From Diadema setosum (Eukaryota; Echinodermata; Echinoidea; Diadematoida; Diadematidae), in contig NC_092692.1 of NCBI RefSeq assembly GCF_964275005.1, forward strand, positions 12,448,764 through 12,512,763: a DNA stretch of 64,000 nt. Direction: 5' to 3'. The notes under the pieces were generated by a model. The model did not search any database. It saw only the letters and a list, made by a program, of their open reading frames with translations, and was not told where the DNA came from. Positions 1-64,000 of this stretch are shown here, piece after piece (within the stretch, counting starts at the first letter, position 1; each line of letters starts with the position of its first letter). The position numbers were made by a program, and so were the translations under genes.

Positions 1-90
1 AGAGAGCATACTTTTGCACAGACAAATTTTTCTGTCGAGTATAGAGATTGCACATCCCATCAAAACACATTTCGGGAAGAACTCGTCATT

Positions 91-3000
91 TCATTTCTTG
101 CCACTTTTCATCGCATCCTGCACGAAGCTGAACACATCCCGTGTGGAGGATGTCCCCGACTGCTTGTCTTCCCCATCCCCGCTTGCTACAAATCCAAACC
201 CCATGGTCGGCTTGGTGGCGAGGTTGAGAGGGGTCGAGCTCGAGCCGCTCAGCACCGAGTTAGACAGCTGCGGGTACAGGCTGGCGATCTGCTGTGATGT
301 GAGACCGGGATGAGCATTTGATCTTAGTGGGCTGCCGTGGGCGTTTGGGACTCCGGCCGAAGTAGGCAATGGTGGTTTCTTGGGGGGCTTTTTTGTCGGC
401 GAGTCACTGGGTGAGATGCTGCTCCATAATTCTGCAAAGCCAGCTTCTCTGGACATCAGTGGATCTACCCTGGGGCCAGAGCTTGTCACATCTCCCTTGA
501 TCGATTGCTGTGTGGCTGGTGTGAAGTTTACCTGCTTGATGTCTTGACTAGAAGGAGTGAATACTGCTTGCTGGATTCCACCATCCTCTTTTGTTTGCTG
601 ATCTTTTATCCCATCAGTGAGTAAGAGATCCTCACACAACATGCTCTCCTTTCCCTCAACTTTTGAGTCTAGAAGTGAAACGTCTACATGAGATGATGAG
701 GTCTGGGGCGGAGGACCTCCCAGCAGAAGTCCAGCTTCTGAGGACGCACCCTGATGGGACTTTGCCGAGGGAGGCTTCTCGGCCAGACTCATGCCACTGA
801 AAAGAGACCCAACCGAGTTGGATGTTAAAGGTATGTCAGTTGTGGGTTGCAACTCTTGACTGTCTGTTGGAATCTGCACTCTGGAAAGGTCCAAATCTGG
901 TTGGGGAATGAGTTGTGCATCAGACATCACGGGCTGATCTAGTCTGGTGTCAGCTTCTAATCTTTCCAGCTGCCGTAGAATCTAAATAAGCATATAAAAC
1001 AGTAGAAACATAAAGAGAAATGTAGATATTGAACTGTAGTGAGTTGTAGAATGTCTGAAAGTAAACATAGGAATCGACCCATGAAATTGTGGTATAATTT
1101 CTTACTGCTGTAATAGCAAAAAATTTGCAACATGTGGGAGTAAATCAAAATCTCATAGTGAATGATAATATCAAGGACTTCATAAATCCTTCTTTTCATT
1201 CATCACAGTCACAAATTACATGTAGAAGGAAAACATAAGGTAAAGCTAAACTAAATAGCCAGAAATATTTCTTTGGAAAAGTAAAGACACAAAAGAGAGT
1301 TTTATCTGAATAACTTTTAATAATAAGAAGTTATATGACAATATAATCTGGTAAAAAAAAAAATCATTTTGAATATGTGTGGTCAAAGAAAAACATCAGA
1401 TAAGAAAAAAAATCCCAAACAAGGTCAGTCAGTGATATAATGTTCTATTGGCACCTTGAAGAGCTACGGCTGCATTATAAACGCGACGGTTTTAGAGAAC
1501 CAGCTTTTTGGCGACCACAAAGTTAATCACTGAAGGTCACTGCCAGCTAATGTAAACAAACAAGCCATCACAACTGACTGTGGCTGCAGAATTTGCACAC
1601 TTTCGTGCTCAGTCGCATTTGGCGGTTACATAAGAAATTCAAAAGCCTGCTGTGTTTATCAGAGGGGAACTCAGTTCCCATAAAAATGGAGCCAGTCAAG
1701 GCATACTTTGGGTGGGCAGCCAGAGCAGTATACACAGACAAGAGATTGCCTTTTCAAAAGGGTTTGTGAAACGCTTTGATGAGGCTCCAGATTTTGGCGG
1801 AAGTATAAACGGGGTATGAGAAGGCAAATCTCACCTTGAGAGCTTTGGATCTGATGGCCCTATCTGGACTGGTCGTAAGGGCTGATAGATGAGAGCTGAG
1901 AAGGGCCAGGGCAACATCCGATGAGACAAGGTCCTCCTTCACAATCCCTTCAATGCCAAAGAGACATCGCTGCAATCAGAAAGAGATAGGTTGATAGATA
2001 TATAAATACATAGAAAGAAAAGTAGATATATATAAACACATAGCAATTGGTAGATGGGTAGTTAGATAGATTAGGAGAGATGTTTTGGAGAGACAAGAAA
2101 AAGAGACAGGAAGTGTCTTCATTATTGTAAAACTTCATGTGAAAGTTCTGAACATCCACATGAACATGAGAACATTCACAGACAAAGTTTCATGTGGTTA
2201 GGTGGGTTCCAGCTGCAATGAATACAGATATGACATATACATTGTATCTACACAATTTTTGTGTTCTTATCCATAGCACTATATCAGGGCTCGACACTAA
2301 CAGTGGCCCGGTGGCCCAGGGCCACCAAAAACGCACGTCGGGCCACCAAAATTTCAGAAATGAAGAATTTGGTGGCCTGATCGGGCCACCAAAAAAGGTC
2401 GGATGTTTGCCTTTGGGCCACCAAAATTAAAAGTTAGTGTGGAGCCCTGACTATATTATCATACTTGGTAGTTATACTGAGTGAGTACTGACTTTTGTAT
2501 AGCCATGAGACACATTGAAGTTTGAGATTTCACCAAAGCAACAATTTCCCTTGACATTGATTCTTTCATTTGTTTGTTTGTTTGTGTTTCAGCAGACTTC
2601 TAGCGCAGAGAAATAGAATACAAATACAGCTAAAGCTAGTATCTCACCAACGGAGACGTCTCCGCGACGTCTCCAACTTATCAGTCGCAGCAGTCGCAGA
2701 GACGTCTCCAACATAAAAATGTCTTGCGGTCTCACTAAGGAGACGTCTCTGAGACGAGTTATGGCAGGTGTCCAAAAATTTCAAATATGAGGGAGCCGTT
2801 GCAGGATCACCTGACTTGATCTAGGCAGGATGTCAGCATGCGGATGGGTCACGTGGTTTCTAAAGTAGGTCAAACAGCGTCAAATAGAGTCGCAGAGACG
2901 TCTCCGCGACCTCTCACCAGTTTTTCTGGTCTCCAGCAGGTCTCGGCGACGTCTCTGAGATGTCTCTGAGTCATTGCGGAGACGTCTCAGCAGTCGCAGA

Positions 3001-6000
3001 TATAATTAGTCTCCACGACGTCTCGGCAACTGATGGAGACATCTTGGAGACGTCGCGAAAAATCGAACATGTTTAAATTTCTTGTGACTGATCGGAGACT
3101 CTGTAATTTTAAGGAGACGTCTCTGCAACTAGCAAAATCTGGAGTCACGAACTAGTCGCGAACTAATTTTAAGCCGGGTGAGATACCCCCTATAGACTGC
3201 TTCGGTCCAGAGTGAAATGAGGTATAATTTGGAAATCATTTTAATTGATTTGTTGGAAATTGAACACAAAATTATTCCCAAGTGTCCCTTATATGCTTGA
3301 GAGTAGTGCAGCCAGTTTTCTATGTGTAACAGTAATGATGATAATAATAATTATTGTCTGCTTAGTAAAGGTAGTCACTTCAGTGTAAGCACTACTCTCC
3401 AAGAAGGCTCTTTGCATTAGATTGGGTAAGTTGCAAAGCCCTTTGACCAACAGGTGGGTAACATTTTATAAGGTATATTAGGATAGCAAATCTTGCTAGT
3501 ATAAAAACTTTCCATAACAATAGCCAATCAGAAAGCAGGATTCTTGCCATCATCATGACACTTGCTATGGCAGCAAGAGTTGCTATCATAGCAACCTTTT
3601 CTTTTTTTCAATGAAATGTGGGGGGGGGGGGGGTGGTTGATGTATAAATTCCAGAGTGAAATCAAATCAGATTCTCACCAACTGGCTACTGGATGAAGAC
3701 TTTATGCTGGCCGTCAGCAGGTCAAGAATCTTCTGACAGTTTAATGATGAGCTCCTAGAATGAGGCAATGAATAAACAAGTTGACGGCCGATGAAAGTAA
3801 TGACGTAAAGACAGAGGAAATGGGGGAGGAAAATGGGCAAGGGAAGAGCTGTGAAAGGTAGACAAATACTAGTATGATAACAGAAGGGGTATAAAGAATT
3901 TAGTCATACGTTAAATTACACATTCAATCAGAAAGTGAAAAGAGGAGAAAAAGAGATAGAAAACAGTACCTTTGGAACAGTCCAACACAACTGAGGTGAC
4001 AGCAAACGACGTTTTGACTGTTTTGAAGGTTTCAAGTGTGGATAAAATAAATGCCTGGTCACATGAAAGCTCTCAACCAATCATTTGACTAAAATCTGCA
4101 TCATTGTTCTATCAACACATCATATACCTCGGGTATAGTCTCTTTCAATGCAATTCTACCTATACCACATTTCATCGACTCCACACTCAGTCTGCTATAC
4201 CTTTTGACAAACTGCTGTAGCTCTCCCTTAGATGGAGTTTGCCTGGTTTCACTGTTTGAGATGAACATCTCTACCAGAGACACTTCCTGAGACCAATCCG
4301 CCACGGCGACTGACTCTAGCCTGTGGAGAGATTATGCAGCGGGTGTCAGTGTCAAGATTTGCTGTTACACAATAATGGGATTTACTTGAAATCTGGTGTA
4401 CACACAATCATCTTCTTTCTGAGGCCTCTTTTCCACACTTTGTTCCACCTTTACCTCCCCCATCTTTTAAAGGCAAGTTCACCTTCATAAACATAAGGAT
4501 TGAGAGAATGCAGCAATATTAGTAGAACACATCAGTGAAAGTTTGAGGAAAATTGGACAATCGATGCAAAAGTTATGAATTTTTAAAATTTTTGTGTTGG
4601 AACCGTTGGATGAGCAGACTACTAAGGCTTGTGATGTCATATGAGTACAACAGTATAAAGAAAATGTAAAGAAAATTCAACATATTTTCACTTTTTTTCG
4701 CATAATAAAAGAGCACTTGACTTGTCTCTTTCTAAAGGCAATGGGAATAATATTACCCATAACATATGTCAGTAACGAGTCAAGGGAATGTGTAATTTTT
4801 TCAAAAGATGAAATTTTGTGAAATTCTCTTTATATTTTCCTTATATTGTTGTACGCATGTGACATCATACACTGCAGTAGTCTTCTCATCCAGCGGTGAC
4901 TGCACAAAAACTTCAAAAATTCATAACTTTTGAACGGATTGTCCGATTTTCCTCAAACTTTCAATGATGTGTTCTACTAATATCGCTACATTCTCTCAAT
5001 CCTTATGTTAATGAAGGTGAACTTGTCCTATAATCTTGTTCTCACCATACTCTGCCACCAAGACTTCAGGCTTAGCATTCTGCTCTTGAGCCATCAAATT
5101 GGGGAAAGTAAAACATGTCAACAACATGCACTTGTACTTGACTCACTGCAAACTTGACTCACTGCAAACAATGTTTTTTCCCGGTACACCAGTTCAATGA
5201 ACACCGTCTGGGCATTAGCATTGATACTTATTTCCTATTATTGTCGAAGCCAGCGTATAGCTATATTTTTACAAACGACTTAAGTAATCTATATTTAATA
5301 TAAATGCTGTAAGAAAATAATAAAACAAACTTGAATAATATATTGCTTACTCATCAATTATCTAGTGATCCACGTCCTACAAGCTTAGCTTTTTTGTGGA
5401 TCGCTATTTTCCAAAATTGAAGTTATTTTCTGAAAGCTCGCGAAGTATACATGTATACGCATCGTTCCTTCTGATTATTGTACATATGTTGATGTATATA
5501 ATTTATTTCTCTCTCTCTCTTCTTTCGATCTTTAAAATAACAACAACAACAACATAATTTATTTCGTATATTACATGAACCTTTTGTAAAAGTGTAGACA
5601 ATATCATTTTATGATATGTATACTTTGCATTACGTTTTGATTTTCTTTGATTGGAAATAAACTATGATTGAACTTGAACTTGAACTTGAATGTTTGAGCA
5701 TCAAATATTCATCAAGAAATGTTACTCACCTCTCTGACAAGTCAGAACTAGCACCACTCAACTGATCACTGCCCTTTGAACCACTGCTTCTTCCTTCTCT
5801 GCTATCCAACAGCAAATCAGTCATCTTTTCATCCCTGTCTGGGGCAGCTGGAAAAGAGAGGGGAGTTTAAAACAAAATTAAATTGTTGTAATATGTTATT
5901 TTCAAAATTGACTGATGGGACAGGTGACAACATTAAAATAACAAATAAACAAACAAAACCCAAATAAAACAAAATCAGATGAAATTTGTACAACAGCACA

Positions 6001-9000
6001 TCATCCTGTTAAATGGTTACTTCACAGGTTTTCAGTCTTCAGAGAACAGTAACAATTTTTTTTTTGCTGGAATGGGTTTCCATAGAAAACAAAAACAATG
6101 CAAAGTGTAATGCACACCTGTCTTAGCATGAAAATACAGGGGATGTCTGTACCTGAATAGGTAGGTTTTTGGATCTAATAAACATTCAACAGTGAAAAAA
6201 AAAAATCTAAGTAATACAAATAATGCAATGCATAGGCTTCGGAAAGTTTCATTGAATTAAAATTGTCATATTTTGTCATATAGTTCATCAAGTTATGTCA
6301 CTTATAACATCTCTCTGCTTTCTCTCACAATGTGAAGTGAAATACTATACTGTTTTGAGGTGAGATCACATCACAGGACAGTTCACGGTCTAAAGCACTG
6401 ACAAGGGGCACGATAAGACTCATGTCTCGTGATGCTACCTGCTTTAGTTGAGGGCGGTGTTCGCATCACACGTCTACCGGTGCTTCTAGGGGCATCATCC
6501 CCATCACCATCACCATCATCATCGTTGCCTATAGTGACCGGTGTGTAGTTACTGGAGTCTGAAATGTGATGAGGGAATGCTGGTGATCTAGAGTTGATGA
6601 AACCTGATAAAGAAAGGAAGAGCAATAAGTTTGCATCATATCCCATATTTAGATTTGAAGTTAGATATTTAGATTTGAAGTTAAAATCTATATTTTGACA
6701 CATACAATTTTCCTACCATTCACCAGGACAGGGGAAAGCTATTTGGTTCAAAATTGGAATCTGAGGGGAATAATCCATACAGGCTTCCTTTACTGTATGA
6801 TGAGTGTTTCTGTTTATACAGATTTAAGGCACCAACTTAACCAGCGTTACAATCCGTGACGGTACAAAATGAGAGTTTTACAAACAAAACTTGAGTCAAA
6901 GTAAGCCTGAATTCCGATACCCATGTGGAAAGCTTGTTGCCATAGACATATCACTATGTCTATATAATAGACATGTTAGGACATCAGCAGTGACCGACAA
7001 TGATGTGCTTCAAAATGCATCCTTACTCTACACAGGAGTCTACTTTGTCAAATTGAAATGAAAAAAAAAAAAGTGCACCTGCTAAAGTTGAGACTTGGTG
7101 AACAAACACATTTGACTATGAACAAGATTGCATTGACAGGTCTAGAACAAATGCAATATCTTGTTTCATATAGGCCCTACCAGTAAATGGTTTGATGAAA
7201 GTCTCCCCTGAAATACTAGAGGGTTGAGACACACTGTAAAAGACAAACAAACAAACATGAAATATCACATCAAAGGAAAGAAACTAATGCCTCTTGTCAC
7301 AAAAACATTGTATTAAAACATTTCTGTAAATACACTGCTGTATCAATGAGAACCTAGCTCATGAATTGTACCGAACAAACAAACTATGTCAAGCAGCGAA
7401 TAAGACTGCTTATGATGCAACCTATCATGTGATGGAGAATCAACATACCCTGTGTGGTAAACCCATGTGAGTCATAGTGCGATGACCCTGCATCGTTGCC
7501 ATGGAGAGCCCTGTACCCCGAGCCTGACTGAGAGGATGCCAGTGAGCTCTTGTTCTCTCCACTCAGCCTATTGGCAATGTGCTGCAGGCCTTCCTTCACT
7601 GACTCACCAAGAGATTCAATAGTCACAGGCTCTGGAAACATACAGTAGGTGTAGAAAGAAATATACACAAATACAAACATGTAGTGCAAGTATAGTACAT
7701 ACACCAAATGTTTTGCGAGGTTTATATCACCATGAATTTCGCAAGTCGGGTGCTATTTGCGAATTCAAAAACACGCAAAAATATCAACACTTATCTTGAC
7801 ATGAATGTGATGTGCATACATATACATTTCTTCGTTCATCATTTTACTCCGCAATTGCGTAAGCACTCGTAAAATTGTCAGAAAGTCCTGATTCGCAAAA
7901 AATTAGACTCGGTTAATGTATGGTGTATACAGTAATATAAATATCCACACACATACACACACAAAGACACAAAAGACACTTCAAGAATACCTGAATAAGC
8001 TGATATAACGAGTGTGCATTGTTGTGTGTTTATATGTGTGTGTGTGTGTGTGTATGTGTGTGTGTGAACTGTATATATGATTGAGAAAAAAAATGCATTA
8101 ACATATAAACACATTCTTGAAGGACTTAAAATGTTTGAATAAATAAAGATATTCCTTACTCTGCTCAGTTATTGGGGAATTCCCAATGGCATCCATCTTT
8201 CTGGTTGCTTGCATCATGTGACCAGATCTTCCAGTATACTGGGATGAACTCTTCCTGGATGAGGCTTCTGTATCAAATAATTTCTCACTTAGCTCCTGGC
8301 AAAGAACAAAGGTGCAACAGTAATCAGACCATCATTGTAAAAGAATGCTGTTTTCTTGTTGCTGTTATTGTTTTTATTTTGTGGATTAAGTTGCCCTGAT
8401 AGAAAAAAAAATTGTCTTCCGGGCAATTCCGCGGTTAGTAACGTTACATTTGAACAAATTTAGATATTTGTTTTTACCACTAAATTGCCATTTATTCACT
8501 TCAAGTCAAAATTATGTCAAAAACATGTTCATCCTTCCCAGGTTTATGATACAGAAAAGAATGAACACAATCAAAGAAATATTAGAATTGCTATAGCAAC
8601 TTAAAGGGCTGGTTAGTAACGTTACGAAAAAAGGACATGACAAAAAAATCAATGTCTTGTAACAAAAAGTGTGCAAAAATTCAAGTTACTTCAAACAAAG
8701 TGTTGCATTAATTTCAATTATTGCATCATGAAAAATGTTCATGCAAATTTTTTTAGCAGTTCGACCAATAATTTTTTAGCTAGACCCCCAAAAGCATGGT
8801 TAGTAACGTTACGGTTAGTAACGTTACATTTGTCCGGAGTAATTCCGCAGGTCATTTCACCCTTTTGTAATTGACAAAATGTCACATGACTTCTGGAGTA
8901 TTTAAATGTATTCATCTTTTACCCTTTAGCAAAACTTTGAGGAAAAATTTCAAAGGAACCCACTGTAATTTGCATTTAAGTGAATTTCAGCATCCCCAGT

Positions 9001-12000
9001 CCCACATGTACATTTTAAATGATGGTTTTAGATCTCACAAAATCAATGAATACGAAAAATAAAATCTACTGAATTTGAAAGACCCTAATGATTGGTGAAC
9101 ATCCATGGCATTAGTTGATGCCTAGATTAAAGGGTAAGATAAAGAGGCACATTTCTTTTATCCATGTCATGTCCACCTAACTGCGGAATTGCCCTTCCAA
9201 AATTACGTATCAAGAGATATACATAATAATATAAACAAAGTAAAGTAGAAATTACGCGGTGCGTAACATATGTCCCCGCCGGAAGTAGCATTTTGTAGCA
9301 AAATGTACAATATAGGTCAAAAATCAAGGTCAAAGGTCAAAGAAGTCAAAGGTCAAAATTCTGTGTAGAAGTTTTGAAGCCCTCACCTAGTGCCATCACA
9401 TAAAGCAAACGGAATCGAAATCGGGTTAGAAATGGCTAAGGAGTAGCATTTTGTAGCAAAATGTACAATATAGGCCAAAAATCAAGGTCAAAGGTCAAAG
9501 AAGTCAAAGGTCAAAATTCTGTGTAGAAGTTTTGAAGCCCTCACCTAGTGCCATCACATAAAGCTAACGGAATCAAAATCGGGTTAGAAATGGCGAAGGA
9601 GTAGCATTTTGTAGCAAAATGTACAATATAGGTCAAAAATCAAGGTCAAAGGTCAAAGAAGTCAAAGGTCAAAATTCTGTGTAGAAGTTCTGAAGCCCTC
9701 ACCTAGAGCCATCACATAAAGCAAACGGAATCGAAATCGGGTTAGAAATGGCGAAGGAGTAGCATTTTGTAGCCAATGTACAATACAGGTCAAAAATCAA
9801 GGTCAAAGGTCAAAGAAGTCAAAGGTCAAAATTCTGTGTAGAAGTTTTGAAGCCCTCACCTAGTGCCATCACATAAAGCAAACGGAATCGAAATCGGGTT
9901 AGAAATGGTGAAGGAGTAGCATTTTGTAGCAAAATGTACAATATAGGTCAAAAATCAAGGTCAAAGGTCAAAGAAGTCAAAGGTCAAAATTCTGTGTAGA
10001 AGTTTTGAAGCCCTCACCTAGTGCCATCACATGCAGCAAACGGAATCGAAATCGGGTTAGAAATGGTGAAGGAGTAGCATTTTGTAGCAAAATGTACAAT
10101 ATAGGTCAAAAATCAAGGTCAAAGGTCAAAGAAGTCAAAGGTCAAAATTCTGTGTAGATGTTTTGAAGCCCTCACCTAGTGCCATCACATAAAGCAAACG
10201 GAATCGAAATCGGGTTAGAAATGGCGAAGGAGTAGCATTTTGTAGCAAAATGCACAATATAGGTCAAAGGTCAAGGTCAAAGGTCACAACTGAAATTCTG
10301 TGTAGAAGTTTCAAAGTTCCCATGTAGTGCTATCATATAAAGCAAACAGAATCAAAATTGGCTCATAAATGACAGAGAAGTAGCAAATTGAAGATTTTGA
10401 TCACACACGGACGCACACACAGACAGACGGACGGACAGACGGACACACACACGTACGGAGCCCGTTTCATTGTCCCCTGCTCGAACTCGTTCGGCGGGGA
10501 CAATAAGTTACAACATCTTCCCCAAATATATTAACCTGATACATTTTATTGTGGTATGGGTGACATGGAATTCCTTGAGCTATTACAATAATAAAAATTA
10601 ATCACAAAGGGATATTTTCATTCTCCAATGCAAAAACTATCTAGGCAATTGGAAATGAAATTTGATACACAGTCACTAAATCATCAAATACTTTCCTTAA
10701 GAAAACTGTAACCATTGAGAGAGCTTTTACAGTTATAGAAAATTGATGCTAATTCTTGAAAGCCACCATACACAATCTCAACTTCAGAAAGAATTCTACC
10801 GAGAAAAAAAAATACAGAAAACCCAACAAGTTATGATATAAAGGTGAAAAGGTAAAACAATATGAGGAAATGAATCAACACTGACTTTATTCAACCAAAC
10901 AGTGAAAATGCATGACATACAATTTTACCTTTGCTGTTTTTCTGACAGCTACATAAGGAGCCATGCCATGCAAAGGATGTGGAGGACCACTGTATTCTGT
11001 GAGGGAGAAATTTAAATTCCAGATATCACTAGATATTTTTTTATTGCTTTTTTTTCTCCCAGTATTACATATTTTGAGGCTATCTGACATCACAGCCCAG
11101 TTTGTGCACGAACTGTGATGCATGAATAGCCACTGAGTTCAGAGTTTTGTCAGATTTACAATAAATTCTGACCCATATAAATTCACTGTGAGAGGACTCC
11201 TAATCTGTGCACGTTTGAATTTCAGTTTGGTAACACTTAAAGGTATACAATCTATGTGACAGTTACGCCAGATATCTCCACCCTTTATAACATCCTTGCA
11301 CACACAAACATGCTCAAGCCTATTTTCCTGCTAGCAATGAATTGCCAATATTGCCAACGTCAACATTAACTTACAAGGGCACAATCTGTGCTCAAGTAAT
11401 GAGAATAATGTATTGTTTCTCTGCATCAATGAAATAGTGTTTAAACAGCTAAATATCTGATCTTTTAACAAAACCATTATCAGTTTACTGTATGCATAGT
11501 CTGGTTATCTAATAAAAGACAACATCAATGAGACAACCTAATAAACACTGTCGTTCGTATCTACATAACTCTTCCAGAGGGGTAAAAACCCTAAACACAA
11601 CACATTTGGTTTACCTATGTACTTGAACCAAAAACAACACTACGTAAAGAGTCACTGTGGTTTAATTTGTCTATTCTTGAGAAGAAATCATCTCATCCAA
11701 GTCCTGGAGATAGTTCTAGGATGGTATGTGTTATGATGTACATGTGGAATCTGTCAATGAGTACCTGGCCAGGCTTATGACATACTACGTCGTTCTTACT
11801 TGTTGAGAGTTGAATGCCCTTTGCTTTGTTCCTTAACCTTCCAGAGAATGCCTCATGGCCGTGGTCCACTATGTGCAGCATCACTTTAAGAACCTTATGA
11901 TGTAATCACACAGGGGTAAAAAGAAACAATTAGTTGGCAAATGCAAGTACTTGTATGTGATTCTCTCTTATGTAATGTAATACTAATAACTTTGACAGCT

Positions 12001-15000
12001 AAACATCCCCTGCATTATATTGTGAATATATGTCATATTCATTATCACTATCTCCTGCTTGGACTTACTGTACTGCAGACCAAAGCAGTCCCATAATCCA
12101 ACATTTGTGATGGTCTGCAACAAAATTGATTTTTTTTTTTCTTTTTCTTCTTCAAGTAAGTCAACACCTACACTAAAGGCTGGAGAATTTATGCCCCACA
12201 AATTATCTATTATGCCCCTGAGAAATGTCAAACAATTGTGATATTGAAAGCAAGAGATTATTAAACAGAGAGGTGAAGATATATATACAATATATACCCT
12301 AAATCCTGATACTGAAAATATGCTAGACAGTCATGAAAACTGTGTTAGCTCTGCTCTTTCTTCTCACTTGTCAGATAGTAATAGAAAGTAGTCATCTTTT
12401 CTTTTTCTTTTTTTTATCAGCTTCCTGTGATCAAACAAGCAGCAACTAGACAACTCATTGCTATTACAATCTTCACATCATCTCTGCTTCCTTTCAAGAT
12501 TCATTTCTTTGAACAAAGTGAAAAGTAATTCTTTAAAGCACAGAATACTGGAAATGAGTTTAACCTATCTGTAGGGAGTAGGTATATTATCATTCATATC
12601 ATTTAGATTAAGTGGATTTTATAAAATAAATGGCATCATGACCTGTTGTTATTCTTCTAAGAAGAAAACAAAAAAGAGATAACGTCTTTTATCAAAAAAT
12701 TCAAAGACAGTTTGATTTCTAACATTCAAAACATGATTATAAGAGTTAAGACACAGTATACCACAGTCCAGCTTTTGAGTGAGTATACAAAGTGCCTGTG
12801 AATTCACATGATTGTTGGTTTATGAATGAACGTGGCATATGGCAGCTGAAGAAACTCTTGAGCAAAGATTACCTTAAACTTGACATGGCAGGAGTTCTTG
12901 TCCAGTCTGTCTGTCAGGAAATCCGCAAGACACTGACAGTTGCTCCCAGATTCATACGTCAGAGCTACAGAAATCCAGTTAAGGAGGTAAAATTAAAAAT
13001 TACCTACTGCTGCCTGTTCTCCCACTTGAACCAGGAGATTAAAACACATCTCCGCAGAGTTTTGAGGTGTGCCTGATTAAGTACATACATACAACTGGGT
13101 ACACCATACATACGTTGTGACATTTTCACAGCCCCTTTTCCAAAGGGTATAAAGTGCTTTATACATTAAATAACAATACATATCAGACACGATAAATTCA
13201 CATTGGATGTACACAAATATATATTGGATATCTGATACAAATAAACAAACAAAAGTATGAAATACTAAATATATCAATCAGAAGTGATTTTAGGTGCCTT
13301 TCAAGCGACAAATTTGAGAGTAAAGTTTGGGGGTGATGTATGGAAAGGAGCGATATTCACATTATGCAACTACTTCATGTGACATATAGGGATGAAAACT
13401 TTGAAAATGATCAAGTGTAGGAACAGGGAGTGCAATCACTAAGAGTTGCAAGAGAGCAGCCTGTATTGAATCATGTACATAGTCAAATTTATAACACATG
13501 CTATATGTCACTGTTCATGAAATTGGACAGCAGGTAACGATACTAGTGCAGGAGCAAAATTGTAAGCTTGATCAGAAGCACTTAAGTACACATTTCAATA
13601 TGAAATACACATTTAATCACAATGGTGAAAAAAAAAATCAAAATTTGATAAACTATAATAATTAGTACACCAAATACCGTCAAATGGGACTCCCTGAAGA
13701 CAATATTTAGTATTATGTTTGAAATGTGAAGCAAAGATATGGATGAATGAATGAATGACGAATGATTTTTTCCCTTTTTAAGTTTGTAGCTTGTGAAAAC
13801 TTATTTCTGGTGACAAAATGTTAGAGGACTATCCTCATGTGTCAAAAGTACATAAATATACTGTACTGCAGGCAAATTGTTAATTTTACCTGTTATGTCA
13901 TTGTAGAGATAGCCAGGGGTTGGGGTTTCATCATCTTGAGTAGCTTTCAGCAGCATTGGCCACTGGAATAGCAATGTCAAGATGAGGAATAAAAATACAA
14001 TTGCAGCATCATACATACACAAAAATTGATAAACAATGCATAGAGCTTTTAAATTTTTACAGAGAAATGTTGACTATATTCACCATTCACTATGTACACA
14101 TACAAGTGTTTACATACATACATTCTTAAATATGACATCTATATTATCAAATAAATATACAGCTATAACTCACTACATACAATGCGTTGTTTTATGAAAG
14201 CAATTAACGAGCAATGAAATAATCAGTCATCATCCTGCTCAGTGATCAAACTAATTTTTTGCTTTGAAATGATATCAGAATTTACAATTATCATGGTCTG
14301 GTAAGCACAATGGCAAAAGTCCACAGATCCAGGGAGAGAGGATATTGAGATTGGCCTTATATAAACCACACATCTTTATAAATATAATGGAACAAGTTTA
14401 AAGGACAAGTTCACCTTCATTAACATTTAAGGATTAAGAGAATGCGGCAATATTAGTAGAACACATCAGTGAAAGTTTGAGGAAAATTGGACAATCGATG
14501 CAAAAGTTATGAATTTTTAAAACTTTTGGGTTGGAACCGCTGGATGAGGAGACTACTAAGGCTCGTGATGTCATATGAGTACAACAGTATAAAGAAAATG
14601 TAAAGAAAATTCAACATATTTTCACTTTTTTTCGCATAATAAAAGAGCACTTGACTTGCCTCTCTCTAAAGGCAATGGGAATAACATTACCCATAACATA
14701 TGTCAGTAACGAGTCAAGGGAATGCGCACTTTTTTCAAAAGATGAAATTTTGTGAAATTCTCTTTGTATTTTCCTTATATTGTTGTACGCATGTGACATC
14801 ATACACTGCAGTAGTCTTCTCATCCAGCGGTGACTGCACAAAAACTTTAAAAATTCATAACTTTTGAACGGATTGTCCGATTTTCCTCAAACATTCACTG
14901 ATGTGTTCTACTAATATTGCTACATTCTTTCAATCCTTATGTTAATGAAGGTGAACTTGTCCTTTAAGCATCCCTCTTCTGACAAGTGAAACACAAGACT

Positions 15001-17701
15001 GCAAAGTTATTTACACTCTCTCAGCCAGCTCGTAGTTAGCGTCTGAGATTTCTTTTAATAAGTGTATTCAGACTGATTTATTTGTTGTCTCTGAACCAAG
15101 CATCACATGCATAATTGAAAATGTCTATTGTTCTGATATCAGGGTTCAAAAATTGAAGAGATTTTAAGATCTTTATATTCATGAAACCTCTATCAATTCG
15201 TTTGTCTGATTTCTCTTTATTTGTGAAAGTCAATTTCAATATGGTGTCGCATGTGGTGTGGCATTGCACTCGAGCTTTTGTGGCTCAGTATGGATATAAG
15301 GCTGCATGGCATTATGGAGGTCCCTGGATCGGAGTCCCAAGGCTTCAGCAGTTGTTGTGACCACAAAGACTAGCTAAAAAATGCTTTATACTTCTTCTTT
15401 TTCGTCTTCATCTTCTTCTTCTTCTTCTTCTTTTTCAATAATCTTCAATGGGCTATGCAGCCTATTCCAAAGATGGACTTAACTTTGTGTGCTCTTTTTT
15501 TTTTTTTTTTTTTTTTAGGTGGAATGTGGTTCTACTCAGAGGCAGTGAGACGGCCTATCAGGAAATCTTGGAGTTTTTTGACTGAGTTAGAAAAAAAAAG
15601 ACACAATAGCACAATACTGTATAAGCTGTTATTTTTGCGAGGGTTTAATTTTCACAAATTTCTCAAATCACAGTTGGATCACAAATTTAACAGCACGCAA
15701 AAATGTGCAAATAATGTGAAAAAATGTGAAAATAGGGCATTTACATTAGCGTCGGCGTCAATTTGCGAAAACAACATCTCGTGAAAATGTCTATAACCTC
15801 CTCATTGACAAAAATACACTGTATCTGTATGCAAAAATAACAGCTTATACAGTTGTGTAGGGATTCAAGGGTGGCCTGATTCATTCGCTGCCCACTGGTG
15901 GAGGCAGGACTTCATTCGTAACCTCAAGTTTGGGCTGGTCGCAGTTTACTTTCCACTGCTACACCGGCCTACCTTATGTACATGTAGGTGCCTCTTCCAG
16001 ATCCAACCAAGGCAAAGGTCAGTATGGACAATTGGACATCTATGTAAAATTACATCTAATTTATTCTAAAGTCAATCACACACCCAAAGTTAAACACTCA
16101 TGTGGCTGTGGATATGTAGCTGGCCTGGTCTGGACAGTGGATGCCATAACACAAAAGACACACACATGTCGTCATTGACTCATGTGGTCGTTTGGTCTTT
16201 GGGGAGAGGATCGAGCGCGAGGATCTACATCAAATCATGTAAATTTAAATTTACTAGTCTTAGGTCTACCATTGCCTACTGCAGTCATCAACAAGCCATG
16301 TCCACTAAGCTGGTTAAATTTTACTGTTATTTGCTTACAAAATCAGCTCTGTGAGCAGGTGAGTGGTCATGACATTCCAGACAATTCATACTCGTACTAG
16401 AAATAGACCAATAGTATTTGAATGTATAAAATTTATTCATTGTTATCATTACTAGACATTATTAATTTTTAGACGTCTAGTGCAGTGGAAAGATGGACAA
16501 AGAAAATGGGATTGATTGTGCATCGCCAGTATTTGAAACCAAGACCTCGACCTCCGGATTGCTAGCCCGGTGCTCTACCAACTGAGCTATAGAAAACTCT
16601 GAAACAGTGTTCGTCCCAGAAACCCTTTATTCTCAATGCTCGAACGAATGGTCAGAAGTAACCGCAGCAGCAACCCCAATACATTACTATGTTTTATAAA
16701 ATGGGTTCAAGAATGTAGCCAATTGGAAGCGCTGAAATGAGTCACGTGTGCTTGTATTAATTTCTCACTAACATCCGGATCCAAGGCCGACGTCACAATG
16801 TTTGCACTAGCAGTGCAGTGCGCACTCAATCAATTGTTACAAGTGCGTTGCGCGCTACTATACGCGCTGTCAATCCTGTAAACAACTTCTAGTTCGGGCT
16901 GCCGGCCGGCCTTTCTTGAATTGTGTGCATAACATGTGTGGCGTACGTATACTCTTATACGTACATAACCGCAGCAGCGACCCCATACGGACAAATACGT
17001 ACCGTAAAGCTGTGTTACAGCGCCCCGCGACGGGGTTAATACGTACAGTACTTATATGTGCGGGATTTCCGAGTGCGACGTGTTTGGAACGAACATCTTC
17101 GGACATCTTGATTCACAAAGCCTTTGTGGATCAAGATGTCCGAAGATGTTCGTTCCAAACACGTCGCACTCTACGTGAAAAATGTTGTTAGTTTTCGACC
17201 CATTTTATAAAACAAATGATGCACAGGATTATTTCGTGGCGTTAGTGGAGACGCAGCTCACTCTCGGGTATTTACAATGTAGTGCAACATGCACTCGGCT
17301 TCGCCTCGTGCATGTTTCACAATTGTAAATACCCTCGAGTGCGCTACGCCTACACTATACGCACTCTATCCTGTGCATCATTTGTATAACAGCGCCCCGC
17401 GCCGCCGGGGTTAGGTCAGAAGATAGAGCAGCAGCGAGTGTGTAACACACGCAATTAACGTAACTTACATGAAAAGCAGTGAGTGGGACTTGGCTACACT
17501 TGCACACCTAGATCGATATAAGAAATAGGTTCTAACATTCAGATACTTTAACTAAACTTTCATACTAAGTATGATTTTACCAAATTAAGGATATTTATAG
17601 ACATGTAAATAATCAAGACTTTAGAAGATGTAGCACCTCACCTTATTAACGAAAGAAACTTTTTCGACCACTTCCGTCAAAAACCCAGTGGGCGCAGCCA
17701 T
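91..17701 (-). CDS. TEPSIN: Tepsin (AP-4 complex accessory subunit), complete, 13 coding exons
   Basis: Tepsin is an ENTH/VHS-like accessory protein of AP-4 coated vesicles at the trans-Golgi. Exons read on the minus strand: 17701-17642, 13962-13890, 12964-12873, 11893-11800, 10996-10929, 8295-8160, 7631-7449, 6603-6439, 5847-5730, 4320-4201, 3754-3679, 1969-1835, 981-91. All junctions are AG/GT and the phases match; the total is 2211 nt, or 736 aa (human about 525). The start is MAAPTGFLTEVVEK, like human MAAAPPL. The ENTH-like domain (about residues 1-135) contains WPMLLKATQDDETPTPGYL and GPPHPLHG. The second helical VHS-like domain (about 325-455) contains VADWSQEVSLVEMF and SSLNCQKILDLLT. 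The last exon is a disordered tail with the AP-4 ear-binding motifs LFSGMSL (about 500-506) and VFSFVQDA (about 723-730). Introns are loaded with repeats. The 3' UTR lies off the window. Identification rests on remembered human sequence; exon borders are inferred. Confidence 0.93.
2285..2449. mobile_element. CAGGGCTC-type MITE, copy 1
   Basis: This 165-bp element has imperfect 18-bp terminal inverted repeats (CAGGGCTCGACACTAAC against CAGGGCTCCACACTAAC). Its body contains repeated TTGGTGGCCC/GGGCCACCAA boxes that also fold back. It is flanked by an exact 7-bp duplication, actatat. It lies in a TEPSIN intron. A second copy in the opposite orientation is at 50003-50182. The TIR start resembles hAT elements, which normally duplicate 8 bp. 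Confidence 0.8.
2639..3186. repeat. Inverted-repeat element packed with GAGACGTCTC palindromes
   Basis: It is bounded by a 10-bp inverted repeat (GTATCTCACC and its complement at 3177-3186). Inside, the palindrome GAGACGTCTC occurs exactly six times (2653, 2699, 2740, 2895, 2979, 3114), with many one-mismatch variants. It lies in a TEPSIN intron. The family is not recognised, and no target duplication is clear. Confidence 0.6.
3460..3600. repeat. Dispersed short repeat, copy 1
   Basis: This shares the order of blocks GGATAGCA, ATAGC, CAGCCAATCAG-like, GATTCTTG and CAGCAAGAGTTGCTATCA with 54210-54320, so both belong to one dispersed family. It lies in a TEPSIN intron. Confidence 0.55.
4471..5029. 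mobile_element. TTAA foldback MITE (family A), copy 1
   Basis: This is about 560 bp with inverted arms of roughly 150-180 bp (AAGTTCACCTTCAT... and its complement, including ACTACTAAGG/AGTAGTCTTCTCATCCAGCG). TTAA is intact at the left; the right copy has decayed to ATAA. Homologous copies are at 14402-14963 and 56054-56602. It lies in a TEPSIN intron. The TTAA target suggests piggyBac or Kolobok mobilisation. Confidence 0.85.
7700..7905. repeat. GCGAAA/TTTTGCG-rich repeat remnant
   Basis: The region contains TTTTGCGAGG, ATTTGCGAATTC, ACGCAAAAATA and ATTCGCAAAAAA, resembling the 15617 element without clear ends. It lies in a TEPSIN intron. Similar boxes occur at about 18585-18790. Confidence 0.4.
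8421..9194. mobile_element. Inverted-repeat element with GTTAGTAACGTTAC motifs
   Basis: The terminal repeats are GGGCAATTCCGCGGTTAG at the left and the complement of GGGCAATTCCGCAGTTAG at the right, flanked by a possible 4-bp duplication, ttcc. The 14-mer GTTAGTAACGTTAC recurs at 8434, 8612, 8799 and 8814. No coding capacity is seen. It lies in a TEPSIN intron. Confidence 0.7.
9245..10507. mobile_element. HINE/pearl-like element with seven 158-bp tandem units
   Basis: The left end has a small hairpin (TTACGC-GGT-GCGTAA) followed by TGTCCCCGCCG. The right end is a hairpin whose outer arm is CGGCGGGGACAA, the inverted repeat of the left motif. Between them lie tandem units starting at 9285, 9443, 9601, 9759, 9916, 10074 and 10232 (period 157-158), then a CAGA/GGAC-rich tract. 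Each unit contains AGGTCAAAGGTCA. This layout matches my memory of pearl and Helentron-associated elements; the family name is inference. Confidence 0.8.
14402..14963. mobile_element. TTAA foldback MITE (family A), copy 2
   Basis: Full-length copy with TTAA at 14398-14401 and 14964-14967. Its ends are AGGACAAGTTCACCTTC and the complement. It sits in TEPSIN intron 1 and is the best-preserved copy for defining the termini. Confidence 0.88.
15617..15852. mobile_element. MITE with TIR CTGTATAAGCTGTTATTTTT
   Basis: A 236-bp element whose terminal inverted repeats match perfectly for at least 22 bp. The body has GCGAAAAT-type boxes. It lies in TEPSIN intron 1. Confidence 0.8.
16518..16592 (-). repeat. 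tRNA-derived SINE head or tRNA pseudogene
   Basis: On the minus strand, box A TAGCTCAGTTGGTAGAGC is intact. An anticodon stem CCGGG/TCCGG with loop CTAGCAA (anticodon AGC, Ala-like) follows. The T-arm (GGTTTCAAATAC) is diverged and the acceptor stem does not pair. This favours a SINE or decayed tRNA copy over a functional tRNA. It lies in TEPSIN intron 1. Confidence 0.6.
16691..17213. repeat. Foldback region bounded by GTTTTATAAAATGGGT
   Basis: An exact 16-bp inverted repeat lies at 16691-16706 and 17198-17213, enclosing GC-richer DNA with a 101-bp near-perfect palindrome (17071-17171). It is probably a mobile element; the class is unknown. It lies in TEPSIN intron 1, about 500 bp from the first exon. 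Confidence 0.6.
17071..17171. repeat. Near-perfect 101-bp palindrome
   Basis: Arms are 50 bp around a single central base (17121) with one mismatch; they begin GAGTGCGACGTGTTTGGAAC and end with its complement. Confidence 0.9.
17212..17385. repeat. Second foldback, nested inverted repeats
   Basis: The outer arms ACAAATGATGCACAGGAT and their complement are exact over 18 bp. The inner arms (CGGGTATTTACAATGTAGTG and an imperfect complement, GGTATTTACAATT-type) surround a GC-rich loop. It overlaps the right end of the previous element. Confidence 0.7.
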
Positions 17702-18059
17702 TTTGCTACAACAACGTCACTTGCCGTGTGTGATCTTTGATTGCGCTGCATAATCATGCATACAGCACTAGCTTGCCGTATTGTACGCGCACCAGCCCTG
17801 CACACACACCTAGCTCTCTCGGCTCAGCTCTCGTTTGATCGCACTTTCCTCCCGCGGGCTCGGCTGCTTGACGGTCTGATTGAATCGCATGCAATTGGCA
17901 TTGCAACCAACTTCTACAGCTGGCTAGCTAAAGTTAGCTGTACCCTTTGTACAAGTCCCTACTTTATATGGTTTAGTGGTACGGTGGGCCACTTTAACAT
18001 CGTGAGAGTCGTTGTACCAGCTGCCTGACTGCTGCCCACACCGATATCACATCACAGTG
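17702..18059. promoter_or_regulatory. Putative bidirectional TEPSIN/TMEM220 promoter and TMEM220 5' leader exon
   Basis: This interval lies between the TEPSIN start codon (17701, minus) and the TMEM220 gene (plus). It holds an ACGTCA half-CRE at about 17714 and a more GC-rich stretch near 17830-17890. A good plus-strand donor (GTATGT) falls after 18059. An acceptor after 18985 would join a non-coding leader exon to the exon carrying the TMEM220 ATG. The transcription starts are not visible; the shared promoter is inferred from the head-to-head layout. Confidence 0.45.
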
Positions 18060-19085
18060 GTATGTGTATCTACGTTGTATTAATTATTATTTTGTTTGAC
18101 ATGAATGTCAATACACGTTGTCGGTCATATTGACATACAGCACCAGTGCCACCACATAAACAAAGTGTTCACATGACATGTCATAGAGTAGCGGGTTCTT
18201 ACTTCTACCATCAATTAACATTCTACCCTATGCATATGCCTTGAGATTCAAAGACAGGATACCATTAATAATACCACTACCAGCTAGAAATTTATCAGTT
18301 CAGCATCAGAATTGTTGAAAAGTAGATCTAAGATCTAGTAACAACTTAGATTAGAAATCTAGTGTCTAATTAGCAGTTGTTAAGTCTGTACGGTAGTAGA
18401 ATTTAGAACCAATAAATTTGAAATGATGAATTCATGAATCATTGTTTTCACTTGTTTGTTAATGACAATGTTTTTACATAGATTTCTAATGTTATATTTG
18501 GATTAGACACACATGTACATGTATATTAACCTAATAAGTTTATATGAAAACTTGAAAGTACAACTACAAGAACTGTAAAAGAGGAAATGTTCGTGGTGTT
18601 GAAATTTTTGCGCTTTTCGCGCAACCACAAATGAGCATGAAAATAACAGCACGCGAATATTTTTGCTTGCCGTATGTTCCAGAAGTTTATATCTTGATTC
18701 CGCGGAATTAAAGACACAAAACTCTTGTGTCTTGTTACCCGGCTGAGTGCGAAAAATTAGTCGTGCAAAAAATATCCACTTTTTAATACAGCGTAGTCTT
18801 GCTTGTAGATATCAAGAAGTTGAAACTTCAAATCCCCACCGACTCATCGACCATTCCTTTTAAATACCTTGTGCTTTAGTAGAAAATATAGGTACTTATT
18901 GGTCTGTTTCACCTTATTTTAATTTCACAATGGCAGAAAATACAGCAGATTCATATCTTTTTATTGTTGCATTGATTATCTCCAGAATCGGGTGAAAAGT
19001 GTCAACAGATAGAAAGTACCTGTGACCTTTTGACAACAAGTGAAGTAGCCGCAGCAGTGGACTTGTACCTCAAGCAGATATTGCC

Positions 19086-22000
19086 ATGGGGTCTGATGCA
19101 GGACCTGGTCAGAAACTTCGCAACAGCAGTGCAGGAAAGCTGTGGATGCTGATAAATATAATCACGGGAGTGTTCTTTTCTCTAGCTGGACTGGTACAGG
19201 TAACTAATGGCATGCCCTGAATCCTGCCATTATATCATCATCAAGAATGTGTTCCTATTAATAAAACAAAACAAGAATTTAAGTCAAAACACATTAGAAG
19301 GGCTCTACTTGGGAACTTTGTCCAGTGCACAGGAGGCAAGAAAAATTCTTGTAAATTAAAGAAGAAAAGAAAAGAAATGAAAACATCCCCTACCCTGTGG
19401 TGGATCTAGGCGGGTACGTTGCAGCACTCGGGTGTTTGCATCCTCTTTATTTTTTATTAAAACAAAAGAAATGAAAAAAAGGGGGCGTGTGCGCCCCACC
19501 CTTTAATTTTGTAAAGTTTAAGACGACCCCTTTTACGAAATTCCTGGATCCACCCCTGCCCTGCTTACCCAAATACAAACTTGTATCGTTGAAAACAGTC
19601 AAAACAGTCTAAGAAATGTTTATAAATCCTTACATTCTGTAAGCTACAGAAATGTATCACACATACAGTGACATGTCTTGTTAAAGTTCTCTCAGTGGAA
19701 TGTGTGGAGTGTAGCCCACATTAAAACACTAGCACGAAAAAAGCTCTGAACACATGGAATCACAGAAGGGGCACAAAATGCTTTAGTTTCAGACACATTT
19801 TGTATAGGCATCAAATAGGCAGTACACTTTGTAGGCTTAGAAGGTCTATATGGTTTGAAATGAGGGTATGTTCACATTTCCTATTAAATGCTTGTAGAAG
19901 CCAGAAGAAATTGCCTAATTGATTTTTTTCATTTATGTAATACAGAAAAATTGATTATCTTTGCATACCCATATCAAGTAATATTATGTTTTGCCAATGT
20001 ATTTTGGTCATTCTTTTTATTCATACACGTCACATTGTATGCATTTTAGCCTGATGAAGATTTTGTTGTTTTTAGTGCTAATTGATGCTGATGTGAAGAA
20101 AAAGAACCATAATAAAGAATGCAACCACTAAATCTGTGAAATTGATATAATGGCTAAATGTCTCCTCTGAAGCATGTTTTTCTGAACCGCAAAATGCTTA
20201 TAAATGTTGCTTTTTCAGAAAATGTATCATGCAAACAGATAACTTATTGCAAAGTAAATGTTAGCATGAATCCTACATCCTACATGTATTATGATAATGT
20301 TCAACATCTCATAGAGAGAGTAGATAGTATTCTGAAGTGAGGTAATTACTATGTATTATGATAATGGCTCTTTCAGACACATGTTTACTTTACATCTATA
20401 AAGGAACTGAACAATGTCAATACAAAAGTGAGTAGAGTTGCTTGTTCTTGTCAGAACAGCTGTGTATATATGATGTTCGTCCCATAGAAATGTGTCGTTT
20501 TGTTTGATTTTGCAGATCAATGACATTGATCCCTACGTATGGATGGTAAGTATAGAACACATCTTAAAGGGTGTGTACAGTTCTGGTCGAGGTGAGGATT
20601 TAGCTTTTAACGTTTTGCAAGATATTAAGAAACCACTCTATGATATGTCAAAGAGCATGCAGTTCTTAGGGATATCAAAAGTTTATTCGATGAAAATCGG
20701 TTTTGAAATGGCTGAGATATCCAAAAACAAGGTGAAACAAAGACATCCTAATAAAGTTGTGGCATGTCGCCTTTTATTATTAGCACTTTTTTGGATATCT
20801 CAGCCATTTGAAAACCAATTTTCATCAAATAAACGTTGAATCCTTCTTAAAATTACATGCTCTTTCATATTTCATAAGATGCTTTCCATTATCTCACACG
20901 AATCCCCACCTCAACCAGTACTGTACAATCCCTTTAACAGTATTGAACCGATATAATCAATGTTGGCAGACACATTCGGACAGACATACGGTTATCAATT
21001 TGCAGTTGAAGTAAATATTTTCAGGCAAAAACGACAGCAAGTGCTTTTCTGTTTGGCCCACTAAAAGTAGCGATGGGACGAAATACAAAGTTGCATCTGT
21101 CTGTTCTCAGTCACAATGTCAGCAGATCTCCTTGCACAGATGACTGAACACAACCATGACTCCAATTATGATTAAACTTGATCCAAAGGTGCATGTGGGA
21201 AATCTTCATAATGTTGTACACAATCGTGTGTTGTAAAATCAGTGGTCACTTTAAGTCACTTGTTTGCATTTGTCTGCAGACACTTGCATAGTAAATGAAC
21301 TGTGGATGTTTCAAGCCTTTGTCAGAGATGCAATGGGGGGGGGGGGGGGAGGTCTTCATGTCATGGTGTTGTCATGGTCGCGTGCCAAGGTCAAAGGCCG
21401 TTGAATGTCACCTGTTTACCAGATGCAAGTTTTTTCAATAAAAAAAAAGAAAGATCTATTTAATTGCAATCAGTATGGTAGTTGTGACCAAACTTGTTGC
21501 AAAGATCACCTTTGCCATCCGCAGACAGCACTTCCTCAAATTTTTCCCACCCTCATATGGTACATGTATAATGAATATGAGTTTTTTTGTTTTTGTTTTT
21601 TTTTAAACTTGTTTAGTTTTGCTTCTCTCCTTCATGTATCCAGTTCATCACGAATGAATGTTAGTTGCATCTCTTGCCATGAATATCCATAACATCATGA
21701 AGTCCCATGTGGGCTAGACGCAATCTTGGCATTTGCCTTATTTTTGTGGCACTGCTTTAATGAGCTTGTATGCAGTGATATAAGATTCAAATTGAAAAGA
21801 GTCTTTCTCAACCTGATGGTAGGATGATACAATTGTAGGTAAAGTGCATTGACTTGCCACTTGTGCCAGTCCATGAGTGAATTGTTAGATTGTGCACACA
21901 TTTCATGTAATCCCAGCCTATGTATCTCTTCAGTCAACACATGAATATATGTACATGTATGACTGTAGTGTTGAGGTAGAGAGTCGTCTGTTGAATATTT

Positions 22001-25000
22001 CTTCAGTTTTATGTGGTACAAATGTTCATCTTCCAGAGTATCTGCAGTAATAAACTTTTTCTCGCTTGCGTAGTTATTTAGGAATATGTAAATACAGCTG
22101 TATTTGTAAGTAAACTTTTCAGACATCTGAAGTTGCATAATTATGTAACTAACAATTTTGCATTGTTCTTTCTTCAGCCCATCTACCTTATTCCTGCGTG
22201 TCTCTGCTTCACAATAGTTTGGAATCCTGAAGTTGTAGGTAAGTAGTCAATGTGTCAGTCTACTGAAAAAGTGTTCAATCCATGTTCAAGTAAACATAGA
22301 TAAAAGAAGCCAAGCCATGCAAATGGAGTCATGGAAGGGTTTTCATTCAACACTGATATCAGTTCCAGTCACCATGGTGAATCTTTCTGTTTATATGTTC
22401 AGGATACATAGAGATTTCTAATTTTTTTTTTTAAATGCCAGGATTTAGGGACTAAACTAAAGAAATTATTGATGCTAAATCTTTAAAGCTCTAGTATGAT
22501 GTTTGTAATAGGGAGGATCTTTCTAAATTTGTTATAAAAACAAGGAAATTCGTTGAAAATTCCAAGAAAACTAATGGTCAATTGAATGGCCTGACTGACA
22601 CGACCGTGACAAACTTTTTTTTTTCAATGTTTTACTGACAAGTTGCCTAGATAATTACATCTTTGACTGGAGCAACACTCTTTTTTTTTTTTTTGTAAAT
22701 TGTGCCTGAAGGTTTGGTGCTCTGGTTTCTTTTGATGGTCTCCCAGTATTGATGTTTGTGTGAATTGTCATTGTAGGTCCATAGTGATCGGATTATTTTT
22801 CTTCAAGAAATTGCTCCATTACAGACCAACAGACACACAGAAGAAAAAAAAAACCCAGACAGACAGACAGACAGGACTGTGACAGAAAGATACAGACATG
22901 GATACACACAGACACAGACACAGACACAGACACAGACAAATGAGAACAAAACAAACATTTAACAAAACAATTTCTATTTTTCTATTAGTTTTTGAGTGCT
23001 TGGAAGAAACACATGGTTTTGTTTCTGTACCTGTATCCATACTGTTTTCCATTTGAAAACAACAACAACAGCAAACAGACAGACAGACAGACAAACAAAC
23101 AAACAAAGAAAACACATATGCCAACATTTGCAAACCATGATGACTGTAAAGATGTTGTTACTGGATGCTTCCCTTTCTCCCTTCTCCCCACAGATAAAGG
23201 GCTGTGGAGAGTGATAGCAATAGCCCACCTGATAGTCTGTCTCATTGCAACCTTGGTGGTTGGTGGAACTGTCATCCATTATCTGGAGGACAGAGTCATA
23301 AATCCACTCAGATATGAGGAAGGGAGGTATGTATGAGCAAGTGCTAACATCACAAGAGGCTGTATGACCTGTTTATATAAGGAAATACCATGATCCTGAT
23401 ATTTTGTTGCTTTGTAATGCGAGAAAACAATTGGAGAAGGAGATCAGTGAACATTTTAGGGAAATTCAGACATAAAAAAGTTGTAAACTGTAAAAGTGTC
23501 GAGAGAGAGTAAGGCAAATTGGCAACTCGATGTGATCTAAGTGTTGAGCAACTCTCCATTTGGTTAATATGTAAGAATTCAACAAGTTTCATTTTCTACT
23601 GAGAAAAATCTTCTTCCGACCTGTTCTTGGTATGTGATGAGAGTAATATGTTTTGGTATCTCCTCCTCAGAGGATAAGATTTGTCTGTATCCAAATATTT
23701 CAAGTAGTGAAAATTAGTGAAATTTTGTATACAAAACAAATGGAGAGCTGCTCAACACCTAGACTGCACAGAGTTGCCAATTTGCTTCACTCTCTAAACC
23801 TTTAGAATTCATATTTTTTTATGTGTTTGATTTTTTTCCAAAAAAGTTTTCACTGATATACTTCTCTCATTTATCTGTTTTCATTCTTAGAAAGCAACAT
23901 GCTATCAGAGTGTTAAAGATTCTAGTTACTCCTCTCTCAACATGGATAGAAACATTTTTGGACCCAGTCATCAGTTGAAAGCCATAAAGGTGTTAGCTAC
24001 TTAGATTCTTGGCACAATATGTGATCATTCTTCTGGCTGTTATCTATCTGTTCAAGACCAAATTGAATAGTGTGTGCAGATGGTTCTGTACACCAAATGT
24101 CAGCATTTATCTGTTCATGAAGATTGTGAACGAATTTTAGACATCTCTAAACCTGACATCTGATCATGCATGTTGTTGAGTGAAAATTGACAAGTAATTT
24201 CAACCTCCTCCCTCCCTTGTGTGTGTGTGTGGGGGGGGGGGAGGGAGGGGACAAGTTGGTGGTGGAGGGAGGGAAGACAGTGAATGGGAAATAAGGAAGA
24301 TTTTTTTTTTTTTTGGAACAAGTTGAGTGTCTCCAGTTTTTGCCCGTAATGACAGTTTTTGCATATATTATAAGAGATCACAGTGTGTCTAGTGTAAACA
24401 TTTTATACTGAGTCACTCATTCCTACTTAGATGGCAGATTTGTGACGTATTTCTTGCCAGTAACCAAGATTTGTAAAGGAAAGATTGTAGACTCATCTGT
24501 TTTATCCACTGTAACCTGTCAGTCACATTTGATAGAATTTCCCAATACCCAGTATTATTTTATAACCTATGCTGTACAACAGTGTACATCATTTAATAGT
24601 GATTAATATGTATGTGCAAAGTATTGAATTGCTGTTATCATCATCATCATTCATGATGCAGGGAACTGTGTGGTGTTATGATCATTGATGTCTGGTTAAC
24701 AATATGCCTGTGCAAATGCTGTGGTGTCGTCAAAAAGTAAGTAACCTGTCCGAGTGTTTGTGTAACCCATCTTCCATTCCCTGAACTTGACAGTGGTTTG
24801 TATTACAGAATCTTCTCTGCTATAGAGGACGAGCTAGAAAATGATTTCTGTGTTACATGTATACATTTTATGTCACGGCAGGAGTCATTGTGAAGATAGT
24901 CTTTCCACCATATTTGAGAAATGAATGACATTTTGCTTTACAACTCTGTGGTGCTGGTCAAAGATGCAAATTTAGATTATATACAAACATTCAAATGGTC

Positions 25001-26264
25001 ATGAGGTTAAAAAAATGGTCATTGGGATTATCTCTCATCTATTCAGGAGCCTTCTCTGTGTGATATGTTTTATCATATAAACTCTCCATCATCAATTCCC
25101 CATGTCACTGACTATATAATTGCAGCTGACAATTACTGCAGTTTCTGTAGAAACAAAGTGAATTGCGAGCCGTTTATTGGTTGCTGCCTTGCTGATGTGT
25201 CTGCAATCGTAGTAATTGCATTGATGCGAAGTGTTTGATAAAAGCAGAGACCAAATTAGCAGAGACTTTAAAGAGAGGAAATGTTTTCCATCAGTTACTT
25301 TCATCTCTTTTTTATGTTCTTTACTTTTCCCCTTGCATTATTTCCCTTCCTTCCCCCCTTTTCTCGCACATCTTCTCTTTTCTGCCTTGTATTCTTCTTC
25401 CATCTCCTTCTCCTCTATGTCCTACCATGCATCATTCTCCTCCTCCTCTTTCATTATGGCATTCTCTCTCTCCCTTACTCCCTCATTTCATTTCTTCTCT
25501 CTCTCTCCTCCCCCTGGTCCATTGCATTATCTCTTTTCCACCTCTTCTTCCTCCTGGCACCATCCTTCTCCTCTATTGCATCATTTCTAAACTTTCTCTC
25601 CATCCTCTTTTTCTTCCCCTCCTTCCTCTCTTGCATCTCATCTTCTCTTCCTCCTCTTTTTCCATCACCTCCTTCTTCCACTTTTGCTTTATTTCTTTTT
25701 TGTCATCCCCCTCTCCCTCCTTGCATCATTCTCCTTCCCCTCTTGCATCATATCTAATCTTCTTCCTCTTTGTCTTCTTCCTCCTTTCCTCTTTCCATCT
25801 TGCATTATTAATTCTTCGGTTCCTCCTTGTGCTATTCATCTCTTGCATCAATTCCGGTCTTCCTCTTCGTTCTCACCTCCTCATCCTCCCATATTATTTC
25901 TTCTCCTCTTCCTCCTTGCATAATTTTCTAATGTCTTTGTCCTCTTCCTCCTCTTCCACCTCATCCTTCTTCCTCTCTGGTATTCTCTGTCTCCTCCTTG
26001 TTCTCTTCATTCTCACATGATTTCTCCTGCTCTGCTTCCCGGAATCATTTCCCTTTCCCGCAAATCTCTCTTTGTACCCCATTGCATCATTTCTGTCCCT
26101 CCCTCCGTCTCCTCCTGTACATCATTTCCTCCTCCTCCAGCGGCACATCGACGGGTCAGATCAGTGTGGTCATGTGGCTTACGCTGGTCAGTAGCCTGAT
26201 GCCCATAGTTTTCTGGGGCCTGTGCTGCTTCTCCCGCTTCAACCACTGCATGGACATGTGGTGA
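19086..26264 (+). CDS. TMEM220: Transmembrane protein 220, complete, 6 coding exons
   Basis: TMEM220 is a small multi-pass membrane protein of unknown biochemical function. Coding exons: 19086-19199, 20516-20545, 22178-22238, 23194-23326, 24662-24736, 26141-26264. All have AG/GT borders and consistent phases; they sum to 537 nt, or 178 aa (human about 160). The ATG follows an in-frame stop at 19041. The protein reads as four hydrophobic segments: LWMLINIITGVFFSLAGLVQ, then after INDIDPYVWM a second (PIYLIPACLCFTIVW), a third after NPEVVDKG, a connecting stretch EEGRELCGVMIIDVWL, and a last segment after KNGTSTGQ. Human landmarks LAALVQVNDPDAEVW, LNPEV and EEEGREL line up. The protein ends in HCMDMW. 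Intron 2 starts with a TTAA element only 22 bp past exon 2; the last intron carries a long pyrimidine tract. The final exon and its tail are GC-richer than the surroundings. Confidence 0.93.
19395..19558. mobile_element. hAT-like MITE, GGGGCGGATCCAGG type, copy 1
   Basis: The right end CCTGGATCCACCCCTG pairs with the left end CTGTGGTGGATCTAGG. The body has GGGGGCGTGTGCGCCCC. It is homologous in reverse orientation to 27551-27712 and lies in TMEM220 intron 1. Confidence 0.7.
20568..20933. mobile_element. TTAA MITE 22 bp past TMEM220 exon 2
   Basis: TTAA lies at 20564-20567 and 20934-20937; ends AGGGTGTGTACAGT and complement of AGGGATTGTACAGT, with arms of about 35 bp. Inner inverted segments (ATGGCTGAGATATCC / GGATATCTCAGCCAT) make most of it fold back. 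Confidence 0.85.
22857..23107. repeat. CAGA-rich simple repeats
   Basis: Two runs of (CAGA)n and ACAGAC repeats at about 22857-22938 and 23075-23107 in TMEM220 intron 3, just upstream of exon 4. Confidence 0.8.
23502..23795. repeat. Foldback element in TMEM220 intron 4
   Basis: Arms of about 60 bp at each end pair with few mismatches (AGCAAATTGGCAACTC- and GTTGAGCA-CTCTCCATTTG-type blocks). No target duplication is clear. Confidence 0.65.
25300..26140 (+). repeat. 840-bp polypyrimidine tract with TTGCATCA boxes
   Basis: The plus strand is almost entirely C and T, interrupted by TTGCATCA/TTGCATTA-like boxes roughly every 40-60 bp. Exact TTGCATCA occurs at 25576, 25721, 25743, 25843 and 26082. 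It fills the end of the last TMEM220 intron up to the acceptor at 26140. Long reading frames here are compositional artefacts. Confidence 0.85.
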
Positions 26265-27016
26265 CTAGTGGGGCCCGCCGGCCACGGGGCCGGCCCAGCT
26301 GACGTGCAGGCCACCTAGTCTTGACAACACTTGCCAACCACCACGCACCATAACATTGACTTGCATATATTTTTTAAGACGTTTTGTACTTACAATGCTC
26401 TTAGACTACTCTTGGACTACTCTTAGATTTATGGGAGTTTTTGTTTGTTTGTTTGTTTTTTGTGCCAGTAAGTCAATGCATTGTAACATTCAGATAAGAA
26501 CGCTATCTATTTAGGAAACATTTATGCAGTTAATCCACAGTGGGTTAATCACCTTTGTTGTTGTTTGTACATTATTTGTACACATGTTATGTCTTTGTAT
26601 GTAGTATACATGCACAACATGCCAAGGGAAAGGTTATAAATCGGTGCCAGTTCTCTGAAGTGTGAATTAAGGGTCATGACATGAGTGCCATATCCAGGCT
26701 ACTGCATACTTTTATTGTGGATGTAGAGGGCGCTTATTGGATGAAGTCACAACTTTCTCCTGTTTCACTTATGTCTATAAACCTTTTGGATCCTGACCTG
26801 TCAATATTAAGTGCAAATCAACAGCTTATACTATTTTGCTTTAAACTCCCACAATTTTTGCTTTATGGTCATAAGTTAGAAGCATTGCAAGCAAGACGTG
26901 CCCCTGTGGCACTGAGTGGTTTGACTGACTTTGGTGCGATGAAATTCCCAGTGCTGCTCAAGGAGTCCACCAGACAAAATAAAAAGTGGGAAAACTCCTC
27001 TCTTGTTTTACCAGTA

Positions 27017-27165
27017 AAATGAAACCGTGTTATAACAAAGTCATCTTGTGAGTTCCAAATCTGCGTATCTCTTCGTTTCTTATCCCATGATGATGGGAAA
27101 CCAGATATAATGCATGTGAGTTCAATGGTCCCGAGGTCCTTGTTATAAAAAGATTCTGCTGTATA
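27017..27165. mobile_element. Possible pogo/Tigger-like MITE
   Basis: Left GTGTTATAACAAAGTC and the right complement TTTTTATAACAAGGACCTCG resemble each other as imperfect inverted ends, a pattern typical of pogo-like MITEs. Weakly supported. Confidence 0.4.
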
Positions 27166-27550
27166 TCATGCTTGCAAGGAGATATTTTAGCAAGAAAACA
27201 GCAGTGTGTCTACTGGTTCTAAAAAGGCACATTGCTGACATAAAAAATCTCCTTCATGAAAACACAAACTTCTCCTCCTAACTGTGTCTAGCAAACACTG
27301 TAGGCCCTACATGTGTCCCATGTAAATGTTTATGTATTTCATACCATATTACTTGATCCAGAATGTATAAAATTGACATTCACAAAATGATCACCTAAAA
27401 TTCAATGTTTGGCAGTCTCCCTCTCTCCTGTCATACTTAATTCCCAAAATTGTTCTGCCACTTTTCACCTAAATGGGACCTTCAAAGAATATGCTGTTGG
27501 TTGCTTAGGCTGAATTAAGTTTAAACATAGTCATCTATGTGATTTGTGTG

Positions 27551-27712
27551 CAGGGGCGGATCCAGGAATTCCGTAAAGAGGGGGCGTGTTTACAAAATTA
27601 AAGGGGGGCGCACGCACCCCTCCCCCCATTTTTTTCTTTTTTATTTCTTTTGTTTCAACAAAAAATAAAGGGGGGCGTGCGCCGGTTGCGGTCCTCCCTG
27701 GATCCGCCTCTG
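27551..27712. mobile_element. hAT-like MITE, GGGGCGGATCCAGG type, copy 2
   Basis: TIRs CAGGGGCGGATCCAGG and CAGAGGCGGATCCAGG (as complement); a short flanking repeat gtgtg on both sides. It lies downstream of TMEM220. Confidence 0.75.
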
Positions 27713-29943
27713 GTGTGCATGTTTACCTGCATTGCTTGGTTTTGTACACTCTGTGATTATTATGATTTCATATGAGTCCTTTTCACAACACTATTATATT
27801 TTGCATTTTTATTAGAAATTTTATTTTCCTTGTGATCTGTGCATGGGATGTGGAGATGCTGCAAAAGAATATTACAACTCTGTACATGGGACTTTGTGCT
27901 AAGTAGTGATCTATGGGTAAGCTCAAGTACATTCTTTGTACGGCTCAAAAATTGTGCTCGATATTGCCCCAAATCTTTAAGACCATATTATTACTTTAAA
28001 AAAACCCAACAACAACAAACAAGAAACACTTTTCTTGTACATTGTTGTGTGAGTTTCCATGTTACAAAAACAAAAGAAAGATCATTTGATTTGATGCGTG
28101 CTTGTTTGGGTGGTATCAAAGCACACCATAGCATTCTTGATAGTTTTAATTTATAGATATTGGTAATGGCAACCTTGGGCTTTCAATTTGACTCTTGAAT
28201 TAATTTAGGCTTTTGTTTAGACAGATTATTACTGTCAAAGGGTTATTCAAAGGAGCTCTGTAATTTGTATATATTATTAATTTGTAATCCTTACATTTAA
28301 TGTGCACAGCCAATATCCTTAGAAAGAAGGTTATTTTGTATCTATGGCTTCCTAATGGTAATCAAAAAGTTGCAAGATATTGTACTAACATTTAAAAAAC
28401 AGTACTGTTTACTCTTCATATCAGAATTATAGAGCATATGTGCATGTTGCATGGAATTTGACTTTGATAAATATCACCAAACAGTTCTGGTAGACTTCAC
28501 TTTGAATTTTCTCCATATTTCACATGAAAGAGGTGAAATATTTATGTTATTGATAAACTTGGTGATTCAAACAAATGGAAACTCTCAGCTGGGTAACAAC
28601 TCTCAGCTGGGTAACATGAAATGTGTACAAGTGCAACAACTGCCCTGATAGGAAGCTACAGTTTGTAAGATCTGTCTGAAATTGGTATGAAATTCATTTT
28701 GTAAATTATATTTGTATTTTATGATGTTGAATTGATTACTCATTTACATCTTAATGAAGATGATAATCACATAACTGCAAATTCTTTGGTTCAAGTTTCC
28801 AATTATTGACAGCATGTTCCATTCGCTGTACGCTGACAATGCAGGCTTGCAGTACATTATATTTCTCATGTACATGCATAATTCAAGCACAGTATTCACA
28901 AAGTTGGCCACGATTATAACTTCAAATGTCACACAATCGTGTATTTGCACGTAAGGAAGCCATTTTCCAGCACTTTATCAGGTCAGTTTTATCTTTTAAT
29001 ATGCATTGGGCATTCAGTCAATATTTAGTGTTTAACAGGATATGAGATATGGTGTTGATTTCTTAATGTTTGCAGATGCAAGGTTTTGCACACAACTCCC
29101 TGGTTATGTAACATTGATATGTATTTTTCTTTAATTTTAGTTAAGTTGGACAACTCTACTGATTACCAGTTTTTCAGAGATTATGCTAAGTTTGACTGGG
29201 GCATGCATTCTATCTCAGGGTGAATGAAGTGAAACTTAGGTCTGGCATGATTGTCTCCAAAGTGACATTTATGTGGCCCTGTCACTAGTAACCTCCAGAT
29301 CTGTCCAGTGTCGAGTCGGTTGATCATGTTCGATGAATTCACATTAAATCAGTACTTATGTAGTTGACTCAATCCAGAATTAGCATCGAGGGAAAGATGT
29401 GCTCCAAAAAAGTCGTTGAGTCTCTCTAGAAGTAATACAGAATAGCATGTGGAAAATTTCTTATTCATCTGCCATGGTTACTTACACAAATGACTGCCTA
29501 GAAATGCCCTGAGATTTGGTTCTTAAAAGAAATTAATCGAATGCACAATATTCTGAAATATTTTTTAACGGAACTACCTGTACAGGGTAGTGCATTGAAA
29601 AATTGGTGCAAATTATTTCTCCTTTGTTCCTGAAGGTAGTGACTTTTATGTGAAAGTGGTTTTGAGTGAGTTAAGAGCAGAAATTCACTCATTGTAGCTG
29701 AAATGATTTGACAATATTTTATTGTCCGTCACTAAATTTCATGCATTGCTACAAGTAACAACTTACTTGAGAAATGTAACAACAAAATCTTAAAGCATGG
29801 AGCAACTACTGTGTTGTAGCTCCATGCTTCTAGCATGTTTGCTGTTTCTATATAGGTGATCTCGAGCAGGCTGTTGTCATGTTGTTAAACAAGTCTCTTT
29901 TCCTCTGAATCCAGAAGTATATCTGATATGTACACATTGTATA

Positions 29944-30212
29944 GGAAAATTATACTGTCCTACTTTGGCAAAAGGAAGCAAGTGACAAAAGTGACATTTC
30001 TCGTAAAAGAGCAAAATGTGTCTGTCATTTACACTGACGTCAATGGACTATCATGATGTCTTATCTAACATATCTCTTAGTAGGATGAGTGTTTCTGCAT
30101 GAAATTTGGCCTGGAAGAAGAGCTCATTATGTGAATTATGAAAACATCAATAAGTCAAATTTGGATGGTATGTCACTTGCTTCCTTTTGCCAAAGTAGGG
30201 CAGTATACTTCC
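29944..30212. repeat. Foldback element
   Basis: Arms of about 40 bp pair almost perfectly (TACTTTGGCAAAAGGAAGCA at 29961 and its complement near 30175). The inside has no obvious coding or repeat structure. Confidence 0.75.
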
Positions 30213-31118
30213 TGCACTTTCCACTACTGAGAAAAAAGTTCAGTTTTTCCTATGCTGTGCATATTCATGCAAAGAAAATCTACTTTGTTTCTAAGGAAAA
30301 AACAAAAAACAAAAAAAGACACCTATTTGTTTCTGTCAGTATGGTGGAGGGTAGACTTCTTTTGCATATTTGGAAATATTGATCAATGACTTCTTGCCTT
30401 ATTGCAAGAATGAATGCACATACATTGTAGTTTTGAAAAGTACCTACTGATTTGCAATGCAAACAGCTGCTATGATACCTTCTTACAATTCATTGGAAGG
30501 TGGAGTGGTTTGAATTTTTTTACATCTGTTTCATGATGTCGATTTCTGAAACTTTCTCTTTTGAGTTTTCTGACTGTGGTTAGATCGAGGTAAACCAGAG
30601 CCAATGCTGCTCGATAGTAATCAAATTATGGCTGAGCATTTTTGCTTTTTCAACAGAGTACATTTGTTATTTTGATTTCAATAGAAATTATATTTCCATG
30701 AAAATGCAAACAGGTAATATGTATGATTAATGGTTTGAGATACAATGCACTTATGAGGAAATTATTTAGAACTATTACAAAGTAATTGATATGATGAACT
30801 AATGAGAATATTTTCATGAAAAACTAGCAGATTTTTGTGGCATGTGATGGGTCTTAAACAAAGGTGCTGAATGAAGACAAAAGAAAAGGCATTAACAATA
30901 AAGGAAGTCAGTTATATTAATTTTATCCTATTTTTCCTCACTTTCATCGGTTGGTAATGTCAGAAATCATTTAGATATCATTTATGCACTTGCACCTGTA
31001 TGTATCTGTATATTCATGCTCCTGCACATTTATGGTACGACATATCTATGCAATGCAACCCCCATAATGCTCAAACACTACATCATTTTATTCTGATATA
31101 AAGCTGTCTTTGGAGAAG

Positions 31119-31176
31119 AAGAAGAAGAAGAAGAAGAAAGAAAGAGAAAAAGAAAGGAGAAGAAAAAAAGAAGAAG
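31119..31176. repeat. GAA/AGA purine-rich simple repeat
   Basis: Degenerate (GAA)n run with AAAGAAAG variants. Confidence 0.7.
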
Positions 31177-32754
31177 ATGAAAGAAAACTTTTATTTTGAT
31201 TTGCAGAGAAATCATATAAAAATGAACTGGTACTGTAAATCCATGGAATCAATTAGCCTTGCAGATTTGCTCCAGTTATCAAACTGTTAAAATTGTGAAA
31301 ACAATGAAGGTTATATATGTGGGGGTACATTAGTCTGTCTGCTAGTATAAAAAAAAAAACAAACACACAAAACAGTCATACTGTACTGCCATGGCCATTT
31401 ACAGCACTGGCTGATTAATGATAATCAAATTTATCTTTCTGGTTTATTGCCTGCTTCAGATGTTTAGATTTTTTCATTTTGTTTTGCAAGCAGGGTTGTT
31501 GGTAAAGAGGAACAAGAACAATGAATGAGATGGGCAAATCCTCAATGGTATTAACAAGAGACATCTTGCAACAACATGTAATTTGCGTTATGGAGACAAA
31601 TTTTTACAGCAACACTGTCCGCTTTTCATTGATGATCCAGTTGCGAACCCTGCTACTCATTAGATTAACGACATTTGGTTATGGGGCAAAACGCACAACT
31701 TTATTAGTTGTGGATGAACCCTTTGGAAAGTTTGGCTGTCTTTGCTGGGATGCAATCTGCAAGGCTTACCATAGCTCCATGTTTCTTTCATGCTTCAGGC
31801 TGTTCAAAAATTTAGGAAATTTGCTGGTTTTCTGGCACTTTTTGCTGGCATTCAACATAAATTCTTGACACATTACTGTATGCAAAAAAAAAAAAAAAAA
31901 AATCTCTAGAATGAATAATTTATATGAAGGGTGTATTATGTGATAGTTCTTTTAAGGGCGAGAGTGACAGTGCAGGACATACAACACACATATCTGATGC
32001 GCAAGATGTCGTCAAAGTTGACGAAACCGAAAGAGATGTAGATTTATGGTTTGTTCATACAGCTTGTACTACTAAAACAGAAATTTTTAATGTTTAATGT
32101 TGAGAGGATAAACACTTGCCTGAATTGTACATGTTAGATGATGGAAATTTTGAATTGTTATGTTCTGCTATGTTATATGTTACAAGATCAAATTTTCTGT
32201 GCTTTTTAACATGGATGCTATGGTTTGGAATTTGTTGTTTCTTCCTCTCCAATGTTTTCTGTCTGATAATTCAGAGTGGATACTCATTGCTATTATTTCT
32301 ATGCAGAGTTTGTCTATTTATAATTTTGATTTGGGATGAGACTCATTGAAGGAGATATGAATTGAGTCTATTAAAGTCTTGTCATTCAGGAAATCAGTGA
32401 TCTGAAACAACAACAAAAAGATATACTGCAGGTGTTTAATTACTCTTGACTTCAGTTATTCATTTTGTATGTCAGTGACAAAATTGTAATCAGGTCATTA
32501 AACTATGAGTGCTACTACATGTGGTATACACTTTGAAGATATTCCCAAGCAACATGTGCATAAATATGTACCACGCATTCCTTTAATTACCAGTATTGGA
32601 AGCATATTGATGTACAACATGAAATGAATTGAATGATGAATTAAATTCAAAATGATATGCAGGCATTTTTTGTTTGTTGATGTACAATTTGTGTGTACAG
32701 AAAAATCAATTTCCAGCTCTCTGTCACTTCCTGTTGGGACAGATGGATAGGACC

Positions 32755-32890
32755 AGGGACAACCATTCACAAGCTCCCTGATTCAAGTCCCCTGGTTGCA
32801 GTGGTTATGCCCCTATAGGCAAGACACTTTATCCCTCATGGCCTAGTGCCTTAGAGGGAGGGGACACTGAAACCATCCCTTCTGTTGTTT
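32755..32890. repeat. Possible SINE fragment
   Basis: The block GATTCAAGTCCCCTGGTTGC followed by GGCAAGACACTTTATCC resembles SINE bodies I recall from marine invertebrates. There is no intact box A and no clear ends. Confidence 0.3.
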
Positions 32891-33545
32891 CATGCTCACT
32901 AGAATTTGTTGCTTCCCCAGCCGCCACATTACTTTACAATGTGTACATCAATATTTTTGTGTGATAAATTTTTTTTTTGTGTTGAGCGCTCAAAAACATA
33001 TTTGCCAGTTCTTTAATTCGTGCGCTGTGCAATTGTCAACCTATTCACAATGCACAGACAAAATTGTGAGGATAATTTCCTGGGTTTTAGAATTCTTGCT
33101 AGCCAAAAGTTAATGAAATACATGAAAATTAATGCAAACATTTCTGCATTTACAGTACATCATTAGTTCAATTCAAATTGAATCTAACTCCAGTTCTAAT
33201 TCTCTAGCTCTTCCATTCAAGAAGGTAATAGAATGGTGTCATGTGATCTGTTAGACAAGGATTCACCTTTGTTGACTGTCATTCAGGTTTCATGCATATT
33301 AGCACTTTTGCTTTCAGAGTATAGACTACCATAAAGAAAAAGACTTCATAGATTAAGTTTAAGTCAAACATTTCAGATCAACCTGTTGTGAACAAGCAGC
33401 TATACAAGTCCTTCTACAGTACACTGTCTAAATGTGTAGTATTTTCACTTCTCTCCCCCCTATAGTCACCCCATTGTGTTTTCACATGCCTTCCTCTTAC
33501 CACATGTCATCTTGGGATGCATATCCAGCACAGTGGACTCTCATT

Positions 33546-33752
<207 letters not shown>

Positions 33753-34410
33753 CTTCAGACCATGATAGTCACTTTGTGAAATAAAACTTTTATTTGGTTT
33801 GGAACATTCAACATCAATAACATAACAAAAAAACTTTGAGGCAAGAAAAACTTCATTACACAAATGTCAACATTTATCCACATTGTGATGTACTGTAGTT
33901 TTTAAAAAAGGCCAACTTAATAAATTCATTGAGTTGAATTGAATTCTCCTCTCACAAGAGCTAAAGATCGCCATCTTGCAATATTGGCCCTAACGCGTGC
34001 AATATTCCCTGGCATCCCATTCATTGCCATTTGATATAATATGAATGTGACGTACAGTATACAACTTGCAAAGTCTGCTAATAATGAAACCACTTTCTTC
34101 AAGTGCAAGAACAGCTTTGTCAAAATCATTCTGGTACAGGGGCCATGGAACTGTTTGGGGTCAGTTTCCCTACTCTTAAAGAAAGAAAGAAAAAGTAGGG
34201 AAAAATCAGAAAAAAAAAAAAAAATCCATGGAGGAGTCCAGAGTACCACCGACTTTTAAAGTGAAAACAAAGTTCTGGTATGGGCCTGAGAACCCGTCTG
34301 GCACCATTTCATATTTGCTTGCAATATATCGAAAGAGTCTACAAAGAAACTTACCTGGCTGACGCGGTTTGCCGGAATGATGAGTCGTTTTGGAGTATTT
34401 TGAGAAAAAT

Positions 34411-34438
34411 AATAAAAGTCGGTAGACCGACTTTTATT
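34411..34438. terminator. 28-bp hairpin with AATAAA on both strands
   Basis: Arms of 13 bp (AATAAAAGTCGGT) surround a 2-base spacer, so a poly(A)-signal-like AATAAA faces outward at each end. The structure is plain; a role as bidirectional signal is inference. Confidence 0.4.
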
Positions 34439-35890
34439 CCAGAAGGCTCCAGACTAACTCGGTCTCAGGGAAAACTCGACCCCATTTCATATTTACACAC
34501 AGTTCGTGATCGCCATGTTCACCAAACGAGGCCTTGATGAGCAGACAGGAAAGTGCGTGCTAATCCTGTACAAAACAAATGGACAGCGCGCGGTCCTCAA
34601 GCCTATTACAGTATACGCACATCACCTCAGTTGCTGAGACGCGCGGTCTTTGAAGTTTTTGTTGTTGTTTATCAAGCGTCTTTGATAGTTTTTAGAGGTG
34701 CTTGAGAGGCGCACACTAATTTTGCATGCGCGCCAAAGAGGTTTTTGATGCGCACGTTGTAACAACTCGGACCATTACTGCGAGTAGCCAGAACGCTACA
34801 ATACCAATGTAGTTTATACAGGCCGCTCCCATATGCATAGTACAACGCTGTACAATCCAGAGGGACAACCAATTTACAACTCATCCCGCCGTCAAGCAAA
34901 GCGAGGCCGAGTTATCCCCGAGTCCGAGTCTAGCCTGACCCCTTTCGGGTAAGTTCTGGGACTGAACGTTTTTGGTTAATATTTCCCATTTTCGTCGTTA
35001 CCCATCGAATATCTTGTTATTACAGCGTTATTCCGCACATTTCCTAGGCATACGTTCACATTTTGGAGCAAAATTTGACAACTTTTGCAGGCGTACCAGA
35101 ACTTTCTTTGGGCTTTAAACTTCCTGTTCCCAGAGCTCCCTGAACAAGGTAGTAATTGTCATGGTTTATAGGTCCTCATTACGAGGTTCACCTGTGAACA
35201 TGTACAAGATTGTTAGCTTGAATGAGGTACAATCCTGTAATGAAGGTTAAGTCAAGCACAGAGAGGTTGTAGGTTAGGCAATACACACAGTAGAAAGATG
35301 TAACATACATAACTGCATTATACTGGGATGTACACTGGACATTACAGCTGTACTGCATATTACCTACAGGAATGTTGTGTTATGTCACATAAGACGTGAT
35401 GGCATGCAAAAAAAATACTTCAACTTGGGAAAATTTCATCACAAATGAAACCTTCAGAGAAGAATATGTGGAATAGTCTTGAATCACACACGTGAGTATG
35501 TCACTATATCATAGACTCCAACCCCAAGCACCTTCTGATCTGGAGATTCTCCCACCCGAAACCCTTAGCAAACGGGAGACTCCAAGTTGATGTGTGCAAA
35601 GCACGAAGTTCCTAGGGTTCTAGATGTTCTCTGGTGCTATCTAAGGCTTATTTTTTTCAACATACGATAACAATAAGTAAGAAATCCTTTCCACCGGGAG
35701 ACACAGAGCCAGGGCGGGAGAAATCAAATCTCAAACGGGAGAACGGGAGATTTTGCAAAAATGGGCTTTTGGCGGGAGATCTCCCGTCGAAAACGGAAGA
35801 GTTGGAGTCTCTGCTATATCCTACATAAAGTGTGCAATGTGTGTATGAGTTGTGTATTTGAATTGAATTGAATTGAACAGGTTATATTAA

Positions 35891-36660
35891 CCCTAACTAG
35901 GCCGGGGGGGGGGGGGGGGGGGGGGGGGCCTCCGAGGCCCCCCCCTCGACGATGTATCGCTAACGCGAAAAGCTATCGCCGCGACGTTTCATGACTTTTT
36001 TCTTTCGAGTCTACCGCATCTTTTGACACCAAATTTGTCGATGCCCGGGCGCGCTGTTCCGAAGTTGTGCATAAATATGTACTTGCATGTCAGGCCAAAA
36101 ATTGCTCAAAACCGTGAATTCGTGTACAATTTCAATGCGAACTGTGTTTACAGGCAAAATTCATAAAAGCATGATTATTTTGGGGTTTTACTGATTAAAA
36201 TCAATTAATAACATATTTTCTTGTTCAAAACAATGTCGCGGACAAATTTCATCGAAAAAACAATGAAAACATAAAGTTGAAAAAACAAAGAAATACATAA
36301 GAAATTCAAAAAACAATAAAATACTTAAGAAATTTTTTCTGATTGCACAATTTTTTTCTCTTATATTTGCTAAGAACACTAAAAAGAATATTTACACAAA
36401 AAATGTGCCTGTTTTGAGCTTTATTTAGTGATTTATACCAAATTGTCTGATTTCATGCATCATTATGCATAAATTAGCATAATTTAGCATAGATGATAAT
36501 TTTTATAAAAATTAATTTCATGGTACTTTAGATTACATTTTAGGCAATGTGTGTGCCAATTTTCGTCGTGATCGCGCGGTTGACGGGCGAGATCTGGAGG
36601 GGGGGCCTGGGAGGCCCCCCCGGCTCTATCATCTACCTAAATAGCCCGGCCTAGTTAGGG
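35891..36660. mobile_element. piggyBac-like TTAA element with long G/C runs
   Basis: TTAA at 35887-35890 and 36661-36664. Terminal repeats CCCTAACTAGGCCGGG are exact. Subterminal G24 and CCCCCC/GGGGGGG runs also pair. The CCC start fits piggyBac. The body has no recognisable transposase. Confidence 0.85.
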
Positions 36661-36719
36661 TTAAAAATCATGTATGGAAGCCAAAGGCTGATTGCACATG
36701 TTTACACTCATAAACATAA

Positions 36720-37930
36720 CTAGAAATGTCGCTATGGCGACTGATGCCTTTGCCATAATGCATGATTCTCCCGATAGGCGTATAGTACAATGTCTTCACA
36801 ATGTGTGATCCATGACAGTTTCACATAACTGGCAAAATATTGAAATGACAGGTTTATAAGTTTATGCATTGAGTAATTTCAAAGGTATGAAGAAAGAGTG
36901 TAATGACGGTACAAAATGGATCTTTTTTTTTTTTTTTTTTTTTGCCGGGGGGGAGGGGGGGGGGGCATTGAAACCTGGCCTTTGACCCTTAACCTTTGAC
37001 CTCCTGGCTGGAAATTTCCCAGAGAATCTCCATTAGGTAATGCATGTATTAAGTTTTGAAACTAATAATGCAAGCATTGCATATACTAGTATATGAGGGA
37101 AATAGTAAAATTTTGAGGAGATGACCTTGACCTTTGACCCCTGACTATTGACCCATGACCCCTAAATTCCCTAGATAATCCCTGCCAGTCAGTACATGCG
37201 TATGTACCAAGTTCCATGAAGATACATTGAACCATTTGCGAGAAAAGTGATATTGCAACATTTTCACCTAACCTTTGACCTTTTGACCTTTGACCTTATG
37301 ACATGAAACTCTCTCTGGAGAATCTCTACGCAGTAGTACATGTCCACACCAAGTTTCAAGAAAATACCTTTGGGCATTGCATAGATGTGGGGGAAATTGC
37401 AACATTTGTAGCATTTGACCTTGACAGTTTGACCTTTGACCTCTTGCCAATGTCACTAAAATCTACTCAACTAATTGTCCTATCATACATCATCCTTGGA
37501 CCAAGTTTGGTGAAAGCTGCTTCATCCAGTTTTGAGTTATCACATAAACAGATAAATTTTAGGATTTGACCTTGACCTTTGACCTCTGTCCGATATCACT
37601 GAAAAACTAATCAAGTAATTGTCCCATTATACATCATCTTCCAACAAAGTTTGGTGAAATTTGCTTGATCCAGTCTTGAGTTATCGCGTAAACGGATACA
37701 ACTTCATGATTTGACCTTGACCTTTGACCTTTTGCCGATTTCACCCAAAATCTAATCAAATAATTGCCCTATCATACTTCATACTTGGACCAAGTTTGGT
37801 AAAATTCCAGTAAATATTACTCAAGTTATCGCATAAATGAAAGTGGACAGACGTACGGACGTACGTACGGATGGACGGACAACCCGAAAACATAATGCCT
37901 CCGGCACCACTTCGTGGCGGAGGCATAAAA
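36720..37930. mobile_element. HINE/pearl-like element, CTAG/GGAGGCATAAA family, copy 1
   Basis: It starts CTAGAAAT followed by the hairpin GTCGCTATGGCGAC. It ends with a hairpin of ATGCCTCCG and CGGAGGCAT. The core consists of degenerate repeats with TTGACCTTTGACC. A GGAC-rich stretch precedes the right hairpin. Homologous copies are at 45715 and 49797. Confidence 0.82.
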
Positions 37931-38249
37931 GCAGATTATTTCAGTGCTCTGTACAAGCAATGGTATAAAGACACAATATCCAAAAAAAAAAAGACATTAT
38001 GGTGGTCACATGTGGCAAATCACAACAAATGGTCAATTAGTGAGGGTACCAGCCCAATCAATTCTAGACTTGCTTTAAAAAAAAAAAGAAAAAAAAAAGT
38101 ATACTGTCAACACGGCAACACACTGGTCAATCTACCTATTAGGAGAGGAGGTACATAGTTGTGACAATATGCTGTTTATGTGATCTGGCTAAATACCTGA
38201 ACTATAATGTTTATGCCGCAGAAGTTTGTTCACTCCTCTAATAATTTGA

Positions 38250-40183
38250 GGAATGGTTATGTGTCTCTGCAGATGTGGAATGGTTCAACAATGCATGCAA
38301 AGGGCAGATGTAAAGTCATGACGTGTAATCCAGCCACACAGAAGTACAATGTGGGGTTTGTGATAGTCGAGGAAGACTTTACACTCCTTTTGAGTAAAGC
38401 AATGGCAGAAAAAATGGGTATCATAACAGTGAACTGTGATTCCATTGAGCAAGTCCACTCAGTTAGACAGACTGATTTCACGGAGGAGCACTCTGATGTC
38501 TTCTCGTCATCATGAGTTGGGACATTGTCAGGTGATGAAGTCCACTTGTTGATTGAAGAAAATGCACAGCCAGTCATCTGTCCATCTAGAACTGTGCCCG
38601 AGTCACTGAAGGCAGCAGTGAAGGAGGAGCTCGACAATCTTCAACGCAGAGGCATGATTGGAGAAGTGCATATAAAACCAACGGACTGGGTCAGCCAGAT
38701 GTCAGTCGCTCAGAAGAAGTCTGGAAAAGTCAGAATTTGTCTGGATCCAAGGCCATTGAATGTGGTGTTGAAAAGAGAGCACTTCCCTCTACCGATACGC
38801 GATAACATACTACCAGAGTTGGTTACTGCTAGTCTGTTTTCAGTCTGTGCTCTCAAAGATGGTTATTTCAACTGTGCCTTAGATGAAAACTGAAGTCTGC
38901 TTACTGTACTACATTTGCCACACCATGGGGAAGGTATAGATGGAAGAGATTGCCTTTCGGACTCAAGGTGAGCAGTGAGATCCTCAAGAAGAAACTGCAT
39001 CGGGCACTAGAAGGCCTCAGTGGAGAACGTTGTTGTGTTGGTATTATGTTTGTTAAGTCTTTGCTGTGATGAGTCTTGAGCAAAGACTAACCTGCCAGCT
39101 GTAGCTGGATGTAATACGATTCCACTCCATGTGCGGAGAAAAACTCACTGGAAAACCTGCTGAATAAAGACACTCTCTCAGCCTTAGAATCGTCTCAACA
39201 ACGCATCTTCATTTCTAAGCATTCCCACTCCAAATCAACGGCATCTAAATGCATGTCAGTTGTGTTGCTGATGAAATCACATACTTGCCAACTCTACCGC
39301 TTTGGGCGGTAGACTACCGCTTTTTAGAGGTTTTGACCGGCTACCATCACCCCTAACGCGCAAGCGCGCTTGGGCTTGGTCGCTTCGCTCCCTTGCAAAA
39401 TCTACCTCTTCAGGATTTCAAAATGTTGGCAAGTATGAAATCAACATGTGGGGTAGTGATGAAGCAGAACACAATGCTCATCCATGTGAACTGTTGCAGA
39501 GTTGTCATGATGTCGGCATCGTGCTCAACAAGGAGAAGTGTCGATTTGGGTGAATTCTTGGACACATCATCTCAAGCTCTGGGTTGAAGCCAGATCTATC
39601 AAAGGTGGAGGCTATCTTGAAGATGACTGCCCAAACCAACAAAGATGACATCGATTGTCTACGAGGCATGGTAAACTACCTAGCCCGGTATCTCCCGAAT
39701 CTCTCTGACGTAATGCAACCTCTGAATGAGTTGTCACGCAAAAACGTTGCCTGGAACTGGGATGCTAACCATGACGAGGCATTCAGAAAGCTGAAACAGT
39801 TGCTGACAGAAGCACCAGTGCTGACGTACTACAACCAGGCAAAAGAATTGGTCATACACACGGATGCCAGTGCACTTGGCCTAGGTGCAGTGATGATGCA
39901 GGGAGGCAGACCGATAGCTTATGCCAGCAGAGCTCCGAAGGATGCTGAGTTTCGGTACTCGGTGATCGAGAAAGATGTTCGCAATAGTCTTCGCACTCGA
40001 GAAGTGGAACCAGTTCACATTTGGTCGGGAAGTCACAGTTTACTCAGACCACAAGCCTCTGGAGAGCATCATCAAAAAGCCATGGTGTCAGAGTGGTTCA
40101 ACTGTCCACATCACTCTGAAGAACAGAAGGGACTAGGACAAGGATTAATCCACGCAAGAAACAGGCCAGACCGTTTCATTTGA
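38250..40183 (+). pseudogene. Ty3/gypsy pol fossil (protease end, reverse transcriptase, RNase H)
   Basis: Reverse-transcriptase features (KVRICLDPRPLN, HFPLP) are followed downstream by an RNase H region (VIHTDASALGLGAV). Broken fossil interrupted by a small TIR insertion. Confidence 0.85.
39280..39437. mobile_element. 158-bp TIR element nested in the gypsy pol fossil
   Basis: Exact 13-bp TIRs (CATACTTGCCAAC and complement) and a 6-bp target duplication aaatca (39274-39279 and 39438-39443). The body has a CGCTT/AAGCG-rich hairpin. It must postdate the retroelement. Confidence 0.85.
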
Positions 40184-40517
40184 TACGAGTGGAGAATGCA
40201 TGGAGCTACGTGTACATTAGCATGCAGTACAGTAGCAAAGCAACAGTGTATTGAGATGTACTAACCCAACGTGTCTGTGACATTGCATTGAATGTGCATG
40301 ACTGTATTGTGTGTCCAATGACCTGCATCGGCACTGTTAGCAGAGGGAACAAAAAGTTCAAGAGGTCAAATGACCAGACTGCACAGTGTATGTAGCTGCA
40401 GGTATTGAGAACGCATATGGTGCATGCAAAATACGAACCCAGTGAAAGTGTTGAGTAATTGAGCATACTTGTTGAAAAGATACAGTTTTATGCTAATAGT
40501 TTACATTGTTCATGTGA

Positions 40518-41351
40518 GTGAATGATCAGAGAGTGAACATGGCAAATTTAACCCAACCAGCACCGCTAAATTTGAGTGGTAATCTGTCTGAGAATTGGAA
40601 GAGATTTAAGCAAAGATTCACTCTGTACAATGTTGCTTGTGGAATGTCAAGGAAAGATGATAAAGCACAAACATCAATGTTGTTGCATGTGATAGGTGAT
40701 GCTGCCCTCGATATTTACAATATATTCACATTTGCTGAGGGTGATGAGATGAAATTGGAGAAAGTGTTTGAACAGTTTAAGAAATATTGCACTCCCAAGA
40801 AGAATGTCACATATGAGAGGCATAAATTCTTTGCCAGATCTCAGGGTGTGAGTGAGAACATTGATCAGTATGTCACAGAACTGAGAAATCGTGCACAATC
40901 GTGTGAATTCGGAGAGTTGACTGATGGTTTGATCAGAGATCAGATAATTTGTGGAATCACAGATGGTGGTTTGCGTGAGCGTTTGCTCAGAGAGGATGAT
41001 TTGACACTTCAAAAGGCATTGCAAATTTGTTGTGCTGCTGAAATTACCAGAGCTCAGGCACAAGAGCTTGGTTCAAAGGTAGCTGTGTCAGTCCCTGTTG
41101 ATGCTTTGAACAAAAAGGCAGTCAATCCCACTAAAAAATCAGAAACTCCAAGGTGGAAACAAAAACAAAGTCAAGGTCAGAATTCCAAGGCTTGTGGCAG
41201 GTGTGGCAATCGACATGCCATGAATGCATGCCCTGCACAAGGAAAGGTGTGTAAAAAAATGCGGGAAAATGAATCACATTGCAAAGTGTTGCAAAAGTTG
41301 TGGAGGTGGACCACGATGGTAATACCTATAGACGGAACAGAGAGCATCTGA
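40518..41351 (+). pseudogene. Ty3/gypsy gag fossil
   Basis: Gag-like capsid domain (NWKRFKQRFTLYNVACG) followed by a basic zinc-knuckle region (CGRCGNRHAMNACPA). It lies downstream of the pol fragment, which is abnormal for the family. Confidence 0.85.
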
Positions 41352-41934
41352 GGGCCAGCAGGAGAACCACCTGGTCCAGAGGACCCTGTGCTGGTTACCA
41401 TTAAACCAGAGACAGACTCTCGACCAGTGGAAGTGTTTCCTGTGATGATGCCGGTTCCAGCCCCAGTTCCAGTCCCGGTTCAAGCTTGGTTCCTGTCCCG
41501 GTTCCTGCTCCAGTTCCCGCCCCGATTCCAGCCATGGTTCCAGCAATAGGTCTAGGGTTGCAACACCTACCCGTTCTGGAGACCAGCCCCGTTCCCGCAA
41601 TAACCAGGGTGACATCACATCCGAGGTGTCCAAGCCACAGATCTGCAGTCTGTTTGGACTTTCGCAAAATGTGCTATTTGTTGGACTGACAATATTTACC
41701 TGGACTTTAAACTGTGAACACAACACAAATTAAAATGGACTCACAGTGAACGAACCGCATTATTGCAAACAATACTTCTCAGTGTTTCATGCATACATTT
41801 ATGTGACTGGTCTAGTACATTATAAAGGTCATGTAAACATTATTGGTGATTCATTTTGGAATCTCTGTTTTATCATTGGTTGATATTGACCACCCAAAAG
41901 TATGTCCTTCATTCAAACTCCAAAAAGGGGAGGA

Positions 41935-42133
41935 TGTGACAATATGCTGTTTATGTGACCAAGCTAAATGCCTGATCTATAATGTTCCTGTTGAGAGAGG
42001 GCGACAAACAGAATGCTCTCACATGCAGCTAATAAACACACAAACTGGTCAAGCTGGACCCTGAAAATAAACTTTTCTACAATGTTGGTTCTGTTAACTC
42101 CCTGACTCCTTATCATATACCAAAGATGTAACA
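41935..42133 (+). repeat. 3' LTR of the gypsy fossil
   Basis: About 199 bp, beginning TGTGACAATATGC and ending in TGTAACA, preceded by the polypurine tract AAAAAGGGGAGGA. The start is shared with 38160-38211. Confidence 0.8.
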
Positions 42134-42451
42134 AATGTAACAGCACAAGAGGTTCATACATGCAGTTAGTCATTACATGAGAGAAAGTAGATACTCTGGT
42201 ACTGCAATATTTTAGGAAGTACTGTAATAGCTGTCCGATACAAATATGCTGTGTTTACTCACCTCAGATAGTGTGGACATGACTTTAAAAATGTTTGTAA
42301 CTAGGCTTGTAGTGTATGTGTTTCATAATCAACAGGCTAGAAACTCCTCTTCCCTTAATCCTCTCCTTCTGTTGTGTTATGACCAGTACTGTTATACTCT
42401 ATATTACATTGTAGTACTGTAATAGCTGTCAATGAACATAAATACTCACAG

Positions 42452-45400
42452 TCACCTAGGAGCATGTGGACATACAACTTCAATGATGTTTGAAACAAGT
42501 CCAATGTTGTACATGTTTCCAAGACAACGAGCATGACCACTACGTTGTCTTCTCTTGCCTGGCCTCTTCCGTGAATTCTTTATCTCTGTGGTTTTCTGTC
42601 TGTTGGAGTGGGCACTACACGATTCCTGTGAGTGGACGCGGGCAGAGGTGCGAGACCGCTTGTATCTCTCGTTGGTGGTCTGGTTGCTCAGGGCCAGGTA
42701 GAGGTGATAGGCGGTGAAGGCTGCGATCAGTACGGACAGCAGCGCCAGAGATACCATGATGAAGATGGGCATGGGTCTCTCCATGAAGAGGTGCTGTTTC
42801 GAAAGTGGGAAGAGGTCATGCTTCAATGACAGCTTGCAACAGATAATCAACCTTTGAAAACTGTTGATTATGGTCATGATTCTTAGCTGGATCATGATAT
42901 AAAAAAGCTGCATCCAGCATTACGCTTTAAATTAAAACACAGAAATCAATCAATTCTATTTATCTGTCTATCTAGCTCTCTATCTATCTACCTATCTATC
43001 TAACTAACTATGTATGTATGTATGTATGTATCTATCTATCTACTCAAAGCAACAATTTATAAACTGATTAAATCCTAGATTTAATGGACACACTTTTATA
43101 CATTAAATAAATGGAGAAAAATGAAAGCTTTCCAATGAGTCATGGCTCATCTTTTTTTTTTTTTTTTACAAATTTTCTACAGAGTTCTCTTTTAAAATCT
43201 TGGTATATTGAGTATGTGTTGCTCTCAAATGAATTTAACACTCACTGTTGCCCAAGTGAATGCAGAAACTAGTGGATTATGAAAACACAAATTCAAGAAC
43301 TGAGGGTGGGTGGGCTGCATCATGGATGGTTATCTTTGGTGGGTTTGGCAAAACTGAGTACTAAAGTAACAAAACTGTATGGGCTATGTGACACTGAGCT
43401 AAATTGTAAGCCAGATTTTGAGCAAATTTTGATCAATAGGGTATTGCATTCTTGAATATGGACTCTTAAGAAAATTAAACCAAAGGACTAACAGAATGAC
43501 ATTGCTGCACCATGATCTTTTTTTGTGTGTGTGTTTGTTTGTCCATATTATTCTGATCATATTATACCTATTGCATTCAAGATATTGCAATGTCTCATAG
43601 ACTGGATGCGTGTACATGACATGCAATATGGTTGTCATACAGTCGACTTTGCAAACGTCACATAATTGCCCAATTTGAAGATCTTTTTAAGTCCTCTTCT
43701 CTTTATATTCTATTGATTTTAATCCCTCTTAAGTCAAATTTTTTTGAAGTCGAAGCTATTTCTTCAGACCAAATAGATTCGACTTAGGCAAGGTTGACTG
43801 CATATGCAAATGGGGTTATGGTTACAGTCTCATCTTCAAAGAAATACATTTCTGCTAGATTCAGAACATCAGTGCAGGTTCCAGTGACTTCATAGCTTTA
43901 GGACTCGTTAGGCTGCATTGACTCGACAGGAGACTAATATTATATTCATACCTGGACTGCAACCTGCCAGGTGACAGGCCTAAGATTTCCGTCAGGACCA
44001 ACGTAGCTGGCTCTGAGTAGACCACTGGTCTCGGCAAACAACCTCAGAGTTGAGGCGATGCTGTACGACACGAAGCTTGTGCCAAGGGTGAGGGACAGAA
44101 GGAGGAGCAAGAAATAGCGGACGTTGAGTCCACCAATGCAGTTATTGAGCCAGGTGCAGTGGTGGTCAAAACGATAGACACAGCGATCGCAGGTAACTTG
44201 AAGAGAAAACATGAGAAAAGAATATATGTCATAATTTTTTTTTAACCAAATTTTAGGTTATCCAGCAAAAGAATACTTGGTACAATGTATGAAACTTTTC
44301 ATAACAAAAAAAAAAAAAAAAAAACAACCCACAAACAAAACAAAAACAGATTCTCAACAATATTCAGCATTTAGAATGACAGCGCCTTACCTACTTCATT
44401 ATGTTACTGCAAACACAAGTTTAAGGAATTTGCCAACAGTCAGCTACCGATATACTACCTAGCATATCATGATTATGACATTTACAACTTTATAATGAGT
44501 TTAAGTATGAAGATTGATTTCTTGTGTATATAGATTGAGACACATATATGCATATCATATAAAAAAATCATGAAACAGTTCACTCATTTCAATCAGAATA
44601 TATCAATTAAACAATTATCTAAAACAAAGGACGTTCTTCAGCTGTGGGTTCAAAAACCTTTCCAGATTTTGCTATCCCATGAGAGGTGTTTGCACCACAC
44701 TTAGACCTCGCATAATCTATGCAGTGTAATGCTTACTTATAATACTAGTAAAATCTAATTTTGCTTCACATAATTACTGTCACAAATGTTAAAGAGGAAG
44801 GGGAATGTACACATTGATGTCCATGACATGAGTAGATTTACATGATTAGATTTACAGATTGATATGATTAGATTTATATATTTACATCATGGCTGCAAAG
44901 GAATTCAAAAATTGTTTGATGAAGGGTTTTGTCGTGGCTCACCACAGTGCTTAGATCTGGCAGGCTTTGGAATCCCACATGTCCAGCATTCCTTTCCCGC
45001 GAGATAAAGCTCCTCATCAAACTCGTAGACATCTCCAAAGCGGTACAAAGTGGTCTTGCTTATGACGCCTGGATCGGTCCCGCAGCAGAAGAGGTAAAGC
45101 CAGAGACACCAGACAAACCAGGTGTAGGTTCCTAGGATGACCAGGGGCGGCGCCCCCACCATCGTGGCAACGGGTAAGACCTCCGTGGTGTAGTAGTAGG
45201 CCACAAGAAGGAGAATGATGACGTAGACGTACTTGAAGACTGGGTTTCTGAGAAACGTATGGGACAAGTGATTGCAATGAGGAATAGAAAAGGTACCAAG
45301 CATTAGGAATAACTTGCTAGAATTCACATGTGCAAAAATCAAGACTTCTCAGAGCAGTAATCACCACCACTGTGTAATGTGGGTTTCACAAAGATCTTTA

Positions 45401-48400
45401 TGTTATGATTTGTGTGTGAATTTGCTTCTCTTATCCATCACATTTTTCAGGTGTTAAAACAGTTTGTGCCTAAAAACGCAAATATAGTATAACTACTATT
45501 AAATCCCTCAAGTTCCTTGAAATCGCTTTGAAGGCAGCAGATTAGGCCTATTATCACAGCCCATGTGGAATCATGAAGATCAAACTGCCATTTTGTTTAA
45601 ACAACACTTGATCCCCCCACAAAGAATTATAATAATGGCAACAAAGACACTATACACATTTCTACAATTTTTGCTTGTTAAAGTTATGAATATCATGCAA
45701 CAATGCAGGCAAAACTAGAAATGTCGCTTTGGCGACTGGTATGCCTCCGCCATAATGCATGATTTTCCCAATAGGTCTAGATAGTACATGTGGACAATGT
45801 GTGATTACATTTTCACAAAATTGGCAAAATATTGAAATGACAAGTTTGTCACAAAGGTGTTGAATGTTCACCTTCCTTGACCTAGGTTCAATTGGATGAA
45901 TAGGAGAGCATGTATCTAGGGATTTAAGGACTTAAACTCGACTTTGGCCCATTCATACATTTAGGCGTTGAGTAATTTTCAAGGTACAGGTGTGGAGAAA
46001 AAGTGCAATTTCTGAATTGAATAGTAAATTGTTACCATTTTCATCTCGCCCTTGACCCAAAAAATTCATAAGATAATCACTTTCAGGTAGAACATGCATA
46101 ATATGTACTAAGTTTCAAGATAACTTGAGCCACTTCCGAGATATGGAGGAAAAAGTTAGTTCAGCACTTTCACTTGATCTTTGACCTTTTGACCCTTGAG
46201 GCAAAAAAAGAAGAAAAAAAAAACTTTCCAGAGAATTTCGATTAGGTTACACATGTATGCATACACCAAGTGTAAAAAAAAAAAATAAATAACCCTGCTG
46301 GCATTGCATGATAGGAGGGAAATAGTAAAATTTTGAAGTGTTGCACTTGACCTTTGACCCCATGAACCCTACATTCTCTAGATAATCACTTCCAGTCAGT
46401 ATATGTATATACTATGTTTCATGAAGATACTTTGAACAATTTTCCAAGGTATGGAGAAAAAAAAAGAAGTTTTAATATTTTTACTTGACCTTTTGACCTT
46501 TGACCTTTGACCTCATGACCCAAACTTTCACCAGAGAATCTTAATTGGGTAATACATGTATACACTAAGTTTCAAGAAAATATCTTCAGGCATTCAATAG
46601 ATATGGTGGAAATAGTGAAATTTTATGTATTTGACCCTGACCTTTCGACCTTTGACCTTTGACCTCATGACCCAAACTTTCACCAGAGAATCTTAATTGG
46701 GTAATACATGTATACACTAAGTTTCAAGAAAATATCTTCAGGCATTCAATAGATATGGTGGAAATAGTGAAATTTTATGTATTTGACCTTGACCTTTTGA
46801 CCTTTGACCTTGAGCATGTGCGCCCAAAAGTTGATAGGCACAACTTCACCCCCTAATACACATACATGCCAAGTTTCATTAGGATACCTCAACAGGTTTT
46901 GATAGTTACCTTGTCCACAAAATTCATTACGGACGGACGGAAGGACGGACGGACGGACGGACGGACGGACGGACGGAAGGACGGACGGACGGACGGACGG
47001 ACGGAAGGACGGACGGACGGACAACCCGAAAACATAATGCCTCCGGCACCACTTCGTGGCGGAGGCATAAAAAAAATTATAGTTCCAGCTGAAATTCACA
47101 TTGATAAAATGATGGAAACATGAAAGAAAGCATTTTTTTTTCCCTCTCCCATAATCAAGTCTTACAAGTGATGGATTTTTCCCACAGCGGATGCCTACTG
47201 CAGATTCTGACACTACCAATAAAGTCTACAGTTGTTTAAATCTGCAAACTGTAGTATCCTGAAGTTGTCTTACCTCTTGTACAGGAGATACTCGAGTCCA
47301 TTATTCATTCCATCTTGAACAGATTGGGGTAGTAGCAGACACAACCTTGTCACTATCTGCATTCACAGAAAGAAAGGGTGAAGAGATAGTGAGAGATGGC
47401 ATTGAGAGATGTAAATATATGCAATACAAAACCCATATAATTTTGATTTAAAGAAAAAAATATAATAAAATGATACACCACTTGAAACCACATAATTGTT
47501 CTGAGAAAACAAAAACAAAACAAAAAACCAAAACCTTACAAAGCACAAGATATTAAAAACAAGCATGCAAAACATTCCAGTGAAGATACAGATGCCAACA
47601 GCGACAACTGCTCTGGTCGTATTTTCTCCAAAGACTTTGGGTTAGGGTTATGATTAGGGTTGTGATAGGAGTTTACGTTTACACATAGTTTGATGTAAGG
47701 ATTTAACATGGTTCCGGTTATGTTTCTGGGTAGGTTTAATAATCAGCTTAGTGTGTAGATAATAACAATAACTGACAGTGCATATATAGCGCATAACACA
47801 AAGCGATAATGTCCCTATGCGCTCAAAAAAAAAATGAAAAGATTATACAAAAACATACAATTCCACTTACAGTGATGGTATCGAGCTTCATGTTTGCTTA
47901 TACTGTAAACAAATGCATTTTCAAGGCAGACTTAAATCTACTTATATCAGTAATTTGTCTTAATTTCTGATTTTTAATTAATTTCTGAGGTAAATATTTC
48001 ATGGGAGCAAATGTCATGTATAACCAATGCCAACATCCACATATCAGAATCACAGAGATTCTTGAGAGCTACACAGGAGATAGGCCTACTTATGTGTCAG
48101 ATGCATCTCAATAGGTGAAAATATTTCAAAATCAGGGAGGCTTTCATATTCTTATGTCGAGAAAAGACAGTTTCTGCTTTGCTTTGTTTTGTTTTGTCTT
48201 GGTTTTCTTTTTCCAGAATCAGGGAGACTTGGCAGCTTGAAGCTAAAATTTGAAAGTAAAGCCATGATGCATGTTCTTTGACTTGTCCTAACTTTTCATG
48301 TATGAAATAGTCAAAAGAATATTTCTGGCATATACCTGAATGGAACCTCTTCTAATGCTTCCAATGACTCCATTACGATGAAAATCGGTATCGCCAAGCA

Positions 48401-48464
48401 ACAGAATGTAAGAAGCCACACCAAATGTTACTCCATATGTAATCATTAGAGTCAAGAAATCCAT
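42452..48464 (-). CDS. ZDHHC4: DHHC palmitoyltransferase ZDHHC4, complete, 5 coding exons
   Basis: This is an S-acyltransferase that attaches palmitate to cysteines of membrane proteins. Exons read on the minus strand: 48464-48336, 47356-47274, 45247-44943, 44196-43952, 42793-42452. Phases agree; the total is 1104 nt, or 367 aa (human 344). It opens [16 protein letters not shown], like human MDFLVLFLFYLASV. The cysteine-rich domain spans exons 3-4 ([16 protein letters not shown] then [16 protein letters not shown]), with the catalytic DHHC at about residues 183-186. Membrane segments lie at about 5-24, 75-95, 105-130, 197-220 and 264-290. [10 protein letters not shown] after the last one matches human NQTTNEWYRG (the TTxE motif), which separates it from other DHHC families. 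The tail is basic and lacks the C-terminal KKxx-like ending of the human protein. A HINE-like element (45715-47076) sits in intron 2 and a pogo-like MITE in intron 4. It faces GRID2IP head to head. Confidence 0.93.
42956..43041. repeat. TATC/TATG tetranucleotide repeats
   Basis: Interrupted (TATC)n and (TATG)n runs in ZDHHC4 intron 4. Confidence 0.85.
43640..43800. mobile_element. pogo/Tigger-like MITE
   Basis: CAGTCGACTTTG at the left (preceded by TA) and GGCAAGGTTGACTG at the right form imperfect TIRs. The body has repeated TTAAGTC/GACTTA boxes. It is followed by CATA, so the TA duplication is not exact. It lies in ZDHHC4 intron 4. Confidence 0.7.
45715..47076. mobile_element. HINE/pearl-like element, same family, copy 2
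   Basis: Full-length copy in ZDHHC4 intron 2, with both end hairpins and a long (GGAC)n tract at about 46931-47022. Two core units around 46500-46800 are virtually identical with a period of about 151 bp, showing recent internal duplication. Confidence 0.85.
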
Positions 48465-50002
48465 TTTGAAGACAGTTGCTTTCTTTCAGTGTCATAACTT
48501 CTCTTCAGTCCAACATAGCTGCAGAGTGATGACACAGATGCCTGTAAGCTAGCAGATAATATCATTATGTTCAAATCGAGTAAGGTAATGCACACTTGTA
48601 AATGTTTTTTTTTTTTTTCTGTCATATGAGACATTGTACACAAGGGTAGAAAATGGTATTTTTTTAATTTCCCTGTAGCTGCTTGCTTTCATTTGCTTTG
48701 TAAGTTATAATGCTACTGTACGGTATAAATGCCATCGATTATCTTACCATATACTCACATATTTGAATCATTTATAAAGCACATATACACACACAAAGAA
48801 AGCCATATTAACCGCACATTCTTCATCTCCTTGTGTGGTCTGCCAGCTAGTCAACTCTAAAAACAGAATGATTACAAATCTCTACACTTTTCTGTGAAAT
48901 AATATCTTGCATATGATATAGTTGCATGTAAACCAGGGAGGTGGAATTCCACCTCCCTGATGTAAACTTAGCATTATGTGTATTATGCATCATTGTATAT
49001 TATATAGCAAGTTTAGGACCAATATGCCTCCGTGCCGAAATTCGACCATACGCTATTAAAGTCAAAAGAGGTTTCTGTGACTGAGTCTTTGTACTTGGTC
49101 AAATTTGGATGGCATTTATATGGTTGATTACAGTTTTTTCTAGACATCCATTTGAACTTTTCTAGGGTGGTCCACATGGCAAAACCAAAATGATTAATTT
49201 CTAAGAATAAACACCATTCACTTATTCTGGCAGGACTTCAGTAGTCATGGTAGTCTTGTGTCTTTCACAGTTCAGTTTCACTGAAGAAAGCTGTTTGAAA
49301 AGTTTATTAACTGATAAAAAGGGTTAAAGTTATTTAACTAGAGGCAGAGCTTCTATACTCTAGAATAGAACCTTAAAAAATATGGCCAAATTGTGATATC
49401 AGTCCCCTCTCATTCTGCGTGTGCATCTATACTATGTGCAAAGTCAGTGGAGGTTGAAAGACGTCCCCGTCTATGAGGAAATGAATGGCGGTGAATGGAG
49501 CGGGGACCTATTTTGCGATAAAGCCAAAAATATTAACTTGTGCCGTGGCAATTCAACATCCTTGCTAGGCCAACACTTGCACCTACACAAACAGTCACAA
49601 TCTGCGCTTATCTGCAGTTGATAAACTGGAATAATACATCCAGATATCCAGATTATGTTTGTCACAATATACTTCTTTTTCTACTTCTTCCTACGGTGCT
49701 TCTCATCATTATCAAACTACAAAGCCTGTTCAGCAACTGGATGAGGGTTTTTCTTTGTGGTGACAGTGGATACCATTTGTGCAATACTAAAATAAACTAG
49801 AAATGTCGCTATGGCGACTGGTATGGCTCCGCCATAATGCATGGTTCTCCAAATAGGTCTACATTTGTATAGCACAATGTCTTGACAATGTGTGATGACA
49901 GTTTCACATAACTGGCAAAATATTAAAATGACAGGTTTGTCACAAATGCATTAAATGTTCACTTTCCTTGAACTAGGTTTAATTGGATGATAAGAGTGTA
50001 GG

Positions 50003-50182
50003 CAGGGCTCCACACTAACTTTTATTTTTGGTGGCCCAAAGGTAAACATCCGACCTTTTTTGGTGGCCCGATCAGGCCACCAAATTCTTCATTTCTGAAA
50101 TTTTGGTGGCCCGACGTGCGTTTTTGGTGGTCCCGAGCCACCGTTTTTGGTGGTCCCGGGACACCGTTAGTGTCGAGACCTG
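50003..50182. mobile_element. CAGGGCTC-type MITE, copy 2 (nested)
   Basis: Opposite orientation to 2285-2449, with the same TIRs and GGTGGCCC boxes. It is flanked by an exact 7-bp duplication, gtgtagg (49996-50002 and 50183-50189). Confidence 0.82.
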
Positions 50183-50754
50183 GTGTAGGTATTTGGGGAT
50201 TTGAGGATTTGTACCGAACTTTTGACCCTTTTATAAGTTTAACTTATGAGCTTATAAACTTTGACCTTTTGGCAAGAAACTTCCAAGAGAATCTGAGATT
50301 GGGTAATACATGCATACACTAAGTTTCAAGAAAAAATGCTGCGGGCATTGCATAGATATAAAGAGAGAAATAACATTTTGATGAGTTGACCTTGACCTTG
50401 ACCATTGACCCCTGCCCTTTGACCCATGACCCCTAAATTCCATACATGATCACTGCCATGCAGTCAGTAGGACCTAGGTTTACCTACATGCATATTCCAT
50501 ATATAGGGCCTACCAAGTTCCATGAAGATACCTTAAAATATTTGTGAGATATGGAGAAAAAAGTGAAATTTTAAAATTTTCACTTGACCTTTGACCCTTG
50601 ACTTCATGACCCAAAACTCTCTGGGGAATCTTTATTTGGTAGTTCATGTATACACCAAGTTTCAAGAAACTCCAGACATTGCATAGATGCATTTGACCTT
50701 GACCTTTTGACCTTTGACCTTGAGCATGTGCGCCCAAAAGTTGATAGGCACAAC

Positions 50755-51870
50755 CAAAGAGGTTCTATATAGAGTAAGCGCTCACCATTCAGTGCGTACA
50801 AATGAAAACGGGGCCAATTGAACAGTGGCGCGCGCGCACGAAAGAGGTCGACAACCAGAAGCCTGAACCCGGAAGTGCCTATAGTAATACACGTAAAGTA
50901 CAGCTTCGAAGATGGGGTTGGGTTGGAAAAATCATTCTAATTTTAAGGAAAATCAATGTTTGTCCATATGCCTCCGGATTTTATAAGAGAGATACATTCT
51001 CAACACAGTATACGTGTTTTGATGAAAAAAGGACTTGTTCTGATGTGTCAAATATGTGCCTTAACATGAAGCCAAAATTGCCAAACAGGCATTTCATTCA
51101 TTCATACTACATAATAAAGATTGCAGAAAGGTAAAGTGTATACTCTTTGGTATGGGAGTACTGATTTCACATAATATATGTCACTTAGAAACATCAGACA
51201 CACATACAACACACACTCCCACACACACCCACACAAAACACACACACTCACAACACACACCGGTGCGCACACACACGTACACACCAAACCACATTTTTTT
51301 CAAATTCCCACACACACACACAACACACACATACACAAACACTTTTTTGTTTTTCAATTTCAACACACACACAAACACACACACACAATGCGTATGTGTG
51401 TGTTTGTTGTGGGTGTGCGTGGAAGTGTGTGTTGTATGTGTGTCTGATGTTTCTAAGTGACATATATTATGTGAAATCAGTACTCCCATACCAAAGAGTA
51501 TACACTTTACCTTTCTGCAATCTTTATACGTAGTATGAATGCATGAATGCCTGTTTGGCAATTTTGGCTTCATGTTAAGGCACATATTTGACACGTTTTT
51601 CATCAAAACACGTATAGACATGACATACTGTGTTGAGAATGTATCTCTCTTATAAAATCCGGAGGCATATGGACAAATATTGATTTTCCTTAAAATTAGA
51701 ATGATTTTGCCAACCCAACCCCACCTTCGAAGCTGTACTTTACGTGTATTACTATAGGCACTTCCGGGTTCAGTCTTCTGGGAGTCGACCTCTTTGCTAA
51801 TGGCGGCGGGTCGTTCAATTGGCCCCACTTCTATATGCGAGCGCGCGCTCTTTTCTATAGAACCTCTTTG
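50755..51870. mobile_element. 1.1-kb foldback element, nearly all hairpin (nested)
   Basis: Outer ends are CAAAGAGGTTCTATA and its complement, and an exact 8-bp duplication, ggcacaac, lies at 50747-50754 and 51871-51878. The two arms of more than 400 bp are inverted copies of each other (for example GATACATTCTCAACACAGTA near 50990 and its complement near 51630). They are separated by CA/GT microsatellite at about 51190-51450. No transposase was seen. The 8-bp duplication suggests a hAT-type machinery. Confidence 0.85.
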
Positions 51871-52740
51871 GGCACAACTTAGTTTCGCCCACTCATACAT
51901 AAACATGCCAAGTTTCATTATGATATTGATACCTCAAGTCTTCTATGCCCCAACGTTTTTTTTTTAGATACGCTGCGCGCCGACCACTGGCGCTGTCCAC
52001 GAAATTGAGGACGGACGGAAGGACGGACGGACAACCCGAAAACATAATGCCTCCGGCAACACTTCGTGGCAGAGGCATAAAAATCGTGATTAACATATGG
52101 ACAGTGATTGCATGCAGAGTAGGTCACGTAGTAGGTGTTCATGTTCTAAGCCTATATTATTATGGCTATGCAGCATGCATGGCATGGATAGATGGAAATT
52201 GCATTGGTATGTTCATCACTTACACAAATACTAATAGGTGGGACAAGTACTTAAGGGCCATATATCGTCTGTTCTCGCAAATAAGAGCAAACTCTCTCCC
52301 GTCGATCTTCTCATTCATGTGGCTAGATCCGAACTCCTTTCACGAAAAACCTCGTTTAAACACACGAATTTCACGTCACACGTAATCATGAATTTACTTA
52401 GAGCGACTGAATTGTCTCAAATTACTCTAAAGAAAAAATATGTTCGCTTGATCATTCCATTTAAAGTTTACCTTCCAACACGACAGTCATCACGGCCGGC
52501 TACGGCCACTTTTCATTCATCTGCGATCCGATTGAGACACGCATCGCGCAAATTTACCATGGCCATTGCCGGCCAGTGCAGTGGGAAAGCGCGGCTTCCG
52601 CATACAAAGCGATCCGTTCACGATACGACACGACAAAATAATAGTGAGATGCTGCACTCGTTTTGCATTGGCTTTATCATGTCACGTGACAAAGGCCGGT
52701 CCAAATTTTTTATTGCTAGAGACGCCATCTACTGAGTAAC

Positions 52741-53049
52741 GGCAGTAGACCTACTCGTACTACGCACGTATCAAGTGATTTGCCAAGTGATTTGCATTGT
52801 GAACAAGCGTATTGCAGCTGGTGGCGATTTTGGTGTAGATGCTCTTCCCTGAACTTTTCGTACACGTAATACGCCAGTCAGCTTCACAGTGCAGTGTGAG
52901 GTTGAGCTATGCTGAGATGTAGGACAGGGGAAGATGCATGATGAACAGATGAAGGAATTTAAATTCGCCATGCACATGTTTTCAAAGTAGACTTTTGGAA
53001 GTATGTAGAATCGGAATACCCGGATAGTTTCATCTGCTGTCACAAACAG
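52741..53049 (+). other. Possible non-coding first exon of GRID2IP
   Basis: A strong plus-strand donor (ACAAACAG followed by GTGAGTT) lies after 53049, just downstream of a CpG-richer, promoter-like stretch (about 52480-52740) that contains a CACGTG E-box near 52683. It would splice to the acceptor at 58646. The exon start is arbitrary, and no coding potential is seen. This is inference only. Confidence 0.3.
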
Positions 53050-54209
53050 GTGAGTTAACGTACTTTTGATTTTGGGAGATGAGTTAAACATATTTACTTT
53101 AGCCTACCAACAATATTTCAGCGACTTGGCTTCACTAACGTTAATTATTTTGCATGCGCATGTCCGATGAGGGCGATGTCGGGTAAAAATTAAATTTTGA
53201 TGATCAAGCTATTCGTTTTAATTGTCTAACTTGTTAAGTATTTAAATGAGGCATTCAACATGTAATTCAAATGTTAAATGTATAACGTTAGATTCTAAGA
53301 AATGTTTTTAATCCAAAAAAAAAAAAAAAATCTTAATTCATCACGGAGTGGACTTGTGTAACGTTAGTAGGCCCTGTGGCTGTGCCGCTGTGGGCTGTAA
53401 CAGTCAGTGCAGTGCCAGTGCCTCTCATCCATCTCACATCTGATATAAAATTAAAAGGCACAAATGGTCGCAAGTTCACACTGTGATTTTTTGTTAGATC
53501 CACTGCTTATATCAGATGTGAGATGGATGAGAAGTAACGTTAGGGATTCTAAGTACAAAAAGAGGAGGCCTCATCATGATCACTGCGGGGAAGGAGCCTC
53601 TTGTCTTGAGTACCCTAACACGTAGACACTAGAATGAACTAACGTTAAGGTTGGAGAAATTGGAAGATCTAAACCAAGCCGCTCATGAGCGATGAGGGGG
53701 AGAGTGCCTTGTTCGATGGGAGTCCCCCTCATGAGCGGATTTCCTGGACTGTCACTCACTGCGCTTGTTTTAGCTGCGTAGCTGACACATCGAACACTGC
53801 GATCCCGATATCGTGTGCCTTTGGCTTTGGCTTTAAACTTGCTCTCCACTGCAGGATTATCGCGCTTTGCATGTAAATGTGTAATGTTACATCACAGAAA
53901 TTTGTCGTGATCAGGCGCAAAATGTGAGAATGTTGGCAGTATTAAAGTCTGTGATAAGATAGCCTCCATTTTATTTTTAATCTGAACGTCTTGGCTAGCC
54001 ACAACACTACCACTGGCCACTGTTACAGTTACATGAATATTTTTATGCCTCTGTCATCCATCCTGACCCTATCACAAATTGCCCAAACCACCCACACGGG
54101 CGAGGCTTACGCTTTGTGTGTGATACACAGCGCTGTTGCTGTACACAAGTGCGTGCTTCACACGGCGTCTGGGCCCCATTTCATAAAGTGAAAGATGTTA
54201 CAATATTGT

Positions 54210-54320
54210 TAGGATAGCATAGCTGGAATGGCAACTTCCGATAGCAACAGCCAATCAGGAAGCTGGATTCTTGTCGTTACCATGACAATTGCAATCCCAG
54301 CAAGAGTTGCTATCAATTTT
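54210..54320. repeat. Dispersed short repeat, copy 2
   Basis: Same family as 3460-3600 (shared AGCCAATCAG, GATTCTTG and CAGCAAGAGTTGCTATCA). The preceding GGGCCCCATTTCATAAAG may be its left end. Confidence 0.55.
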
Positions 54321-54352
54321 CCATAATAATACCACTGAAGAAGACCTCTTAA

Positions 54353-54910
54353 AGGGAAAGTAAACCCAAACAGCAATGTGGATTGAGTGAAAGCAGTAAT
54401 ATTAATAGAGCACATCAGTGAAAATTTGAGGAAAATCGGGCAATCGATGCAAAAGTTATGAATTTTTAAAGTTTTGGTGTTGCAACTGCTGGGTAAGGAG
54501 ACTACTAGAGGTTATGACGTATGAGTGGACTACAATATAAAGAAAATAAAAAGGGAATTCAATGAAAATTCATTTTTCATGAAAATTACATATTCCATCA
54601 ACTTGATACTGACATATGTTAGGGGTAGCACTTATTTCCCCTGCTTTCTGAAAGCGGTTAGTCAAGAACTCTTTCATTTTGCTAGAAAAGTGAATTTTTG
54701 TGGAATTCCTTTTATATTTCCTTTATATTGTGGTCCTCTCATACGTCATAACCTCTAGTAGTCTCCTCATCCAGCGGTTCCAACACCAAAACTTTAAAAA
54801 TTCATAACTTTTGCATCGATTGCCCGATTTTCCTCAAACTTTCACTGATGTGTTCTACTAATGTTACTGCTTTCACTCAATCCACATTGCTCTTTGGGTT
54901 TGTCTTCCCT
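54353..54910. mobile_element. TTAA foldback MITE (diverged family A relative)
   Basis: It has TTAA on both sides (54349-54352, 54911-54914) and different tips (AGGGAAAGTAAACCC), but subterminal arms shared with family A (GAGGAAAATCGGGCAATCGA, ACTACTAGAGGTTATGACGT). Its arms pair over about 170 bp. The pattern suggests a sister family moved by the same machinery. Confidence 0.85.
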
Positions 54911-55132
54911 TTAAGAACACTTTTCCTCCTCAGGGACACAGGGTGCAGTTTAGTTTTTTCAAAGCATGTCAATACGTCATGCTCAAAGCAGATCGATTCA
55001 AAGATGTCTACTACTAGTAACATTTACAATGTGGTACAATTTCCATTTCATGCTAAGGCCTTGGGGGTGAATTACAGATGGAGCTTCTTGTGTCTGATCG
55101 TTCAATGTTCAGCAAAGAGATCAAGTCTTGAA

Positions 55133-55798
55133 ACAGGGAAATCCAGTCAAAATATAAGTTAGTCTGATAAAAAAGTAAAATCTTACGAGTTCAATGCTAA
55201 AAATTTGATTAAAATCAGGTGAAAAATAAGGAAGTTATGACATTTTGAAGTTTTGCTAATTTCTGCAAAACACTTCGACAGTGGATATGAATATATGCCA
55301 CTGAGTGAGCTAACCATGTCATACCCTCACAATTTTTCATATGATTGATCATGTACAAAAAATGATGAAAATTCAATGTTTCTGTCATTTAAGTCTGAAA
55401 ACATGATGCTATTCCTGGTTGAATAACTTCAGAATAGTGATCAGTTAGATACTATGTATACAAGGATTTGAGCCTCGGGCATACAAAATTTGTAATTTGT
55501 AATTTGTAATTTGTAATTTTGCGTTTGAATGAAAACATGGAAATTTCCAAATTTTATATTGTACAAGCTATAATAAGTTGTGAGGGAATGACATGCTCAC
55601 TTTGCCATTTGCATGTATTCATATTGACTGTTCAAGAACTGTTTACCCCCAAAATACAACTGTACACTGTAGCAAAACTTCAAAATGTCATAACTTCCTA
55701 ATTTTTCATCTGATTTCGATCAAAATTATACTGTTGAGCTCATAATATTTTACTCTTTCTTATCAGACTAACTTGTATTCGGACTTAACTTCCCCTGT
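55133..55798. repeat. 666-bp foldback element
   Basis: Ends ACAGGGAA...AAGTTAGTCTGAT and complement; inner arms (GAAGTTATGACATTTTGAAG and its complement) pair well. No clear target duplication. Confidence 0.75.
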
Positions 55799-55800
55799 AA

Positions 55801-55896
55801 CCCATTGAGGACGGACTGATTTTGCTACAACACGCATTTCCCATCTATAGACACTTGCCCGAGTATGTACATGTACTCGGACTCGTCCTCAACGGG
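55801..55896. mobile_element. 96-bp TTAA MITE
   Basis: TIRs CCCATTGAGGACG and complement of CCCGTTGAGGACG; flanked by GTAA and TTAA. The CCC tip is piggyBac-like. It sits 2 bp from the previous element. Confidence 0.75.
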
Positions 55897-56053
55897 TTAA
55901 GAAACACTCTTCACATTTTTGTTTGGGCTGAGTGAAAGGAGTGTGACCTGTAAAAGTACAAACCCAATGTATTTCTTTTTAATAATGTCCTGCTCAAGGG
56001 CGACACATTTGAAGATAAAATTCAGAGAGACAACAGTGAAAAACTAGAGTTAA

Positions 56054-56602
56054 AGGACAAGTTCACCTTCATAAACATAAGGATTGAGAGAATGCAGTGA
56101 ATATTAGTAGAAAACATAAGTGAAAGTTTAAGGGAATTTGGACAATCGATACAAAAGTTATGAATTTTAAAAAATTTTGTGTTGGAACCACTGGATGAGG
56201 AGACTACTAAGGCTCGTGATGTCACATGAGTACAACAGAATAAAGAAAATGTAAAGAAAATTCAACATATTTTCACTTTTTTCGCATAATAAAAGAGCGC
56301 TTGACTCTTTCTACAGGCAATGGGAATACTATTACCCATAACTGTCAGTAATGAGTCAAGGGAATGTGTACTTTTTTAAAAGATGAAATTTTGTGAAATT
56401 CTCTTTATATTTTCCTTATATTGTTGTACGCACATGACATCATACACTGCAATAGTCTTCTCATCCAGCGGTGACTGCACAAAAACTTCAAAAATTCGTA
56501 ACTTTTGAACGGATTGTCCGATTTTCCTCAAACTTTCAGTGATGTGTTCTACTAATATTGCTACATTCTCTCAATCCTTATAAATGAAGGTGAACTTGTC
56601 CT
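56054..56602. mobile_element. TTAA foldback MITE (family A), copy 3
   Basis: Flanked by TTAA at 56050-56053 and 56603-56606, with the same ends as copy 2. It lies in the presumed first intron of GRID2IP and directly abuts the element at 56607. Confidence 0.88.
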
Positions 56603-56606
56603 TTAA

Positions 56607-57109
56607 GCGCTCTGAGAGCGCAGACCTCTGCCAAGCAGCTAATTTCCACCAATTATCTTGTTCTTCCATTTAGATCAGTGATTTCCACCCATATGTTGCA
56701 TGCTGAAAATCGTCCACTTTCACAATATACTCTAAGCCTTTTGTTATGTCATCAAATTCTAGCTCCGCGGCGCCCCTCGCCCTAGCAGAAACTAGAGCGC
56801 GCACTGTAGTGCGCATATATGAAAACCTAAAAAATGCACAGCTTGAACTCTAAGTTTATTGACCCTATATGTACTGTACCTGCCAAAATATCAAAAATCC
56901 TTCATAAAATCCATAAAAATGTCCAGATCACTACCAAAATTTAATGGTGCATATCTGTTACTTGTATCATTTTCAACCTTTCCTGTAACTTTCATCCAAA
57001 TCTGTTCACAACGTATTTTTGAGAATGTTTTTGCACACAGACAAACAAACCAGCAAACAAACCAACGGTAATGAAAACATAACCTCCTCCCTTGGCGGAG
57101 GTAAAAATT
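56607..57109. mobile_element. HINE/pearl-like element, third family (short)
   Basis: A left hairpin (GCGCTCTGAGAGCGC) is followed by ACCTCTGCCAAG. The right end CTTGGCGGAGGT forms a hairpin with ACCTCC, after a CAAACAAACCAGC-type tract. The architecture is the same as 36720 and 9245 but there is no long TGACCT core. It abuts a TTAA element. Confidence 0.6.
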
Positions 57110-58670
57110 GTGTAAAATTAGCAAATTAACTTTGTGGTTCAGATTAGCTTTTAATCTAGATGCACTGAGGAGGGACTGCAAACTGTACTTAAATTGTCTA
57201 CAACTGTTTCAAGTAAATTGAAGTCATTCACCTAGGTTGAATGCGACAACAGGGAACAAAGCGCAAACACAAGTACCAAGTGTTGTTCATTTGTCCTACA
57301 GGAGAAAGTACAAAATTTGTTGTGTGTCTCCTCACGTAATGTGATGCGCCAAGCCAGGGGGTCAAATGAGCCTGATCTCAATCCTGACCTTGGCAACCCG
57401 GGGTCATGGCTGCTGAAACGGGACACCTGACAACACCTGACAACAGCTCTTGGGTTGGGGGGGGGGGGGGGGGGTGGGGGGGGAGAGGAATCTCATGATA
57501 TTGTTTTTACTAACCTGTGTCTGCCAATCTTTAGGGCTCCTCAAGGAGGGATATGTGTGACAATAAATCAGGAACCAGGTGGTTCTGGAAATTCGCTTCT
57601 GAAAATACATGTATGTGCTTGGTCTTACCAATGTGTTTGATATATCTCATTCCGTTTGGATTAAGGATGTGGTCCGAGCAGCCTGGCAAGTTGTCAACAA
57701 ACTTTGTATGCAAAACAACCACAACAAAAAATGTTGAAACTTGAGCAGTTGTAACGGAGTACTGTATTCTCTGAACCAATTTTCTTTGTTTTGTTTTGTT
57801 TGTTTGTTTGATTTTTTCAACTTACAAAATTACTATTGTTACATGCAATTTGTGGTATAAAAAGTTTGACTATATCCAATTTAGGAGCCTTCTTTATTGC
57901 AGTCACTAGCAAAATAGGCTATTGATGGTTGCTCATTTGGATTCCAGTTTTCTGCAGTGTATTATCCTCCGTTTGTTGTTGGTTTTGTTTTGCAGTACAT
58001 TAAAGTTGAGACTGTTCTTGTAGAGTCTGCAGCCACAAATTTTATGCTGTTTGCAATATCACTCCCTGAAAATGATGTTTGAATGGATGAAACAGAGATA
58101 ATATTGAGCAGTCTGATGAAGCAATTTGTGATTAGTAAATCTTGTAAAATAAAGTGCTCATACATTTAGGAATATCATGCCCATATGGTAGTCAAAACAG
58201 CCTTTACAATTGCCATATTTCCTGGGCAGTGGGTTATCTGGTAAACTAGAAAATATGACAATGACTACCGTTGGTTCACATTATACTTATTATTGTACAG
58301 TATTCAACCTCCTCGGACTTCATTTTTAGAACTTTTGTACAAGTTTGTACAATGTAGGTGGTACAACATTACAGGGTTTGAATTGTGAACATTCAGGGCA
58401 ACATCACTGTTGTTTCCAGGCAAATTCATTGGAGTATAACATTAAACAAGAATTCCTAGAAAGGGTATGAAGATTTTGTCTTGATGGTAATTTTTTAGAG
58501 GGCATTAAAGCAATTGCAGGGGCATCCAAGTCCAAAGCCTTGAATTGATTTTAGATACCGACAACAGTATAGAGGTCTTGTACACCCACAGTTAAATGTG
58601 TGATGATCGTAATGAAACGTTTTGTTTACATCTCTTTGTACAACAGAAAATCATATGGCCGGCAGTCAAC

Positions 58671-59333
58671 ATGCCCGGCCGATCAACCTCTTCGAGAGTA
58701 TCTCGGTCGGTGCGGTCCTCGCGACCGTCCACCGGATCCTCCAAACGGCCACACAAGCCGGCCGCCGCTCCCCATGCCTGTTAACAACAAAAACTGGCCA
58801 ACGTCATTCGGATTTACCATTGGTGGCGATGCGCCCACATACATTCTCTCCGTGGAACCAAACAGCCATGCCTATGCTGCGGGCCTTCAGCCCGGCGATC
58901 AACTCGTGGAACTCAACAACCAGAGCGTGCTGCATTGGGATCGGATGCCATCAGAACTTTGGCGCGACGATGCCCGGAGGTGCCTCCCAGCATTGTGCCT
59001 CGTATCGTGTGTGGAAGACATGTGAACTCTACCGCGACAGGCAGGGCCGGTTTGGACTGACCCTCATCGGGGCAGGACCGGTCTACATAGAGATTGTTGA
59101 ACATGGAAGCCCTGCCATGCACAACGGACTCAAGGCGGGTGACATGGTGTTAGAAATCAACGGGCTGCCCATCAAGCATTCCGATGATGCCAAGTTGTTT
59201 GTGACAGGGGCAGCAAAACTCAAGCTCGTCATCATACCTGGGGCTGGACATCAGTCTGTGAAGAAAATTGCTGAAAGATTTGAGGCCCATGCTCAGGACA
59301 GGAAAAATAAAGCAGAAGGATTCTTCAGGAAAG
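58671..59333 (+). CDS. GRID2IP: Delphilin-like two-PDZ protein, 5' coding exon (partial gene), frame not continuous
   Basis: Delphilin is a postsynaptic scaffold (PDZ domains plus formin FH2) that binds the delta-2 glutamate receptor. The exon follows an acceptor ending at 58646 and stops at a donor after 59333 (phase 1). PDZ1 begins MPVNNKNWPTSFGFTIGG (ATG 58774) and runs through AAGLQPGDQLVELNNQ, then LARRCPEVPPSIVPR, very close to remembered human delphilin (WPEDFGFRLGG, LARRCPRVPPS). PDZ2 follows (ELYRDRQGRFGLTLIG, NGLKAGDMVLEINGLPI), then a basic helical KKIAERFEAHAQDRKNK. Similarity passes through three frames: an R/S/P-rich leader from ATG 58671 in frame 3, PDZ1 in frame 1 from about 58774, frame 3 from about 58944, and frame 2 from about 59024. 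Each change fits a one-base indel, so assembly error or decay of the copy is possible. Later exons lie beyond 64000. Confidence 0.75.
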
Positions 59334-59672
59334 GTAAAAATAACAGCTTTTCCCCCTCCCCCCCACCATTGATATTCATGACCTTCATTTTCAAACCATT
59401 TAATACACTATGTAGAATGTTTCCCAAAGTAATATTGCAGGTTTTGGTGTAGGCCTAGTCAGCTGCATTGTACAGTAGCTTGTGCAAACAAACCTAGTTT
59501 GCTGTCACAAAACTGTATAAGCCTACAGTAAGTTCTTTGCTTCATTGTTGTTTGCTGCTGAAAATTATGCTTTTTTATCTGAACCATATTCATGTTACCA
59601 TCCTATATACATTACTCGTGTGTACACTAAAAGAAGAGTCAACGTTTTAATATACCTATTGTAGTGTATTAA

Positions 59673-60020
59673 AGGTCCAGTTTACCTTTGGGAGCTGTGA
59701 TTTCAAAAATGTGCAAGATATCACATTTGATGCATATAGTGTTGGTCTGTTGTATCACAAATCATCCAACCGTATAAATTTTCGCAGTAAATTCTAAATT
59801 ATTCAGTGTTTTTCTCAATAAACCCTAACTGTAGACGGTTTAGTCTGGAAACGTTTTTATTATAACTGTTGTTCACAGTTTGTGTATTTAACAACACTTA
59901 ACATCGATTATACAGATTCAAATTTTTACTGTGGTTGTTTCTATCCCTAACTCACATTTTAGAACCATTTAAAGCACTAGTGCAGGTTTTTGTTTCATCT
60001 GCAAATGGTAAATTATGCCT
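59673..60020. mobile_element. TTAA MITE in GRID2IP intron
   Basis: TTAA at 59669-59672 and 60021-60024; imperfect ends AGGTCCAGTTTACC and complement of AGGCATAATTTACC. Confidence 0.65.
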
Positions 60021-60124
60021 TTAAGTGTTTCAGGTATTTACATTGTGATAGAACATACAACCACAACTGAGGACAAAATATAGTTTGCAGTGTATGTTAT
60101 CTGTGTGTAGGGCCTACACTATTT

Positions 60125-60804
60125 CGTCGCCGGTCACACGAACCGACGAATCCCTCAGATTTGCGTAAGAATGACAATTCGAGAAAATCGCGTTTGAAGT
60201 TACACCATTTTTGACGTATGGTTGCTACACTTTCATGTCTATAATTTCCAATTATTTTTGTAGTACATCAGACTTCAATTTTGCTCTAACTTGTGATGTT
60301 TTTATCGAATTGTATTGTTAACAAATAAGCGGGAAATCGTCAAAGAGCTGCATGCATGTATTTTTCGGTCTGCAAAGAACGTTGTCATTTTCCCAGTGTG
60401 TCCATATGTACATGTACATTGAGCGTTGTCATTGTCAACACATGTATTACATAGTACGCGCACTGTGCGCGCGGTCATGAACTGTTGAATCTCAAAAACT
60501 ACACGCAAGTCAATGCGCACTGATTCGTCGGTTCGGTGACCGCGCGTACTAGTACGCGCGGTCACCGAACCGTCGAATCGCCTGATTGTTTAACACACGT
60601 GTCTATGGGGAAAACAAATAATTTTCACAAATGGAATTACATACTTCTACAAAAGTGATAACTACGTAAAAATTACACTGAATTACACACTGAGAATTTC
60701 AGAATATGTAGTATGGAATATCTACTATCGAAATGATTGAAAATCTCAAAATCGAAAATTTGATCCCAAATTGAGTGATTCGTCGGTTCGTGTGACCGGC
60801 GACG
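60125..60804. mobile_element. TIR element with internal 58-bp palindrome
   Basis: Terminal inverted repeats match over about 28 bp (CGTCGCCGGTCACACGAACC and complement), flanked by attt on both sides. At 60522-60579 there is a second, near-perfect palindrome of 58 bp centred on ACTAGT with a single mismatched pair, made of a shortened version of the TIR words (GGTTCGGTGACCGCGCGTAC). Confidence 0.8.
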
Positions 60805-63800
60805 ATTTTGTGACTCAGACTGTACTTCATTCCATGCTTTGAAAGTTTTTGACAGTGAATTCCTTTTGCCGATTCTCTTTATAATCACGTCTGGTAGAAA
60901 CTTTCGTTGTGTTGTGCAGTAGAACAGATTACTGTGCTAATGTTATACAATGTACAATGTAATATGTTTTTGTCATTGTCATCATCATCAATACTTTGTC
61001 ATCATTGGTAGAATTAAGTTTCTGGATCTGAGGATTGCATCCATAGATCTTTATACACTACACATACATGTATGTAGTTGCATTAGAAACATCTGAAAAT
61101 AATACCTACGAACAAAGGTGAGCGATGATTTCTAATTCAAATTCATTCTGAATGTACAAGAGGCATTGACGACATGCTGCCTTTTAAAAGTAGAATGTGT
61201 ACATATATACATTGTAGGCCATACTTGTAGAACTAGATAAAAATACCTCAAATGCTCGGTGATGTTAAAAACAGTAGCTGACATAAAAAAAAAAATAAAT
61301 AAAATCCACCACCCTTTCCTTTGACAGTAAACCTGTATAATTCTTCTAGATTCAACCATGTGCAGACAAACAAACAAACAAACAGTGCAAAGACAAAATG
61401 TCTCAAAAGAGTATTACTACTTAGCAGATTTAAGATACTTTAAATATGGCAAATCTGCCACTGATGAGTATCTTGAATTGAGTACTCTTTGAACAATAAA
61501 TGAACACACATTTGTACATTACATTATGTTAAAGAATAAAAATACAGTTGTACAGTAGTGTTTGGAAGACTACATTGATGTACAGTGCACATGTCTCAAC
61601 ACTAAGGCAGCTAGCTGAAATTCTCAGAAGCTGAAAAGCCAGGGAGACTGGTGCCCACTGAGCAGACTTATGGAATGAAATTCCCAACACCTGTTGCTAT
61701 GACAATGGCTTCCTGCCATGTGCAGGGCCATCGCCATGGTAACCAGAAGTAGATGTGGCTGGATGCTTGCAGCCTGCTCTCTCTCAGTGCTCTGGGTTCG
61801 TTTGACCTGAAAGCCTTGTTTGCATTGGAGAGCAGGGTAACTAATAGGGCAAGACTGATTGGATGACATGTTTATTGGCATTCAAACCAATTTGTAAACT
61901 GTCCAAATATTAAGGGTGAAAGGGCTGTATTTGTTGAGACGTGACTCGAAAGTCCAAATGCATTATTGATGGTAGCTGTCCTGGGGCATACAGAATGTAT
62001 GACCAGCCACACAAAAGATGTTGCATTTTACATGTAAGTGAGATTTACAAATGTACATGTAAATACTGAGCATAGATTGTACATGTCTGGATGTGAGCTG
62101 TCCTGAAAGAGAAAGACAGAGAGAGAGAGGAGGGGGGGGGGGGAAGTGAAATATAATTTCCTTTCAAAACCACCATGAAATAATTGTTATGACTTGATTG
62201 ACATCGAGTTGGTTTCAATGCTGCTTGGCGTCTTTTTCAAGCATACAAACATATACCTGTATCTGTACTGCAATCAAGCAATAGATACAAGTACACAGAT
62301 CTGATCATAATCATACAATATCGTCATTCTGTGCAATAGAAATTTTAAGGGTGCTTCAATTTGGAGTGTCCTTCTTTTGATATGGATGATATACACTGTA
62401 TACGAGGTACTTGTAGGTCTGTACATATAGGATATGATATGATATTAATATTCTGAAGATCAATTCAGACAATGAATGGTTATGGAAGTTTTCCAAACAA
62501 TGTTATCAAGAGATGACAGGAGATACGTGTACAATGTTGTTCCACTCCTGAGAGGACAGTATGTATGCTCATACCAAATCACAGTTGTCCACAAAAAAAA
62601 AGAAAAAAAAAAGCTGTTTGCGTTCTGTAGTTGAAAAAGTGCGAAAATACATAATAGGTTGATATTTCATGCAAGATGTCAAGCCAGCTGACTTATGCTG
62701 TACTTTTCTCATAATAATAAAGATTATCACATTTTAAACAACAACAACTACTACAAGTAGTGTTCAGTGTGCAAGTGGTAGTTCAGCAGGTGATGAATTT
62801 GACTTGACTTTAATTAGCAGAGTGCACTACAATGTAGGTCGGGAAGGGTGAATATTTAATGACATCATCCATGCAGTGTGTGGGTGGACCCCACTCACCT
62901 GGCTTTCTTTTGTGTGTGCATGCGTGTACAATTTCTGTGTTTGTGTGTACTGTATTTATCCTATTTCATGGAAGTACACTGTACGTACTCTGAATGAGAA
63001 AAAAGCAATTAGATTTTTAATCTAATTGCAGGCATTGATTCAAGATGCAAATATAATTGAACATAGGAACATGTAAAGATTTAATATGATCACAATAAAT
63101 ATTGTTTAGGCCTACAATGTACTGGAATTCTGAGGGTACATGTATATTGTCTGTAAATCTTTGATATTATATCTAAATCTCTTTTACTGCACAATATTTC
63201 TTAAAAATGTCAGATTTATACAGTGAAAGTGTATGTTCGAAATTTTATCTGGATGCAAGAGTGCTTGTACAGCTGTAAACACAATTTCACCGAAGAGATG
63301 ATCAACAGCAATTACATACAAATTAAGAAGATCAGTGTCCCGATATCGCCAATAGGACCTGCAGTCCTGCAAAAGAAAGGAAGTAGAATTCAACTGACTG
63401 ATTTGTATGTTTATGGTTTCTGGGTGGAGTTGTCGCATGCAGGATGATATCATTCGGCCGAGAACAATAAAAGAAGGTCCAGTCTCGCCTAATGATTCAC
63501 CGCAAACACGCCTTTCTCGGTGACATTGAATTCCTCAGTGCACGCTAATCAATGGTGTTGTGAATCCGCTTCGTGCAAATGACCATTGTTCCCCCCTCCC
63601 TGTCCGCCATTGTCAGACCAGAGCAAGCAGGGGGGTTATGAGAATGGCTTTGTTTCCACCCAAGCGTGCCAGCTGGGGGCTCTTTTATGATCACTGGCTT
63701 TCCAGCGATCGATAGGCATGGCAGCCACGCTCCTTTGTGACCCACAATTTCTGTTGTGCACGCATCAATGTGACTAAGGGAATTACAATCTCCTCGAAAT

Positions 63801-64000
63801 GCTTTGATCAAGTAATGTAGTCACCTGTGAGATAAAAGCAGGGGTCTATTGACAGCCACTGCTCTTGTCTGCAGTGACTTGTCTGCAGAAGCCCAATTTT
63901 TGTATTACAAGGAGATTTGGGTTGATCCACAGAAACAAGCTGGTTCCTTTCCACAGCAGTGAATGAGATGGCTGGCATTTAAAAAAGGGGATTATGTAAT

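Follow-up and report, generated by a model that had tools for sequence, protein, structure and literature searches.

A 64,000-nucleotide stretch of the Diadema setosum genome (contig NC_092692.1, positions 12,448,764 to 12,512,763; the window) carries three repeat families, F1, F2 and F3, and raises the question of what kind of transposon they are and which enzymes move them. We assign all three, which lie on the minus strand here, to the non-autonomous Helitron2/Helentron elements (HINEs), with a probability of about 0.88. Read on that strand, each has in the window sequence a 5' hairpin with one short subterminal inverted repeat (subTIR), a simple-repeat tract (GTCC- or TTTG-type), a body, a second subTIR and a hairpin-forming 3' palindrome; the palindrome is followed by CTAG in F2 and F3 and by CTTG in F1, and then by T's. 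The features are as follows.

9236..10503, minus strand: F1 element, non-autonomous, HINE layout (5' end 10503, 3' end 9236)
10470..10503, minus strand: F1 5' hairpin, with the 5' subTIR at 10492-10502
10409..10444, minus strand: F1 GTCC/GTCT-like tract
9284..10286, no strand assigned: F1 core, 6.4 copies of 158-bp units; AGGTCA on the plus strand, that is, antisense to the tips
9252..9281, minus strand: F1 3' subTIR (9271-9281) and 3' palindrome (9252-9266)
36720..37926, minus strand: F2 copy a; 5' hairpin 37895-37926, tract 37845-37880, core about 36997-37730, palindrome and CTAG 36720-36741; 3' subTIR mutated
45715..47068, minus strand: F2 copy b, diverged; 5' hairpin 47037-47068, tract 46929-47022, 3' subTIR 45741-45752, palindrome and CTAG 45715-45736
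49797..52078, minus strand: F2 copy c, interrupted; 5' hairpin 52047-52078, palindrome and CTAG 49797-49818
50755..51870, no strand assigned: inverted-end transposon inside F2 copy c, between 8-bp repeats GGCACAAC (50747-50754 and 51871-51878)
56044..57102, minus strand: F3 element; 5' hairpin/subTIR 57082-57102, 3' subTIR 56624-56635, palindrome 56607-56621, CTAG 56044-56047
56054..56602, no strand assigned: palindromic repeat inside the 3' end of F3, with flanking TTAA at 56050-56053 and 56603-56606

Two of these elements, F3 and the F2 copy at 49797, contain nested transposons and so are longer than the preliminary description had them. The limit of F3 had been placed at 56607, which is wrong: a TTAA-flanked repeat is nested there, and the terminal CTAG lies at 56044-56047.

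The ends were examined on genomic copies. For F2, we used 20 of the best-scoring genome matches and the three window copies; the minus-strand end described earlier, a hairpin plus ATTTCTAG before T, is present in all 23. The CTAG is followed by T in 23/23 copies and by TT in 22/23, the final base of the 5' flank is T in 22/22, and both flanks of the target are T-rich, T making up 52-53% of the 20 bases next to each end. The two flanks of a copy match over 2.86 bp, vs 2.89 bp with permuted flanks, so there is no target duplication beyond the T; once T runs are removed, a single copy of 22 retains a chance-like 4-bp match. These copies thus fix the ends of F2 at the hairpins and its target as T/TT, and a nested example of a fourth family (F4, described below) likewise has a TT target and no duplication beyond T. 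Empty sites with joined F2 flanks were not found in the retrieved sequences; the apparent spans were the L014 locus itself, which is also L008, and a match to a tip within the L014 tandem.

The flanks of F1 and F3 were judged by eye in a few copies, and the duplication statistics are those of F2; the targets are T-rich in all three families. The F1 5' tip TTGTCCCC occurs in 7/7 copies (six fetched plus the window copy), preceded by T in five and A in two; its 3' tip was found in six of the seven, all with CTTG (CTTTG in the window) followed by TTT. This CTTG differs from the CTAG of F2, F3 and F4 and counts against the HINE assignment. In F3, CTAG is followed by TT in all four fetched copies, and T precedes the 5' tip in three of them. 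Because the ends coincide with the hairpins and F2 shows no target duplication beyond T, the HINE-like assignment is supported; these were the two points on which the preliminary description, which had proposed a Helentron-associated identity, had said that it could fail.

The internal anatomy points the same way. Each family has a subTIR pair in the range of about 11-15 bp expected of HINEs, one member being close to the 5' end (11 bp and exact in F1, 13 bp and exact in F2 copy b, one mismatch in F3). As read from the sequences, the 3' palindrome lies at a distance from the 3' end (8 nt in F2, 16 in F1, 8-10 in F3) that falls in the 8-35 bp expected of HINEs, and the subTIR lies about 24-35 nt from that end. 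A strict structure scan gave four matches in the window vs an average of 0.03 across 30 simulations, and recovered only F1 of the three; a loosened scan (subTIR pair, 5' hairpin and 3' palindrome) was then used and gave seven, including F1, F2 copy b and F3, vs 1.05 on average and never more than 3 in 40 Markov-1 simulated windows. Adding a TTTCTA tail to the loosened scan left two window matches vs none in all 40 simulated windows. Folding z-scores with DNA parameters were -5.2 (5') and -1.5 (3') for F1, -3.5 and -3.8 for F2, and -2.7 and -1.7 for F3; the 3' palindromes of F1 and F3 are therefore weak taken alone. An exact 19-base F3-type pattern had 0 matches in viral contigs, a search in which an exact pattern is uninformative.

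The same ends and flanks led us to reject two other classes. Derivation from canonical Helitron1 elements (5' TC, 3' CTRR, A|T target) is very improbable: F2, F3 and F4 do end in CTAG directly after a palindrome and before T, the Helitron-like feature pointed out earlier for F2, but the rest of the canonical end set is absent, that is, the 5' ends are not TC, F2 sits between T-rich flanks rather than at A|T, F1 ends in CTTG, and each family has a second, 5' hairpin whose subTIR is repeated before the 3' palindrome. Still less credible are cut-and-paste MITEs with short terminal inverted repeats; inverted repeats of 11-13 bp do lie near both ends, but they are subterminal and asymmetric, the 22 F2 copies lack a duplication beyond T, and other repeats in the window, with TTAA and 8-bp duplications, look different.

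As non-autonomous Helitron2/Helentron elements, F1-F3 are ordinary in kind. HINE and DINE-1-like elements are non-autonomous Helentrons, and the available part of PMC4067079 describes for them the subTIRs, 5' inverted repeat or hairpin, microsatellite, central tandem repeats, 3' palindrome near the end, T-rich target and lack of target duplication that we see here. In the mite HINEs of that account the subTIR is 38-60 bp from the 3' end; in F1-F3 it is nearer, and the elements differ in sequence. Unlike the elements described there, F1 and F2 carry AGGTCA-rich units, and a same-tip partner of F1-F3 was not found. The distance of about 24-35 nt is closer to that given for Helitron2 in the portion of PMC3627910 available, where the 5'-ATIR is inside the 5' hairpin and the 3'-ATIR, some 20-30 bp from the 3' end, immediately precedes the 3' hairpin; F1-F3 share both placements. 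The Pacific oyster Cg_HINE, as far as the accessible text of PMC7492417 goes, is similar in its 11-12 bp subTIR, complementary inverted repeat, GTCY/GTCC microsatellite, tandem core, second subTIR and palindrome, and TT target without duplication; its tandem repeat sequences differ, and AGGTCA has 0 occurrences in that main text.

F1 and F2 are also young and abundant. The exact F2 5' tip occurs 2,847 times (reversed-pattern control, 0), and 21/22 F2 copies are 96.6-98.8% identical to their majority sequence, copy b (68.7%) being the diverged one; for F1, 39 other matches among those listed are 94-98% identical. Since the best-scoring copies were chosen for study, these figures under-represent old ones.

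Which enzymes moved these copies? The genome has 49 matches to PF14214 (Rep), some of them two pieces of one locus, and 23 lie in open frames of 2,800 aa or longer. None of the 14 control genomes has a match. The one protein scanned (L059-L060) contains Helitron_like_N, PIF1, OTU, Herpes_teg_N and DUF6570 domains and a C-terminal Exo_endo_phos domain; its endonuclease is fused C-terminal to Rep/helicase as in Helentrons and unlike Helitron2 as described in the available part of PMC3627910. HxH is present in all 30 Rep loci that were fetched, and in two of these a stop interrupts the Rep stretch; 27 of the 30 belong to one lineage, which has most of the long frames, and three to another, 70% alike.

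These Rep loci are tied to F4, which has the layout of F1-F3, lies outside the window and ends in CTAG after a palindrome and before T. F4 forms head-to-tail arrays with the joint CTAG-TT-AGGTGATCC, of which the genome contains 869 exact examples. Nine of 10 Rep loci among those listed are within 50 kb of a junction, junctions less than 60 kb apart bracket 6/10 (the intervals being read in part only), and of the seven large junction intervals, which span 36-59 kb, six hold a Rep match. Such intervals suggest that giant autonomous units lie within arrays of elements derived from them; we lean slightly towards autonomous Helentrons of this genome being units of about 36-46 kb (one of 59 kb) with F4 tips, surrounded by a ~1.8-2.4 kb derivative of themselves in head-to-tail arrays. 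The F4 arrays resemble known head-to-tail joints, in the sources available, in that a 3' end is joined to a 5' end, and differ from them in having Rep-coding loci among the arrays, in the 36-59 kb intervals. They matter more than F1-F3, as head-to-tail joints are expected of rolling-circle transposition. If this reading is right, the arrays would be the trace left by rolling-circle read-through beyond the 3' hairpin, and concatemers would have inserted whole, carrying the enzyme gene along and seeding satellite-like DNA around it. Because the exact joints of this one genome number in the hundreds, and many of them are close to long enzyme frames, both the mechanism and the transposon-to-satellite link are testable.

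The single rolling-circle machinery proposed earlier for all families is a hypothesis as regards F1-F3: a Rep-helicase-endonuclease and a partner of the same layout were found, but the tips are those of F4 and not of F1-F3. The Helentron-type lineage with ~3,400-aa frames is the likeliest source found for the enzymes that move F1-F3, and we put at about even odds that it does so. A little short of even is the chance that F1, F2 and F3 were each moved by an autonomous partner of their own, now lost or undetected. The tips differ between families, and at E 1e-3 none of the Rep loci L029-L067 matched an F1-F3 query; their tip patterns gave one loose 4-edit match, in piece a, across Rep pieces a and b and their extensions, and a palindrome-plus-CTAG search of pieces a, b and c a single doubtful site, also in a. 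(The apparent 5' edge of Rep unit a is another repeat, most matches listed spanning only about 2-601.) Nor do F2 tips cluster at Rep loci: of the 100 listed, two lie no more than 75 kb from three Rep loci, vs 2.3 expected, and six no more than 100 kb away, vs 3.0 expected. Against separate lost partners, 27 of the 30 fetched Rep loci are one lineage with most of the long frames, and F1 and F2 look recent, so an enzyme acted recently. In the proposed mechanism, a Rep-helicase-endonuclease encoded elsewhere would introduce a nick at the T-rich border, one strand would be peeled off from the 5' hairpin/subTIR end until the 3' subTIR, palindrome and CTAG/CTTG stop it, and the product would enter another T-rich site without target duplication.

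The three families had been described as sharing one layout with a tandem AGGTCA core. The hairpins, short inverted repeat and tract are indeed common to all; AGGTCA is absent from F3 in the window sequence, so the core is common to F1 and F2 only, and its orientation relative to the tips is opposite, on the sense strand in F2 and the antisense strand in F1 (0 AGGTCA and 13-27 TGACCT on the sense strand of six F1 copies with both tips). Core/spacer conservation was 0.85/0.54, 0.98/0.91 and 0.90/0.71, but 0.66/0.64 in F2 copy b, and the higher core values are partly circular because the units were picked by the motif. A literature search for AGGTCA in Helitrons and transposable elements listed one plant paper, and the papers listed by a looser search did not contain AGGTCAAAGGTCA, which leaves absence from the literature unproven. 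All 17 exact AGGTCA-N-AGGTCA sites in the window lie in F1 (8) or F2 copies (9). The two cores share AGGTCA-A-AGGTCA, in both orientations, at a spacing of about 135-173 bp and are otherwise unalignable; this shared motif matches a nuclear-receptor DR1 site.

The three repeat families that the preliminary description had recognized are all found in the window, which belongs to a genome of 912.7 Mb; their copies, and an element nested in one of these, are as follows (coordinates without a contig label are window positions).

Repeat families F1–F3 in the window
9236..10503, minus strand: F1
36720..37926, minus strand: F2, copy a
45715..47068, minus strand: F2, copy b (diverged)
49797..52078, minus strand: F2, copy c
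50755-51870: nested element in F2 copy c, with inverted ends and a flanking 8-bp duplication
56044..57102, minus strand: F3

On the minus strand, F1, F2, and F3 are all built in one order. T's lead into a 5′ hairpin that includes a short subterminal repeat; next come a simple tract, which is GTCC/GTCT in F1 and F2 but TTTG/TCTG in F3, and the body. On the 3′ side, the subterminal repeat recurs in inverted form and is followed by a palindrome and a short tail. When the window was scanned strictly for this layout, 4 hits resulted (mean 0.03 in 30 simulated windows), and F1 alone of the three families was recovered; the scan that we loosened after this outcome gave 7 hits, which include F1, F3, and copy b of F2 (mean 1.05 and maximum 3 in 40 simulated windows). 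The best supported assignment for F1–F3 is to the non-autonomous Helentrons (HINEs), a known kind of element (for comparison, see portions of PMC4067079, PMC7492417, and PMC3627910). The strict scan also hit 17913-19068, and the four other hits of the loosened scan (60087-60806, 60142-60568, 35758-39299, and 2629-3055) are without a TTTCTA tail.

Tip positions in genomic copies of F1, F2, and F3 bear out the proposal that the ends coincide with the hairpins. For F2 (20 high-scoring genomic copies and the three window copies), the 3′ end is CTAG followed by T in 23/23 copies and by TT in 22/23; the 5′ tip is seen in 22 copies, and the flanking DNA before it closes with T in all 22, with TT in 21, and with TTTT in 19. 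The F1 5′ tip, TTGTCCCC, is present in 7/7 copies (six fetched and the window copy), preceded by T in five and A in two; the F1 3′ tail continues in 6/7 copies beyond TTTCTAC to CTTG and then TTT (CTTTG in the window copy), and its tip was looked for and not found in one fetched copy (L072). In F3, CTAG is followed by TT in 4/4 fetched copies, and a T stands directly before the 5′ tip in 3/4. Target-site duplications had been named as one outcome that would speak against the original reading; none was found beyond T in the F2 copies that the duplication test covered. On average, the last bases of the 5′ flank match the first bases of the 3′ flank over 2.86 bp, compared with 2.89 bp for permuted flanks; with T runs removed, the match is 0–1 bp in 21/22 copies and 4 bp in one.

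Two of the originally described elements extend further than first given. For F3, placed at 56607-57109, the layout stands and the 3′ limit does not: a palindromic repeat, bordered by TTAA on either side, interrupts the element shortly before its 3′ end, and the F3 CTAG lies beyond this repeat, at 56044-56047. The palindromic repeat has ends like TTAAAGGACAAGTTCACC and several copies (4469-5033, about 14400-14980, and 56050-56606), one of which sits between the TTAA copies inside F3. The start of F2 copy c at 49797 holds, and the copy extends, interrupted by the insert, to 52078. Ends like those of the insert (CAAAGAGGTTCTA) also occur in another fetched piece (L065), and TTTGGTGGCCCGA/TCAGGCCACCAAA inverted units at 50059-50170, also inside copy c, are apparently another small insertion.

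Exact matches to the F2 5′ tip number 2,847 in the genome (1,408 + 1,439; reversed control, 0). Copy b is 68.7% identical to the majority F2 sequence and the other copies (21/22) 96.6–98.8%. For F1, 39 other matches are listed, 94–98% identical over about 219–233 query bases; for F3, 39 other long matches are listed that are 79–83% identical, and F3 is therefore older. The first-look candidates from the F1 and F3 searches (1,784 and 4,120, respectively) are not copy counts.

The PF14214 (Rep) profile gave 49 matches in the genome, some of which are two pieces of one locus; 23/49 lie within open frames of at least 2,800 aa. The one frame that was read, on contig C1, contains Herpes_teg_N, OTU, DUF6570, Helitron_like_N, PIF1, and C-terminal Exo_endo_phos domains and is thus of Helentron type; published work (PMC9741609) has already described OTU and tegument-like proteases in such elements. 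Among 30 fetched Rep loci, 27 belong to one lineage and three to another, the two being 70% alike; HxH is present in 30/30, and a stop interrupts the Rep stretch in two.

F4, a fourth family with the layout of F1–F3, was found beside two Rep units, on the left side of the one on C24 and on the right side of the one on C13. It has a 5′ hairpin (AGGTGATCCGAGTATCCTCTCGGATCACCT), a 3′ short subterminal inverted repeat (subTIR), a palindrome, and TCTAG (folding z-scores of the tips: 5′, −6.1; 3′, −4.6); a complete copy measures 2.37 kb and carries AGGTCA in the sense orientation. Upstream of the Rep body, F4 matches that pass a filter for 150 bp or more occur in 4/7 flanks inspected (C24, C5, C2 at 32.96 Mb, and C22); no match of this length is listed in the flanks at C2 5.70 Mb, C24 25.18 Mb, and C1. 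A nested F4 copy on C13 is flanked by CTGATT and TTCTTTG and itself reads CTGATTCTTTG there, as fits a TT target; the C24 copy reads CTGAATCTTTC at the corresponding place. F4 itself is absent from the window, which contains no 150-bp F4 match and only two one-edit matches to the 11-base subTIR.

An AGGTCA core had been made part of the layout common to the three window families, with the reservation that F3 lacks a long one; this holds for F1 and F2, which contain all 17 exact AGGTCA-N-AGGTCA occurrences in the window (eight and nine, respectively), and fails for F3, in which no AGGTCA is found in the window. The motif is antisense to the tips in F1 and sense in F2, the F1–F2 alignment is limited to 21–34 bp around it, and motifs are spaced 135–173 bp apart in these two families and 149 bp apart within pairs in F4. 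These data suggest separate gain or inversion of the motif rather than its plain inheritance along with the tips. A nuclear-receptor role for it is our speculation.

The genome contains 3,596 occurrences of the F4 5′ tip pattern (control, 0). The first 100 listed are all on C1, and 41 of them fall within 75 kb of the three Rep loci in the range that they span (1.8 expected; matched by 1 of 20,000 random placements) and 10 within 20 kb of Rep loci (0.5 expected; 177 of 20,000). Counted in the same way, F2 tips do not cluster at Rep loci: 2 of the 100 listed are within 75 kb (2.3 expected) and six within 100 kb (3.0 expected). The F4-linked enzyme is a plausible candidate for moving F1–F3 also, because no second well-populated Rep lineage with long frames was found in the genome.

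The exact head-to-tail F4 junction, TCTAG-TT-AGGTGATCCGAG, occurs 869 times (control, 0). The statistics that follow use the first 100 joints listed (C1, C2, and C3 up to 0.54 Mb), the head of a table and not a random sample. In this set, 9/10 Rep loci are no more than 50 kb from a joint, as are 5/6 on C1 and C2 alone (reached in 0 of 5,000 random placements); three of the nine have joints near them on just one flank, and the Rep strand is opposite to that of the nearby joints in 7/9 and the same in 2/9. Same-strand gaps of less than 70 kb between joints number 77, that is, 70 of 1.8–11.2 kb and seven of 36–59 kb, and a Rep match lies inside 6/7 of the large gaps; the seventh, at C1 39.42-39.46 Mb, contains no PF14214 match. 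The positions of joints around Rep loci, not a tip-to-tip reading, suggest a giant F4-tipped autonomous unit as a candidate.

Plants and bats are already known to carry tandem Helitron arrays and head-to-tail junctions (PMC5876387), and arrays are therefore no novelty in themselves; none of the titles listed in a literature search concerned Rep-coding units within arrays of HINEs, although one may be in print. Tip-to-tip tandems were also seen once in F2 (L014) and once in F3 (L081). Two regions of the assembly (G000), C1:25.32-25.38 Mb and C1:39.40-39.46 Mb, hold dense head-to-tail arrays of F4 but no PF14214 hit, the latter with a 42-kb joint gap, the size class that carries Rep elsewhere. 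In C3:264947-539642, the listed F4 joints are all on one strand, and four PF14214 loci lie in the four large gaps.
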